A stretch of DNA of 45,269 nucleotides from a virus. The notes beneath the pieces are model-generated. The model was not told where the DNA came from. It saw only the letters and a list, made by a program, of their open reading frames with translations, and made no database searches. The DNA lies in the IMG/VR virus record IMGVR_UViG_3300024243_000033, positions 1-45,269 of that record. The stretch is one strand, 5' to 3'. The position numbers were made by a program, and so were the translations under genes. Below are positions 1-45,269 of the stretch, piece by piece; within the stretch, counting starts at the first letter, position 1, and every line of letters starts with the position of its first letter.

Positions 1-220
1 TAGCCTTTTGCTTAACGATGTCTCGCTTCTGCCTACGAATAGCAGCCTGCTTTGCATGGCGCTTTTCATCAGATGGTTTCTTAAAATACCTTCTGTCTCT
101 GATCTGTTCAATGATCTTGGCTTTCTTGCACTTCTTGATGAACTTACGAATCATCTTGTCGTGATTACCGCGACACTCTCTTGCCTTTACGACAACGTTT
201 GAACCTCTTCTTTTGCTCAT
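1..220 (-). CDS. rpsU: Ribosomal protein bS21, phage-encoded (3' end cut by window edge)
   Basis: The frame opens with ATG at 220 and stays open for 73 codons to the left edge. It reads as small-subunit ribosomal protein S21: a VVVKAREC start, a basic helix IRKFIKKCKKAKII, then RRYFKKPSDEKR and AAIRRQKR. These line up with E. coli S21 segments VIKVREN, LRRFKRSCEKAGVL, REFYEKPTTERKR and AVKRHAK. In bacteria bS21 sits near the mRNA exit of the 30S subunit and helps initiation. bS21 is the ribosomal protein most often found in phages. AGGAT lies 6-8 bases before the ATG, right behind the 154-aa gene. Its place at the end of the head module suggests late expression (inference). The C-terminus is not visible. 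Confidence 0.93.
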   Translation of the reverse strand, partial: MSKRRGSNVVVKARECRGNHDKMIRKFIKKCKKAKIIEQIRDRRYFKKPSDEKRHAKQAAIRRQKRDIVKQKA

Positions 221-228
221 TTTAAATC

Positions 229-693
229 CTATTTAATAGCTTGCCAGATTTTGCCTGCATTTCCCATGATAGAACTGATGTCTACGCCTGCATCACTAGG
301 ATCATCGCCGAGGACACTTGACTTGTGTGCCTGACCGGGAGTCCCTGATTGTCTCATAGGCTCTGTGCCTTCAAACAGATCAACTCCGTTGTAGGCATCA
401 TTGCCAATTGAGTCCAGTAGCTTTCTGCGATGCTCTTGTAGTTTCTTATTCGTCTCTCGGGACTTACGCTGCATTTGCAAGTCTTCATTAAATAGGCTGT
501 CGTTGGGAATGTTATTTCTTTTTCCCAAACCCATGCTGGTCTTTACTTCTCTTGTTTCGACTATTGGTTGTTTAGCCAAGCCAGCAGTGACCTGAGATAC
601 GACCTCTGTAAGAAGACCCTCTTCTATGAGGACTTCTTGGATGCACTCTTTTACGACTGGCTTGATTAACTTCTTGAGTTGTGCTTTATTCAT
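229..693 (-). CDS. 154-aa protein with possible capsid-targeting N-terminus
   Basis: I do not recognise the family. The first 28 residues form a Lys/Leu-rich amphipathic helix (MNKAQLKKLIKPVVKECIQE) containing I-Q-E and L-I-E, which match the (I/L)-x-E cleavage pattern of T4 gp21-type prohead proteases. The rest is hydrophilic and probably disordered, with a basic stretch near residues 75-92 and a Gly/Ser/Asp-rich C-terminus. The start overlaps the 262-aa gene by 8 bases and has AAGGTG about 5 bases upstream. Lying between the protease/scaffold region and bS21, it may be an internal head protein; that is inference. Confidence 0.75.
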   Translation of the reverse strand: MNKAQLKKLIKPVVKECIQEVLIEEGLLTEVVSQVTAGLAKQPIVETREVKTSMGLGKRNNIPNDSLFNEDLQMQRKSRETNKKLQEHRRKLLDSIGNDAYNGVDLFEGTEPMRQSGTPGQAHKSSVLGDDPSDAGVDISSIMGNAGKIWQAIK

Positions 694-1474
694 TTATCAC
701 CTTAATTATTTCTTCGCTGATGAGGTTTATAAGTTTTTTAGAATCTGATTCGCTAACAAGGTTATCAAAATCACCTGCTAGGATTTTCTCTACCTGATCT
801 AATATTTTCATAACATTGGGCATTTGTTCGCTTTTGATTTTCTTAGCAAATGGGTTACCACTCAGTTGTTTAGAAATATTGCTTTCTATTTCCTGTCTAA
901 CTTTTTTTATATCAAGTTTGCCAAAGTTTCTAATTGGACCTAAAGCTTGATTTATTTCTGCTCTGGATAAGCTCTTTAGTCCACTTTGTTTTGGCTCTTC
1001 TTCTGGTTCTTCTTCTGGAGCGGCTGATGGTTGAGGTGCCTCTGACTCTTCTTCTGGTTCTTCTTCTGGCGCTACTGGTGTAGCTTGCTGTTCGTCGGGA
1101 ACATTAAAAGCACCTTTCTTCAAAGCCTTGACGAGTAGTTTTAAGGCTTGTGGGCTCTCTTCTTTCAAATTAGTCATGAATTGTTTTAACTCTGGAGCTT
1201 TGTCTAAAGTAAGGCTTAGATCTGCTCCTATCATTAATCTATCATCTTGCTCTTGCAGATCAATGTTTTGAGATTTGAGCATTGCCTCAAACTCGTCTAC
1301 GATAGCACCTGTGTCTGTTTCGATGCTAAACTTCTTAGCAAGATTGGAAATCAAATTGACAATTGTTGTCAATTCGGATGCCGGATAAGTCGCAGAAGAT
1401 TTCTTCTTTCTCTTAAAGAAGTCTCTAAAGCCTTCTACCATTAGTTGATGTTGGGGGTAACTACTCCAAGTCAT
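686..1474 (-). CDS. 262-aa acidic protein, scaffold (gp22) position
   Basis: It directly follows the prohead protease, the place occupied in T4 by gene 22 (major scaffold). Like a scaffold it is helical and strongly acidic, with a Glu/Pro-rich linker near residues 135-165 in which APEEEPEEE occurs twice. I see no clear gp22 sequence match, so the scaffold role rests on position and composition. The start at 1474 overlaps the protease gene by 14 bases and is supported by GAGG about 10 bases upstream. The alternative ATG at 1441 (MVEGFRDFF) has no SD. Unlike its neighbours, its N-terminus lacks an (I/L)-x-E site. Confidence 0.72.
   Translation of the reverse strand: MTWSSYPQHQLMVEGFRDFFKRKKKSSATYPASELTTIVNLISNLAKKFSIETDTGAIVDEFEAMLKSQNIDLQEQDDRLMIGADLSLTLDKAPELKQFMTNLKEESPQALKLLVKALKKGAFNVPDEQQATPVAPEEEPEEESEAPQPSAAPEEEPEEEPKQSGLKSLSRAEINQALGPIRNFGKLDIKKVRQEIESNISKQLSGNPFAKKIKSEQMPNVMKILDQVEKILAGDFDNLVSESDSKKLINLISEEIIKVINE
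995..1069 (-). repeat. 24-bp direct repeat pair encoding EEEPEEE
   Basis: The same 24 bases occur at 995-1018 and 1046-1069, 51 bases (17 codons) apart and in frame inside the 262-aa gene. Each copy encodes an acidic Glu/Pro block. Such a repeat can expand or contract by slippage, changing linker length without breaking the frame. Confidence 0.85.
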
Positions 1475-2066
1475 TTTTTAATACCTCGTTTAATAATCTG
1501 TTAATGCGATCTGCTTTAGTAAACACTTTGTTGTTGAACTCTTTTGCTTCTCTCATCATAAAGGCGTTTGGAGTTGAAGGCTCCGACACGAAGTCAAAGC
1601 AGATAAGTTGGAAGTCCTCTTGGACTATAACTTTTCCTGCGCCTTCTGAGACTGAACCCATCCCGCGAGAAGAGATGCCTAGCTTGACGCCATCTTCTAC
1701 GAGGGCGCGCAGGGTCTTGCCTGCGTCTGTGTTTAGAACTTTGACTTTGCCCATAACAGCCTTGTCTTCCATCCAAATGTCTGTGACCATGTGTGAAGCG
1801 TTCTTTAGGTTGATGACTGAATCATCAGGATGGTCTAGTTCGCCAAGTGCTCTTTTTTCTTTTACGAGCTTCTTGTAGTTCTCGACCTCTCGCATCAAAA
1901 CCTTGTGCGGATAGACGCGACCATTGCCGTTCTGGACATCTGCTTCTTGCAGTTTGCCAGTCAGCATCATTCCGCCGCTCTCGACGAAGCGCTTCTCGTC
2001 TTCTGTTAGGAGGTCTTTACAGACGCCGCCTTCACATAGTTCGTAGTATTCTCTTAGTAGTTTCAT
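1461..2066 (-). CDS. 21: Prohead protease, T4 gp21-like (family S77)
   Basis: This is the maturation serine protease that, in T4, is packaged into the prohead and cleaves scaffold, capsid and internal proteins after (I/L)-x-E. The herpes-protease-like fold is suggested by GGMMLTGKLQEADVQNGNGRVYP (residues 31-53), the catalytic-His segment GELDHPD (H79), a second His in the NASHMV segment (H92) and the nucleophile segment GISSRGMGS (S132/S133). The 201-aa length fits the family. The N-terminus MKLLREYYELCEGG carries L-R-E and L-C-E, consistent with self-cleavage. The 162-aa gene ends one base upstream of this start, and the gp22-position gene overlaps its end. Confidence 0.93.
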   Translation of the reverse strand: MKLLREYYELCEGGVCKDLLTEDEKRFVESGGMMLTGKLQEADVQNGNGRVYPHKVLMREVENYKKLVKEKRALGELDHPDDSVINLKNASHMVTDIWMEDKAVMGKVKVLNTDAGKTLRALVEDGVKLGISSRGMGSVSEGAGKVIVQEDFQLICFDFVSEPSTPNAFMMREAKEFNNKVFTKADRINRLLNEVLKNDLE

Positions 2067-2067
2067 C

Positions 2068-2556
2068 TTATATAGCCTTGTTCAATAGTGCTTGGGCGTT
2101 TAATAGCCTTTCTGCCAAGCCCCACCGCATACTTTGGTTCGCATCAGAGAGTTTGTTCATAAAGCCGCCACGTTGGTCATCTTTGGTATCAAAAATATCC
2201 AAGAGGGTTTCCCTATCAGGTATAGCAGCTAACGCTGTGCTTATTTGTTCCGGGGACACATCAACAATCTGCATCTCCTCCTCATTCATAGAAGCATCGT
2301 CGTAGGCAAGTCGGCTTTTATCCGTCTGGGTTGCGCTCCACAAGGCGAGGTTTGCTTTAGCTATCATAGTATCTTTCGAGTTTCCGCCGGTCTGTGCTTC
2401 AGCGAAGTGTAAATAGCTGTTAGGATCATAGGGGATGCCAAGAGCTTCTTTTGCATTTGTAGCAGCAGCAAACAGCTTGTCAAACTCTTCTTCGGTCGCG
2501 GGGTGGTATTCGCCCTCGTTTATAAACTTTTTCCAATTTTCGATTAATAGTTTCAT
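2068..2556 (-). CDS. 162-aa protein with possible capsid-targeting N-terminus
   Basis: I do not recognise the family. It begins MKLLIENWKKFINEGE, close in style to the T4 internal-protein leader MKTYQEFIAEA: a short amphipathic helix ending in I-N-E. The remainder is soluble, mildly acidic and helical, with no membrane segment or cysteines. It lies immediately upstream of the protease gene, where T4 has the small prohead-core genes 67 and 68. AAGGA stands about 8 bases before the ATG, just after a GC hairpin. A packaged prohead-core or internal protein is the best guess. Confidence 0.75.
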   Translation of the reverse strand: MKLLIENWKKFINEGEYHPATEEEFDKLFAAATNAKEALGIPYDPNSYLHFAEAQTGGNSKDTMIAKANLALWSATQTDKSRLAYDDASMNEEEMQIVDVSPEQISTALAAIPDRETLLDIFDTKDDQRGGFMNKLSDANQSMRWGLAERLLNAQALLNKAI

Positions 2557-2570
2557 TTTGTTTTCCTTAT

Positions 2571-2585
2571 GCGGGCGTTACCCGC
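2571..2585 (-). other. GC hairpin just before the 162-aa gene's ribosome site
   Basis: On the minus strand GCGGG, a 5-base loop TAACG and CCCGC form a perfect 5-bp all-GC stem. It ends 2 bases before the AAGGA site of the 162-aa gene. No T-run follows, so it is not a classical terminator. It could set mRNA stability or access to the ribosome site. Confidence 0.45.
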
Positions 2586-2590
2586 GCGAG

Positions 2591-2656
2591 TTAGCTTCCT
2601 TTGCAGCAACGACGGACAGGCTGTAAGCCCCATTTAGATAGTAGAAAGTTGTTCAT
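2591..2656 (-). CDS. Possible 21-aa ORF in gap upstream of the 162-aa gene
   Basis: The ATG at 2656 follows the stop of the 134-aa gene by 4 bases and has AGGA about 8 bases upstream, like the real starts around it. The product reads MNNFLLSKWGLQPVRRCCKGS. A different frame in the same gap (ATG near 2633) reads 26 codons and ends in an ATGA overlap with the 162-aa gene, but it has no SD. Either could be a leader or coupling peptide. I recognise neither. Confidence 0.35.
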   Translation of the reverse strand: MNNFLLSKWGLQPVRRCCKGS

Positions 2657-2660
2657 TGTT

Positions 2661-3065
2661 TTATCCTAGCATAGCGAGTATTGCTTTCATAGCAGTACGC
2701 TTCTTTTCTTTGTCATCGCTATAGCGAGCATCGTTTCCTATTTGATAAGCAATTCCCTTAATCATAGGGTCGGCAGACAAAAACTTTTGTACTATAGGTT
2801 CTGTTTTTGGAATGGGATCCTGACGATCTGTTATGTCTTGAAAAATTGAAAGAATGTAACCCTTAAATTGTTTTCCGGCTCCAGAATCGGTCGCTACATC
2901 TTTTTCAACATTGAACTTTCCTTTGGCAACTAGATCTTCGTAACTCTTGTAAAAGCCTGTTGGGCTTGCGAATCTCCACCAACTGGGAGTCTCTCTTTCT
3001 TCATTAACAGCCGCTTCTAGTTCTTCTTTGATTATCTGCTTAAGTCTGTTTTTTGTAATTTTCAT
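2661..3065 (-). CDS. 134-aa protein with MKITK...IIKEEL N-terminus
   Basis: The family is unknown. The first 22 residues (MKITKNRLKQIIKEELEAAV) are nearly the same as the start of the 273-aa protein at 11329-12150, although the bodies are unrelated. The basic helix followed by I-K-E fits a capsid-targeting and cleavage sequence. The body has a WWRFASPTGFYKSYEDL segment and a helical C-terminus. It ends with TAAAACAATG leading into the possible 21-aa ORF. The upstream neighbour is the small membrane protein, 3 bases away. Confidence 0.78.
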   Translation of the reverse strand: MKITKNRLKQIIKEELEAAVNEERETPSWWRFASPTGFYKSYEDLVAKGKFNVEKDVATDSGAGKQFKGYILSIFQDITDRQDPIPKTEPIVQKFLSADPMIKGIAYQIGNDARYSDDKEKKRTAMKAILAMLG

Positions 3066-3068
3066 TTT

Positions 3069-3410
3069 TTATTCCTCTGTGAAAAAATTGTCGTGCTTAT
3101 AATTATGCTTTATTTGAATTCCTTCATCTGAAAACACCATGTTTAAAACATAGGAGGTAGCAGATGAGAGACAACCAAATAGAAAAGCATTGACTATTGT
3201 AGCGTCAAACGTAAATAGTTCGGTCCAAGGAGAAAGCAGGAGCAAAAACCAACCGACGTGAAAGCCCATACACATGGGGCAGTGGAAAACCTTGCCGTAG
3301 CCCCGGTAGGACTCCTTGTGAGGTCTTAGTTTTTTTATTATGGGCATGTCGCTATAGACTAAAATTTGTGTTAGTCCGTAGGCTATCAAGACGAATAATA
3401 ATAGTTCCAC
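3069..3410 (-). CDS. Small membrane protein, YjcA/DUF1360-like, GTG start
   Basis: The protein has 113 aa and three hydrophobic segments (about residues 2-18, 50-62 and 70-92). Between the first two lies HCPMCMGFHVGW, a CxxC motif (C44, C47) followed by G-F-x-V-G, the pattern of DUF1360/YjcA-type membrane proteins. The start codon is GTG at 3410 with AGGAG 6 bases upstream, and no ATG fits better. A membrane protein inside the head-assembly cluster is odd. In T4 the prohead starts on the membrane, so an assembly role is conceivable, but that is only inference. Confidence 0.72.
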   Translation of the reverse strand: MELLLFVLIAYGLTQILVYSDMPIIKKLRPHKESYRGYGKVFHCPMCMGFHVGWFLLLLSPWTELFTFDATIVNAFLFGCLSSATSYVLNMVFSDEGIQIKHNYKHDNFFTEE

Positions 3411-3418
3411 TTGAACTC

Positions 3419-3994
3419 CTAGATTGTATACATGTAAGACATGGCGTAGCCATTATTGGGACCATAGCCGGGTCGAATAGAGCCCTGCTCGTCGCGCTGG
3501 GGGACCTCACCGAGTTCTGTTGAATCGGTCTTGTCTGGATCTGTGAATTCATCATCAACGCCGGAGACCACCGCTTCAACATTATCGTAGTAGGGCTTCT
3601 CTTCTTTGATGAATCTCTCAATGTTTACAAGAGCAAACTTAGCAGCGTTTAGTTTGCCGTCAGCAGCTTCTTGTAGCTTGGCTTCCATCGCTCCGTAATA
3701 AGAGCCGCCCTGGATTGATTCAGGAATAATAATGCCTTTGCGAGCAAGATGGGCGAATAGTCTGTTTTGTGCGCCGTAGGTAAAGTCGGTCATAGTCTGC
3801 TTTGGAAAGGCAGTAATCTTCTTATCTTTTCCAGAAAGCACGATGTCTAGGTCTCCGTGGTCGAAGATCATTAGGTCACCACTCAGGGATTTGCGAATGT
3901 CTAGTTCTAGCGTTACCGTGGGGGGTGGAGCTTTCGGCTTTATCGTAACCTTTATCGGCTCTGGGATTGGGACAATTCTAACTGTGATCGGCAT
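3419..3994 (-). CDS. 191-aa hypothetical protein in head-gene cluster
   Basis: I do not recognise it. The N-terminus is Pro/Lys-rich and likely a beta strand (VRIVPIPEPIKVTIKPKAPPP). A folded middle (about 30-125) contains SLSGDLMIFDHGDLDIVLSGKDKKI and a helical FALVNIERFIKEE segment. The C-terminus is acidic, then Gly/Tyr/Asn-rich. It overlaps the 276-aa gene by 17 bases. Between portal and protease it sits with prohead-core candidates. It lacks the targeting-type N-terminus. Confidence 0.72.
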   Translation of the reverse strand: MPITVRIVPIPEPIKVTIKPKAPPPTVTLELDIRKSLSGDLMIFDHGDLDIVLSGKDKKITAFPKQTMTDFTYGAQNRLFAHLARKGIIIPESIQGGSYYGAMEAKLQEAADGKLNAAKFALVNIERFIKEEKPYYDNVEAVVSGVDDEFTDPDKTDSTELGEVPQRDEQGSIRPGYGPNNGYAMSYMYTI

Positions 3995-4808
3995 CGTCGT
4001 GGATTTCCTTTACTAACTGCTGTGTTTTCATAATGGTCAGTAGGGTAGACTCGTTTAGGCTTGTTTCTTTTGATAGAGTCTCAAGTCTTTCTCTTACGGC
4101 TTGTGTTTTCTTGAGCATCTCTGGATCATTGGCGATCTCTTCTACCTTTGTAGCTTCGGATAGTGACTGTTTTAGTCTGCCGAGTTCTCTGTTGAAGTAG
4201 ATTTTTGCTTCAAGATCATCCTGAGAGAATGATGAGATGTAATTGTTGAGAAGGCTCTTCTGCTCTTCTAACAAAGAGCTTCCGTATTTTTCGTTGAACT
4301 TCTTTGTAAAAGTAGAGAAGGTAATAGAGTCAATGGGAGTCATCACCTGCTCTTCAAGCTTGCCGGTCATTCCTTCTACTATTCTTGCTTCAAGCATAAC
4401 AGATTGCTTTGGAGAGTTTGTGTTAAACATCTTAGCAATCGTTGCTAGTGACTTGTAGTTCGGCACAAAGTTGTTGAATGTGTCTGGGCTCAAGTCTTTA
4501 TTTATGTCGTTTATGACTACTGTCTGCTGCTTGAACAAGCCATCTGCGTCGATGAGACGCTTAGCAGCCATCGCCGCTTCCATAATCTTTTTGCTGGTGG
4601 GCTCGTCAAGATCTTGGTTTTCGTAAAGAGAGCGATAGCATTCCAAGTCCTTCTTTAACAGAGAATCGGTGGTGAAGTGCTTACGCACGATAGAGACAAC
4701 TTTTTCTTTTCTCTCGTTGTCTCCCTTTATGATTGCTACGGTAGCTTCGCGAGCGAGAGCCTCAAAAACAAAAGCCGTGTTGCGCTTCTTGTTGTGTCTA
4801 TTCTTCAT
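3978..4808 (-). CDS. 276-aa protein downstream of portal, prohead-core candidate
   Basis: The start is placed at 4808 (MKNRHNKKRNTAF), with GGAG about 8 bases upstream. The longer frame from 4844 would add 12 residues buried in the portal gene. The basic start MKNRHNKKRNTAFxxEAL resembles a conserved protein of marine T4-like phages, from memory. The rest is helical and charged, with coiled-coil-like stretches near residues 160-265. Its place right after the portal gene corresponds to T4 genes 67/68 (prohead core). It overlaps the portal gene by 11 bases. Confidence 0.8.
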   Translation of the reverse strand: MKNRHNKKRNTAFVFEALAREATVAIIKGDNERKEKVVSIVRKHFTTDSLLKKDLECYRSLYENQDLDEPTSKKIMEAAMAAKRLIDADGLFKQQTVVINDINKDLSPDTFNNFVPNYKSLATIAKMFNTNSPKQSVMLEARIVEGMTGKLEEQVMTPIDSITFSTFTKKFNEKYGSSLLEEQKSLLNNYISSFSQDDLEAKIYFNRELGRLKQSLSEATKVEEIANDPEMLKKTQAVRERLETLSKETSLNESTLLTIMKTQQLVKEIHDDADHS

Positions 4809-6795
4809 TGTTGTTCTCCGTTGTCTTAGTTTCCAAACTCTCAATGAGCATCTTTACTGAATGGTTGACCTCAAGAAGAGCCTGCTCTTCTTCGTGGTCT
4901 CGCAAGTAATTAGGGTCTTGCTCTTCATAAATGCCCCTGGCGAGAGATCTTAGTTCTGAGCCACCAAGATTATTGGTTCTGTAGGTGTTCATTTCGGGTG
5001 TCGGGACGCTGGCATAATTGCGAGTTCTAGCGCCTTGGGGTCTCTTATCGGTCGCTACTTTTTGGTAAGCTTTGCCTTTAGAGCCTTTGGTTACATATTT
5101 CTTGCCTGCTCTCGCACGCTTACCAAGGGACTTAGCTAGACGAGGCGAGTTGCGAGAACCCGGAGGTGCTGCTAAGAGTGCGCTCTCGTCTTCACCGCCA
5201 GCATCAGCGCCACCCTCGTCTCCACCAAGATCTAGATCGCCACCGCCTTCATCGCCGCCGAGATCTAAACCACCTTCACCGCCACCAAGATCGAGTCCGC
5301 CTGCTTCCCCGCCACCACCGTCACCGCCTGCGGCGGCTTCAGCGACACCCTCAAGGGCTGTGTCGTGTTTGCGATCGTAGTATTGTTCGCGTTGGTTGCG
5401 TAGGAACTCTTCGTGAGACATTCCAAAAATGTTGTCGGCAACCCAGCGGCGAGAGAAGTAACCCTCTGTTGCTGATGCTGCTATGTCGAACTTGGTCTTC
5501 CAATGCTCCAACTCTTGTAGTTCCGCAATCTTGCTTGGGTTATTTAGAGCAAGCTTGAAGTTTAGGAGATCTTCTCCTCTGTAGCCTAGAGTGTAAAGGT
5601 GGATGATGCCGACCTTCTCTAGCTCGTGAATCATAGAGCGCTGTAGGCGCTGGATGGTGCGAGCGAAACGAATGTCTTTCGTGGCTAGTGTTGTTTTATC
5701 TTCTTGTGCGCCGTCACCCATAGTGAGATAAGCCTGTGGGATCTTGATTCCAGAGAACATTTTGTCGCGGAGATACTTCACATCGTCAATCGCTGTAGTG
5801 TTTTGTCCACCGCCAAGGTTTTGGATGTCGGTCACAGAACCAGCACGAACTGGGATGTAGTAGTCCTCTTCAATAGACATTGGGTTGTAGCGAAGATCAA
5901 CGCGCCCAGTGTCTTTGTTTACAATAGAGTGTCTTTTTAGCTGGGACACAATCTTTTGCATAAACTGCTCAACCTCTTGTGGAGGAACAGCACCGACATC
6001 GATTTTGAAAACCTTACGCTCGGAAGAGCGAACAATGCGGTAAGCCATCATCGCATCTTCCATAAGAGTAAGCTGACGCCAAATGCGGCGGACGGGCTCC
6101 AGAACAGAAGTTCCGTAAGGAGCATACTTATCATTTCCAAGAATGCGGAAGTGGGCAACCTGCCAGTTCTCAAAAGTCATTCCAGCAGAGTTCCACTGGT
6201 ATTGAACGTAGTTTGGGTTTGTGGCGTCTAGCCCCTCTAGTCTCTCAACTTCTTGTAGAGGAATAGCGATCGTTGATTGGATTCCCTCGTTGTCGTCAAT
6301 GTCTAGGTATAAGATGAAGTCACCATACTTACACATCGTTCGGCACCAACCGAAAAGATTGTGTTCGATGTTCATAATCTTATGGTAAAGGATGTTCAAG
6401 ACTGCTTTGATTTCGTCGTTGCGGCACTTGATGTTTAGCATTGGAGATAGGGCAGAGAATGTGGTCATCTCATCTGCGTAGATGTCGAGAGCAGAAGCTA
6501 GCTCTGGCATATATTCCATCTGATCAAAGTCTATGTAGCGCTCTGAACGCCTCTGGTTTGCGATAGCGTTTGCTGCGATCGTATCTAGAGGGTTGTAGGA
6601 CTGCTTCTTGAACTGCTGTCCTGAAGCAGTCTTGAACCTAGTAGAGTATTTGTCAAGATGTTGTCTACGAATCTTGCGACCAGATTCTGATCTGTAACTA
6701 ACGATAGGTCCTGAGAACAGGCGAGTAAGAGACTTAAATAACTGGGAGTCTCTGTTAGCTGGGTTCTTGCCTTGTTTTGGGTTTTTGGGTGCCAT
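4798..6795 (-). CDS. 20: Portal protein, T4 gp20-like
   Basis: This is the dodecameric head-vertex portal, through which DNA enters and to which the tail joins. T4 gp20 hallmarks are present: ELASALDIYADE (99-110), FRILGNDKYAPYGTSVLEP (216-234), RIVRSSERKVFKIDVG (253-268), the PMSIEEDYYIPVR segment (305-317) and LGGGQN (327-332). It is larger than T4 gp20 (665 versus about 524 aa). Residues about 487-537 are a Gly/Asp/Glu low-complexity run of LDLGG units, followed by a basic, disordered tail (543-615) and an acidic helical end. The core fold appears complete by about residue 480. The terminase gene ends just upstream. Confidence 0.95.
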   Translation of the reverse strand: MAPKNPKQGKNPANRDSQLFKSLTRLFSGPIVSYRSESGRKIRRQHLDKYSTRFKTASGQQFKKQSYNPLDTIAANAIANQRRSERYIDFDQMEYMPELASALDIYADEMTTFSALSPMLNIKCRNDEIKAVLNILYHKIMNIEHNLFGWCRTMCKYGDFILYLDIDDNEGIQSTIAIPLQEVERLEGLDATNPNYVQYQWNSAGMTFENWQVAHFRILGNDKYAPYGTSVLEPVRRIWRQLTLMEDAMMAYRIVRSSERKVFKIDVGAVPPQEVEQFMQKIVSQLKRHSIVNKDTGRVDLRYNPMSIEEDYYIPVRAGSVTDIQNLGGGQNTTAIDDVKYLRDKMFSGIKIPQAYLTMGDGAQEDKTTLATKDIRFARTIQRLQRSMIHELEKVGIIHLYTLGYRGEDLLNFKLALNNPSKIAELQELEHWKTKFDIAASATEGYFSRRWVADNIFGMSHEEFLRNQREQYYDRKHDTALEGVAEAAAGGDGGGGEAGGLDLGGGEGGLDLGGDEGGGDLDLGGDEGGADAGGEDESALLAAPPGSRNSPRLAKSLGKRARAGKKYVTKGSKGKAYQKVATDKRPQGARTRNYASVPTPEMNTYRTNNLGGSELRSLARGIYEEQDPNYLRDHEEEQALLEVNHSVKMLIESLETKTTENNNEE
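5185..5337 (-). repeat. Gly/Asp LDLGG repeat region in portal gene
   Basis: Imperfect repeats of 12-24 bases encode LDLGGGEGG, LDLGGDEGGG and LDLGGDEGG in succession. The run is GC-rich compared with the surroundings. It looks like a slippage-prone minisatellite encoding a flexible acidic linker. Confidence 0.8.
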
Positions 6796-6803
6796 TTAGT
6801 TTC

Positions 6804-8384
6804 TCACTTTATTATCCACATATGTTGGGAATATAGATTTTGTGCTTCACGTATTTTACTATTTGTGTCGTCGCCTGTGTAGCCTATTTGTCCTCTTATC
6901 TGTGTGTTCAAGGTAGTTCTAGAAGTCATAATAGAATCGACAAAGGCTTTTTGATAATTGAGGTCTCTTGAGTTTGATTGAATTGCTGTGTCTCTGACCC
7001 AGCAACAAATCGCAAGAGCCATAACCAAGTCATCGTTGTAACCTCGCATTGCCTGTGGCTTGCCATTATTCCAAATGAAAGTCCTAAATTCATTTGTTAA
7101 ACGTGAAGAATACGTTTTAATTAGTTTGTTTCTTATAAACTCTTCCAACTTGGCTACTATGAGGGGTCTAGTCTTGCTCGTCGTAGAGAAACCGGCGATA
7201 GTTCCGGTCTGATGCTCGCCGAGATGTTGGTCGATGTATTGGTGTGTAGATTTAACAGACCAGTATAGATTTGGATAAGCATACTCTATGAGTTTGTCTA
7301 TTACGGTGTAGCCAATAGAGTTGTTTTCCACGACCATCATAGCATTTCCAAATTCTCGACCGACTTGATTGAGCATGTTGGCGTAGAGGTCGGGTGTAGG
7401 TTTGCCCTGGTATTCTCCAATGATCTCCATTGTTTCAAGTTTCAGAATATGGAATGTAGAGCTATCAGCGCCGTCGCCTCGCGCAACATCAGCAGCGATA
7501 AGATAATTACAACTAGGATCGTGCTCTTCCCAAATCCAGAAGTTTCTATCAAAGCCAGTCCTATGCTTTGGTTCTTTGACCAAAGACATCATCCATTCGA
7601 TCCCAGCAGGATCAATAACAGTCTCACCAGAGGTGTTGAAGTTGCACTCCAACTCCTGAGCGATCTGTCTTCTGGACATGTTCTTGGTTTCTTTTTTGAA
7701 CCACTCTTCATCTCTCTCTGGATGAACATCCCACATAAGCGTTGTGAGTTTAAAATTGTTGTCGTTACTCTCGGCACCTACGCAGGTTTTGTGGAACCAG
7801 TTACCGACACCATTCGGCGTGGAGATGGCGATGCAGCGACCACCAGTAGATAGCGTTGGATAGAGACCAGTCCATAGATCATCGAGACCTTCGATGTGTG
7901 CTGCCTCGTCAAGCACGAGTAGTGATAGTGCTTCGGAACGACCAGCATCACCAGAGGTAGAGGCAGCCTTGATGGAAGAACCATTAGACAACTCAAAAGA
8001 CGTGCGGTTGTCTGTCGTAATGCTTGCAATCCTGATCCATTCAGGAAGGTTCTTCATTATGTTCTTGACTTTGCGAACCAAGTTACCTGCGGTTTCAAAC
8101 TTGGTAGCCATAACAAGGATGGCTTTGTCGCGGTGAAACAGCATCATCCAAACAATGTAGCCAGCCGTAATCGTTGAGATGCCTAGCTGACGACCCTTGT
8201 TGATGATGTTGAAGCGGTAGTCGTTAAAGTCGTTTAGTAGGACATCCTGATAATCATAGGTTTTAAACAACATAAGCCCGTGCATCGGGTGAGAGATGCG
8301 GGCATAGTTTTTCAGGAAGTAAGAAGGATCTTTACCGCACTTAACGACTTCTTTGAGAATTTGTTTTTTTGTTAGTCTCGGCAT
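6804..8384 (-). CDS. 17: Terminase large subunit, T4 gp17-like
   Basis: This is the packaging motor: an ATPase that translocates DNA and a nuclease that cuts concatemers. The ATPase has Walker A KGRQLGIST (63-71), Walker B LLVLDEAAH (155-163) and the AISTPNG coupling motif (186-192). The nuclease domain has RNase H-like acids at D299 (AADVARGDGAD), E353 (VVENNSIG) and D451/D452 (YNDDLVMAL). At 526 aa it is shorter than T4 gp17 (610) but has all motifs. No recognisable small terminase is in the window. The gene lies 10 bases after the 182-aa gene and 8 bases before portal. Confidence 0.96.
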   Translation of the reverse strand: MPRLTKKQILKEVVKCGKDPSYFLKNYARISHPMHGLMLFKTYDYQDVLLNDFNDYRFNIINKGRQLGISTITAGYIVWMMLFHRDKAILVMATKFETAGNLVRKVKNIMKNLPEWIRIASITTDNRTSFELSNGSSIKAASTSGDAGRSEALSLLVLDEAAHIEGLDDLWTGLYPTLSTGGRCIAISTPNGVGNWFHKTCVGAESNDNNFKLTTLMWDVHPERDEEWFKKETKNMSRRQIAQELECNFNTSGETVIDPAGIEWMMSLVKEPKHRTGFDRNFWIWEEHDPSCNYLIAADVARGDGADSSTFHILKLETMEIIGEYQGKPTPDLYANMLNQVGREFGNAMMVVENNSIGYTVIDKLIEYAYPNLYWSVKSTHQYIDQHLGEHQTGTIAGFSTTSKTRPLIVAKLEEFIRNKLIKTYSSRLTNEFRTFIWNNGKPQAMRGYNDDLVMALAICCWVRDTAIQSNSRDLNYQKAFVDSIMTSRTTLNTQIRGQIGYTGDDTNSKIREAQNLYSQHMWIIK

Positions 8385-8394
8385 TCATCTTTCT

Positions 8395-8943
8395 TTAGTC
8401 TTTCTTGCCGGAGTTCTTTGGTCTCTTGTCGTTCGGGGGACGCTTACCGAGACCACCCTGCTTCATGAATGCTTCCCAACCAGCAGCAAGTTTATCTTCG
8501 GTTGCCTCGCCAACGACAGCGACTTCTTCCATTCCGCCAACTTTGTATTCCATAACGGCTGTAACCCAAGAGCGCACTCTTGAGGAGTTCTCAACACGGA
8601 TGTCAATCTCACCTTCTTTGGTAAGCTTGACAGTAGAGCCAGTAATCTTGCGGGCTTCTTTCTTGAGGAACTTTACAATCTCAGCCATCTGTGCTTCGAC
8701 ATCGGATTCAAAACCATTGGCGTAAACTTCTTTGAGGGTGACCTCGGACATGTAAGATAGTCTCATCATGTTGCCGTGGAACTTGACATTGAAGCCGTCC
8801 ATCACCCGCTTATCAATAAGGGGGTTGCCTTCTTCTCTCTTTAGACCTGCCTTGATGGGCTCGCCATCTTCGGTCATTGCGCCGTCGTAGGCGTTTGCTG
8901 CGGCTTGTGATAAGCCCTGGACGATTTCATAAACTGTAGCCAT
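8395..8943 (-). CDS. 182-aa protein immediately upstream of terminase
   Basis: The family has no name that I know. It starts MATVYEIVQGLSQAAANAYDG, then has an alpha/beta middle (NVKFHGNMMRLSYMSEVTLKEVY), a VRSWVTAVMEYKVGG segment and a basic, Lys/Pro-rich tail (KRPPNDKRPKNSGKKD). The position before gp17 is that of the small terminase in T4, but I see no helix-turn-helix or central-domain similarity, so I do not call it TerS. AAGGA is 9 bases upstream. The 47-base gap before it holds a TAAATAGT element. Confidence 0.75.
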   Translation of the reverse strand: MATVYEIVQGLSQAAANAYDGAMTEDGEPIKAGLKREEGNPLIDKRVMDGFNVKFHGNMMRLSYMSEVTLKEVYANGFESDVEAQMAEIVKFLKKEARKITGSTVKLTKEGEIDIRVENSSRVRSWVTAVMEYKVGGMEEVAVVGEATEDKLAAGWEAFMKQGGLGKRPPNDKRPKNSGKKD

Positions 8944-8968
8944 TATAATGTTCCTTTGGTTGTTTGCC

Positions 8969-8978
8969 TATAAATAGT
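8969..8978 (-). promoter_or_regulatory. Intergenic element ACTATTTATA
   Basis: The gap between the 105-aa and 182-aa genes contains ACTATTTATA on the coding strand (TATAAATAGT on the other). The core TAAATAGT recurs in the gaps at 21786-21833 and 42012-42042 and at the end of the gp25 gene. Its function is unknown. It resembles the T4 late promoter TATAAATA but points away from the genes. Confidence 0.35.
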
Positions 8979-8990
8979 GTTCAAAAGCAC

Positions 8991-9308
8991 TTATTCCTTT
9001 TTGGTACTATTGACACCTGAAGTTACTTGTTTCTTTAACATATTGAAAATTCTTTCCAAAACAGAACGTTTAGTCTGTAGTTCTACGCCCGGCATCTCTG
9101 CAAGGTCGAGTAGAAATTGGTCTATCTGTTGGATAATGCCGCGCTCCATGTTTGAAAGTTCCGGGTTTGCCTCAAGTCTATCTTCTTTTCCTGCTTTACC
9201 AAAAGCAGAACCACCCATAGACTTTGTTTTTAATTTTACTTTTTCGTCACCCTCTTCTTGTTCTTTTAGAACTTCTCTGATTAGCTCTCTTAAATCTTCA
9301 GCTTTCAT
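8991..9308 (-). CDS. 105-aa protein with possible capsid-targeting N-terminus
   Basis: A small soluble protein of no known family. It starts MKAEDLRELIREVLKEQEEG, an amphipathic helix with I-R-E and L-K-E sites like the other candidate packaged proteins here. The middle (KTKSMGGSAFGKAGKEDR) is flexible and basic. Residues 50-95 form two helices (NMERGIIQQIDQFLLDLAEM and the SVLERIFNMLKKQV segment). It overlaps the end of the zinc-ribbon gene by 11 bases. Confidence 0.75.
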   Translation of the reverse strand: MKAEDLRELIREVLKEQEEGDEKVKLKTKSMGGSAFGKAGKEDRLEANPELSNMERGIIQQIDQFLLDLAEMPGVELQTKRSVLERIFNMLKKQVTSGVNSTKKE

Positions 9309-9678
9309 TTGGTCGCCATCCTTGTTGCCATCTTTCTTCTCTACCTTCTACCCATTTGATGTAGCACTCGTAACAGCATTCAAACTTTACAAGAGACACA
9401 TCATCACGGGCAGAGTGTGAAAATGCTCCACAAACAGGACAGCCTGTCTTGGATTCCCTATTAAGTAGTTTTCTTGAAACCTTTATTCCATTTAGTTCTA
9501 CTTTATCGTTGGCTTCGTCGTTTTTCTTTTGCTTCTTGTAGAGTTCTCGCATCTGTTCCAGATAAACTTTCTCTTTGTTCTCGTCCCATTCTGCCTTGGG
9601 GTTCTGGATTGTTTCTTCGCCATACTTCTGTGCGATGGCTTGCTCTACTTTGACAATGTAATCAGGATCTTTACTCAC
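9298..9678 (-). CDS. Zinc-ribbon protein, 126 aa, GTG start
   Basis: It has an N-terminal helical half rich in charge, then CPVC (C80, C83) paired with CCYEC (C101/C102, C105), a likely four-cysteine zinc site. It ends in a conserved-looking, Trp/Arg-rich tail WVEGREERWQQGWRP. I recall similar tails in marine T4-like phages, where the function is not known. The GTG start at 9678 forms a GTGA overlap with the lysis-module gene before it. A nucleic-acid or protein-binding role is possible. Confidence 0.75.
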   Translation of the reverse strand: MSKDPDYIVKVEQAIAQKYGEETIQNPKAEWDENKEKVYLEQMRELYKKQKKNDEANDKVELNGIKVSRKLLNRESKTGCPVCGAFSHSARDDVSLVKFECCYECYIKWVEGREERWQQGWRPNES

Positions 9679-10088
9679 TGGGTCACCGCTTGTTGAATAC
9701 CGTAGTAACTAGCGCCACCCAATACGATACCACCTGCGAACCAGAGCCACTTACGTTGTGGTGCTTGTTTCTTAATGATTGTTTGTTGCTTTTCAATCAC
9801 AAGGTCTTTTTGTGCTATAATCTCTGTGTATTGTTGATCAAGAGTAACAATCCTCGCTTCAAGAAGTTTCTTGTCAAGTTTGCATTGGGTTCCTGCCTTG
9901 TCAAGCTGAAACTCCACTTTAAGCTCACACTTCAATTGTGCCTCTTCATACTTTGCTAATACCTCGGCAGCGGCAGGCACGCTAAGTAAAACGCCCTCAA
10001 ATGGAGCGGGCTGATCTTCTGCGACGACTGTAAAGTCTTCGGCGCTTGCAGTTGAGAGTAAAGCAAGCAACATTAGGCTATTCAACAT
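9675..10088 (-). CDS. Spanin-like lysis protein: signal peptide, coiled coil, C-terminal TM
   Basis: The protein has 137 aa. Residues 1-16 (MLNSLMLLALLSTASA) are a signal peptide with a signal-peptidase-I type A-x-A end, then a short PAPFEGVLLS segment, a long coiled coil (40-110) with two cysteines (C54, C69), and a C-terminal membrane helix (115-131, WFAGGIVLGGASYYG). The topology recalls a u-spanin, but there is no lipobox cysteine, so outer-membrane anchoring is not shown. It follows the Rz-like gene with an 11-base overlap. Proteins of this form are frequent next to phage holins; the exact role is open. Confidence 0.72.
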   Translation of the reverse strand: MLNSLMLLALLSTASAEDFTVVAEDQPAPFEGVLLSVPAAAEVLAKYEEAQLKCELKVEFQLDKAGTQCKLDKKLLEARIVTLDQQYTEIIAQKDLVIEKQQTIIKKQAPQRKWLWFAGGIVLGGASYYGIQQAVTQ

Positions 10089-10458
10089 ATCTTAATCCGT
10101 AGGTCTCTTCAAAGCGCTGTATAATCAGAGCCTTGTCTTGTTTGAACTCTTTTATTATAACTTCTTTTTCTGCTCTCGTTAAGTCCTTTATCTCGGCTTG
10201 TCGTGCTTCGTATTCCAACTCTAGCTCTTCTATCTCAATACGATACTGCTCAAGAGCTTCATCACGCAGACGCAACTCTTCGGTATGTAGGGATTGTAGT
10301 GTGCTTATCTGGTCTTTTAATGACTGCTCTGCAATCTCGTGTGCTTTGATAATGTTGCGTACATCATACTGCGACTTGCCAAATACGACAAGAAGGAGAA
10401 GGACAAGTCCAATCTCCTTCCAATGTTTTAAGCAGAATGCTAGAATCTTTTCTTTCAC
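10078..10458 (-). CDS. Inner-membrane spanin, Rz-like, GTG start
   Basis: A 126-aa type II membrane protein: a short basic cytoplasmic end (MKEKILAFCLKHWKE), one membrane helix (about 15-27, IGLVLLLLVVFG), then a continuous charged coiled coil to about residue 115. This is the layout of lambda Rz and other i-spanins, which span the periplasm to help fuse inner and outer membranes at lysis. It starts with GTG at 10458 in a GTGA overlap with the holin gene. The next gene overlaps its end, as Rz1-type partners often do. Confidence 0.78.
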   Translation of the reverse strand: MKEKILAFCLKHWKEIGLVLLLLVVFGKSQYDVRNIIKAHEIAEQSLKDQISTLQSLHTEELRLRDEALEQYRIEIEELELEYEARQAEIKDLTRAEKEVIIKEFKQDKALIIQRFEETYGLRYVE

Positions 10459-10658
10459 TCAAGTCCCTTGAGCTTTACAATAGCGTCAATTACGGATTGA
10501 CCACCGAGATAAAGACCAGAGATAATAACCCAGTCTGCTGATTCTAGTCCGCCCCAAGCCATAAGACCTGTAGCAGTGAGCCACACAAGTAGTTTGCGGG
10601 AAGTTAGTTTTTGTATGCCGCTGTCAAGTAGTGCTTGCTTCTGCTCTTTGCTCATCAT
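10455..10658 (-). CDS. Holin-like protein, two transmembrane helices
   Basis: It has 67 aa: a charged N-terminus, two membrane helices (about 23-39, LLVWLTATGLMAWGGL, and 43-58, WVIISGLYLGGQSVI) and a short Lys-containing tail. Size, topology and position before a spanin pair fit a class II-type holin, which opens the inner membrane at lysis time. The double ATG at 10658/10655 overlaps the stop of the 225-aa gene, so two starts three bases apart are possible. No endolysin is seen nearby. Confidence 0.75.
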   Translation of the reverse strand: MMSKEQKQALLDSGIQKLTSRKLLVWLTATGLMAWGGLESADWVIISGLYLGGQSVIDAIVKLKGLE

Positions 10659-11332
10659 TTAGCACCCATACTCTTTAGTTGCTCGTAGATAAGACCAATG
10701 AGAACTGGCAAGGACATAACACCAATTAGCGGCGCCATCTTCTGTAATGCATCGGCAACAACTTGCATATTCTCAGCATTGATGTTTTCGATGCCTTCTT
10801 GCATTGCGCCGTATGGGGCGCCGCCGCCTCTCATTTTACTCATCAATTTGCCAAGTGCTTCATTTGCCATGTCTTGAGGCTTGCGTCCAGGGCGGTCCAT
10901 CATGATTTCTTTGATTATGTCTAGCAGGTCGTCTTCGGACATCTTGAACATTTCTGCTTCTGCCATAATCTCTTCTTTGATTAGAGCGAGTAGCTCTGAC
11001 TTTTTGATTTTCATTGTGTTTTGTCCCTTTTTAGATTCGAAGAAAGCCGATGGGTTTTTCGCCATGTGGTCTCTCAACTTGGCAGCCTCTTCTTTGTTTA
11101 GTGTAATCCTGAAGCCGCCATTGTGACGCCTCATTCCGCTCAAGTCGAAACCGGCAAGCTCAAGGCGGTCAAGTGTAGCCGGGTGGCGCACCGAAAAATC
11201 AACAGTGTCAATTTCTATAGAGGGTGCTGTTCCCTCTTTCTTCATTTCTGCTGGAATAGTGTTGTCGTCGGACGGATCGTCCATAATCTCTTCTTTGATT
11301 AGAGCGAGTAGCTCTGACTTTTTGATTTTCAT
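10655..11332 (-). CDS. 225-aa protein carrying its targeting N-terminus twice
   Basis: The ORF begins MKIKKSELLALIKEEIM and repeats the same 17 residues from residue 107. The first unit has a small folded-looking domain (RHPATLDRLELAGFDL, then MRRHNGGFRITL). The second has an acidic helical part, a Gly-rich segment and a hydrophobic C-terminal helix (LIGVMSLPVLIGLIYEQL). Each leader contains I-K-E, a gp21-type cleavage pattern. The internal ATG at 11014 has AGGGA about 9-10 bases upstream, so the second unit may also be made separately as 119 aa. The first start has AAGGA and follows the 273-aa gene with a 4-base overlap. The function is unknown. Confidence 0.8.
   Translation of the reverse strand: MKIKKSELLALIKEEIMDDPSDDNTIPAEMKKEGTAPSIEIDTVDFSVRHPATLDRLELAGFDLSGMRRHNGGFRITLNKEEAAKLRDHMAKNPSAFFESKKGQNTMKIKKSELLALIKEEIMAEAEMFKMSEDDLLDIIKEIMMDRPGRKPQDMANEALGKLMSKMRGGGAPYGAMQEGIENINAENMQVVADALQKMAPLIGVMSLPVLIGLIYEQLKSMGAK
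10963..11015 (-). repeat. 53-bp exact direct repeat, copy downstream in the gene
   Basis: Identical over 53 bases to 11281-11333. It encodes residues 107-123 (MKIKKSELLALIKEEIM) plus one base before the ATG. The offset is 318 bases, exactly 106 codons, so the reading frame is kept. The absence of any mismatch points to a recent duplication or to gene conversion. Confidence 0.95.
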
Positions 11333-11333
11333 T
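11281..11333 (-). repeat. 53-bp exact direct repeat, copy at the gene start
   Basis: Partner of the copy at 10963-11015, covering codons 1-17 of the 225-aa gene. Only the leader is duplicated. The protein that follows is different in each copy. Confidence 0.95.
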
Positions 11334-12150
11334 TTTTATCCTTTGCGATCTTTGTCGCCGTTGCGTACATTACGCTTTCGGCGTCATCGCCATAGCGTTG
11401 CTTGAAGTCACCCTTAGATTTCTTCATACCTTTAACTACTCTCTCTTTTTCCTTTTTTTCAGGTTTAGAGAGTTTTTTCTCTTCCATCTTCTTGTTTACA
11501 GCAGAATAGAATCTATCAAGCTTGTCTTGGGGTGTCTTCTTATCTGTCTTGCTTAGCTTGCGAGTGGAGGGTGTTTCTTTTTTCTTTCCAAATTCTCCAC
11601 CAAACAAGCCCTCGCTTAATGCATTAGCATAGTCTTCTGGTGATTGTCCGCTCATCCAAGCATCGTAGGGATTTGGAGAGTTATCATCGATCTGAGCACC
11701 ATTATTGTAAGCAGTAGCTATCCATCTTTCAAAAGACATTTGCTGACCGGCAACAGCCTGGGCATCATCCATCTTTTGCTGATCTCTAAACTGCTCTGAT
11801 TCTCTAACAGGTTCGGGCATCGGGCGAGCTTTTGGTCTGTAAGCGCGACCAAGTTGTCGTTGTGCTGCGCCAATAGAGACGCCAGACTCGCCTGTGAATG
11901 CGGAGGATAAGAAATCAATGCTAACATCTAGTCCATCAATAGAATCTGTTAGTTTGCCGATTGCGTCAAGAAGCGCGGGGTCAGATTGGATCTCTTCCAT
12001 TATTGCTTCTTTTGTAATTTCTTTGCTTTCCATCGCCTCTACTTCGGCGCGGACTTCTTCGCCAAACATCTCCTCGACCTCTTCATTCGTGAGGACTACT
12101 TGGAGTTCTTCTTTGATAATTTGTTTTAGTTTGGCTTTTGTTATTTTCAT
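11329..12150 (-). CDS. 273-aa protein with MKITK leader and YATATK C-terminus
   Basis: The N-terminus MKITKAKLKQIIKEELQVVL matches that of the 134-aa protein at 2661-3065; the bodies differ. The middle is acidic and disordered, with a PMSFERWIATAYNNG-like folded part around residues 130-175. The C-terminus is very basic (170-273) and ends VVKGMKKSKGDFKQRYGDDAES, then VMYATATKIAKDKK, a closing motif I have seen in other marine phage proteins of unknown role. A targeting leader plus a basic DNA-binding-like tail fits an internal, DNA-associated capsid protein (inference). The ATG overlaps the stop of the gp46 relic as TAATG. Confidence 0.8.
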   Translation of the reverse strand: MKITKAKLKQIIKEELQVVLTNEEVEEMFGEEVRAEVEAMESKEITKEAIMEEIQSDPALLDAIGKLTDSIDGLDVSIDFLSSAFTGESGVSIGAAQRQLGRAYRPKARPMPEPVRESEQFRDQQKMDDAQAVAGQQMSFERWIATAYNNGAQIDDNSPNPYDAWMSGQSPEDYANALSEGLFGGEFGKKKETPSTRKLSKTDKKTPQDKLDRFYSAVNKKMEEKKLSKPEKKEKERVVKGMKKSKGDFKQRYGDDAESVMYATATKIAKDKK

Positions 12151-12329
12151 TATTGATTTACCTCTGCGAATCCGCTTTCTTTTTCAATCACAATCTGCAT
12201 GTCTACACAATCCTTGAGAGAATCAAGGTGAGAAATCAGCAGGACGTTCTTGAAATACACCTTAATTAGTTCCAAGATCCGAATAAATCCAGCCATATTC
12301 TCTTCATCAATAAAAGATAGGTTAAAAGG
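12150..12329 (-). pseudogene. Relic of a second gp46/SbcC C-terminus, in frame after the stop
   Basis: After the TAA of the nuclease gene (12330-12332) the same frame stays open for 59 codons. It encodes a divergent copy of the gene's last 54 residues: DEENMAGFIRILE against DEEHMEGFVRMLE, then LLISHLDSLKDCVDM in both. By eye 33 of 54 positions are identical, with many silent changes in the shared block. It holds the ABC H-loop (ISHLD) but no Walker or signature motif. Its stop overlaps the next ATG as TAATG, the join expected of an intact operon. It is probably the end of a former resident gene left by recombination. A short product from an internal ATG (NMAGF) cannot be excluded. Confidence 0.85.
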
Positions 12330-15300
12330 TTACATTCTTACCTTTGCAAAGCCATCAATTTTGCTGATCTCTATCGTCATATCTACGCAGTCTTTGAGAG
12401 AATCTAAATGTGAAATAAGCAAAATAGTGCCAAATTGACTCTTCACCACTTCAAGCATTCTTACAAAACCCTCCATATGTTCTTCATCTAAGGAGGTTGC
12501 TGGTTCATCAAGTACAAAAACTGAGCCGCGAGGCAAGTTTGTTACTGCAACCATAGCGATGCGAATAGCCATAGCAGCCATAGTCTTCTCCGCACCTGAC
12601 GCCATCTCAATAGGGCGAGCCTCGTGCTTGGGGTGCTTGATAAAAATGTCAAACTTGTTGCCTGTAGTCTCAAAAAAGATTTCAAAATCTACAACATTCG
12701 CTAGAATCTTTGCGATCTCTTCGTTGATTACAGGCAACTTCTGTTTAATGATGTCGTAAGCAATCCCGTTCGGATGCATACACCGCAAGAATAGATCATA
12801 CGATGAATACTCCGACTGGATTGTCTCAAACTCTAGTCTTCTTTCTTTGAGGTCTTGGATTCGTTGTTCTTCTGATCCGAGAGATTTGTAAAAATCAATC
12901 TTCTTCTGGCTATTTGACTCAACTTGTTCCTTAACGGATTGCGTTTCTTTGACATATAGTTCTTTCTCCTTTAGTAGTTTTTCTAGATTCTCAATTGCTT
13001 CTTTGTTGTCGTTATAAGAAGCTTGCTTTTGTGCTAGCTCGTCCATCAAAGCTTTGTGCCTATCAAGGGCAGACTTGCGGCGCTCAATACTCAATTGTAG
13101 GTCTTTGATAAAACCATCAGTTTCGCTTTGCTTTTTTTCAAGCTTACGATACTTGTCTAGGTGATCTCTAACAACCTGTGGGTTTAAGTTAGAGAGTCTG
13201 TCCTGTAGCTCTTCGATCTTGCTTTCCGTTTCAGGAATAACTGCTGTGGCTACATGGGCATCACGAATGAACTTACAAGCAGGGTAGGTCGTGCCGCACG
13301 GAATGTCTTCTAATAACTTTTTCTTTTCAGTCGCAACCTCTATCAGTTGTGTGTGAGTTTGAAGGCTACTTTCAGCTTCTTCAATGCTCACAAGAGAACT
13401 TGTAAGATTGTTGTAATCTAGAGTTTCTAGAAGATTTGAGATCTTATCAAATCGTTCTCTTTCACTATGTAGTCTGCTCGCATCATCAATGATTGAATCT
13501 GATAAAGAAATTATCTTATTTTTTGTCTTTTTGATCTCGGACTGAACCTCGTGGATGTCGATCACATCCGTTGGGATGTTGGAGATCTTGATAGAGAGGT
13601 TTTGGACGTTCTGGCTTGCGAAGGCGAGCTTTGCCTCAAGCCTGATCTTGTCGGCTTCGACCTCCAAGATTGCCGCCTTATGCTGCTCTATGGCGTCCTG
13701 AGCCTTTTGAATCTCCTTATCGTAGTCGCGACCCTGTAGCTTCTTGATTAGAACTTTGGACGACTGGGCGTCTTCTTTGGCAAACTTGAACTTCTTATCG
13801 AAGAACTGGAGATCCAAGAACTTAGCGATAATCTCCTTGCGCTTAGTCGAACCCTCATTAATAAACGCAAGAGCGCCGTGCTGTGATGAGAGAGACGAGA
13901 TAAGGAAATCATCAATCGTCCCAAAGTGCTTACGGATGTTCGCGTCAGTCTGGTTGCGGGTCGTGCCGTTTAGTGATGTAGTCTCATCTGTAACAGGGTC
14001 ATAGACAGAAAAATCAAGATGAGTCTTTGCCTCAATAGAGGTTTCGCCCTTTGACTTCTTTTCGTACTTCTCGACCTTGCGATGAACTGTGTAGGACTTA
14101 TCGCCAATCGCGATTGTGATCTTTCCACCACCCCAGTCGCGATTCTGATTTACGACATTAACATTCTTGCGCTCGTTTTTGCTTGTTGTGTTAAAGACTG
14201 TAAATAGAATTGCGTCAATGATAGATGACTTGCCTGAGAAGTTCTTACCAAAGATGCCCGTAATGCCGTTTACTTTGCGGAAATCGATAGAGTTGTTTTC
14301 TCCGTAGTTGAACAGGTTAGACCACTCAAAGTTTACAAGTTCCCAATTCACATTACGACTAACATCCTCTTTTGCTTCTACTTGCTGGTTGTATTTGGAA
14401 TTGAGTTCATAAATCGTAGACATAACATCAGGCTTAACCTGATAGTCTTTGAGGTATTCTGAAATAAGTTCCTGCTGGATCTCTGGATCTCGGAGGTTCT
14501 GTATTCCAATACCATCAGTAATCTCTTCAACATTCCCGCGTTTACCAGCAGATCTGTTTAAGAATGAGATCGACTCTGGCTTAAACTTATGGCGAGCAAC
14601 ATCAACAGCCTTACGCATCACATCGAGCGATAGGTTGTTGTCGCTGACGATACGCAGGCGGGCTCTATTGGGCACCGATGCTCTACGGGGAATCTTGCCT
14701 GTTGGGGTTAGCTCTACTGTGATAAATGGGCGCGGGTTCTGGAGCGTAAAGTGCTCGATGTCCCAATCATCTTTGGAGCCAATTGTCCAGATAGAGAAGC
14801 CCTTGTCGTCACTCTCTCCGTGGTTCTGCTGAACTGTGGAACCAGCGTAGTATACACGACCAGCATCGTCAAGAAACTGGCGCTTGTGAATGTCGCCAAG
14901 CATCGCAAAGTCAAACTCTTCAAAGATGGAGAGATTGTCTTCTCCGTGCTCCATCGTCCAACCAGCGTCAGTTTGGCAGTTAGAGATGGCGCCGTGATAG
15001 AGGGCGATGTTAATCTTGTCTGGATCGGTGGGCTGAACCCAATTGTCTCGGTCAAACACCGATAAGACATTCAGGACGACATTGCCGTAAGCAAGGGAGG
15101 TCTCGCCAGAGTTCTTTAGCAGACGAATGTGGGCACTATCGAGTGCCTGGACGATTGGCGTAATAGCATCTTGGCGATTGCTGTTCTTTAGGTTGCCGTC
15201 GTGGTTTCCTAAAATAATAAAAGTGGTCGCAATCTTGCTTAGATTGCTGAAAAAGTCTGACGCCATCTCTACAAATTCTGGTGAGATTTGTGTCTTTGTG

Positions 15301-15455
15301 TGTGCGATGTCGCCGCAATGAATGATGTAGTCTACGTCTTGCTCTCGCAAGGTCTCGTACATCTGCTCAAAGCAGGCGCGATAATCTTCGTGATACTTCA
15401 GATTCTTGATGTGAGTATCAGCAATATGTGCGATTTTAACAGGTGTGCGTTTCAA
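12330..15455 (-). CDS. SbcD-SbcC (gp47-gp46, Mre11-Rad50) fusion nuclease, TTG start
   Basis: One 1041-aa chain joins the nuclease and ATPase that T4 encodes as genes 47 and 46. Residues 1-350 are a calcineurin-like phosphoesterase with metal motifs IADTH (D13, H15), HCGD (48-49), GNHD (83-86), YHG (153-155) and LGDIH (186-190). Residues 370-1041 are Rad50-like: Walker A GKNFSGKSS (403-411), long coiled coils, a hook-like CGTTYPAC (C720, C727), signature ASGAEKT (about 950), Walker B VFVLDEPATSLDEE (about 980) and H-loop LLISHLD (about 1010). The complex resects DNA ends for recombination-driven replication. The start is TTG at 15455 with GGAG 5 bases upstream. A sigma70-type promoter lies 125-153 bases upstream. 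Confidence 0.95.
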   Translation of the reverse strand: MKRTPVKIAHIADTHIKNLKYHEDYRACFEQMYETLREQDVDYIIHCGDIAHTKTQISPEFVEMASDFFSNLSKIATTFIILGNHDGNLKNSNRQDAITPIVQALDSAHIRLLKNSGETSLAYGNVVLNVLSVFDRDNWVQPTDPDKINIALYHGAISNCQTDAGWTMEHGEDNLSIFEEFDFAMLGDIHKRQFLDDAGRVYYAGSTVQQNHGESDDKGFSIWTIGSKDDWDIEHFTLQNPRPFITVELTPTGKIPRRASVPNRARLRIVSDNNLSLDVMRKAVDVARHKFKPESISFLNRSAGKRGNVEEITDGIGIQNLRDPEIQQELISEYLKDYQVKPDVMSTIYELNSKYNQQVEAKEDVSRNVNWELVNFEWSNLFNYGENNSIDFRKVNGITGIFGKNFSGKSSIIDAILFTVFNTTSKNERKNVNVVNQNRDWGGGKITIAIGDKSYTVHRKVEKYEKKSKGETSIEAKTHLDFSVYDPVTDETTSLNGTTRNQTDANIRKHFGTIDDFLISSLSSQHGALAFINEGSTKRKEIIAKFLDLQFFDKKFKFAKEDAQSSKVLIKKLQGRDYDKEIQKAQDAIEQHKAAILEVEADKIRLEAKLAFASQNVQNLSIKISNIPTDVIDIHEVQSEIKKTKNKIISLSDSIIDDASRLHSERERFDKISNLLETLDYNNLTSSLVSIEEAESSLQTHTQLIEVATEKKKLLEDIPCGTTYPACKFIRDAHVATAVIPETESKIEELQDRLSNLNPQVVRDHLDKYRKLEKKQSETDGFIKDLQLSIERRKSALDRHKALMDELAQKQASYNDNKEAIENLEKLLKEKELYVKETQSVKEQVESNSQKKIDFYKSLGSEEQRIQDLKERRLEFETIQSEYSSYDLFLRCMHPNGIAYDIIKQKLPVINEEIAKILANVVDFEIFFETTGNKFDIFIKHPKHEARPIEMASGAEKTMAAMAIRIAMVAVTNLPRGSVFVLDEPATSLDEEHMEGFVRMLEVVKSQFGTILLISHLDSLKDCVDMTIEISKIDGFAKVRM

Positions 15456-15467
15456 GTTATCTCCAGG

Positions 15468-15563
15468 CTAGAAACAAATGTTGTAAAAGGCAATTCCAGC
15501 GAACCAGCCGACATACATCGCGATGCCATCTACCAAAGCGTTAAAACAAAACTTGATCATCAT
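15468..15563 (-). CDS. Small hydrophobic ORF, 31 aa, between promoter and nuclease gene
   Basis: It reads MMIKFCFNALVDGIAMYVGW then FAGIAFYNICF, a single likely membrane helix after a Lys. The ribosome site GAAGGAG is the strongest in this region, 3 bases before the first ATG (15563) and 6 before the second (15560); the second is the better start. It is the first ORF after the promoter and ends 12 bases before the TTG of the nuclease gene, so it may also couple translation. No family is known to me. Confidence 0.6.
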   Translation of the reverse strand: MMIKFCFNALVDGIAMYVGWFAGIAFYNICF

Positions 15564-15579
15564 TATCTCCTTCACCTAT

Positions 15580-15608
15580 AATATAACGCAGGGAGGGCGA
15601 TTTGTCAA
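15580..15608 (-). promoter_or_regulatory. Sigma70-type promoter for the 31-aa ORF and nuclease gene
   Basis: The minus strand has a perfect -35 TTGACA (15603-15608), a 17-base spacer and -10 TATATT (15580-15585); a shifted TATTAT also fits. It sits in one of the window's few real gaps, directly before GAAGGAG and the 31-aa ORF. It fits an early-type promoter read by host RNA polymerase. Confidence 0.82.
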
Positions 15609-15612
15609 GCGA

Positions 15613-16476
15613 TTAGAGGCGTCCTCTACTCTTTCTCTTGTTCAAGAGTTCATAAGCAACTGACCACTCAAGCGGCAATATAGCATAGGGAGAGTCTGCG
15701 GTGTATCCCTGAAAGAGCTTGTTGTTGTCGTAAGCCCAAAAGCCAGAAGAGCCTTTTGCGCCCTTGCCCATAACAAGATTTTCTAATCTTTCATCCCCTC
15801 CCGGTCCAGACAAGAAAGTTGCCCTCAAGAGTGTTTCATAGTCTTTCTTTGAAATTCCCATAAAAGGCATTGTTTCATCATCTGGAATTTGAGAAGCAGG
15901 CACGTAGGCAAACCCCTTTAGATTACCTTTACTTGGATCTCCTCCAATGAAGATTCCGCGACCGGGTGAAATGGGAGCAACATCTACAGACCCGCCATAG
16001 GTTTTGATAATTTCTTTGATCTTGGCGTCCACTTCTTCTGGTGTTGTAGCGGTGCCGCTTTCTGCTTCAGCAGCAGCCATCTGCATAAAGCTCTGGACAT
16101 CTTTAGATTGCTCGGCGCTTTGTTGGAGTGAAGATCTTACTTTTTGAGCGTCGGCGGCTGCGTCAGAACTGAGTTCGCTATAGTCAAAGACGCCTTGCTC
16201 TACAGCACCACCCAACATTCCAACTAAAAATAGAATGCCTATCCTCTTTGATCTAGGCATTTTGTTTAGAATTTCTGGATTTGATTCGACGGCATCTACT
16301 TCTTTCTCTATTTGATCATCACTTTTGTTTGGAAAGAATTTATTTTTTAGATTCTTTATGGTGTCGAGCACACCCTCTTCAATAATCTGATTTGTGGTAT
16401 TCTCGATGAGAAGATCTGCCTGTATCTCCTCAAGGATAATGTTTTTTATTTGTTTCTTTGTAAAAGCGTGTTTCAT
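15613..16476 (-). CDS. 287-aa protein with targeting-type N-terminus and a membrane-like segment
   Basis: No family recognised. It starts MKHAFTKKQIKNIILEEIQA, a basic helix with I-L-E, and has a further L-I-E at 23-25. Residues about 80-95 are hydrophobic (IGILFLVGMLGGAV), then an Ala/Ser/Glu-rich helix (105-145) and a globular C-terminal half with a GRGIFIGGDPSKGNLKGFAY segment. It lies between primase and the promoter, 4 bases from the primase stop, without a clear SD, so it is probably coupled. A packaged protein with a membrane-active part would fit an ejection role; that is speculation. Confidence 0.75.
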   Translation of the reverse strand: MKHAFTKKQIKNIILEEIQADLLIENTTNQIIEEGVLDTIKNLKNKFFPNKSDDQIEKEVDAVESNPEILNKMPRSKRIGILFLVGMLGGAVEQGVFDYSELSSDAAADAQKVRSSLQQSAEQSKDVQSFMQMAAAEAESGTATTPEEVDAKIKEIIKTYGGSVDVAPISPGRGIFIGGDPSKGNLKGFAYVPASQIPDDETMPFMGISKKDYETLLRATFLSGPGGDERLENLVMGKGAKGSSGFWAYDNNKLFQGYTADSPYAILPLEWSVAYELLNKRKSRGRL

Positions 16477-16479
16477 TAA

Positions 16480-17418
16480 TCATATCGCCGACAGTAAATC
16501 TAGCAATAAGTAGTTGTCGCGGTCGATAAACGTTGCTTCTTTTTTACGTTGCTCAAAAATTTCTTGCGGCATCTCGCCCACATCATCATAGCCTCTAACA
16601 TCAATCTTATGTAACTCCACATCATAGCGCAGGAGCGTCTGGATAATCCTGCGCTCCTTGTTGGCTGCGTCGGGATCTAGGGCGATGTAACAGGGCGTGT
16701 CGTTGCGAACGATGTTGCGCAACAGATTGGAATCCTGGCGTAGAGTAGAACCCAAGATTGGAACAGAGTTGCCTGCTCGGATAGCATCGAAGACGCCCTC
16801 AACAATTACCAAATCCTTGTTCCAGTTTGTGAATAGATCGTTGAACACAACGTTTTTTGATGATCGTGGGTTCTTGTATTTCATCCCGTGTCCCACATAA
16901 GAACGGGCAATAAAATAATTGGGATAACCCGTCATTCCGAAAGACGGCACGATGATCCTGCCGCCATACTCTCCATCATAGCAGAAGCCAATCTTCCAAC
17001 GCTGGATGTCTTCTCTTGTTATCCCTCTCTCGGTGAGGTAACGTAGTGCTCTATTAGCAGACAGAGGTAGGTTCTTGTTTGCGAGACTTACGAATTCTTG
17101 CGGGAGTTCAAGTTTTGCTTCGATTTCTTCATCGCTTTCGTCCATAAAGAGTTCAGCAAAGCGTGAAATATCTGTCCGGTCTGTAATCTGGTCCCATTTT
17201 TGTAGTTGAGTATACGGACCAAAGCGTCTAATAACACGCCTAATGTTGCGACCAGAGTAATCACAAACCCAACAATGAAAAGCATTCTTGTCCAAGTTAA
17301 CAGAGAATTTGCGCTTGTGGTGACCGCACGACGGGCACGAGAAAAGAAGCTCTGATCCCTTGTCCCAGTAGCCTCCAAGAGTTTCATGAAGGATTTTGGT
17401 AGCGGCTGTTTTGTTCAT
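16480..17418 (-). CDS. DNA primase, DnaG/T4 gp61-type
   Basis: It makes RNA primers for lagging-strand synthesis. The N-terminal zinc site uses CPSC (C28, C31) and CWVC (C49, C52), the CHC2-like ribbon. The TOPRIM core has VIVEGVFDAIRAG (E207) and ALDPDAAN (D248, D250). At 312 aa it is close to gp61-size phage primases and has no fused helicase; no helicase gene is in the window. No SD stands before the ATG at 17418. The resolvase gene ends 21 bases upstream. Confidence 0.92.
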   Translation of the reverse strand: MNKTAATKILHETLGGYWDKGSELLFSCPSCGHHKRKFSVNLDKNAFHCWVCDYSGRNIRRVIRRFGPYTQLQKWDQITDRTDISRFAELFMDESDEEIEAKLELPQEFVSLANKNLPLSANRALRYLTERGITREDIQRWKIGFCYDGEYGGRIIVPSFGMTGYPNYFIARSYVGHGMKYKNPRSSKNVVFNDLFTNWNKDLVIVEGVFDAIRAGNSVPILGSTLRQDSNLLRNIVRNDTPCYIALDPDAANKERRIIQTLLRYDVELHKIDVRGYDDVGEMPQEIFEQRKKEATFIDRDNYLLLDLLSAI

Positions 17419-17439
17419 ACATGTAAGATAACACGACGA

Positions 17440-17979
17440 TCAACTGGCGGCAAGTGCTTTGTTCTCTATGTCCTTGATCCCTGCTCTCGCAATAACGAGG
17501 GCGTCCGCTCTATCGAACTCTTGCGGTTTGGGGTTGCCCTTGTGGGTGCGCTGGATTGTAAAGTCTGGGTCAGTAGCGAGCAGGTGTTCCATCACGACCT
17601 TCTTGGCTTTTGTTCCGCGAGGCACTTTGATGCCGACAAGTTTGCGTGCTTGTGTTGCTCCCAAGTATTCTGGCTGGATTTCAAAGCACTCATAGACCAT
17701 CCAAGACACAACCCCGTTAAATCTCTGTAGGGTCGCCATCGTTTTTGCCGAGGAACCTCCAGAGTTAAAGAACGTGAATGGCTGCTCGATATAGATATGC
17801 TCTATTTTGCCGCTATAAGACTCTAGAATGTCCAGAATTTTTGCCCTTATCGTCAGAGACTTGGAGAAAAAATCCTTGTCTCTACGAAGGTCACAGGCTT
17901 CGGAAAGGACTATTTTTCCTTCCATATCGGTTACCGCAAAGCCTGTGATGCTTGTCGATACGTCTATTCCTAAAATCAA
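17440..17979 (-). CDS. RuvC-like Holliday junction resolvase, TTG start
   Basis: The 179-aa RNase H-fold nuclease shows the four RuvC acids in order: D6 (ILGIDVSTSITG), E65 (IYIEQPF), D156 and D159 (EFDRADALVIA). It would cut four-way and branched junctions before packaging, the job of the unrelated endonuclease VII (gp49) in T4. The start is TTG at 17979, overlapping the previous stop as TTGA; GGAGG lies about 11 bases upstream. With primase and the gp47-gp46 fusion it forms a replication/recombination block. Confidence 0.9.
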   Translation of the reverse strand: MILGIDVSTSITGFAVTDMEGKIVLSEACDLRRDKDFFSKSLTIRAKILDILESYSGKIEHIYIEQPFTFFNSGGSSAKTMATLQRFNGVVSWMVYECFEIQPEYLGATQARKLVGIKVPRGTKAKKVVMEHLLATDPDFTIQRTHKGNPKPQEFDRADALVIARAGIKDIENKALAAS

Positions 17980-18317
17980 ACCTTGAACTTCCTCCAGCTA
18001 TACGCTTTACGATCTTTTAAGTAATCTGGGTTCTGATCGTTTTCGTAAGCTTCTTGTTCAAATGGTATCCTATAATATGCTTGTTGTTTATCTTTATATT
18101 TAATAAACCCCAAAAGATAATAGAAAAAGTAAAGAGGATAGAAACCAAGCACAAGTAATTCTTTCTGTTGCTCTATGTGAATTGTTTCATGGTTGAGGGT
18201 TATTTCGCTCATCTTTTCTTTTGAGATGATAAACGGAAAGATTGTGATTGCGTAGACATCTATAACTATAGACATCAGTTTTGTGAATGTGGGAGACACC
18301 ACTATAATAGGTTTCAT
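17976..18317 (-). CDS. Small membrane protein with HExxH metallopeptidase-like motif
   Basis: The 113-aa protein has the HETIH motif (H43, E44, H47) followed by EQQKELL, two hydrophobic segments (about 17-31 and 55-72, FYPLYFFYYLLGFI) and RIPFEQEAYEND, where E87 or E89 could be a third ligand. Similar small HETIHxxQ membrane proteins occur in bacteria and phages without proven function. It is joined to the tail gene before it by TAATG and to the resolvase by TTGA. Activity is not established. Confidence 0.72.
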   Translation of the reverse strand: MKPIIVVSPTFTKLMSIVIDVYAITIFPFIISKEKMSEITLNHETIHIEQQKELLVLGFYPLYFFYYLLGFIKYKDKQQAYYRIPFEQEAYENDQNPDYLKDRKAYSWRKFKV

Positions 18318-19690
18318 TAGATGTCCAATTTAAGCTTGAATGATAAGTCTTGCGACTCTTTCTTGAGCACTGGGTTGGCGAGAGTTGCTACTCCAATAAG
18401 CTTCTTGTCGTCGTCATAGATAGCAACGCGCGAGACGTAGACTTGTCTCTCAAAGGGGGCGTCAAAGCCAGTGTAGCTGGAAGAGACTGTGTTTTTAATT
18501 GTGACGGCATCGTTTTCCAAATAGACATTGGAAGATGTAAGTTGTAGCCTATCCTGTCCGTAATCCAAGAACGTCGGGTTGTTGGAGTAGTTTACTTCGC
18601 CCCTACGTGCGTGGGCAAACATCGTTAGAACCTGGGTCTCTGTGTGTCCCTTGAAGGAAAGATCGAATGAGGCAGATGTAGAGCACGGTACTCCGTCGTT
18701 TGCGCCGCAGGCAAATCTGGTCCACGAACCTGTTGTGGATGAATCAAAACCATAACTCACACCGTCAGTAAGATCCCAACTGCCTGTTAGTAGTAGGAAG
18801 CCTTCTTCGTACATAGCCACACCTGCGACTGATCCTGAACCGGTCGAGCCTTCTGGACCGACTTGGATTAACTCTCCATTGTATTTTGTGTCTTTTAATT
18901 CTCCGACCAAGGAGCCGGTGATATAGAACTTGAGCGAGAGGCTGCCCGGCTTAATCCGAGATCCATAAAAGATCTTTGGAACAGAGATTAGGTTTATGTC
19001 TTGTTCGTCTTTGTTCCACTGACCTGTCATGCTTGCGGAATACTCTACAAAGTAGTGCGGTGAGCGTGTGCCATAGAAGTCAAGAGAGTTTCGGAGACCA
19101 TAGTAATGTCGGTGGTTTGGGCGACCTTGTGTATCCCCATTTGAATCTATTATCTCGTCGCCCACACTGTTTATAAATAAGGTGATGCCACCTGCGTTTG
19201 CCATCAACTCTCTCGTGATTGATGCTGACATTGAATATGAAGAGCCTGTAAGCGCAGAGCCTATACTCATTCTCATATAATCGTCTGAGACTTCTTGCAT
19301 TGGACCTGATGCAGATATCTTAAAAGAAAGGTGCGATCCTTCGGTTATTGTTCTTGTTCTTTTTTCGGACTTTAAGAACTGCTTATTACCATCTTTGATA
19401 ACATAAGGAATTATTGGGGCATTTGTGCCGGCAAATGTAAGACCGGCTTCCGTTCTTTGTCTGGTGAATGTCGAAGTCGAGAATGTCGTGCTTCCGCTTC
19501 TATCGACATTGTACTCAAACAAACTCAAGCCACCGGAAGCCGACAAGATGTCGGTTCCGTTAAAGCCGCCCGCTTCTATTGGTCTATGATCATAGTAAAC
19601 CGAAGATGAATAAACCAAGAAGCTGCTATGAGGATAAGCCCTCATAGCATTTCTTATTACATCGCTGCGTCCGAACTTCTTGAGGGACAT
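18317..19690 (-). CDS. Virion structural protein, tail/baseplate region (457 aa)
   Basis: It is Ser/Thr/Gly-rich with many short beta strands, as in tail fibre or baseplate proteins. The last 100 residues (from RRGEVNYSNNPTFL, through YVSRVAIYDDDKKLIGVATL, to the end) match the C-terminus of the next upstream gene product (NKFNYSSNPTYL, then YITTIGLYNSQNELLAVAKL), so the two are paralogues with different bodies. Each ends in a run of charged and beta residues closing LKLDI or VRLDY. AAGGAGG stands 5 bases before the ATG. Confidence 0.78.
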   Translation of the reverse strand: MSLKKFGRSDVIRNAMRAYPHSSFLVYSSSVYYDHRPIEAGGFNGTDILSASGGLSLFEYNVDRSGSTTFSTSTFTRQRTEAGLTFAGTNAPIIPYVIKDGNKQFLKSEKRTRTITEGSHLSFKISASGPMQEVSDDYMRMSIGSALTGSSYSMSASITRELMANAGGITLFINSVGDEIIDSNGDTQGRPNHRHYYGLRNSLDFYGTRSPHYFVEYSASMTGQWNKDEQDINLISVPKIFYGSRIKPGSLSLKFYITGSLVGELKDTKYNGELIQVGPEGSTGSGSVAGVAMYEEGFLLLTGSWDLTDGVSYGFDSSTTGSWTRFACGANDGVPCSTSASFDLSFKGHTETQVLTMFAHARRGEVNYSNNPTFLDYGQDRLQLTSSNVYLENDAVTIKNTVSSSYTGFDAPFERQVYVSRVAIYDDDKKLIGVATLANPVLKKESQDLSFKLKLDI

Positions 19691-19700
19691 CTCGCCCTCC

Positions 19701-20744
19701 TTAGTAGTCCAGCCTGACGCGGAGAGTTAGTTCGTTTGTCGGGTCCTTCTTTAGAGGCTCAGACAATTTGGCGACAGCCAAGAGTTCATTCTGTGAATTG
19801 TAAAGACCGATTGTTGTGATGTAAGAGACTGGGGGATTGTCTCTGTTCTGGTTCTTTACGCGGATTGCGCTTGAGCTTAAGTAAGTCGGGTTACTTGAGT
19901 AATTAAACTTGTTGTGTGAAGCGCGACAGAAGTAAACAGAAGAATTGATTTCAGTTGTGTTGTTGAACTGAAGATTCTGTAGTCTGTGGCGTAGAGCGTC
20001 GGCAGAGCCAGAGATGGAGCCAGAAACCAATTGATTGTCAAAGTCTCTTATTCCAGTTGAAGCGCTGTAGAAGTCAGTTGTTCCTGCCCAGATAGAACTG
20101 GTAAGGACCATGACGCCTGCTTGATAAAACACGATGCCGCCAACGCCATCTGAACCAGTGAGGATTCCATAGTCGCCGGCTGCTGTGTTTAGGGTGCCGC
20201 CGTTATTTGTGGCTTCGTTATCAACAAAGGTCTTGGTTCCAGAGAAAGGAGCAGCCCAGGATGCCGTGCCGACTGTTAGGCTCATTGAGCCCTTCTTGAT
20301 TTGGTCCTTGGTGAGTAGGCGAGAAAGGTTGACGAAAACAACCTCTTTCATAACGTCTGCGGCACTCTCGTCTAGTTGTAAATCAGACTCAAAAAGACGG
20401 ACGCGGTTTGCAGAACCAGTGTAGCCAAGCATAACCTGGGAGAACTGGTTGTACATGTTGATTTTCTTCTTTTCCTGAACTGCGTTAGTTGAGCCAGAAA
20501 GCGGAGAACTTTCGTCAAAACCAACAGAGATGTCGAAGATGTGATTGGCTGAAGAACTTAGGTAAGGATAGTCGTAAACAGACTGAAACATGCCGTGTGA
20601 GTAGTTCTTGATGTTGTCGTCGTTCGGGAATGTCCCGTAAGTTCCACTAACGATTGTTCCTGTTAGTGGGATGACCTCGTGAAGTAGCGTCTTTGTTGTT
20701 GCTACGTCTGTGTTTGGGTTTATAACTTCATAGTTGATAGGCAT
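19701..20744 (-). CDS. Virion structural protein, paralogue of the 457-aa protein (347 aa)
   Basis: It shares the C-terminal module with the 457-aa product and a segment with GSMSLTVGTASWAAPFSGT and YQAGVMVLTSSIW that parallels GSLSLKFYITGSLVGELKDT and YEEGFLLLTGSWD there. Overall it is beta-rich and Gly/Ser/Asn-rich with no catalytic motif. A tail or baseplate component is likely from context. GGAG is 6 bases before the ATG, and an 11-base gap follows the 342-aa gene. Confidence 0.78.
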   Translation of the reverse strand: MPINYEVINPNTDVATTKTLLHEVIPLTGTIVSGTYGTFPNDDNIKNYSHGMFQSVYDYPYLSSSANHIFDISVGFDESSPLSGSTNAVQEKKKINMYNQFSQVMLGYTGSANRVRLFESDLQLDESAADVMKEVVFVNLSRLLTKDQIKKGSMSLTVGTASWAAPFSGTKTFVDNEATNNGGTLNTAAGDYGILTGSDGVGGIVFYQAGVMVLTSSIWAGTTDFYSASTGIRDFDNQLVSGSISGSADALRHRLQNLQFNNTTEINSSVYFCRASHNKFNYSSNPTYLSSSAIRVKNQNRDNPPVSYITTIGLYNSQNELLAVAKLSEPLKKDPTNELTLRVRLDY

Positions 20745-20756
20745 TTAGTTCTCCGA

Positions 20757-21785
20757 TTAAGCCTGTTGTCTTACGATTCTGACTGGCAACTGAATTGAAG
20801 CGCCTGTAGTCAAACCTTGGACGTAGATTGTGGTGTCGATGTAATCATAGGTTCCGGCTGTGAAGCCTAGAGTAGCGGCAGCGACACCAGTGCTGCCGTA
20901 GAGTGTGTAGTAACTGGGGGATGCGGTGCCTTGTGCGTTAATCTCTGTGCTGGGTGCGAAAGACATAGCAGTCATTCCGCCGCGAGGACCGTCGAGTTGT
21001 GATAGGTTTGTGCCGGCTGCATCACCGCCAGTGTCGGTTGTGTACTGAAGCACTAGGTCTTCAAGACCATCGGCAATCGCAGTCACGTAGTTATCCATGA
21101 ATTGTGTTGCAGAGACAGCCTTCTTTCTAGCGAATGCTGTTAGGGTGATGTTTCTAGAGCCGTCTGTGTTGTTAGCGAAGCTCTGATCTTGTCTTGGTTG
21201 CACCGAGACCAAACTGGAAACAAACCTGCTGTCGAATTTGACGCTGAACTGTAGGTCTAGTAAATTGGTGCTAACGACCATGTTGTCTCTGTTTTCTCTT
21301 GTGGGCTGTCTATCAGCCGAGCTTATTCCAGACTCAACAATAACCTTAGAAGCGGGAGTTAGAGTGTTTGGCTCAAGTACTTTTGAGGCACCGATGGCGG
21401 CATCTTTAGCGAGAGTGTTGTAGGTTGCCTTGTTAGCAGCTAATAGAATGATGTTGTTATGCTTGAGCACAGAATCAATTCCAGATTTCTGGTTAAGCTC
21501 AAGAACCGGCATGTAAACCAAATCAGTTCTGGTAATGCTCAACAATCCATATTTGATAGAAGAAGCTTGCTTTGTGGCTGCTTCCATAACCGGAGACTGT
21601 AGAATCTCAAGGTCGTAATAGGCGGAACCAGAAGGGTGGTCAGCGTTGTAAAGCGAGTAATCAATCTCGTCATCGCCGAGGGCGAACTTTACAATTTTGA
21701 ATTCTCCCTCGGCCATCCTCTTTCTGCCTACATCTGTTAGCACGGCGTCAAGAATGATGTCGCCTGAGTTATCTAAAAATCCCAT
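20757..21785 (-). CDS. Virion structural protein with LTxxGxxxxxxG N-terminal motif (342 aa)
   Basis: The start MGFLDNSGDIILDAVLTDVG, then RKRMAEGEFKIVKFALGDDE, resembles the start of the 331-aa protein at 28679-29674 (LTPYGKQKLSMGKL, then YYAFFDDN). Both show LT-x2-G, a G six residues on, and a DD about ten later. From memory this is a common N-terminus in marine contractile-tail phages. The rest is mixed alpha/beta with a Thr/Gly-rich C-terminus. AGAGGA precedes the ATG. The 48-base gap before it has an ACTATTTA element. Confidence 0.78.
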   Translation of the reverse strand: MGFLDNSGDIILDAVLTDVGRKRMAEGEFKIVKFALGDDEIDYSLYNADHPSGSAYYDLEILQSPVMEAATKQASSIKYGLLSITRTDLVYMPVLELNQKSGIDSVLKHNNIILLAANKATYNTLAKDAAIGASKVLEPNTLTPASKVIVESGISSADRQPTRENRDNMVVSTNLLDLQFSVKFDSRFVSSLVSVQPRQDQSFANNTDGSRNITLTAFARKKAVSATQFMDNYVTAIADGLEDLVLQYTTDTGGDAAGTNLSQLDGPRGGMTAMSFAPSTEINAQGTASPSYYTLYGSTGVAAATLGFTAGTYDYIDTTIYVQGLTTGASIQLPVRIVRQQA

Positions 21786-21804
21786 TTATTTTCCTCTCTC
21801 CTCG

Positions 21805-21812
21805 TAAATAGT
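21805..21812 (-). promoter_or_regulatory. Intergenic element ACTATTTA
   Basis: The coding strand of this 48-base gap reads a poly-A-rich stretch, then CTACTATTTACGAGG, 20 bases before the 342-aa gene's start. It has the same 8-mer and orientation as at 8971-8978 and 41644-41651. The role is unknown. Confidence 0.35.
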
Positions 21813-21833
21813 AGTTTATTTTTTTTATTGCTC

Positions 21834-24647
21834 TCAACCCTTACTATCATTAAACTTGATGTTGAGGTCGATTTTCTTTCCTGTTTTCTTCGATGTTAGC
21901 CGAAGCTTGAATGTCTTGCCCCAGATTTTATCTTCTGCCGTTCCGAGTCCAAATTTCCCTACTTGACTAAATGCTGAGTCTGAGAAGTCAGCGTCATTTG
22001 ATTGCATTAGTAGGTGCTGAATGTTGGGGACGACATTAAATAGTTTCTTGAAAGACATTAGCGGCTCTGAAATGTTATCTGTAACCAAATCTTCTGCTGT
22101 TAATTGATTGAAGTTTCCGTAAATGTAGCCACCATCGTTGATTAGTTCAGCCTCAAAGATTGGGGTGAACTCTCCTGCTATGCCGTTTTCGTTGATGGCG
22201 CGGAAGGTGTAGTAGTATTTTTGATTTGGGCGCACTCGTTCCATAAACATAGCGTCCAACTTAATCCGTCCTTGCTTCAAGATTCTCAAGTCTATTGACT
22301 TTCGGAGATTGTTCTCAAAGTCTTGGTAAGATGTCGGCATTCTTGATAAGCGATAGACCTCAAAGGTTTCAGCCATAGAGACTGATTCGCTCTGGGTAAA
22401 GTCATCTTCTGCTAAGTCGTTGGCTACTAAATAGTCAGCTTTATTCTGGTCGTCCTGTGGTGTTAGGGCGATTGGATAGGGCACTTGATTGGGAGAGAAC
22501 GTGTCGTAGGACAAAAAGAACGCCAACCTGTTGCTCTGGTCCTTAAGATGGTGGGGGGTTGCTATCAGATCGTTTGGTGGGTTATCCAAGATTTTGAATG
22601 TCTTTTCTTGGATTGGGACTTCTACAATCTTGAGAGATGGTTCGATGTTTATGCGGAGGTCAGCTATGAACGGGACCGGGCTCTTTATCTGTGCTGTCTC
22701 TCCTTGAGCTATTAGCTTGAAGATCTGCTGGACGATGGAACGAAGCTCATCGCGAACGCTGGAGAGTTCTACCTTTGTGTGGTTGATACCGGCGGTGTCG
22801 CCGGTGGCCTCATAAAACCCTATTTGTAGGATAAGCTCAGTCTCTCTCTCAGAAAGCTCGTCGGCTCTTTCCTTGAGGGCATCAAGTCTGTCTTCCAGCT
22901 TGCCATAGAAGAACTCGCTCTTGGATTCTCCCGTATCGGGATCGTAAAATTCTAAACAATAGTCCTCGCCGTCGATGGCGATTTGTCTTGTTACGGCGAG
23001 ATCAGATAATCTGTATTTGTAGCCCTGAACTGCGACATAAGAGAAGATCTTGTAAGTGTAGTCGGTTCCGTACTTGACCTGGGTATCTACATACTTAATG
23101 GCGCTGCCCTGATTAAAGAACCAGAAGTTCTGTAATGTGTTTTCAGTTCGTGAATCGCCCGTAGGAGGTCCGCCTATTTTCTGAACTCTGTAAGCAAGAA
23201 CTTCGTGCCCCTTATCTATTGTCACTGGTTCATTCAAGAAACCCTCTAAAGTCTGTCGTGGTGAAAAATCAGCGTTAATCATTCCAACAACATCGTTCAG
23301 GGTGTTGATTGCTATCTCGGAGTTAACAAACCTGTAAGCGCCTGTGTTATCGAAGGCTGCCTTCACCTCTGTTGATGAGTTGTCATAGAAGAAAGCGTTG
23401 TTAGTTCTTGATAAAGAATTCTCGTAGTCATAAAGAAGCATCTCGGGGAGATCAACTATGTTTAGTTGTCTTGCGGCAACACCATTGTTGTAAGTGTCTT
23501 CAAGAGTAAAAGAATAAGGTGTTGGCTTGAGATCAATCTCGTTTGTAAAAATCTCTTTTAGAGTCTTGAGGAATCTCGGAGCATAATCGTTTGCTTCTAT
23601 TATTTGCTTTAGCCCGATGGCGTTATCATCCACATCAAAACTTATGTCGTTAGCCATCGGCATCAATGAATAGACTGCTTGTTTTTTGTCATTTTTCAGA
23701 AAAGAGAAGTCAGTCGCTATCATTCTATTGTTGTGGTCGGTCAGGGTGTCTGGATTTAAAAACATAATGTTTTGTAATCTTGTCTGTAGTCTCTGTGCTG
23801 TAGACTCTTGGTAGGTGTGATTTACATAAGAAACGTTTAGATAATCCTTGATGTTGTTGTAGCTGTAGCGGGGGACGCCCTTGTCGGAGGCGACGTTAGA
23901 GAAGAGGGTGTTGATGGAGCCAAATGTGGGGTCTGAGACTTCCGTATAGTACAAGACAGATTCAAATGCATCGTTCTGGGTGGCGGTCGCGGCGGCGGCG
24001 GTGGTTTTTAAGTTTGGCTGTTCCCTTATTAATTCATTTGTAAACCCGACATAGTTAAAGTAATCATCCCCTATTGTTCCATCAAGAGTGATCATCTTGG
24101 CGATGTCAAGATCTGCGATTCCGTTGTCGATCAAAAAATAGAAGTTTGGAATCAGATGCTCAGATGCTACACTTGTAAGGTTGCTTTGGTATCTATCATA
24201 TTGTTTGTAAAACCCAGCTACTGCTTTTCCAGTTATTCCGTCTGCCCCAGTCAATTCGTTATTAAATAGCGGCAGTTCGATCTCGGTTCTATGGTCGAAA
24301 TAGATTGCCTCGTTATAGACACCAGGGTAGGATGCAGCCCCAAAAGTGCCACCAGCCACATAAGCCTTCCATTCTTCGTCTGAACGAATTTTTGATGTGT
24401 CTGAAGTTCCGTAAAGGCGAGAAGCAAACCTAACTGAATCGATCAAGGAAGTTGGATCGACAGGCTCTTTGGTGCCTGCATAGTTGCTGTCAAAATCCGT
24501 AATCACTTGTTGAGAAAGTTGTTCAGTCTTAATCGCAGTTAAAGTAGTGTCGCTCGGCTCCCAATAACCACCAAGGGCTTGGCGAATCAATTCAGAAGAG
24601 CCAGAAATGAGATTTGAGTCTGCTACGTTGATGGTCTTGGTAGTCAT
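21834..24647 (-). CDS. Large virion structural protein with FnIII-like C-terminal part (937 aa)
   Basis: No family name known to me. The N-terminal half is helical and mixed (ISGSSELIRQALGGYW near residue 15). A coiled coil lies around 590-650 (EDRLDALKERADELSERE). Near 800-830 KYYYTFRAINENGIAGEFTP is typical of a fibronectin type III strand pair, with a similar shorter motif at TDYTYKIFSYVAVQGYKYRLSD (about 520-540). The C-terminus is Lys-rich. It probably belongs to the tail or baseplate. Two bases separate it from the 282-aa gene. Confidence 0.75.
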   Translation of the reverse strand: MTTKTINVADSNLISGSSELIRQALGGYWEPSDTTLTAIKTEQLSQQVITDFDSNYAGTKEPVDPTSLIDSVRFASRLYGTSDTSKIRSDEEWKAYVAGGTFGAASYPGVYNEAIYFDHRTEIELPLFNNELTGADGITGKAVAGFYKQYDRYQSNLTSVASEHLIPNFYFLIDNGIADLDIAKMITLDGTIGDDYFNYVGFTNELIREQPNLKTTAAAATATQNDAFESVLYYTEVSDPTFGSINTLFSNVASDKGVPRYSYNNIKDYLNVSYVNHTYQESTAQRLQTRLQNIMFLNPDTLTDHNNRMIATDFSFLKNDKKQAVYSLMPMANDISFDVDDNAIGLKQIIEANDYAPRFLKTLKEIFTNEIDLKPTPYSFTLEDTYNNGVAARQLNIVDLPEMLLYDYENSLSRTNNAFFYDNSSTEVKAAFDNTGAYRFVNSEIAINTLNDVVGMINADFSPRQTLEGFLNEPVTIDKGHEVLAYRVQKIGGPPTGDSRTENTLQNFWFFNQGSAIKYVDTQVKYGTDYTYKIFSYVAVQGYKYRLSDLAVTRQIAIDGEDYCLEFYDPDTGESKSEFFYGKLEDRLDALKERADELSERETELILQIGFYEATGDTAGINHTKVELSSVRDELRSIVQQIFKLIAQGETAQIKSPVPFIADLRINIEPSLKIVEVPIQEKTFKILDNPPNDLIATPHHLKDQSNRLAFFLSYDTFSPNQVPYPIALTPQDDQNKADYLVANDLAEDDFTQSESVSMAETFEVYRLSRMPTSYQDFENNLRKSIDLRILKQGRIKLDAMFMERVRPNQKYYYTFRAINENGIAGEFTPIFEAELINDGGYIYGNFNQLTAEDLVTDNISEPLMSFKKLFNVVPNIQHLLMQSNDADFSDSAFSQVGKFGLGTAEDKIWGKTFKLRLTSKKTGKKIDLNIKFNDSKG

Positions 24648-24649
24648 TT

Positions 24650-25498
24650 TTAGTAACTAGACCCGGGTGAAGTTGTTGACTCTGTAGTTGGTGTGGTTGG
24701 TGTGTCCGAGGGAAGTGATGTAAGTTTAAGCTTTTTGGTGCTCTCAAGTCTATTTGTGACAATAGCACCCTCAAAAGAAGGTGATTGGGGCGCATCAAGA
24801 AAGCCTTCAATAGATTCAAGAAGTTGTGCTTGATTTAATTTCTCAGAACTTACAATTTTGGAAGTAATCTGGCTTCTTTCCGAATTTGAATAAATGATTT
24901 TTCTTGTTGTAGAGTCCACCTGCGGTGGGGAGAGTTGAGAAATTCCCCTAAAGTCTTCTAGAACTGTCCTGCCTGACTTAAAATAAGTCTTGCCAATCAA
25001 AACGGAGGTGTTGGATTTCTCCTTTGTCCTTGACACTATAGAAGCAAAAGAAAGAGATTTATAGATTGGTTTTATACTTTGATAAAACCCATCGGCACTA
25101 AGCTCAGCACTAAAATCCATTAAAACCTCGTTCTTGATTAGGGTGAGTTCTTCCTCCTCATCATCTCCAAGAACCTCAGTTGCTTCAGAGCTTCCTCCGC
25201 TATCATCGAGGATGTCCTCTCTTTCTTCGATCTGTTCTTCAATTAGTAACTCAGTAGGACGATCTGTGGCAGTCTGGCCGGGTGGCGGTGCGGTTGCTAT
25301 TGGTCCGCCCCCTAATGGTCTGATAGAATTTAGATCTGCTGAGCGACCTGAATCTGCTGCGACTCCTTCTCCGATCTGTTCGCGTGAGCCGCGTCGTGCC
25401 CTTGCTGCGGCGCGGGCGGTGAGGTTCGCTTCGCGAGCACGAGAGGCTCGGGTGGATCTGGTATCAGACTTTGCGCTGCTGTCAGCTAACTTTCTCAT
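24650..25498 (-). CDS. 282-aa protein with Arg/Ala-rich basic N-terminus
   Basis: Residues 1-45 are strongly basic and low-complexity (RSTRASRAREANLTARAAAR), like a nucleic-acid or membrane-binding tail. An acidic Glu/Asp-rich block follows (85-120, ending LGDDEEEELTL). Residues 120-250 look folded. The end is Thr/Pro/Ser-rich. The ATG overlaps the previous stop as TAATG. It sits among tail genes, so it is probably a structural or assembly protein. I do not know the family. Confidence 0.7.
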   Translation of the reverse strand: MRKLADSSAKSDTRSTRASRAREANLTARAAARARRGSREQIGEGVAADSGRSADLNSIRPLGGGPIATAPPPGQTATDRPTELLIEEQIEEREDILDDSGGSSEATEVLGDDEEEELTLIKNEVLMDFSAELSADGFYQSIKPIYKSLSFASIVSRTKEKSNTSVLIGKTYFKSGRTVLEDFRGISQLSPPQVDSTTRKIIYSNSERSQITSKIVSSEKLNQAQLLESIEGFLDAPQSPSFEGAIVTNRLESTKKLKLTSLPSDTPTTPTTESTTSPGSSY

Positions 25499-25989
25499 TA
25501 TTTAAGGCTCCTAAATTGTTTCACAGAGTTATTGTTGACTAGATTTATCTTCAAAATGTCATCCACGATGTCAACCAATAGGTCGCTCTTGTCTATAGAG
25601 TCTATCTTATTTGTTTGTTTTTCGTTTTTATCGCGGGCGTCATCAAGCTGATAAAAAGGATCATCTTCATTTGGAAATTTGTCGTCTGGTTTGTCGTATT
25701 CATTATTAAATTTCTTGAAGTCTTTTCGTTCTATGATGTTGGGGTTGGCGACAGCCTCTTCATTTTTTTTAGTTTGCTTGAAAGAGAAGTCTTTTTGAGA
25801 AATCGCGTCAACAGAGATTCCAATAGTTGTCAAAAAGTTGTAACAATCGTTCATCCTGCCGTCTTCTTCAAAATTGGAACCTAGGCTATTTTGATCTAAA
25901 ATTTTCTTAGCCTCTCTTGATGTCTTCAGGTTGGGACCGGAGGCACTGTTTATTAATATAAACTCTTCTAGATTTGATTGCTTTGACAT
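25498..25989 (-). CDS. 163-aa hydrophilic protein in tail cluster
   Basis: The start is set at 25989 (MSKQSNLEEF), which follows the upstream stop by 2 bases and has AAGGAA 9 bases before it. The longer frame from 26028 would lie inside the 899-aa gene. The body is charged, Lys/Asp/Asn-rich and largely disordered in the middle (about 65-125), with helical ends. No motif is recognised. A small tail-assembly or chaperone-like protein is possible from position only. Confidence 0.68.
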   Translation of the reverse strand: MSKQSNLEEFILINSASGPNLKTSREAKKILDQNSLGSNFEEDGRMNDCYNFLTTIGISVDAISQKDFSFKQTKKNEEAVANPNIIERKDFKKFNNEYDKPDDKFPNEDDPFYQLDDARDKNEKQTNKIDSIDKSDLLVDIVDDILKINLVNNNSVKQFRSLK

Positions 25990-25991
25990 CT

Positions 25992-28691
25992 TTAGTTCCT
26001 TATGTTTCTTGTTTTCTGCCTGAACCACTGATACGTGTCTGGGATTAACTTTTCTTTTTCAGACTTAATAAACATTAACCCAATATTTCCAAAGACGGCG
26101 CGATTTTCCTGCACAAAATCAACATCATTCTCTGACAAATCTTTATATCTCTGTGGTCTATCGTTGTCATCTGTGTTTAGGATAGTATTTATTTCTTGAT
26201 TAATTTGAGACTTTCTTGTTGCATAGGTGTCTTCCGATGTTGGCAGTCTCGACAGAAACTTCATAATCAAATTTATGAATTTTCTTATTTTTACAGCCGA
26301 AGATTCATTTAATCTTGACTCCAGCCCTTTAAGTGTCTCAAAGCCATTGTTACTTACTTTGAATCCTTCAAAAGTCTGGCTTTCGGCGCGGGCTGCGGCT
26401 AATGTCGCAGATCGAGTATTTATAAATGTCTTTATATCCTGTTGGTCTGCAAATTGCTCTGTGCCATTCCAAAGTATAATTGTTGGGGTAGGAGGCAAAT
26501 CTACCGTAAAATCTACGATGTCTGGCAGATCATCATACCCCAGGGTCGCTATAAATTCTGTGTTGTCTCTAAGACTTGGCTCTAGAGTTCCGTCAGGGCT
26601 TCTTCTAGAAGAAATAGTTTTTGTTATTGCACCTGCTACGCCGTAGTAAGTCTCGTAAAAATCTTCCATTTCTTGAACAAAATTTCTTAAAACATCCAAT
26701 GTTCCGTTATTTGGAGAAATTAGGCTAACCTGTTCTTTAGCAAACCTAGACATTGATGAGGCGACGCCAGAGAACTGGTCTCTTACTAAATCAAGATGAA
26801 TTGCATAAAGCTTGGGTGATAATTCCCAGGGCACAGAACCTTGTCGTTCAAAGTAATCAGTAACCCCTTGTTTAAAAAAGTCATTGAATCTATTATCTAT
26901 GTTGTTATAGCTACAAAAGTCTTCAGCAAAGTCTAAATATTCTTTGATCTCTGCTAAAGCATCTTCAAATTGAGAGACCAACATTTCATAAAAACCTAGA
27001 GTGTTATCAAATATGTAGATGTTGAATCTATAAGATTGTACACGATCAGACGAAGTACTTCTGATCGTGGAACTGTCAGGTGAGTCATCGTAAGCTTCAA
27101 AGTCTTGGAATTCAAACGCCATAAGTCTATAGCCGCCAAGACCCTCTACTGTATCGAACGCTCTTGGGATAACATAGGGGATTTGTGTAAAATTGTTTGC
27201 GTTGTCGGGCTCGTAATAAGTTAGTTTATAGACTGGAATAGTTCCAGATGCCGCACGAAGCTGTTGAGTAAGGGGGAGATTGTCTTTATAGCGAGTTATA
27301 ATTATTCTTATTTGGTTGCTGCGACTGAATTTTCTTAGTTCTGTTCTTTGGAATTGAAAAAAGCCATCGAGTGCGTGGTTACCAAAAATTTCTAAAAGCT
27401 TTTCAACTTCGTAAATTTGTGAAATGTTGCTTTTCTTGTGGAGCGCCTTTTCATAATCAAAGAAAAAGTAACCAAAAATTGAGGTCACGTCAAAGTTAGG
27501 CTCTCTCAGTCCAGAACCAGCATCATAAAGCCGCTGTTCGCCAGTAGAAAGAGTAATAACTTTCGGAGTCTCTATTTGTTGCCTCTCCATAAAAACATTT
27601 CTGTAAAGAATGTCCCCAGTATCATCCACTCTTGGCTCATAGGTGACCTCATCTCTTCTTGACCACTCTTGTCCTGAGATTGTCCCTCTTAGATCAATAA
27701 GTTTCGTGTTGGGGACGAGCTTCTTCTGTAAGCCCTCGCCAAGCAACAACGCATCGTTCGCTGAAAACAAGATGTCTTTCAATCTGTTGTATAAAGTTCC
27801 AACAGCACTTGTGCTTGTTCTTGAGGGGAATGAATTTCTGACTTTATCTAACTCTACAATAAAGTCAACATTCTCGCTCTTGGTCTGAGCTATAAATGAG
27901 ATGCTGTCTAGAAGCGATTGTAGCCGTTGATTTTCAGTTGTTCCGTAAGAGGCTACAAGGTTGTCGATCTCTTTCTTTAGTTGTTCTCGGAAGGTCTCGG
28001 TTGTCTTGTAAAATCCTTTCTGGATTGATTGTAGAGGAACAGATTCGGAGGGAAGCCCAGCGTCGTCTTCATAGATTACAACAGGATCCGTAGCCAATCT
28101 GTTGTTTCCGGCTCCACTTAACGGAGCAGTAAAGACTTTTTCATAAACAAGCGGCGAAGAGATGTTGGAATATCGAGCATAAGTACCTCGTGCATCGATC
28201 TCTCCTATTTTGCCGGATGAATCATTCTGTGTAGTCAAGCTAGAATTTTGACTTCCAAGATCATCATCCACTGCGACGCTGATGAAGCAAGAATAATAAG
28301 TGTCTCTCTTAGAAGTCCTTGTTAATGCCCTTTCAGGTCTATCAATTGCGGTTCCGACTATGGTTCCGTATTCCTGGCTGGGTGAGTAGGTAAATTTTGC
28401 AAACCTCTTTGCTTGCGAGTTGTAAATTTGATCTGAGACAAGAACAAATGTTTCTCCCAGGCTCAATTGTTCAGGAATTGTTCTAATTCTCATAAAACCA
28501 GAATGAAGGTAAAGATTACTCAAGTCTGTGTAGATTTCTTGATTGGTGGCGTCGTCTTCTGTAATATGTAGATAAATTGAGATTGTCGGCTCAATGTGAT
28601 CTTCAAAAATCTTTATCTTTTCGATGAACGGAGTTGGAATCTTCTTACCAAAACGGCTTATAGTGTCGCCTTCAAAGATTAGTCTGGACAT
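25992..28691 (-). CDS. Large virion structural protein (899 aa)
   Basis: The N-terminus SRLIFEGDTISRFGKKIPTP is followed by beta-rich segments resembling a baseplate adaptor fold; this is only an impression. Residues about 195-300 and 560-780 have long helices. No catalytic motif is visible. The gene looks more AT-rich than the gp6 and portal genes. It overlaps the 331-aa gene by 13 bases. The tail or baseplate role rests on context. Confidence 0.72.
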   Translation of the reverse strand: MSRLIFEGDTISRFGKKIPTPFIEKIKIFEDHIEPTISIYLHITEDDATNQEIYTDLSNLYLHSGFMRIRTIPEQLSLGETFVLVSDQIYNSQAKRFAKFTYSPSQEYGTIVGTAIDRPERALTRTSKRDTYYSCFISVAVDDDLGSQNSSLTTQNDSSGKIGEIDARGTYARYSNISSPLVYEKVFTAPLSGAGNNRLATDPVVIYEDDAGLPSESVPLQSIQKGFYKTTETFREQLKKEIDNLVASYGTTENQRLQSLLDSISFIAQTKSENVDFIVELDKVRNSFPSRTSTSAVGTLYNRLKDILFSANDALLLGEGLQKKLVPNTKLIDLRGTISGQEWSRRDEVTYEPRVDDTGDILYRNVFMERQQIETPKVITLSTGEQRLYDAGSGLREPNFDVTSIFGYFFFDYEKALHKKSNISQIYEVEKLLEIFGNHALDGFFQFQRTELRKFSRSNQIRIIITRYKDNLPLTQQLRAASGTIPVYKLTYYEPDNANNFTQIPYVIPRAFDTVEGLGGYRLMAFEFQDFEAYDDSPDSSTIRSTSSDRVQSYRFNIYIFDNTLGFYEMLVSQFEDALAEIKEYLDFAEDFCSYNNIDNRFNDFFKQGVTDYFERQGSVPWELSPKLYAIHLDLVRDQFSGVASSMSRFAKEQVSLISPNNGTLDVLRNFVQEMEDFYETYYGVAGAITKTISSRRSPDGTLEPSLRDNTEFIATLGYDDLPDIVDFTVDLPPTPTIILWNGTEQFADQQDIKTFINTRSATLAAARAESQTFEGFKVSNNGFETLKGLESRLNESSAVKIRKFINLIMKFLSRLPTSEDTYATRKSQINQEINTILNTDDNDRPQRYKDLSENDVDFVQENRAVFGNIGLMFIKSEKEKLIPDTYQWFRQKTRNIRN

Positions 28692-29674
28692 ATTTCTGAC
28701 TCCGTAACTCTGCCGTAGATATCAAAGTAGAGGTCTTCGCCCTCTATGTCTTCACAATCGAAATCTAGGTCTATTAAATAGTCCTCTGTGTTGAACTGAT
28801 TGATGTACTTACAGGCAATCTTTCGATCAATCTGGTAATCTCTATCAATTGAGAAGTAATATTCTACACTATCTGTGTCTAGTTCTTGTGTGTTCTCGAC
28901 CGGAGCAGAGTGGACGAGCATTCCATCTACAACTTGGGGCACCTTGTTCTTGAAATAGAGGCGGCGTAGTTCGGCGCTTGTGGCGATAGGAACCTCGAAC
29001 ACCTCTACATCAAAGTTATCAACAAGAAGTTCCGTGTTTAGTTCTTCCACGTAGATGAGCGCGTCTCTTTGTTCCAAACGAACAACAGTGTCGTCAGCAA
29101 ATAAGCGAGATGTGTCTTGAACATTTCTTAAGTTTTCGAATGAAGTACGAACCTCTGAACCTTGTGCTACAAGGGCGTAATTCGCATCGATGTTAATTTG
29201 CGTAATCCCTGCTTCCATCCTATTTCGGCTGGTTGTGCTCGGAGATAAGCTTCCTGTGAATGTTGGAACAGACGAAGAGATGTTGCCTTGCATAGCAATC
29301 ACCTTCCAGGCGGGCGCTACATTTTGTTCTTGTGATTGTAGTAGCGCGTCACCAATGAAAGCATCTGTTGTGTAGAGATTATCTTTCTGAACCAAGGTGA
29401 CTTCATTAAACAATCCGCCCGCACCCGTTGTGCCGGAGAGAATCTGATCAAAGAGCACCTGCCCTTCAAGGTAGGCGGTCTCTTGCTTGATGCGTTTGTG
29501 CGTTTCGTTCTGGACTTCTGTTGCGCCGGAGTGTGCATACTGAATGTCGTAGAGCACGTTATCATCGAAGAAAGCATAGTAAGTTGGATTCAGTTTTCCC
29601 ATAGACAACTTCTGCTTACCGTAAGGGGTAAGCTGAATGTCGAACACCTGCTCTTTCTTGTTCAGGAACTTCAT
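28679..29674 (-). CDS. Virion structural protein with LTxxGxxxxxxG N-terminal motif (331 aa)
   Basis: It begins MKFLNKKEQVFDIQLTPYG, then KQKLSMGKL and YYAFFDDNVLYD, the same pattern as the 342-aa protein at 20757. The C-terminus is acidic (DLDFDCEDIEGEDLYFD). Otherwise it is mixed alpha/beta. The first 45 residues are probably a docking or assembly module shared by tail proteins. It overlaps the 2919-aa gene by 4 bases. Confidence 0.78.
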   Translation of the reverse strand: MKFLNKKEQVFDIQLTPYGKQKLSMGKLNPTYYAFFDDNVLYDIQYAHSGATEVQNETHKRIKQETAYLEGQVLFDQILSGTTGAGGLFNEVTLVQKDNLYTTDAFIGDALLQSQEQNVAPAWKVIAMQGNISSSVPTFTGSLSPSTTSRNRMEAGITQINIDANYALVAQGSEVRTSFENLRNVQDTSRLFADDTVVRLEQRDALIYVEELNTELLVDNFDVEVFEVPIATSAELRRLYFKNKVPQVVDGMLVHSAPVENTQELDTDSVEYYFSIDRDYQIDRKIACKYINQFNTEDYLIDLDFDCEDIEGEDLYFDIYGRVTESEICPD

Positions 29675-32600
29675 TCTGTGTCTTCTTCAGGCTTTTCTTT
29701 ATAGAGAACATCAGCCTCAAGTTTAACTAGTTCTACGAAGGAAAGGTAATCGTATGGCCAGTTGAACTGTAGGTACTCATCATCCTTGTCTGTCTCGGGC
29801 TTATCGAGGTTGGTTGTGGGTCTCGCAGCCTTGATTTGTGGCGGAATGAGATCGTAGTAGTCCTTGGTGGCTTTCTGTTTGACCTTGAAGACCATCCAGC
29901 GTAGGTTTGGGTTGTCGATAATGTTTTGTTCTTCGAGTAACTCGGTGTTCATTAGGTCGTGTGAGACAGATGCCTCTTGGAATGTAATCTTCTTGTAGTC
30001 TCTCGGGGCAAGGTTTTGCCAGATGTAAGAGAGATCGTCTTTGTCGAACTCGTACTTGAACTCAAAGAAGTACATTACAACCGGGTCGATCTCGTCAAAG
30101 TTGATAAAGTCAAACTGTGGCGGGAGGACGTAGCGCTTCATCTTCTGGACCATCTTACGGATGCTCTCGCCTGCTGTTTCAAGAGAGTCGCCATCTTTGG
30201 AGCCTTCTCTGTCTATTAGGGCAGCATCAAAGCGCTGGCGCGGAATGCTTACGAACTTCTTGCGGTTGATAGCATCTTTCTTTTGATCTCCAGAGTAGTC
30301 CTCGTTTGCTTCTACGATGTAGGGGATAGCAACAACGGCTTCATAGACCTCTCTCTTGTCGGCAATTTCTCCAAGGCGCACTTTTGCGCTGTCTTTTTTC
30401 TGTGAGCGTGAGAAGCCGAACAGGTCACTTAATGACTGATAATCGAGGTAGGCTGTGGAGCCTGAGCCTGCCGGGTCGTTGTTGTTATAAGATGAACTCA
30501 TGTTGATGACATCATAATGGTATTTGAGCCAATCGTTTGGAATGTCTCCGATTTCCAAGAACACGCCTGTGCTTGGATCTGTCGGCATTTCGCCAAACTG
30601 GTGCCACATTCCGCGTGGAACAGACTCGGAGAAGTTTGTCGGATAAGTGATGTTGCCTGAGCCGCTTGTTACATTCGCAAAGTTGAGCATCGGTGTTTCC
30701 CATTTGGGCTGGATGACCCAACGCTTGCCGGCGAGTTCGTTCTCGTCAAGGATCGTGTTACCGAATTTGTCTTTACGCTTCTTGGGGACTCGCTCAACAC
30801 CGAAGAGGTTGAGGGATGAATCAAGTTGCATGGCATTTTTATTTACCACAGAACCGCCGTATGTGGCTTGTTGTCCGGCAATTGCTGAGGTGTTGTCGAA
30901 GCCATAATCAATTAGTGCTCTTTGGAATTGATTAGAATTGGTTTGTTGTGAATCTGCGATTCCGCCAATCTGTCTGCCGGGATCTACGCGCCAATAGACA
31001 GTTTCGGTTTCTGTTAGGATGTCCTCAAGTGTGTAGGTTTTGGTGGAATCTGGGCGGAAGATGAAATCGACCCAGGACTCGCCGTGGTAATAGGGGGGTG
31101 TGTAAGCCCAGTTATAGCCTTCGAGGGAATCGAGTGTTCCGCTCAAGAAAGCATCTGCGTGATCCTCTGAAGAATCTGAGTTTCTTCCGCTGACTGCTGG
31201 ACCGAATGCGGTTGGGCGGGAATACATTGTGAAGGTTTCTTGGAAACTAGAATTGTGGGCTGGATCCTGTGGGATTGGGAACGAGGCGCTCAAAGAGATA
31301 ACATTGCTACCGGTGCTGCGAGTTGCCAAAGCTCCGTTTGTTGAGAAGTATGTGTTAGCACCATCTGAACCAGATTCTTCATTATAGAATCTCTTGCCGT
31401 TGTGGGACTTTCTAATCTTTAGTCTCGCAGCGAAGACTTCGCCGGTCTTAAATTTGAGTCCGTCTTGGATAAGATCTGATTCAACCTTGGTGTAAGAAGA
31501 GTTCTTCAAGAAGAAGTCGCCTGTCTGCCCAAAGAAGTTCTTAGCCATAAGCTCATAGACTCCGTCAGAGACAGAAGCATCCATAGAAGCCGTAGCATTT
31601 ATTGATGCTGATGGGTGTGGCTCAGAGTCTAAGAACTCAACCTTGTCGATGTATTTGCCGGGCTCTACCATAGCCTCAAATGGTACACGAAGATCCCAGT
31701 ATGAATTATTAGGATCATAATCATCTGCGACTCCGAGTGAAGAGGTATTTGAAATTAACATATAATTTTCAGAGGATGTGTTAGAGCCACTAAAGTTGAA
31801 TGTTGAAATTTTCTTCTTATTGTTGACTACTGGATAGTCAACCGCAATTCCAGATTTGATGGAGTTGTAGAGAATGCCTGGGGCGAATAGAGGCTGGATT
31901 AATGGTCGGAACATGGTTCTTGATGCAGAGCCCAAACTATTATAATCTCTTATGCCGCTCCCACCAGAACCAGTATAATCTGAACCCATTCCGGCAGCGA
32001 AAGAACTTGAGAATTGGCTTACTAAGTCAAGTGTTCTCTGCGCTGGATAGAAACCCTTGTAGGGGTTGAATCGGACTGCTGCTTTGCAGGTCAACATTAT
32101 TTCTTTTGCGTTTAAGCCAGACTTGTCTTTTATGCTCGCGAACTCTCGCAAGAAGTCAGAGTTAGAGTAGTCTTTGTAGAAGTCCTGCTGTGAACTGCTA
32201 ATTGTTGTTCCGGGGATCTCGAAGGTGTCGAAGTTGGACTTGTTGAAAGTTCCGCCCTTGACGTAATTGTTGATGTGCTCAGAGATTCTGAACTCTGGGA
32301 TAATGGCGTAATCTCTCGCAACAAGTTGTAGTTCTTCGCGGAAGTCGCCGTATTCGTCAAACCAGGGCTCGGAAGGATGCGATGAAGTTATGAAAGAGCT
32401 TCCAGACTTAGTGTTGATTGTGGCGTTTACTCCAGTTTCCCAGGCAGCCTCTCCTCTTCGTATTTGTACGATATCAGTAAAGGAATTGTTCAAACTTGCT
32501 GTTTGGGCAAAACCTGTTCTAGAAACTACTGAGTTTGGTGAAGTAACGAATTGTTTCAAAGAATAAAGAGCGCCGAGTTCTCCATATTTAATTTTTTGAT

Positions 32601-35600
32601 CATCAGCGCTTCTTGAGATAAACAAATATTGATTTTGTAATTCTCCAGCATCTCCATAGTTGATCGCGGGGATGCCGGCGTTTACAAAATCAGTAGGCGC
32701 ATCAAGAACCCAAGAAGATTGTTTCACCACCCTGTTGAATGAGTTGCTAAATGTGGTGCCCAAAATTGTTCTCGCGGTGCGATTATCTCTCCAGAATTTG
32801 TTATCATAGCCAATTCTCTCGCGTGATCCGCTTGAGAACTCGTTTCTTGTGGAGGGGAACAAGGTCTCAGAGTAACGCACCCAGTTTAGGTTGTAGTCTT
32901 GTGCTACGCCAATCAACTGGTCGAATGGTGTGATTGTTGGGTCTTCGGTCTGGAAGACTAGATCATTAAGCTCTCTTTCGTTGAAGTAGATTTTCTCGTT
33001 GTTGTGAGTAGCCTTGAGAGTGACGTTTTCGCCGCCGACATCCATGTTTACCATTACGGGTCTACCCTTCATGGAAACCGGAGGTAAGCGGAATTCTTTT
33101 ATCTCTTCGTTCTTGAGGGCAGTTAGTAGATTCTCCTTGTGCTCTCGGTCCAAGATCGGGTGATCTTTCTGGTGAAGTGTGCGCCAGTTCCAGCCATAGT
33201 TATCGCCGCGTCGAATAAGAAGAGTGTGGAGTTTTTGCCCAGATGAAGGGACACTCAAGGCTCCTGTTATTGGAGAAGCGCCTAGGGTGTTGGTTTGAGA
33301 GTCAACCGGATCTGTGTTAAAGATGTTTAATCTTGTAGTGTTCTGAAAGATGCCGTTCTTAGAGTAAGACGCCGACACATAATCGAAGAACGGGTAGTAG
33401 TTGCCGGTAATCTCGTAGTAAGGGGCGAGTGGCGAGTCTGTCTGCATAAAGCCAGAATAGCGTGGCTCGCAAGTGCCGGTGTGCGTGATTGATGTACCAA
33501 TCCAAGAGTATTGGCGATCAGAGCGTGGGATTTGATGCTGGATGTTCAGGTTATCATAAACCTCTCTGCAACTTTCGCTCGTAGCCAATAATAGGCTATT
33601 GCGATGGGTCTTGTGAAAAGAAGCCAGTTCATCAAACGCATCGTCAGAAGCGCCGGGATTAGACTGATAGACTGAATCACGGAAGAACTTCCCAGCGTGC
33701 CTCGCAGCTAAATTTGTTAGACCGAAGTCTTTGCCGGTGTGATCGAAGTTTCTGAATGCTGAATTCTCTTCGGAAACAATGGATGAAGTCACGCCCTGGA
33801 ATGGGCGGCGAGATGTCATGTTTCTGTAAGGGATCGAGTTATAGACAGATAATTCTGATGCGCGGAAGTCATTGAAAGCAGGCGCAGAAGTCTCTAGTGA
33901 ACCGGGAGCCGAGAACCTGCTTACTATCACTGTCTTGTTCTTGTAGTTTCCTGAGCCTGTTAGATAGCCAGCATTGTAATCATCAACGAATGAGAAGTGT
34001 CCGCCGCGACCTCTCTCTATGTCGAGAATTGTCTTGACGACATCTGCGCCTTGGGCTATAGAAGGTAGTGTTGGCTGTTCGTCAATAAACGCTCTGGGGT
34101 TAGAGTGTCCGCCAACCGTGCTAACAACCTGATAGTTGTGTTCATAGTTGCCGAGAATGGTTGAGCCAGTTCTGTGTTGAATGTTACGGATGTTTACAGG
34201 ACGCTTAGCCAACTCGTCACGGAAGTAGGTTGCCTTTTGAGCGCCCGTCATTGGATAGGGATTTTCGTTTACAGCGTTTGCTTCGGGATAGGGGTAGTCA
34301 GCACCAACCATTCCGATTGCGCCAGTAACCGTCGAGCACTTGCCTAAAAGAATCTTCCAAGCCTCGGGACGGTTTAGATAGTTGTCGCCGCCATCGTTTA
34401 GCTTGATGTGGCGAGACTGATGTCCACCAACTGCGTAGTTGGTAAATGGTCCCTGCATTGGGCGTTCCATGTCTGGACCATAAACATCATTGTGGAGGTT
34501 GGTCACTTCGATGCTTGCTGTTACTCTTGCGACGACCTCTGCGTTATAACCAGAACGAACAGATGAAGAAATTATGTTGAATGGGAATGCAAAGGCAGAC
34601 TTGACGTTCTTGTAGCCAACTCCCTCTTCCCAATCGCGTCCGTGCTGGACGAGAATGTTTCTCTTGACCTTCGCTGCGGGGTTCTCGGGGGCGTCGGTGG
34701 TGTCCTCAAGGGCTACGAGGTCTTCGGTAAAGCCAACGAGGACGTTCTTTGGGACAAAGATGTTATCTTCTTGGTTTACTGGACCGCCTGGATGTAGGGC
34801 GGTGTAGGAATAGTGAATGTCTTTGTTGTGCTCGAAGTTTACGCCGCCCTTGATCTCTCTTGAGACCTTGGACTCAAAGACTTGACCCTTAGATAGTGTG
34901 CGATATTTAAAACTAGATCGAGAGTATTTGTTGCCCGTGTTCGTAAAACTTCTACCAACGCCGCCATTAGTCTGGTTTGTGGTAACATTACGAATCTGTG
35001 TTCTTTCTGCATCGACAGTTGCATCACCAGAAGAAATAGTCCCTTCTCTCTCGGCGCGTTCTTTCCACCAGCTTGAGTTCTCGCTCTCTAGTCCACTGAC
35101 TGGAGCGTGATTTCTGTTCCAGTTGTAGCGCATCTCTTCCGCACCGAAAGCAACGCCTTCGGTAGATGAAGTAAACGCCATCATCGGGATTCTGTGTTGG
35201 TATTTGCTACGCTCTAAGACGTGGGATTCTATTGTGTTTAGAATGTCGGGTGTGTAATCAGCAGAGGCGGGGACTAGTTGACCGATGATTTGGGAAACCG
35301 AATCATCAAACCATTTGTAATAGTCTACAAATTTTTCTACTTCTGAGACTTCTGAGACTCTGCGGAAGAAGATTTCTCTTAGCTTCTCAAGACCCTTGTA
35401 ATTCATTCGGTATTGGTTTACCGGCTGTCCTATAAGGTTGTGAAAATCAACCACACCTGCGAAGAAGTTGAGCATCTCTTCTGAGATTGCTGCGTACATG
35501 CTCTTCTCAAGCAAGTAGTGATAGTTTGGAATGGTGTCCAGGGTGTCGAATAACTTATCATCTTCAGTTCTAACTTGAACGAGATTATCGCTGATGACTT

Positions 35601-38430
35601 TCTCAGGATCGATGAACTGGTGAAGGTTTGACTCTTTCTTGATTACTGCCTTCGTGGATGAGATCCCGAAATGCTTGCCTTGGGCTGGATAGAGGTAACT
35701 GGAGATCTCTCCAAGCTTTCCAAATTTTGTTCTGTTCTCGACCGAGCCCGAACTGATGTCTGTTACAGAGAACTCCCCAGCAGCATCAGATGTGGTGATT
35801 CCAGAGAAGTCGTAGTTTAGAACGAGAGTGTGAGAATTTAATGTTTTAGCATTGTCGCTATCAAGCGGAGACAGGTGCTTATTGGAGTCTTTGATTCCAT
35901 AATTCTCAAAGTCATAAGCATGTTGTTTGAGGGTCAAATCATCTAGGCTCTTATTCCAGAAACGAGTCGCTGAGACAAGAACATCTGACTTGTTGATAAG
36001 TGAGCCGGTTACGTCTGTTCTTTGGGCACCAACATAAATTCTCTTTGGCGAATGCAGAAGGTCTTGGGCGGAACCCGTAGCCACACTGCCGGTCACCGTG
36101 AATGATTCTCTAATTTCACCAAGAAGCTGGTTGTAGCCAGTAAACTCAAGGATGTAGTTAGAGGTAGTTACACCAGCGACAGAGCCAGTTAATCCAAAGG
36201 TGTCTGGGCGTAGGCGGACAGAAAGATTCCACTGGTTGTCATTGTAGACACCCAAGAAGTTGCTACTTGTGAGGGTAGTTGAAAGTAGGGATGAACTTAA
36301 GCGGAAGCGAATGTTCTTGCTGTAAGCTTGTTCTCTTTCGGCGAAAACGTAGATGCTCGGATCAAAGATTGTGGTGTCTGCGGAGTCAGCGCTCGCAGAG
36401 TGAATGCCGAACAAAGAAGACGTGATAAAGTTTCTATCAAACGTGTCGATTGAACGAATAAACTTGGGGAAAATTACATCTGTTTCAAGTGTAAAGCCGT
36501 AGCGATCCTCGTGGTTGTTATCGTTTGAGGAAGAAATGTAGCCAAGTTGTGTGCTGTCGGCTGATGCTGTAGAGTAGACGACTGCGCCGAGGTTACTGGG
36601 GTTGTTGAAGTTTACAACAGAATCATAAACAGTTGTTTGTTGTAGGTTGTTTTCAAGATCATAAACGAAGTTGTTAGCGTAAGTGTTGAATCTTACGAGT
36701 TTGTCGTCAATGTTGAAGGCGCGTAGGACGTTCCTTACTGCCTTGTGAGTCCCCTTTGACTTGAATAGATAAGTCAAGTTGTTGTAGAGGTTGAGGTAAA
36801 TGAGATTTTTTGTGTCGTTTAAATCAAACTCATAGTTCTCAGTTTCATTTCTGTTTAAGAATCGCTCTATAACATCGGCATCAACGAAAATCTGTGGAGT
36901 TTCAAGACCCAAAGAGGCGGGTAGGTGCTCGGCAAACGGGAGTGCCTTGAAAGATGAGCTTGTGTAAACCGGGGTCTTGAAATCGGGGAGGGCGGCGATC
37001 TGTAGGCGAATCTTATCGAAGTAAGAGCCTACGATGTGCATCAAGAACTTAAAGTTGCTGTTTTCATCGCTCTCGTGTTCATCGATTACCCAGCCCGGCA
37101 TCATGCTGCCTATGGAGGCATTGTTGTTAGAATCATAGATAGAACCAGCCTCAATCAAACTTGTTCTTAAAGCAGAGACATCCGGGTGGTTGGCGTAGAT
37201 AATTGGGTCAAGATACTCTTTCGCGGCAGCGCCAGCAAGCACAATAGCAGAGCCAGTGTTGCGAGTTGTTGAAGTGTAGCCCGTGAATGTTCCGTTTGAA
37301 ACGCGACCAGAGTAGTCCAAGACCACGCTGTCCTGGGCTGTAACGCCTGTTATGCCTTCGTTAAATTTGTAGTAGACACCGAGTGTCGTGTTAGAAATGT
37401 CTGTGTTAGAGCCACCTCTGACCTGCCCAAACCAGTTTCTGCCGATGTCTTGTGCTGTTCTCTCGACCTTCCAGAATCGGAATTCGTCCATCGCGCCGTT
37501 TAGGCGTGTTTCGGTCGCAGATCCCGAAGCAACATAGCCAAGTGAACCAGACTGCTCAAATGTGCCTGCGCCTGTTGAGCCTAGATTTGTTTGGGCGTCA
37601 AGGGCACCATTGACGTAGAGTCTGGATGCTATTCCTGCGCTGGCGCTCTTGAATGTAAGAGCGTAATGGTTCCATCCGAGAATAGAAGAAGTAGTCGGAG
37701 TTGTTCCGATCTTCTGATCAATAATGTTTGGTAGGCTATTCTCCTTCAAACGAACGTGGAATGGAGAGCCAGTTGTTCCAGATAGGAAGATGGTTAGTTC
37801 GTCATCTTGTCCTGAACCTGTTATGTGAAAGATTGCTTGCTTGTCGTCTGTCGCAATCGCTGATGAACTTAGCCAGAACTCAACAGAGACACCAGTTTGA
37901 AAGTCGCACTTTAAGTTTGATTCTCTTGTGCCCTGACCATAATCAGACGGAAGACCTTCGGTTGTGTAGATGTCTTCATCGTAGATGTTTGCGGTCTCTC
38001 GCTGTGAAGATTGCGGATCTTTGAATAGCCCCTTTGTGTTGGAGGCTGCGATTGTGTGTGGTCCGCCCTTTAGGCTGATGTGGGATGTTCCCTTAAAGTC
38101 CACGAACCCGTTTGTTCTTGGGTAGGTCGTGTTAAAGATGAACTTCTCGATGTCGAGAGATTTGTTGTAAAAGTTGTTGTATTCTGCGTCAGAGCCGTCG
38201 TAGGGGTAGAAGTCAAGAATGCGATCAATCGCAGACTTATAATACATTTCGGCAGAGCCGTACTTTGCGAATGTTTGAGGATCGGTGTAGTCGATCTGTG
38301 GCTCAAACGAGTTTTGTTTTTCGACAATCTGTTTTACGTTTCTTGACGACTCCGCGTCTGCGAAAGCATCTTTTTGATTTGTTTCTGAAACATAGTTAGT
38401 TGATTTGCCGAATAGGTCTTTAATACTCAT
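29671..38430 (-). CDS. Giant tail/baseplate protein, 2919 aa, two LamG-like domains
   Basis: By far the longest gene here. Residues about 180-325 are a LamG/concanavalin-like domain: VEFWLSSS, WNHYALTF, RLYVNGALDA and the closing AMDEFRFWKVERTAQDI. A second, weaker one lies at about 640-830 (DRYGFTLETDVIF to ATRFWNKSLDDL). Around 1000-1110 is FFAGVVDFHNLIGQPVNQYR, followed by VEKFVDYYKWFDDSVSQIIG and an ESHVLERSKYQHRIP end, a block I recall from other giant marine phage proteins. The remaining 1800 residues are beta-rich and Ser/Asn/Gly-rich without known motifs. Sugar binding at the cell surface is plausible for LamG domains. The ORF is unbroken. Confidence 0.85.
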   Translation of the reverse strand: MSIKDLFGKSTNYVSETNQKDAFADAESSRNVKQIVEKQNSFEPQIDYTDPQTFAKYGSAEMYYKSAIDRILDFYPYDGSDAEYNNFYNKSLDIEKFIFNTTYPRTNGFVDFKGTSHISLKGGPHTIAASNTKGLFKDPQSSQRETANIYDEDIYTTEGLPSDYGQGTRESNLKCDFQTGVSVEFWLSSSAIATDDKQAIFHITGSGQDDELTIFLSGTTGSPFHVRLKENSLPNIIDQKIGTTPTTSSILGWNHYALTFKSASAGIASRLYVNGALDAQTNLGSTGAGTFEQSGSLGYVASGSATETRLNGAMDEFRFWKVERTAQDIGRNWFGQVRGGSNTDISNTTLGVYYKFNEGITGVTAQDSVVLDYSGRVSNGTFTGYTSTTRNTGSAIVLAGAAAKEYLDPIIYANHPDVSALRTSLIEAGSIYDSNNNASIGSMMPGWVIDEHESDENSNFKFLMHIVGSYFDKIRLQIAALPDFKTPVYTSSSFKALPFAEHLPASLGLETPQIFVDADVIERFLNRNETENYEFDLNDTKNLIYLNLYNNLTYLFKSKGTHKAVRNVLRAFNIDDKLVRFNTYANNFVYDLENNLQQTTVYDSVVNFNNPSNLGAVVYSTASADSTQLGYISSSNDNNHEDRYGFTLETDVIFPKFIRSIDTFDRNFITSSLFGIHSASADSADTTIFDPSIYVFAEREQAYSKNIRFRLSSSLLSTTLTSSNFLGVYNDNQWNLSVRLRPDTFGLTGSVAGVTTSNYILEFTGYNQLLGEIRESFTVTGSVATGSAQDLLHSPKRIYVGAQRTDVTGSLINKSDVLVSATRFWNKSLDDLTLKQHAYDFENYGIKDSNKHLSPLDSDNAKTLNSHTLVLNYDFSGITTSDAAGEFSVTDISSGSVENRTKFGKLGEISSYLYPAQGKHFGISSTKAVIKKESNLHQFIDPEKVISDNLVQVRTEDDKLFDTLDTIPNYHYLLEKSMYAAISEEMLNFFAGVVDFHNLIGQPVNQYRMNYKGLEKLREIFFRRVSEVSEVEKFVDYYKWFDDSVSQIIGQLVPASADYTPDILNTIESHVLERSKYQHRIPMMAFTSSTEGVAFGAEEMRYNWNRNHAPVSGLESENSSWWKERAEREGTISSGDATVDAERTQIRNVTTNQTNGGVGRSFTNTGNKYSRSSFKYRTLSKGQVFESKVSREIKGGVNFEHNKDIHYSYTALHPGGPVNQEDNIFVPKNVLVGFTEDLVALEDTTDAPENPAAKVKRNILVQHGRDWEEGVGYKNVKSAFAFPFNIISSSVRSGYNAEVVARVTASIEVTNLHNDVYGPDMERPMQGPFTNYAVGGHQSRHIKLNDGGDNYLNRPEAWKILLGKCSTVTGAIGMVGADYPYPEANAVNENPYPMTGAQKATYFRDELAKRPVNIRNIQHRTGSTILGNYEHNYQVVSTVGGHSNPRAFIDEQPTLPSIAQGADVVKTILDIERGRGGHFSFVDDYNAGYLTGSGNYKNKTVIVSRFSAPGSLETSAPAFNDFRASELSVYNSIPYRNMTSRRPFQGVTSSIVSEENSAFRNFDHTGKDFGLTNLAARHAGKFFRDSVYQSNPGASDDAFDELASFHKTHRNSLLLATSESCREVYDNLNIQHQIPRSDRQYSWIGTSITHTGTCEPRYSGFMQTDSPLAPYYEITGNYYPFFDYVSASYSKNGIFQNTTRLNIFNTDPVDSQTNTLGASPITGALSVPSSGQKLHTLLIRRGDNYGWNWRTLHQKDHPILDREHKENLLTALKNEEIKEFRLPPVSMKGRPVMVNMDVGGENVTLKATHNNEKIYFNERELNDLVFQTEDPTITPFDQLIGVAQDYNLNWVRYSETLFPSTRNEFSSGSRERIGYDNKFWRDNRTARTILGTTFSNSFNRVVKQSSWVLDAPTDFVNAGIPAINYGDAGELQNQYLFISRSADDQKIKYGELGALYSLKQFVTSPNSVVSRTGFAQTASLNNSFTDIVQIRRGEAAWETGVNATINTKSGSSFITSSHPSEPWFDEYGDFREELQLVARDYAIIPEFRISEHINNYVKGGTFNKSNFDTFEIPGTTISSSQQDFYKDYSNSDFLREFASIKDKSGLNAKEIMLTCKAAVRFNPYKGFYPAQRTLDLVSQFSSSFAAGMGSDYTGSGGSGIRDYNSLGSASRTMFRPLIQPLFAPGILYNSIKSGIAVDYPVVNNKKKISTFNFSGSNTSSENYMLISNTSSLGVADDYDPNNSYWDLRVPFEAMVEPGKYIDKVEFLDSEPHPSASINATASMDASVSDGVYELMAKNFFGQTGDFFLKNSSYTKVESDLIQDGLKFKTGEVFAARLKIRKSHNGKRFYNEESGSDGANTYFSTNGALATRSTGSNVISLSASFPIPQDPAHNSSFQETFTMYSRPTAFGPAVSGRNSDSSEDHADAFLSGTLDSLEGYNWAYTPPYYHGESWVDFIFRPDSTKTYTLEDILTETETVYWRVDPGRQIGGIADSQQTNSNQFQRALIDYGFDNTSAIAGQQATYGGSVVNKNAMQLDSSLNLFGVERVPKKRKDKFGNTILDENELAGKRWVIQPKWETPMLNFANVTSGSGNITYPTNFSESVPRGMWHQFGEMPTDPSTGVFLEIGDIPNDWLKYHYDVINMSSSYNNNDPAGSGSTAYLDYQSLSDLFGFSRSQKKDSAKVRLGEIADKREVYEAVVAIPYIVEANEDYSGDQKKDAINRKKFVSIPRQRFDAALIDREGSKDGDSLETAGESIRKMVQKMKRYVLPPQFDFINFDEIDPVVMYFFEFKYEFDKDDLSYIWQNLAPRDYKKITFQEASVSHDLMNTELLEEQNIIDNPNLRWMVFKVKQKATKDYYDLIPPQIKAARPTTNLDKPETDKDDEYLQFNWPYDYLSFVELVKLEADVLYKEKPEEDTE

Positions 38431-39838
38431 AATCTTCTACTCTGAATAGGAATTTCTGGTCTTGCTCAAGCCAGCTTTGACGCTGTGAATCGTAAAACGC
38501 AAGTTTGATGCCGTACTCGTAACCGGGTTCGAGCAAGGACATATCAAGATTAAAATAGTTTCCAGAAACATCATAGGAGAGTATTGTTTGAAGATCCGAT
38601 CCAGTACCGTGTGGTATAGCATTGTAACCATCTAAGACTCTATAAACCCTGAATGATGCGCTAGGAATAATAGTGTTTTCTATTTCGCTTGACGCTACTG
38701 TGTAAATAGTTGGGGACCAGTTTTTGCTTCGCACATAAACATTGAAGCGTGCTTCCTCTTCAGAGAAGTATTTGTTTTTAAGATTTTTGATTTTCGTGAT
38801 GTAGCGGTTGTTACCAGTTGAAACTGCTGTCGCAGCAACCGTCTGTGTGGAGATTGTTCCAGTAAAGTATTGGACGCCGCCTGTGTGCCAAACATCTCGT
38901 AGGCTAGAGTAAGTTCCTGTTAGGCAGACCGAGCAGGAATAGATGCCTGTCGAGACATAGCCGCCTGTGGCGGGAGTGGCGATGGTCTGTGTGAGGGCAT
39001 CGCCACCAAGTGTCTCGTAAAGATCAACATAAATCTCGCCTGTTCCTACTGCCGGGATGTTTGTTAGTCTTCCACGAACGTAATTGTAGAGATAAAGAGT
39101 GTTGAGATTGTCTGCTGCTGGTGCGAGAGAAGAAGACATATAGAAATCGCCTCTATCATCCTGTAAAGATGAGTTCCACCGCGCCTCAATTACCGGCTTC
39201 TTGAAGAAATATTGTGTTCCTCTCGCAAAGAAGCGTTTGGTGTAGTAGGAGGTCAAAGCGGACTCTTCGGAAGAAGTCAGGCGAATGCCGATGCCGTAGT
39301 TGCTCTTTGAGTCATCGATCCACTCTTCAACAAGAGTTGTAACATCTATCTCCAAGTCCTCAAGACCTGTCGAGAATGACTGCGAGTAAGCAGGCAAAGC
39401 GTGGTAATCGCCGCCAGCGGAGTCCCAAGCAACACCAGAAGACGCAGAAATCCAGTTAGAGACACCGGAATCTTTGTAGTTTTCGAGGTCTAGACCGTCC
39501 CCTTCTGTCCAAGATTTTGAGATAGCTTGTGCGACTAGGGTAAAGTTTCTCGGAACAGTCTTGGAGGTCTCTGCGTTGAATAAACGTAGGTAAAAGCTCA
39601 CACTATCCTTAGCTGGGATTGTTCCTGCTGTTCTATCGGACTCGATAGAGGCGATGTCGAACTTTGTAAGAACGCGCGAGAGTTCAGCAGACGAAGTAGA
39701 TTCGCGACCATAGATTGAATAGATCTCACTTACATCAGCCTGACCCATGTTGGAGCCTGTGGCTCTTGTTCTCAGGTTCGACTCGTAAGCATTTACGATT
39801 GTGTTGTCGGCATCTGCCTTGTAACGTTTAATAGCCAT
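38420..39838 (-). CDS. Fibre-like virion structural protein (472 aa)
   Basis: The N-terminal two thirds follow the plan of DNRLRE-type beta-sandwich domains: MAIKRYKADADNTIVNAYE, SAELSRVLTKFDIASIES, LVAQAISKSWTEGDG, and LEIDVTTLVEEWIDDSKSNY. The C-terminus looks like another beta domain. Such domains often bind surfaces or stack in filaments. It sits between gp6-like and the giant LamG protein, so it is probably part of the baseplate or a fibre. TAATG joins it to gp6, and it overlaps the giant gene by 11 bases. Confidence 0.75.
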   Translation of the reverse strand: MAIKRYKADADNTIVNAYESNLRTRATGSNMGQADVSEIYSIYGRESTSSAELSRVLTKFDIASIESDRTAGTIPAKDSVSFYLRLFNAETSKTVPRNFTLVAQAISKSWTEGDGLDLENYKDSGVSNWISASSGVAWDSAGGDYHALPAYSQSFSTGLEDLEIDVTTLVEEWIDDSKSNYGIGIRLTSSEESALTSYYTKRFFARGTQYFFKKPVIEARWNSSLQDDRGDFYMSSSLAPAADNLNTLYLYNYVRGRLTNIPAVGTGEIYVDLYETLGGDALTQTIATPATGGYVSTGIYSCSVCLTGTYSSLRDVWHTGGVQYFTGTISTQTVAATAVSTGNNRYITKIKNLKNKYFSEEEARFNVYVRSKNWSPTIYTVASSEIENTIIPSASFRVYRVLDGYNAIPHGTGSDLQTILSYDVSGNYFNLDMSLLEPGYEYGIKLAFYDSQRQSWLEQDQKFLFRVEDYEY

Positions 39839-41628
39839 TATCTTAGCTTACCTTTTATGTCTGTTTCTGGAAACTTCAGTTCTAGGATTGCGTTCTGCGG
39901 TGTTAGTAAGTAGTCACCATCGGGTGATAGGTTTTCCTGAACCGGGAACACTACGCTGGAGTAGTCAGAAGAGTTTTTGTTTGTAATCTGAACCTTAACA
40001 ACATCAAGGACGCCCTTCACTTTGTTTAGTTCCGAGAAAATCTCGGAGATTGAAAGCCTCTCGCCGATGAACATCGGGTCTCTGTATTTGTTTGCTAGCC
40101 TCTCGACACAACGATTGAGGACATCAAACTTGTTGGCGGAATTATCAGGCTTGACCATAAAATTGATCCCAAAGTTGATAATGAACGGATCCAAAATGTC
40201 TATTGTGTCGTTAATCATTCTGTAGTTGTTGAGCCAAACCTTGAGATTCTTCTTGATTGTGTTATTGGTTGTTGTGAGCTTGCCGAGAGTGTTCTCCGAG
40301 ATCACGTAAACATTCAAGTTTCTCTTTTGGGAATCTGGGTCCTTCTGGACAGAACAGCGTTTGATTGAGCCAAACTTACGAGGCATCCTGTAGGATAGGT
40401 TTTCGTAGTCTTTCTGGGTGACGGCACGATTCTGTGTTGGGAACGTGTCGTAAATTCTCTGCTTGACTTCTGCTGTTGTTGGGTTTGAGACATTACCTAC
40501 GATTGGCTCCTCGTTAGAAACCTCAACCGAGTTGCGAACAAACGAAACCTCGCTGGCGGCGAGCGTTGAAAGATCCTCAAAGTCCATCAAGACACTTGAG
40601 ACTTGATTTAGTCCGCCAGCAGCAATGTTTGAGTTTGTTGGATTTGTCTGTCTGAAAGCTATTGTAAGTGTTGTGTTGGCGGGGACAATCCCGAAGCTTC
40701 GGTTATTCGTTAATCTGCTTGGGTCAAAAGCCGTGTCTGTAACATAGCTCTTGCCGAAGATGTTCATAGCTACGTTCTGTGGTTCAGCAACCACGTCGGA
40801 CGCACCATCTTCGCCAGAACCAAATTGAAGATAGACACCTTCAGGCTCGTGGACTACTTGAAACTTTCTACTCACGAGCAGGGGCTTAAGAATAGAAGGC
40901 ACGTTGTCTGCCTTGTAGTTCTTGTTGGTCAATTCTTTGTAGACGATGTCTTGGGCTAGATAATCAACCTCAAAATATTCGTTTCCATCCGTGTCTGTAA
41001 CACTGACGATCTCTGAGATGTTTGCGTTTGATAGTTTAATTCTCTTGAATCTCTCAAAGCCTCCAACAACTGCTTGCTCAACACCAAAGAAACCAGAGAC
41101 AACATCACCATAAGATTTGATGGCGTAGTAACTTGGCGCACCAGTTGTCGTGTCTGTTCTCGCAACAACGACTGGGTTTTTGGGATCCGCGAAGTCAATG
41201 TTTTCGGTGAGAACAAAGCTCAAACCATTCTGCGAAGTAAATCTTGTGCCTCTCTTTAGAGTGGGAATGTAAGAGGTCTGCGGTCCTAGACCCGTGGGGG
41301 ACGCAGGAACCAAGACATAGAGGGCGACCTTTCCGTAAGTTGATGGTCTGCCGGTGTTCTTGTAGCCAAGAATTCGTCCTTGGCGAACTACGTTTCCATA
41401 CTGATAAGCAGTGTCTAGGAAGGTCTCATTGACGTTGTAGTCAAGATAGAAAGAAAGTTGGTCTCCAACATAAGCGACGGCGTCGAGCATCATCGCCCCA
41501 AAAGATCCTTCACTAAAATCCTGAAAAGTGTCTGGATAGAAACGCTCTGCTATTTGTGTGAGATCGTCCCTGATTGATTCGTAATCACGATTGGTGTAGT
41601 TGATCGCTACTTTCTTTTTGTTTGTCAT
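39838..41628 (-). CDS. 6: Baseplate wedge protein, T4 gp6/gpJ-like
   Basis: The start INYTNRDYESIRDDLTQIAE, then FYPDTFQDFSEGSFGAMMLD, VAYVGDQLSFYLDYNVNE and TAYQYGNVVRQGRILGYK are the classic N-terminal block of gp6/baseplate J-like proteins. The C-terminal half has the matching TQKDYENLSYRMPRKFGSIK segment. In T4 gp6 dimers build the wedge ring around the hub. At 596 aa it is close to T4 gp6 (660). The neighbouring gp25-like gene supports the call. Confidence 0.92.
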   Translation of the reverse strand: MTNKKKVAINYTNRDYESIRDDLTQIAERFYPDTFQDFSEGSFGAMMLDAVAYVGDQLSFYLDYNVNETFLDTAYQYGNVVRQGRILGYKNTGRPSTYGKVALYVLVPASPTGLGPQTSYIPTLKRGTRFTSQNGLSFVLTENIDFADPKNPVVVARTDTTTGAPSYYAIKSYGDVVSGFFGVEQAVVGGFERFKRIKLSNANISEIVSVTDTDGNEYFEVDYLAQDIVYKELTNKNYKADNVPSILKPLLVSRKFQVVHEPEGVYLQFGSGEDGASDVVAEPQNVAMNIFGKSYVTDTAFDPSRLTNNRSFGIVPANTTLTIAFRQTNPTNSNIAAGGLNQVSSVLMDFEDLSTLAASEVSFVRNSVEVSNEEPIVGNVSNPTTAEVKQRIYDTFPTQNRAVTQKDYENLSYRMPRKFGSIKRCSVQKDPDSQKRNLNVYVISENTLGKLTTTNNTIKKNLKVWLNNYRMINDTIDILDPFIINFGINFMVKPDNSANKFDVLNRCVERLANKYRDPMFIGERLSISEIFSELNKVKGVLDVVKVQITNKNSSDYSSVVFPVQENLSPDGDYLLTPQNAILELKFPETDIKGKLR

Positions 41629-41640
41629 AAATTGTCCTCA

Positions 41641-41652
41641 CACTAAATAGTG
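41641..41652 (-). promoter_or_regulatory. CACTATTTAGTG element at the gp25/gp6 junction
   Basis: On the coding strand CACT-ATTT-AGTG can form a 4-bp stem. It overlaps the last codons and TAG stop of the gp25-like gene and lies 13 bases before the gp6 start. The inner ACTATTTAGT is the reverse complement of the 10-mer before gp25. It could be an mRNA processing or regulatory site; unproven. Confidence 0.35.
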
Positions 41653-42011
41653 ATTTCTAGCAAATCGCTTGTGGCGATTTGTGGGATGGAATACTCCAAG
41701 TAAAGCCCCAATGTGTTAGTGTCTGGATCGGAGCCGGCGAATTGAAGTTTTCTAATCTGGACGGCGGGCATGTATTGGGCTACTTGTTCTCTTATCTTGT
41801 TGTCTATTCTCTCGTAGACATCAGACTGAAAGTTCTCAAATAGGAATTGTCTTATGCCTACTCCATACTCAGGCTCCATCACTCTTTCGCCAGGATTGGT
41901 CAAGATGAGCATCTTTATGTTCTGCTTTACAAGAGCCTTAATTCTCTTGATCATTGTGTAACCATCGCCCGTATCTTGCGTGAGCGGTAAACTAACTGCG
42001 TATGAAGCCAC
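41643..42011 (-). CDS. 25: Baseplate wedge protein, gp25/GPW-like, GTG start
   Basis: The 122-aa protein fits the gp25-like lysozyme-fold family (T4 gp25, 132 aa), a structural, inactive fold joining wedge to sheath. The hallmark is NIKMLILTNPGERVMEPEYG, followed by VGIRQFLFENF. The start codon is GTG at 42011 with GGAGG about 8 bases upstream. It stands directly before gp6, an order common in contractile-tail phages. Confidence 0.92.
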   Translation of the reverse strand: MASYAVSLPLTQDTGDGYTMIKRIKALVKQNIKMLILTNPGERVMEPEYGVGIRQFLFENFQSDVYERIDNKIREQVAQYMPAVQIRKLQFAGSDPDTNTLGLYLEYSIPQIATSDLLEITI

Positions 42012-42033
42012 CTATTTCCCTCCAGATTCCATT

Positions 42034-42043
42034 ACTATTTAGT
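42034..42043 (-). promoter_or_regulatory. ACTAAATAGT element before the gp25-like gene
   Basis: The 31-base gap upstream of gp25 reads ACTAAATAGT on the coding strand, the reverse complement of the element at its far end, so the gene is bracketed by inverted 10-mers. The function is unknown. Confidence 0.3.
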
Positions 42044-45000
42044 TATTCGTCTTTATTTTCACATAATTGCTCATCGGCATTGAAAGGATTGCTTCTCAAA
42101 TAACGTCGTTTCCACCAAGGTAGGATTCTCTTGCCGGGTGAGAGTCTAAACTTCTCCCTTAAGGTCTTTAGGTTCGTAGCAACAATTCCGTTGTCTTCTT
42201 CTTCAGTAGAACCGAAATCACGGGAGTTGTAGTATTCCTTGAACATCTTCTTGAGTTGTGAGTTAGTTCTTCTCATTGTTGTCTGATCCCACTCATCCCA
42301 GGTCAAAACAAACGGTGTGAAAGCGCGGCGCTCCTTCTTGGGATACCAGCCTGGAGTTCCGGGGTCATCAGGATTAAACGAGAGCGATGTATTATCATCG
42401 GGATCAGGGAGCGCTTTTCTACCCGGCTTAGTCCCTCCACTATTCTTTTTTGCGTCATCATTAACACTCTCGCCAATAGACGGCAAGAAGGCTAAATCGT
42501 TGTAGATAGCAATTGTTGATAAGAGTTTGGCTGGAGGCAGGCAATAACGCATAAACAATTTGAACTTATCATCATCCAACAGGTTATTGATCAGGCAAAG
42601 CATTTCCTTACTGCTCGGCTCCAGCGGCTGTAATTTAGATAGAGGGAGATCAAGAACATCTACTTCTACTTTTGTAACTGTTCTCATTGTGCCGCCAACA
42701 TTTGCGTAGAACTCAAGACCATAACGAAGCCCAAGTTCACCTTGGAGTCCTACGACCGGGCGTCCTGCTGCCTCTCCAGACAGGGCAATAGCATCGTCAT
42801 CTCTGGTTTTTTGCCCAGCGTAAACAAGTGATAGGGTGCCGGGATAAACATCAGAAACATTTCCCTCTTGTGATGTTATTGCTGATGGAATGTTAAAGGG
42901 ATCCACATCGTCGCTAGGGTCTTGAGATGTCTTTAGGTAAGCCCGAATTCCAAATGGCTGTGTGCCTGTGGGTCTTGTTGTTTCGACAGCACCTATTCCT
43001 TCGCTTCCTGCTTTTACAATTACGTTGTTTGCAAACAAAGTCAAATCTACAGATTCATCGGAGTGCTCTTCGCCAGTCATAAAGGTCTGGTTATCGCCTT
43101 CGCCCATTGTGTGATAGTAGCCAATGTAGGGAGTGCCGTCTTCGAGAGCCATCTCATCGCCATTGGTGTAGTTTCTCTGTAGGACTTCACTTGAATCGGC
43201 GACACCTTCCTTTAGTTGTCCAAGTAGGTTTAGTTGGCTTCCAGCGGTTAAACCGCTAGCGCCGTGGAGAATGTAGTAGTAGATGTTAGTAGCGTAAGAA
43301 TCATCAATAAAATCGTTTCTTTTCATTGAGATCTCGAAAGATTCAGCAACCTCTGATAGTTCTTTTTTGACGAACTCTTTGAGTACCATCTTGGCTATGT
43401 CTTCTGTTTCTTTTACGACACCTAGGGTGTCTTCATTCCGGTAGTTTTTGAGTGTCTTGAAGATTGTTACTTCGTCGTTTTTCTTTGCTTCTTTCAGATC
43501 TTTGCGATCTGGATAGTTGTAGCGCTCCTGAATGTTATTGAGTCTAATCAAAGCCTGGATAACATCCTCGGGAGGGTCAATAACCTCACCCTCATCTAAT
43601 AGTCTTCCGTAGGTCTGAACCGACTGTTCCAAGAAGGCATACCAGAACTCCTCATCCTTGAACGGATTAAACAACTCGAAGAACTCGTTTTGTTGGGCGT
43701 CTTTGAAGCCCTTTTCCATTTCTTCTACTATGAACGATGCGTAAAGATCGCTGAAGTTGTTATCAAAGTCTGGCTTAAACTTAGAGAAGGTAGCGATTGA
43801 CTTAATAAAATGTAGAACCGAGTGAATTCTACAAGCGGCACTGATTACCGATTGGATTCCGGCTTTACCTGTGCGACTTAGGATTCTGTTGTAGGGAACC
43901 TCTGTTACACAATCAGGGTCTCCCGCTAGCCTCTCATCTTCCGACAATCCAGAATAAGACTTCATCATCTCTGATTCTATTTCACTAAAGTCTACGACTT
44001 CTGTTCGCTGCGGCTTACAGGGACTAAGTTCTGGAAACACAGTGTCTACGAGCCCAAGCCATCCCGTGTTTTTTGTAGGACGGACATAAACAGGGGGGTT
44101 CAAATAGGTGCCGCCGTAGGTCGCAGGATCAAGATAGATGACTCTGGCTTTGTCACCATTTATTTGCTGGTCTCTGCTTTCGCCAAGAATAGCATCCTTG
44201 TTGTTTATCGGTCTTGTCTCGCCTTCTCCATCGTCGATCTCTCGTTCTGAATAAAGAACATCTTCGCCTGGATAGAGGTAGTCTGCGGCGGATTCTGTTA
44301 AACCATCAAACTCAGCACCGTAGTTAAATGCCTTGTTGTCTGTAGTAGACATAATAGTTAAGAACATCTCATCATAAAGTGTTTTTGTTGTTTCGTTCCA
44401 GTAGGATGTTGCTGCTGCTTCTGAAACACCGAGCATCTCGGACATCAAAACTATGGGTGGAGATGTCGCACCAATCGTGTCTAGTGATTGTAGGAATCTT
44501 GGGTAATTATCCAGAGTGTCTCCAGAAACTATCTCAAGCGTGTTGTCTTTTGCTAAGAACTCAAATGCAACCTGAGTCTGTTCTGTTTCAGCATCTTGGT
44601 TGGTGATAAACTTTTCTGTTACTTTTAGTCTTACGTTGTCTGCGGGAATGTTTCTCTTGTTGTTTAGATCTGCGATGTAGAGACCCATCTCAAGCCTATA
44701 ACCAGAGTCTTCACTATCTTCTACGTTAGTTTGAAAGGCTACTTTGATGTCTGGATCTGCTTTTCTTTGCTTCTCAACAAAAGTTACCTGCTCTCGCTCG
44801 TAGTCTACTTCATAGTTTACTCTGTAGCCATAGTCAGGCAGTTCAAGCGGAGTTGAGCGCTTCTTTATCCTCAGATCTTCAAACGACTTGACTGTTCTTT
44901 GATCTTTCTGAATGTTGTTATTGATAGATGGGTCTTCGGTGGTTTTTCCATTGTTCTCCTCTATCATCCATTCCGCGATGTAGACCGGATAAGCGCCTTT

Positions 45001-45269
45001 TTGTCTCGCCAGACGGGCGTAATTGTCCAAAATTCCCTCGCCTGCGGTGTCCCCTTCGGTGTCCAAGGCGACGCCGCCAGAAACATGAAAGTCAACATAC
45101 TGCTGCCTGCCTGGATCATTGAAGACCTTTCGCTGGTGGGCTGTGTAGGGTCTGCCGAGTGTGTCGGATAGGACCATGTTCATTAGACCCCAGTTTCTCT
45201 CGCCTGGACCGTTGCCGAGCATGTCGTAAGAGAAGGCAACCTTTAGTTGGTCTAGTCCAGCGCCTAGTG
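42043..45269 (-). CDS. Giant virion structural protein, 5' end cut by window edge (at least 1074 aa)
   Basis: The frame is open to the right edge. Before the internal Met at 45222 it continues with LGAGLDQLKVAFSYD, so the true start lies outside. No family name is known to me. Helical stretches occur around residues 420-620, with an acidic Glu-rich part, and a beta-rich part follows from about 650 to 850. A Pro/Asp-rich linker precedes the basic C-terminus (FRLSPGKRILPWWKRRYLRS). Being first in the gp25-gp6 operon, it is probably a baseplate or tail protein. Confidence 0.75.
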   Translation of the reverse strand, partial: LGAGLDQLKVAFSYDMLGNGPGERNWGLMNMVLSDTLGRPYTAHQRKVFNDPGRQQYVDFHVSGGVALDTEGDTAGEGILDNYARLARQKGAYPVYIAEWMIEENNGKTTEDPSINNNIQKDQRTVKSFEDLRIKKRSTPLELPDYGYRVNYEVDYEREQVTFVEKQRKADPDIKVAFQTNVEDSEDSGYRLEMGLYIADLNNKRNIPADNVRLKVTEKFITNQDAETEQTQVAFEFLAKDNTLEIVSGDTLDNYPRFLQSLDTIGATSPPIVLMSEMLGVSEAAATSYWNETTKTLYDEMFLTIMSTTDNKAFNYGAEFDGLTESAADYLYPGEDVLYSEREIDDGEGETRPINNKDAILGESRDQQINGDKARVIYLDPATYGGTYLNPPVYVRPTKNTGWLGLVDTVFPELSPCKPQRTEVVDFSEIESEMMKSYSGLSEDERLAGDPDCVTEVPYNRILSRTGKAGIQSVISAACRIHSVLHFIKSIATFSKFKPDFDNNFSDLYASFIVEEMEKGFKDAQQNEFFELFNPFKDEEFWYAFLEQSVQTYGRLLDEGEVIDPPEDVIQALIRLNNIQERYNYPDRKDLKEAKKNDEVTIFKTLKNYRNEDTLGVVKETEDIAKMVLKEFVKKELSEVAESFEISMKRNDFIDDSYATNIYYYILHGASGLTAGSQLNLLGQLKEGVADSSEVLQRNYTNGDEMALEDGTPYIGYYHTMGEGDNQTFMTGEEHSDESVDLTLFANNVIVKAGSEGIGAVETTRPTGTQPFGIRAYLKTSQDPSDDVDPFNIPSAITSQEGNVSDVYPGTLSLVYAGQKTRDDDAIALSGEAAGRPVVGLQGELGLRYGLEFYANVGGTMRTVTKVEVDVLDLPLSKLQPLEPSSKEMLCLINNLLDDDKFKLFMRYCLPPAKLLSTIAIYNDLAFLPSIGESVNDDAKKNSGGTKPGRKALPDPDDNTSLSFNPDDPGTPGWYPKKERRAFTPFVLTWDEWDQTTMRRTNSQLKKMFKEYYNSRDFGSTEEEDNGIVATNLKTLREKFRLSPGKRILPWWKRRYLRSNPFNADEQLCENKDE

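Follow-up and report, generated by a model that had tools for sequence, protein, structure and literature searches.

The internal proteins of phage T4 are a small set from one phage group. Specifically, T4 IPI, IPII, IPIII, and Alt carry a short N-terminal leader on unrelated bodies, and an S77 protease is encoded nearby. Alt is a packaged ART. Cleavage by the T4 protease gp21 occurs behind L/I-x-E, and in IPIII the initial 10 residues are enough for targeting to the head; an Asp in the place of the leader glutamate of IPIII prevents processing while leaving targeting intact (PMC9026906). Phages phiKZ and SPN3US likewise combine a related prohead protease, cleavage after x-E at several sites per propeptide, and many packaged proteins (PMC5694885, PMC9026906). 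A further group of phage-delivered proteins comprises the polyvalent and other injected effectors (Iyer et al. 2017, PMC5512222).

Here, we focus on IMG/VR fragment IMGVR_UViG_3300024243_000033, a 45,269-bp stretch of an uncultured T4-like phage that was analyzed at its full length and that we call the window, and on related contigs. As in T4, leaders that contain (I/L)-x-E stand before unrelated proteins, and the gp23 of both possesses L-x-E sites. The T4 ipII/ipIII leader, MKTYQEFIAE, ends in this motif, as do the leaders described here. The consensus, however, differs: class 1 reads MKITKxxLKQIIKE-EL and class 2 reads MKLLxENWRxFLxE- (here and below, the hyphen marks the predicted cut), and the glutamate lies at residue 14 rather than at residue 10. 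Class 2 is the more T4-like, ending in (F/Y)(L/I/V)xE (FINE, FLTE), which resembles the FIAE of the T4 capsid-targeting sequence (CTS) MKTYQEFIAEA; class 1 does not, and what it has in common with T4 is limited to the (I/L)-x-E core. Unlike T4, long contigs (146–242 kb) carry 5–24 leader genes, often in tandem clusters, with both classes used side by side and with a slot for cargo between a conserved gene and gp21. The phiKZ and SPN3US motif is S/A/G-x-E and most of their propeptides exceed 100 residues, whereas the leaders here span approximately 14 residues and display I/L/V-x-E. Both targeting and cleavage have been proven for T4; here, they are predicted from sequence. We consider it very likely that the leaders are T4-type CTSs trimmed by gp21. 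The sequences support such a system, with a new consensus, two classes, and a cargo set far larger than that of T4 and exchanged rapidly.

Head module and leader-bearing proteins of the window

On the minus strand, which carries all of the genes named below, gene order runs from tail and baseplate genes at the right through replication-type genes to the head module at the left. The putative terminase (6804–8384) and portal (4798–6795) are named from sequence resemblance and gene order. The tail genes owe their provisional names to the same considerations and not to database matches. The window stops short of the gp23 gene, which lies outside the fragment. The gp21-like prohead protease that a preliminary description had reported is indeed encoded here, at 1461–2066 (Peptidase_S77, PF03420, 2.6e-30; phrog_207, 6.7e-55). 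Its N-terminus, MKLLREYYELCE-GG (2031–2066), is possibly a self-processed propeptide.

That description had assigned one type of leader to eight proteins. All of the N-termini lie where it placed them, and six of the proteins carry a leader, namely those starting at 2068, 2661, 8991, 10655 (two copies), 11329, and 15613. The remaining two are not cargo, because 1461 is the gp21 protease and 229 is a conserved head gene. Specifically, 229–693 occupies the gene position of scaffold gp22/core proteins, has 71 homologues, and shows 53–95% identity to 12 relatives; it was therefore rejected as variable cargo. Its N-terminus (622–693) harbors I-x-E and L-x-E sites in a fixed sequence of its own. Between 229 and gp21 lies a variable gene, 686–1474, with only 4 homologues and an N-terminus, MTWSSYPQHQLMVE-GF, in which E14 is present and the leader consensus is absent. 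In three related loci (L008, L013, and L068), differing proteins fill this position, some with class-1-like leaders. The product of 686–1474 is a candidate core or cargo protein.

Four window proteins possess class-1 leaders. The 134-residue putative cargo at 2661–3065 begins with MKITKNRLKQIIKE-EL (3024–3065), which scores 42 bits with the class-1 position-specific scoring matrix (PSSM); its body is unrelated to the others, and 10 of its 12 BLAST hits match the leader alone. The 273-residue protein at 11329–12150 begins with MKITKAKLKQIIKE-EL (12109–12150; 46 bits). The 225-residue protein at 10655–11332 contains MKIKKSELLALIKE-EI twice, at 11291–11332 and 10973–11014 (26 bits). In the 287-residue protein at 15613–16476, the leader MKHAFTKKQIKNIILE-EI (16429–16476; 21 bits) carries a 2-residue insertion and is kept in relatives L105 and L109; an AlphaFold2 model built from three sequences has a mean pLDDT of 55.8, with a low-confidence N-terminus. 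All other window genes score below -12 bits with the class-1 PSSM. The 162-residue putative cargo at 2068–2556, adjoining gp21 in the cargo slot, has the class-2 leader MKLLIENWKKFINE-GE (2515–2556; 39 bits with the class-2 PSSM). Finally, the 105-residue protein at 8991–9308 starts with a class-1-like leader, MKAEDLRELIRE-VL (9273–9308), that is 2 residues shorter than the full-length form, MKLNNKILKEMVREALSE, found in relatives L049 and L096. The cargo bodies in the window show no common family.

Two leader classes compared with background

The preliminary description took an N-terminal amphipathic helix containing (I/L)-x-E as the shared sign of these proteins. By itself, the motif is too weak to serve as evidence: of 36 window N-termini, 14 contain it, compared to 22.6% of internal 24-mers (binomial P = 0.02). 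For the bare motif, therefore, chance still stands as an explanation, in that short, A-rich ORF starts, in which K, I, L, and E abound, would happen to contain (I/L)-x-E. Because of this weakness, a profile of the leader itself was built, with the class-1 PSSM trained exclusively on other contigs, from which the window and the gp21 loci were withheld. With this PSSM, class-1 leaders are recovered in 80 gp21 loci on 111 of their 1480 genes, compared to 0 of 1194 genes from a set of random viral contigs whose habitat is not matched to that of the leader contigs. Searching other viral contigs with a leader profile, as had been suggested, uncovered further candidate cargo, and the leader family lies far beyond chance. 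Shuffled N-termini predict 0.05 hits, and a wide gap separates the best random gene (2.3 bits, n = 1194) from the window leaders (about 20–46 bits). For the leader family, chance is refuted, and we give it next to no credence.

Class 2, in its fuller form MKL(I/L)(M/I/L)ENW(R/N)x(F/Y)(L/I/V)xE, occurs on 63 of 1404 non-protease genes in gp21 loci and on 0 of 1188–1194 random genes. The random set consists of about 80 viral contigs drawn by an arbitrary 15-mer, which replaced an earlier 17-mer draw that gave 4 contigs only. In public phage records, the consensus has one weak match among 50,697, and one contig matches among 84,980 bacterial and archaeal genomes. The leader is thus missed by current annotation. 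A tblastn comparison of the class-2 leader with named phages, in which a 20-residue query has little power, gave no match, and the leader strings do not appear in the open-access literature that was searched.

The predicted cut site and its connection to gp21 and gp23

We infer packaging, docking, cleavage, retention in the head, and ejection as follows. Each protein would dock into the prohead core by means of residues 1–13, folded as a short helix that is basic in most cases. Subsequently, gp21 would cut behind residue 14, which in both classes is the glutamate of (I/L/V)-x-E, and the freed mature protein would remain in the head with the DNA. Many cargos would then be delivered into the host.

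An alignment profile of 240 distinct class-1 leaders shows high information up to residue 16 and less than 1 bit beyond it. Because the seed pattern forced E14, the analysis was repeated with the anchor on residues 1–10 only. In that set, residue 12 is I, V, or L in 90 of 90 leaders and residue 14 is E in 87 of 90, with residues 13, 15, and 16 more variable than 12 and 14. At position P3, class 1 has I/V, whereas L predominates in class 2. Mean charge turns from +3.8 in the leader to -2.5 in the residues that follow in class 1, and from +1.4 to -2.0 in class 2. Conservation extends to residues 15–16 (E, L/I), although cutting after E14 would not require it; the main uncertainty is consequently whether cleavage falls after E14 or at the downstream sites. 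A further I/L/V-x-E is present at residues 17–26 in 62% of class-1 bodies versus approximately 13% further in, so the true cut may lie in that interval. This second site resembles the redundant sites of giant-phage propeptides (PMC9026906).

The same two conserved residues beyond the predicted cut are what one would expect if the leaders docked proteins in the prohead core uncleaved, as permanent scaffold- or DNA-binding helices in which I-x-E merely reflects helix geometry. Leader copies inside proteins and, rarely, at C-termini fit this alternative as well. Nearly every leader is N-terminal, and C-terminal leader-like helices number only 4 at 10 bits or more, albeit above shuffles. Permanent helices, however, leave unexplained why two sequence-unrelated classes have I/L/V-x-E in common at residues 12–14, why charge turns from basic to acidic just after the site, and why gp23 of the same contigs possesses conserved L-x-E sites. 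We regard such uncleaved docking as improbable. Regarding gp23, the 17 proteins from leader contigs all display LTE-G, LLE-N, and L(R/K)E followed by A, S, or Q within their first 61 residues, and most also display LLE-G. These sites are comparable to LTE65-A in T4 gp23, and the (I/L/V)-x-E of the leaders matches them within the same clade.

Trimming by gp21 also predicts that leader and protease travel together. Among leader contigs of at least 50 kb, found by DNA pattern (n = 17), 15 encode PF03420 versus 2 of 15 random contigs, which were not habitat-matched (Fisher P = 4e-5). The two exceptions were weighed as leader phages lacking gp21 and rejected, since both are truncated: G027 stops just past terminase, before the head module, and G038, collinear with the window from 16480, stops on the head-module side. 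A distant 484-kb leader-bearing phage also encodes an S77 protease. The association partly reflects common ancestry. An amphipathic, basic N-terminus is compatible with an address elsewhere in the infected cell, for example at a membrane, where replication takes place, or on a chaperone, with gp21 uninvolved. The gp21 association and the head-adjacent slot argue against such an address, as do the fixed place of I/L-x-E and the T4 precedent, and we judge it distinctly improbable, even more so than uncleaved docking.

Modularity, predicted cargo functions, and exchange

The bodies behind the leaders fall into 210–222 BLAST families, mostly singletons, and an alignment of 120 representatives leaves MKITKxxLKQIIKEEL as its sole consensus; the bodies thus lack a common family, in agreement with the preliminary description. 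For class 2, the bodies group into 48 families. Either class can precede homologous bodies, as in L013 (MKLILENWNNFVNEEGELEEAMAKNIKAEKLPNGFYRF) versus L039 (MKLTKTRLKQILKEELKEAMEKDIKVEKLDNGFYRF), and GNAT-like proteins carry class 1 in L098 and class 2 in L154. Such leader swaps are the nearest natural proxy for leader-directed targeting of a foreign protein. The region between the conserved gene at 3069–3410 and gp21 (2067–3068 in the window) is, as judged from gene content, a cargo-exchange slot: across 31 loci, 42 of 44 slot genes carry leaders and comprise nearly 20 unrelated body families, with 2068 and 2661 among them. Class swaps, this slot, and the gp21 of leader contigs together support the earlier proposal of an interchangeable-cargo system tied to gp21, which agrees with all of the comparative tests in this analysis. 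Because only the leader would be needed, cargo could be exchanged freely, especially in the slot adjoining gp21. Likewise, because the leader would be a removable head-address tag, the virus could swap the proteins that it delivers into its bacterial host.

What the cargos do can be read in a few cases. Most leader bodies have no recognised function, which makes ejection the weakest step. Matches above the Pfam cut-off are an S-adenosylmethionine (SAM) lyase domain (4.9e-13), an ART-PolyVal domain (6.6e-8), GNATs, and a Qnr/MfpA-like pentapeptide protein (3.9e-32); protein-kinase (5.4e-6) and ParB_N (4e-4) matches fall below the cut-offs. SAM lyase is the activity of the T3 anti-restriction SAMase. 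For the window's own cargo, Pfam and PHROG searches recognised no SAM lyase, ART, GNAT, or pentapeptide protein. Several cargos of relatives appear to be of classic injected-effector or anti-restriction types. SAM lyase, ART, GNAT, and pentapeptide cargo are kinds of proteins that phages inject (PMC5512222, PMC9026906). The domains overlap with those of polyvalent proteins (ART-PolyVal, the ParB-like match), yet polyvalent proteins are large multidomain chains, whereas most cargos here are small and rely on a portable leader for their address.

On balance, we favor the notion that an uncultured, mostly marine T4-like lineage possesses a general address-tag delivery system, with two interchangeable leader classes, 5–24 cargo genes per long contig, an exchange slot by the protease, and double-leader proteins perhaps split by gp21. 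Virions would be pre-loaded with a fast-changing anti-defence and take-over set (SAM lyase, ART, kinases, GNATs, and the Qnr-like pentapeptide protein). If so, the tag alone predicts hundreds of new injected effectors. Should the leaders act as in T4, a single short motif would reveal virion-delivered effectors among hundreds of phage proteins that are as yet unstudied, and many of these effectors would probably be directed at bacterial defences. Phage injection of material other than DNA would become searchable by sequence, and two new candidate tags would be available for loading proteins into phage heads.

Codon identity among leaders within one genome is 0.535 versus 0.441 expected, and hence the leaders share descent. 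This excess also suits the idea that the leaders are no module, being instead the most conserved part of one old protein family whose bodies have diverged past recognition. Among the bodies, however, are known folds with no relation to one another (pentapeptide helix, GNAT, ART, and SAM lyase), and the leader class can differ between homologous bodies; a single diverged family is accordingly disfavored, and we assign it a vanishingly small probability. Recent copy-paste of leaders was also considered and is mostly rejected by the codon identity of 0.535. The exception is 10655–11332, where, as first described, the leader occurs in two copies, which share at least 50 nt exactly. The second half of this gene is a stand-alone leader gene in a related locus (L018:87-548).

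Proteins with a second leader

The leader, a short N-terminal tag on unrelated cargo proteins, can also occur a second time within a protein. Specifically, second, internal leaders are present in the window protein at 10655-11332, in the proteins at L004:747-1547, L094:10904-11521 and L134:365-952, and in a protein of L356 (G006). The two leader copies of the window protein share at least 50 nt of exact identity, and the second half of the protein exists as a separate leader gene at L018:87-548. Because of these shared copies and the stand-alone gene, double-leader proteins look, from their sequences, like either fused cargos or nested genes with internal starts. If they are fused cargos, the prohead protease gp21 might split them.

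The place between gp21 and gene 229

The window 686-1474 gene place, between gp21 (1461-2066) and the conserved head-module gene 229 (229-693), is variable. In the window and in L008, L010, L038, L055 and L068, its occupants are unrelated proteins of 140 to 926 aa, some carrying class-1-like leaders (class-1 consensus MKITKxxLKQIIKEEL); in L023, the gene is absent. Thus, given this variability, gene 229 may be the real gp22 counterpart. Adjoining gene 229 is an 82-aa basic protein (L008:11704-11952, L010:6286-6534, L012:11452-11700) that, by eye, resembles ribosomal protein bS21.

Cargo and leader styles in other contigs

Seven genes with T4-like class-2 leaders, of the MKKLLTEWRKFLKE type, form a neighbouring run at L330:5584-8982 (G038). 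One (7302-7832) encodes an ART-PolyVal domain and is comparable to T4 Alt. The gene at L353:6356-8320 (G034) encodes a class-2-leader protein of 655 aa; an S-adenosylmethionine lyase domain (4.9e-13) was recognized in it, leaving approximately 490 residues unexplained. Cargo starting CPPATQDLKLNTKNRD recurs at L384:2406-2843, with homologs in L382 (G016), L339 (G024) and L330; it matches proteins labeled high potential iron-sulfur protein in other phage records.

A search of 84,980 genomes of bacteria and archaea matched the leader in one contig only, L384 (PBSV01000031.1), from an Opitutia MAG. The contig is phage-like, with class 1 and class 2 leaders clustered together, and its presence in this MAG is perhaps a hint of the host or perhaps a binning error.

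Finally, a 484-kb phage (L406, LR756508.1) displays, at 213852-225920, a different leader style (MKLQNILYESE, MVKFKSLLFESD, MQKLQDLLFEA) adjoining ART-like bodies (LYHVTD); elsewhere, its genome has an S77 protease and a single class-1-like leader.

Follow-up and report, generated by a model that had tools for sequence, protein, structure and literature searches.

Two gp46 tails in tandem behind a fused Mre11-Rad50 gene: probable scar of a one-sided illegitimate recombination in a phage genome

The window, i.e. the whole stretch of 45,269 nucleotides analysed here (IMG/VR record IMGVR_UViG_3300024243_000033), most likely derives from an aquatic virus. Its fused Mre11-Rad50 (gp47-gp46) nuclease gene ends in a tail unlike that of its relatives, and a second gp46 tail of the type normal for these relatives follows in the same frame. 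This locus is very probably the scar of a one-sided illegitimate recombination in a phage of clade A, the clade of the window and of the relatives L002-L015, L019 and L026. The observation is real and well bounded, and it belongs to a known kind, that of recombination scars in mosaic phage genes. The following features are referred to.

12330-15455, minus strand: fused Mre11-Rad50 (gp47-gp46) nuclease ORF, 1041 amino acids, TTG start as listed.
12562..15455, minus strand: native clade-A body of the nuclease, residues 1-965, from PHROG and Pfam matches and identity to L002.
12562..12587, minus strand: 26-nt block identical in the window and L002, taken from mismatch positions to hold the left crossover.
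12309..12561, minus strand: segment of 253 nt read as foreign from the identity drop and the tail tree (codons 966-1041, stop TAA and a spacer of ~21 nt).
12150..12308, minus strand: relic of a clade-A gp46 C-terminus, DEENMAGF to VNQ-stop, from the tails of relatives and tblastn.
12150..12296, minus strand: ORF of 48 amino acids from an internal ATG of the relic, ending in TAATG, listed mechanically.
11329..12150, minus strand: next gene, a MKITKAKLKQIIKEEL-type variable cassette, from comparison with L002.

The nuclease stop codon (TAA, 12332-12330) is followed in frame by 59 sense codons (12329-12153), which run up to a TAA (12152-12150) that overlaps the next gene's ATG start in the sequence TAATG. 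Comparison of the last 54 nuclease residues with the downstream block gave 33/54 identical amino acids, or 34/55 with the stop included, and at the DNA level the two tails are identical at 100 of 165 nt, stop included. A block of 15 amino acids, LLISHLDSLKDCVDM, is common to both tails and 9 of its 15 codons differ silently. The in-frame repeat, the identical block with silent differences and the TAATG junction belonging to the downstream copy had all been noticed in a sequence-only reading of this DNA, and they were confirmed here. Since the downstream block matched the nuclease with E = 4.8e-16 (tblastn in the window) and positions 901-953 of PHROG 77 (SbcC-like) with E = 8.8e-5, the likeness is not due to chance.

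Related phages were used to determine which of the two tails is the normal one. More than 90 related IMG/VR contigs have one gp46 tail each, and in clade A it is always of the relic type. Exactly one tail was also found in each of the further clade-A-type loci (best 80 of 523 matches, some of them lying on contigs of the first set), 27 of these 80 displaying the TAATG ending. The single-copy arrangement expected by the sequence-only reading was thus recovered, and neither the 80 loci nor the other fetched contigs revealed a second tandem. In one relative (L013:6930-6941), the TAATG overlap is replaced by a 10-nt insert with a Shine-Dalgarno-like AGGAG, which separates the gp46 stop from the ATG behind it. 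The downstream block of the window shows 86-94% nt identity to the tails of twelve relatives (92-94% to most), i.e. it matches the normal gp46 ending of the clade, and its designation as a relic is upheld. The allele is closest to L012 (94.2%), L005 and L010 (both 93.6%), followed by L002 (91.7%) and L013 (89.1%). Because the relatives closest in the body have a different tail allele, the idea that the old tail was left behind holds for the type of ending, and it is not certain that the relic is the tail of this same gene.

The relic begins inside the D-loop and has no Walker B motif, therefore it forms no ATPase on its own. The changes unique to it amount to 2 silent and 2 replacement ones, few for the dN/dS test that had been suggested; for this reason the open frame does not argue for selection, and the relic is considered young. 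Through one replacement (AAG to GAG), the AAAGGT located ten nt ahead of the next start codon has become AGAGGT, which is a slightly better ribosome-binding match in a single case. Scanning of 12000-12700 for sigma-70 promoters and terminators gave none. Conservation of the short ORF in many relatives, named by the sequence-only reading as the sign of a real gene, was seen neither in the 80 clade-A loci (best 80 of 523) nor in the other fetched contigs, the identical record described below excepted; judged by these relatives, a functional short gene is not indicated. The relic is best read as a remnant of coding sequence that has no function of its own, or at most that of a leader.

The nuclease itself was characterised by profile matches, which identified PHROG 100 followed by PHROG 77 as well as the Pfam families Metallophos and AAA_23. 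The domains are Metallophos at residues 7-174, AAA_23 at 380-592 and SMC_N at 379-1030, so that an N-terminal Mre11-like phosphoesterase and a C-terminal Rad50-like ABC ATPase are joined in a single ORF. Along its length the body is 89-100% identical to L002 at the nucleotide level, including 371 identical nt at 12619-12989. The full set of ATPase motifs can be read in the translation of the chimera: GKNFSGKSS, SGAEK, VFVLDEP, SLDEE and LLISH, which correspond in this family to Walker A, the signature motif, Walker B, the D-loop and the H-loop, respectively. Of these, GKNFSGKSS and SGAEK belong to the body, and VFVLDEP, SLDEE and LLISH to the foreign piece. The chimeric nuclease is thus intact and complete in its motifs, and its nuclease and ATPase activities are putative. 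The locus suggests that a Rad50-like ATPase can tolerate having its Walker B, D-loop and H-loop exchanged, at least long enough for two samplings. The earlier proposal that the gp47-gp46 gene had been replaced by that of a related phage was right for the tail and too wide for the gene, as the body is native and only the last 76 codons are foreign.

The change of ancestry is abrupt. Identity to L002 is 100% at residues 823-942, 93% at 943-962 and 52% at 963-982. Upstream of the 26-nt block, the last mismatch to L002 is at 12588, and identity is gone from 12561 on, which places the ancestry switch within or at the end of the block 12587-12562. Beyond it the segment has about 50-70% nt identity to clade-A tails, and its protein shares EPAT, DEEHMEGF, VTNLP and TI-I with other lineages. 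In the tail tree it was placed outside clade A on a long branch (support 100/99), and a constraint into clade A was rejected weakly (AU p 0.039). Removal of identical rows moved it beside clades A and D (support 35/0), i.e. its exact position shifts with sampling and the branch is long and unstable. Searches with the 79 amino acids of this tail gave best matches of 65-68% amino acid identity in IMG/VR, with no donor among them, 38% at best in isolate phages, and weak matches of 32-38% in GTDB genomes. The tail in use is therefore read as foreign, probably from an unsampled distant gp46 lineage, and the ~21 nt spacer behind its stop is probably intergenic DNA of the donor.

Compared with L002, 73 nt are absent (from the end of the AIR codon to the codon before DEEN) and 253 nt (12561-12309) are present instead. 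The right junction lies at GATGAAGAG, a short match that is found in part within the foreign tail as GATGAAGA; the donor's own downstream sequence is missing, so that homology at this end is not fully measurable, and the microhomology is short. The locus thus appears to combine an abrupt switch of ancestry at both ends with one end devoid of extended homology, as expected of an illegitimate recombination scar.

The chimera, its boundaries and the identity of the relic are established, and from them we infer the order of events, the way of joining and the nature of the donor as follows. DNA of a distant gp46 lineage would have recombined into the 3' end of a clade-A fused Mre11-Rad50 gene. The left crossover would have been homologous, in the conserved block coding for the stretch after the ABC signature (AAMAIR), and the right end would have been joined illegitimately, donor DNA ending ~21 nt past its own stop meeting the clade-A tail at GATGAAGAG. 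With 73 nt of the native gene lost and 253 nt gained, the outcome is a chimeric nuclease followed by a stranded native-type tail, which still supplies the TAATG junction of the next gene. The most likely mechanism, by analogy with T4, is one-sided illegitimate double-strand-break repair. As the locus still displays the two junctions together with the sequence lost and the sequence displaced, it can be read as a fossil of how a distant lineage supplied an active-site segment to a conserved phage repair gene.

Following 371 nt identical to L002, four mismatches to this relative occur in the last 60 nt ahead of the junction, and everything between ~12618 and the next gene's start is exchanged in comparison with L002. 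The tandem may have been moved from another clade-A phage, or the relic may have come as the flank of a cassette. Since neither the relic nor the 60 nt are L002 alleles, the tandem may have been formed in another clade-A genome and brought here by ordinary recombination. The flank option belongs to a two-step history, a variant of the explanation preferred here and compatible with its core claim. The foreign tail and downstream genes would have replaced the native end, and a clade-A cassette, made of the last 54 gp46 codons as left flank, the TAATG and a gene with an MKITK start, would later have been joined behind, the relic being the incoming flank and not the old tail. The relic is indeed nearer to the tails of L012, L005 and L010 than to that of L002, to which the body is nearest, and across the clade tails are far more alike than bodies. 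Furthermore, the L002 orthologue of the next gene (18 mismatches in 820 nt, 98%) does not adjoin gp46; it is found ~1.1 kb further along, preceded by an unrelated gene and by different upstream sequence, so that the relic-cassette junction differs from L002. Two events are needed, however, where one suffices, and a reassortment of tails before the event would yield the same pattern of alleles; we regard this history as possible and rather doubtful.

Other origins of the tandem are far less probable than a recombination scar. A mobile element (homing endonuclease or intron with a substitute 3' end) that entered gp46 and was later lost would have co-converted its flanks, and illegitimate repair leads to microhomology junctions in T4 (PMC2988022). 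This second scenario of the sequence-only reading was not borne out and is quite unlikely: no Rfam intron family matched at 10000-16500, no homing endonuclease domain was detected among the seven products scanned, the relatives inspected carry no insertion between body and tail, and only ~21 nt separate the two tails of the window. Neither an endonuclease gene nor a catalytic intron was thus found at the site. That the assembly fused the gp46 ends of two phages might be suspected of a metagenomic contig, all the more as the exact junction patterns were present in no searched contig besides the window and a second IMG/VR record, 3300024258_000184 (16.6 kb; 16,633 bases). This record contains the same tandem and aligns to the window over 13,428 nt with no mismatch; the two could both derive from the same water. 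As records of different length agree base for base, misassembly by chance is unlikely, and with the frame and the TAATG junction clean an artefact is judged very improbable. A tandem duplication of the native tail with fast divergence of the upstream copy would account for LLISHLDSLKDCVDM in both copies, and the AU test against a clade-A origin of that copy reached a p of 0.039 only. Yet the identity to L002 drops at a single point, from 100-93% to 52%, and not gradually, the upstream copy carries the EPAT, DEEHMEGF and VTNLP of other lineages, and the relic has hardly changed, which makes a duplication very improbable.

Evidence for exchange at this end of gp46 was also obtained from the relatives. 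Among twelve clade-A relatives, codon identity at agreeing residues is 0.84 in the last 50 codons compared to a gene median of 0.56; this value is among the four highest of 1011 overlapping windows, and each of these four falls within the tail. A second silent-site-conserved stretch of clade A (0.77-0.81) covers gp46 residues 823-862, about 12870-12989 of the window. Silent-site conservation of the tail is marked in clade A and only slight in B (0.55 vs 0.48), and clade C does not show it. Tail and body identity are hardly related among the 12 relatives (Spearman 0.12), as illustrated by L002/L004 (body 0.75, tail 0.98), L003/L012 (body 0.98, tail 0.93) and L003/L011 (body 0.68, tail 0.96). 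In 71 loci of the larger set (best 80 of 523) the median was 0.83 for the tail versus 0.54 for the preceding 500 codons, with a tail-body Spearman coefficient of 0.43 and pairs such as L107/L117 (body 0.54, tail 0.96). Clade-A gp46 tails have likely been reassorted in part across divergent bodies, and some tail exchange is likely real because constraint by itself hardly accounts for the pattern of L003, L012 and L011; part of the silent-site signal may come from a constrained, overlapping regulatory element.

The gene content directly behind the gp46 stop is hypervariable and often includes a gene starting with MKITK..L..IIKEE. The locus suggests that exchange takes place at the 3' end of gp46, beside a hypervariable gene slot. 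More tentatively, the final ~160 nt of gp46, together with the MKITK leader, might serve as a recombination anchor for the swapping of downstream cassette genes, a reading we consider somewhat unlikely; if it were true, the window would represent a failed or off-register exchange at the anchor, in the recombination nuclease's own gene. The 15-residue N-terminus MKITK..L.QIIKEE(L/I), with a conserved 45-nt DNA start, is common to many otherwise unlike small genes, which in the window are the following.

2661-3065, 11329-12150 and 10655-11332, minus strand: genes with the MKITK-type N-terminus; many such genes occur in L002-L026 and L020-L041.

The (I/L)-x-E ending recalls the cleaved capsid-targeting leaders of T4 internal proteins, and by this analogy the N-terminus is a possible tag for virion-packaged proteins. 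The product of 225 amino acids at 10655-11332 (minus strand) contains the N-terminal peptide MKIKKSELLALIKEEIM twice, at positions 1 and 107, a doubling also present in L002, and it looks like two fused cassette genes, each with its own leader. MKITK cassette genes stand in tandem at L003:5447-5838 and L013:7668-8603, several leaders being near-identical, which suggests local duplication or exchange via the leader. A further motif, ACTATTTA, occurs 9 times in the window with 1.2 expected, 8 times on the coding strand.

3212, 8971, 21805, 22037, 22428, 28775, 38703 and 41644, minus strand; 42034, plus strand: ACTATTTA sites.

Several copies lie ~16-35 nt upstream of gene starts (8943, 21785, 41628), and a similar CTATTTA is found behind the gp46 stop in L021, L036, L060 and L062. 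ACTATTTA is a candidate phage promoter motif.

Fusion proteins of Mre11 and Rad50 (SbcD/SbcC) have been described (PMC3175470) and the gene of the window is such a fusion, with the difference that its Rad50 C-terminal piece is chimeric. In T4, one-sided illegitimate double-strand-break repair involves extensive degradation and leaves microhomology at the junctions (Parker et al. 1999, reviewed in PMC2988022). The locus has in common with it one homologous and one microhomology junction and the unequal lengths lost and gained; in contrast to T4, neither an intron nor an endonuclease is present, and the event was deduced from a fossil instead of being observed. T4-type genomes are mosaic, also within genes (PMC2993671), and C-terminal swaps are known for fibritin (PMC3797505). 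Here too, the C-terminal part of a conserved gene has been swapped between lineages, but part of the replaced-type end remains, so that two tails in tandem make the swap recognisable.
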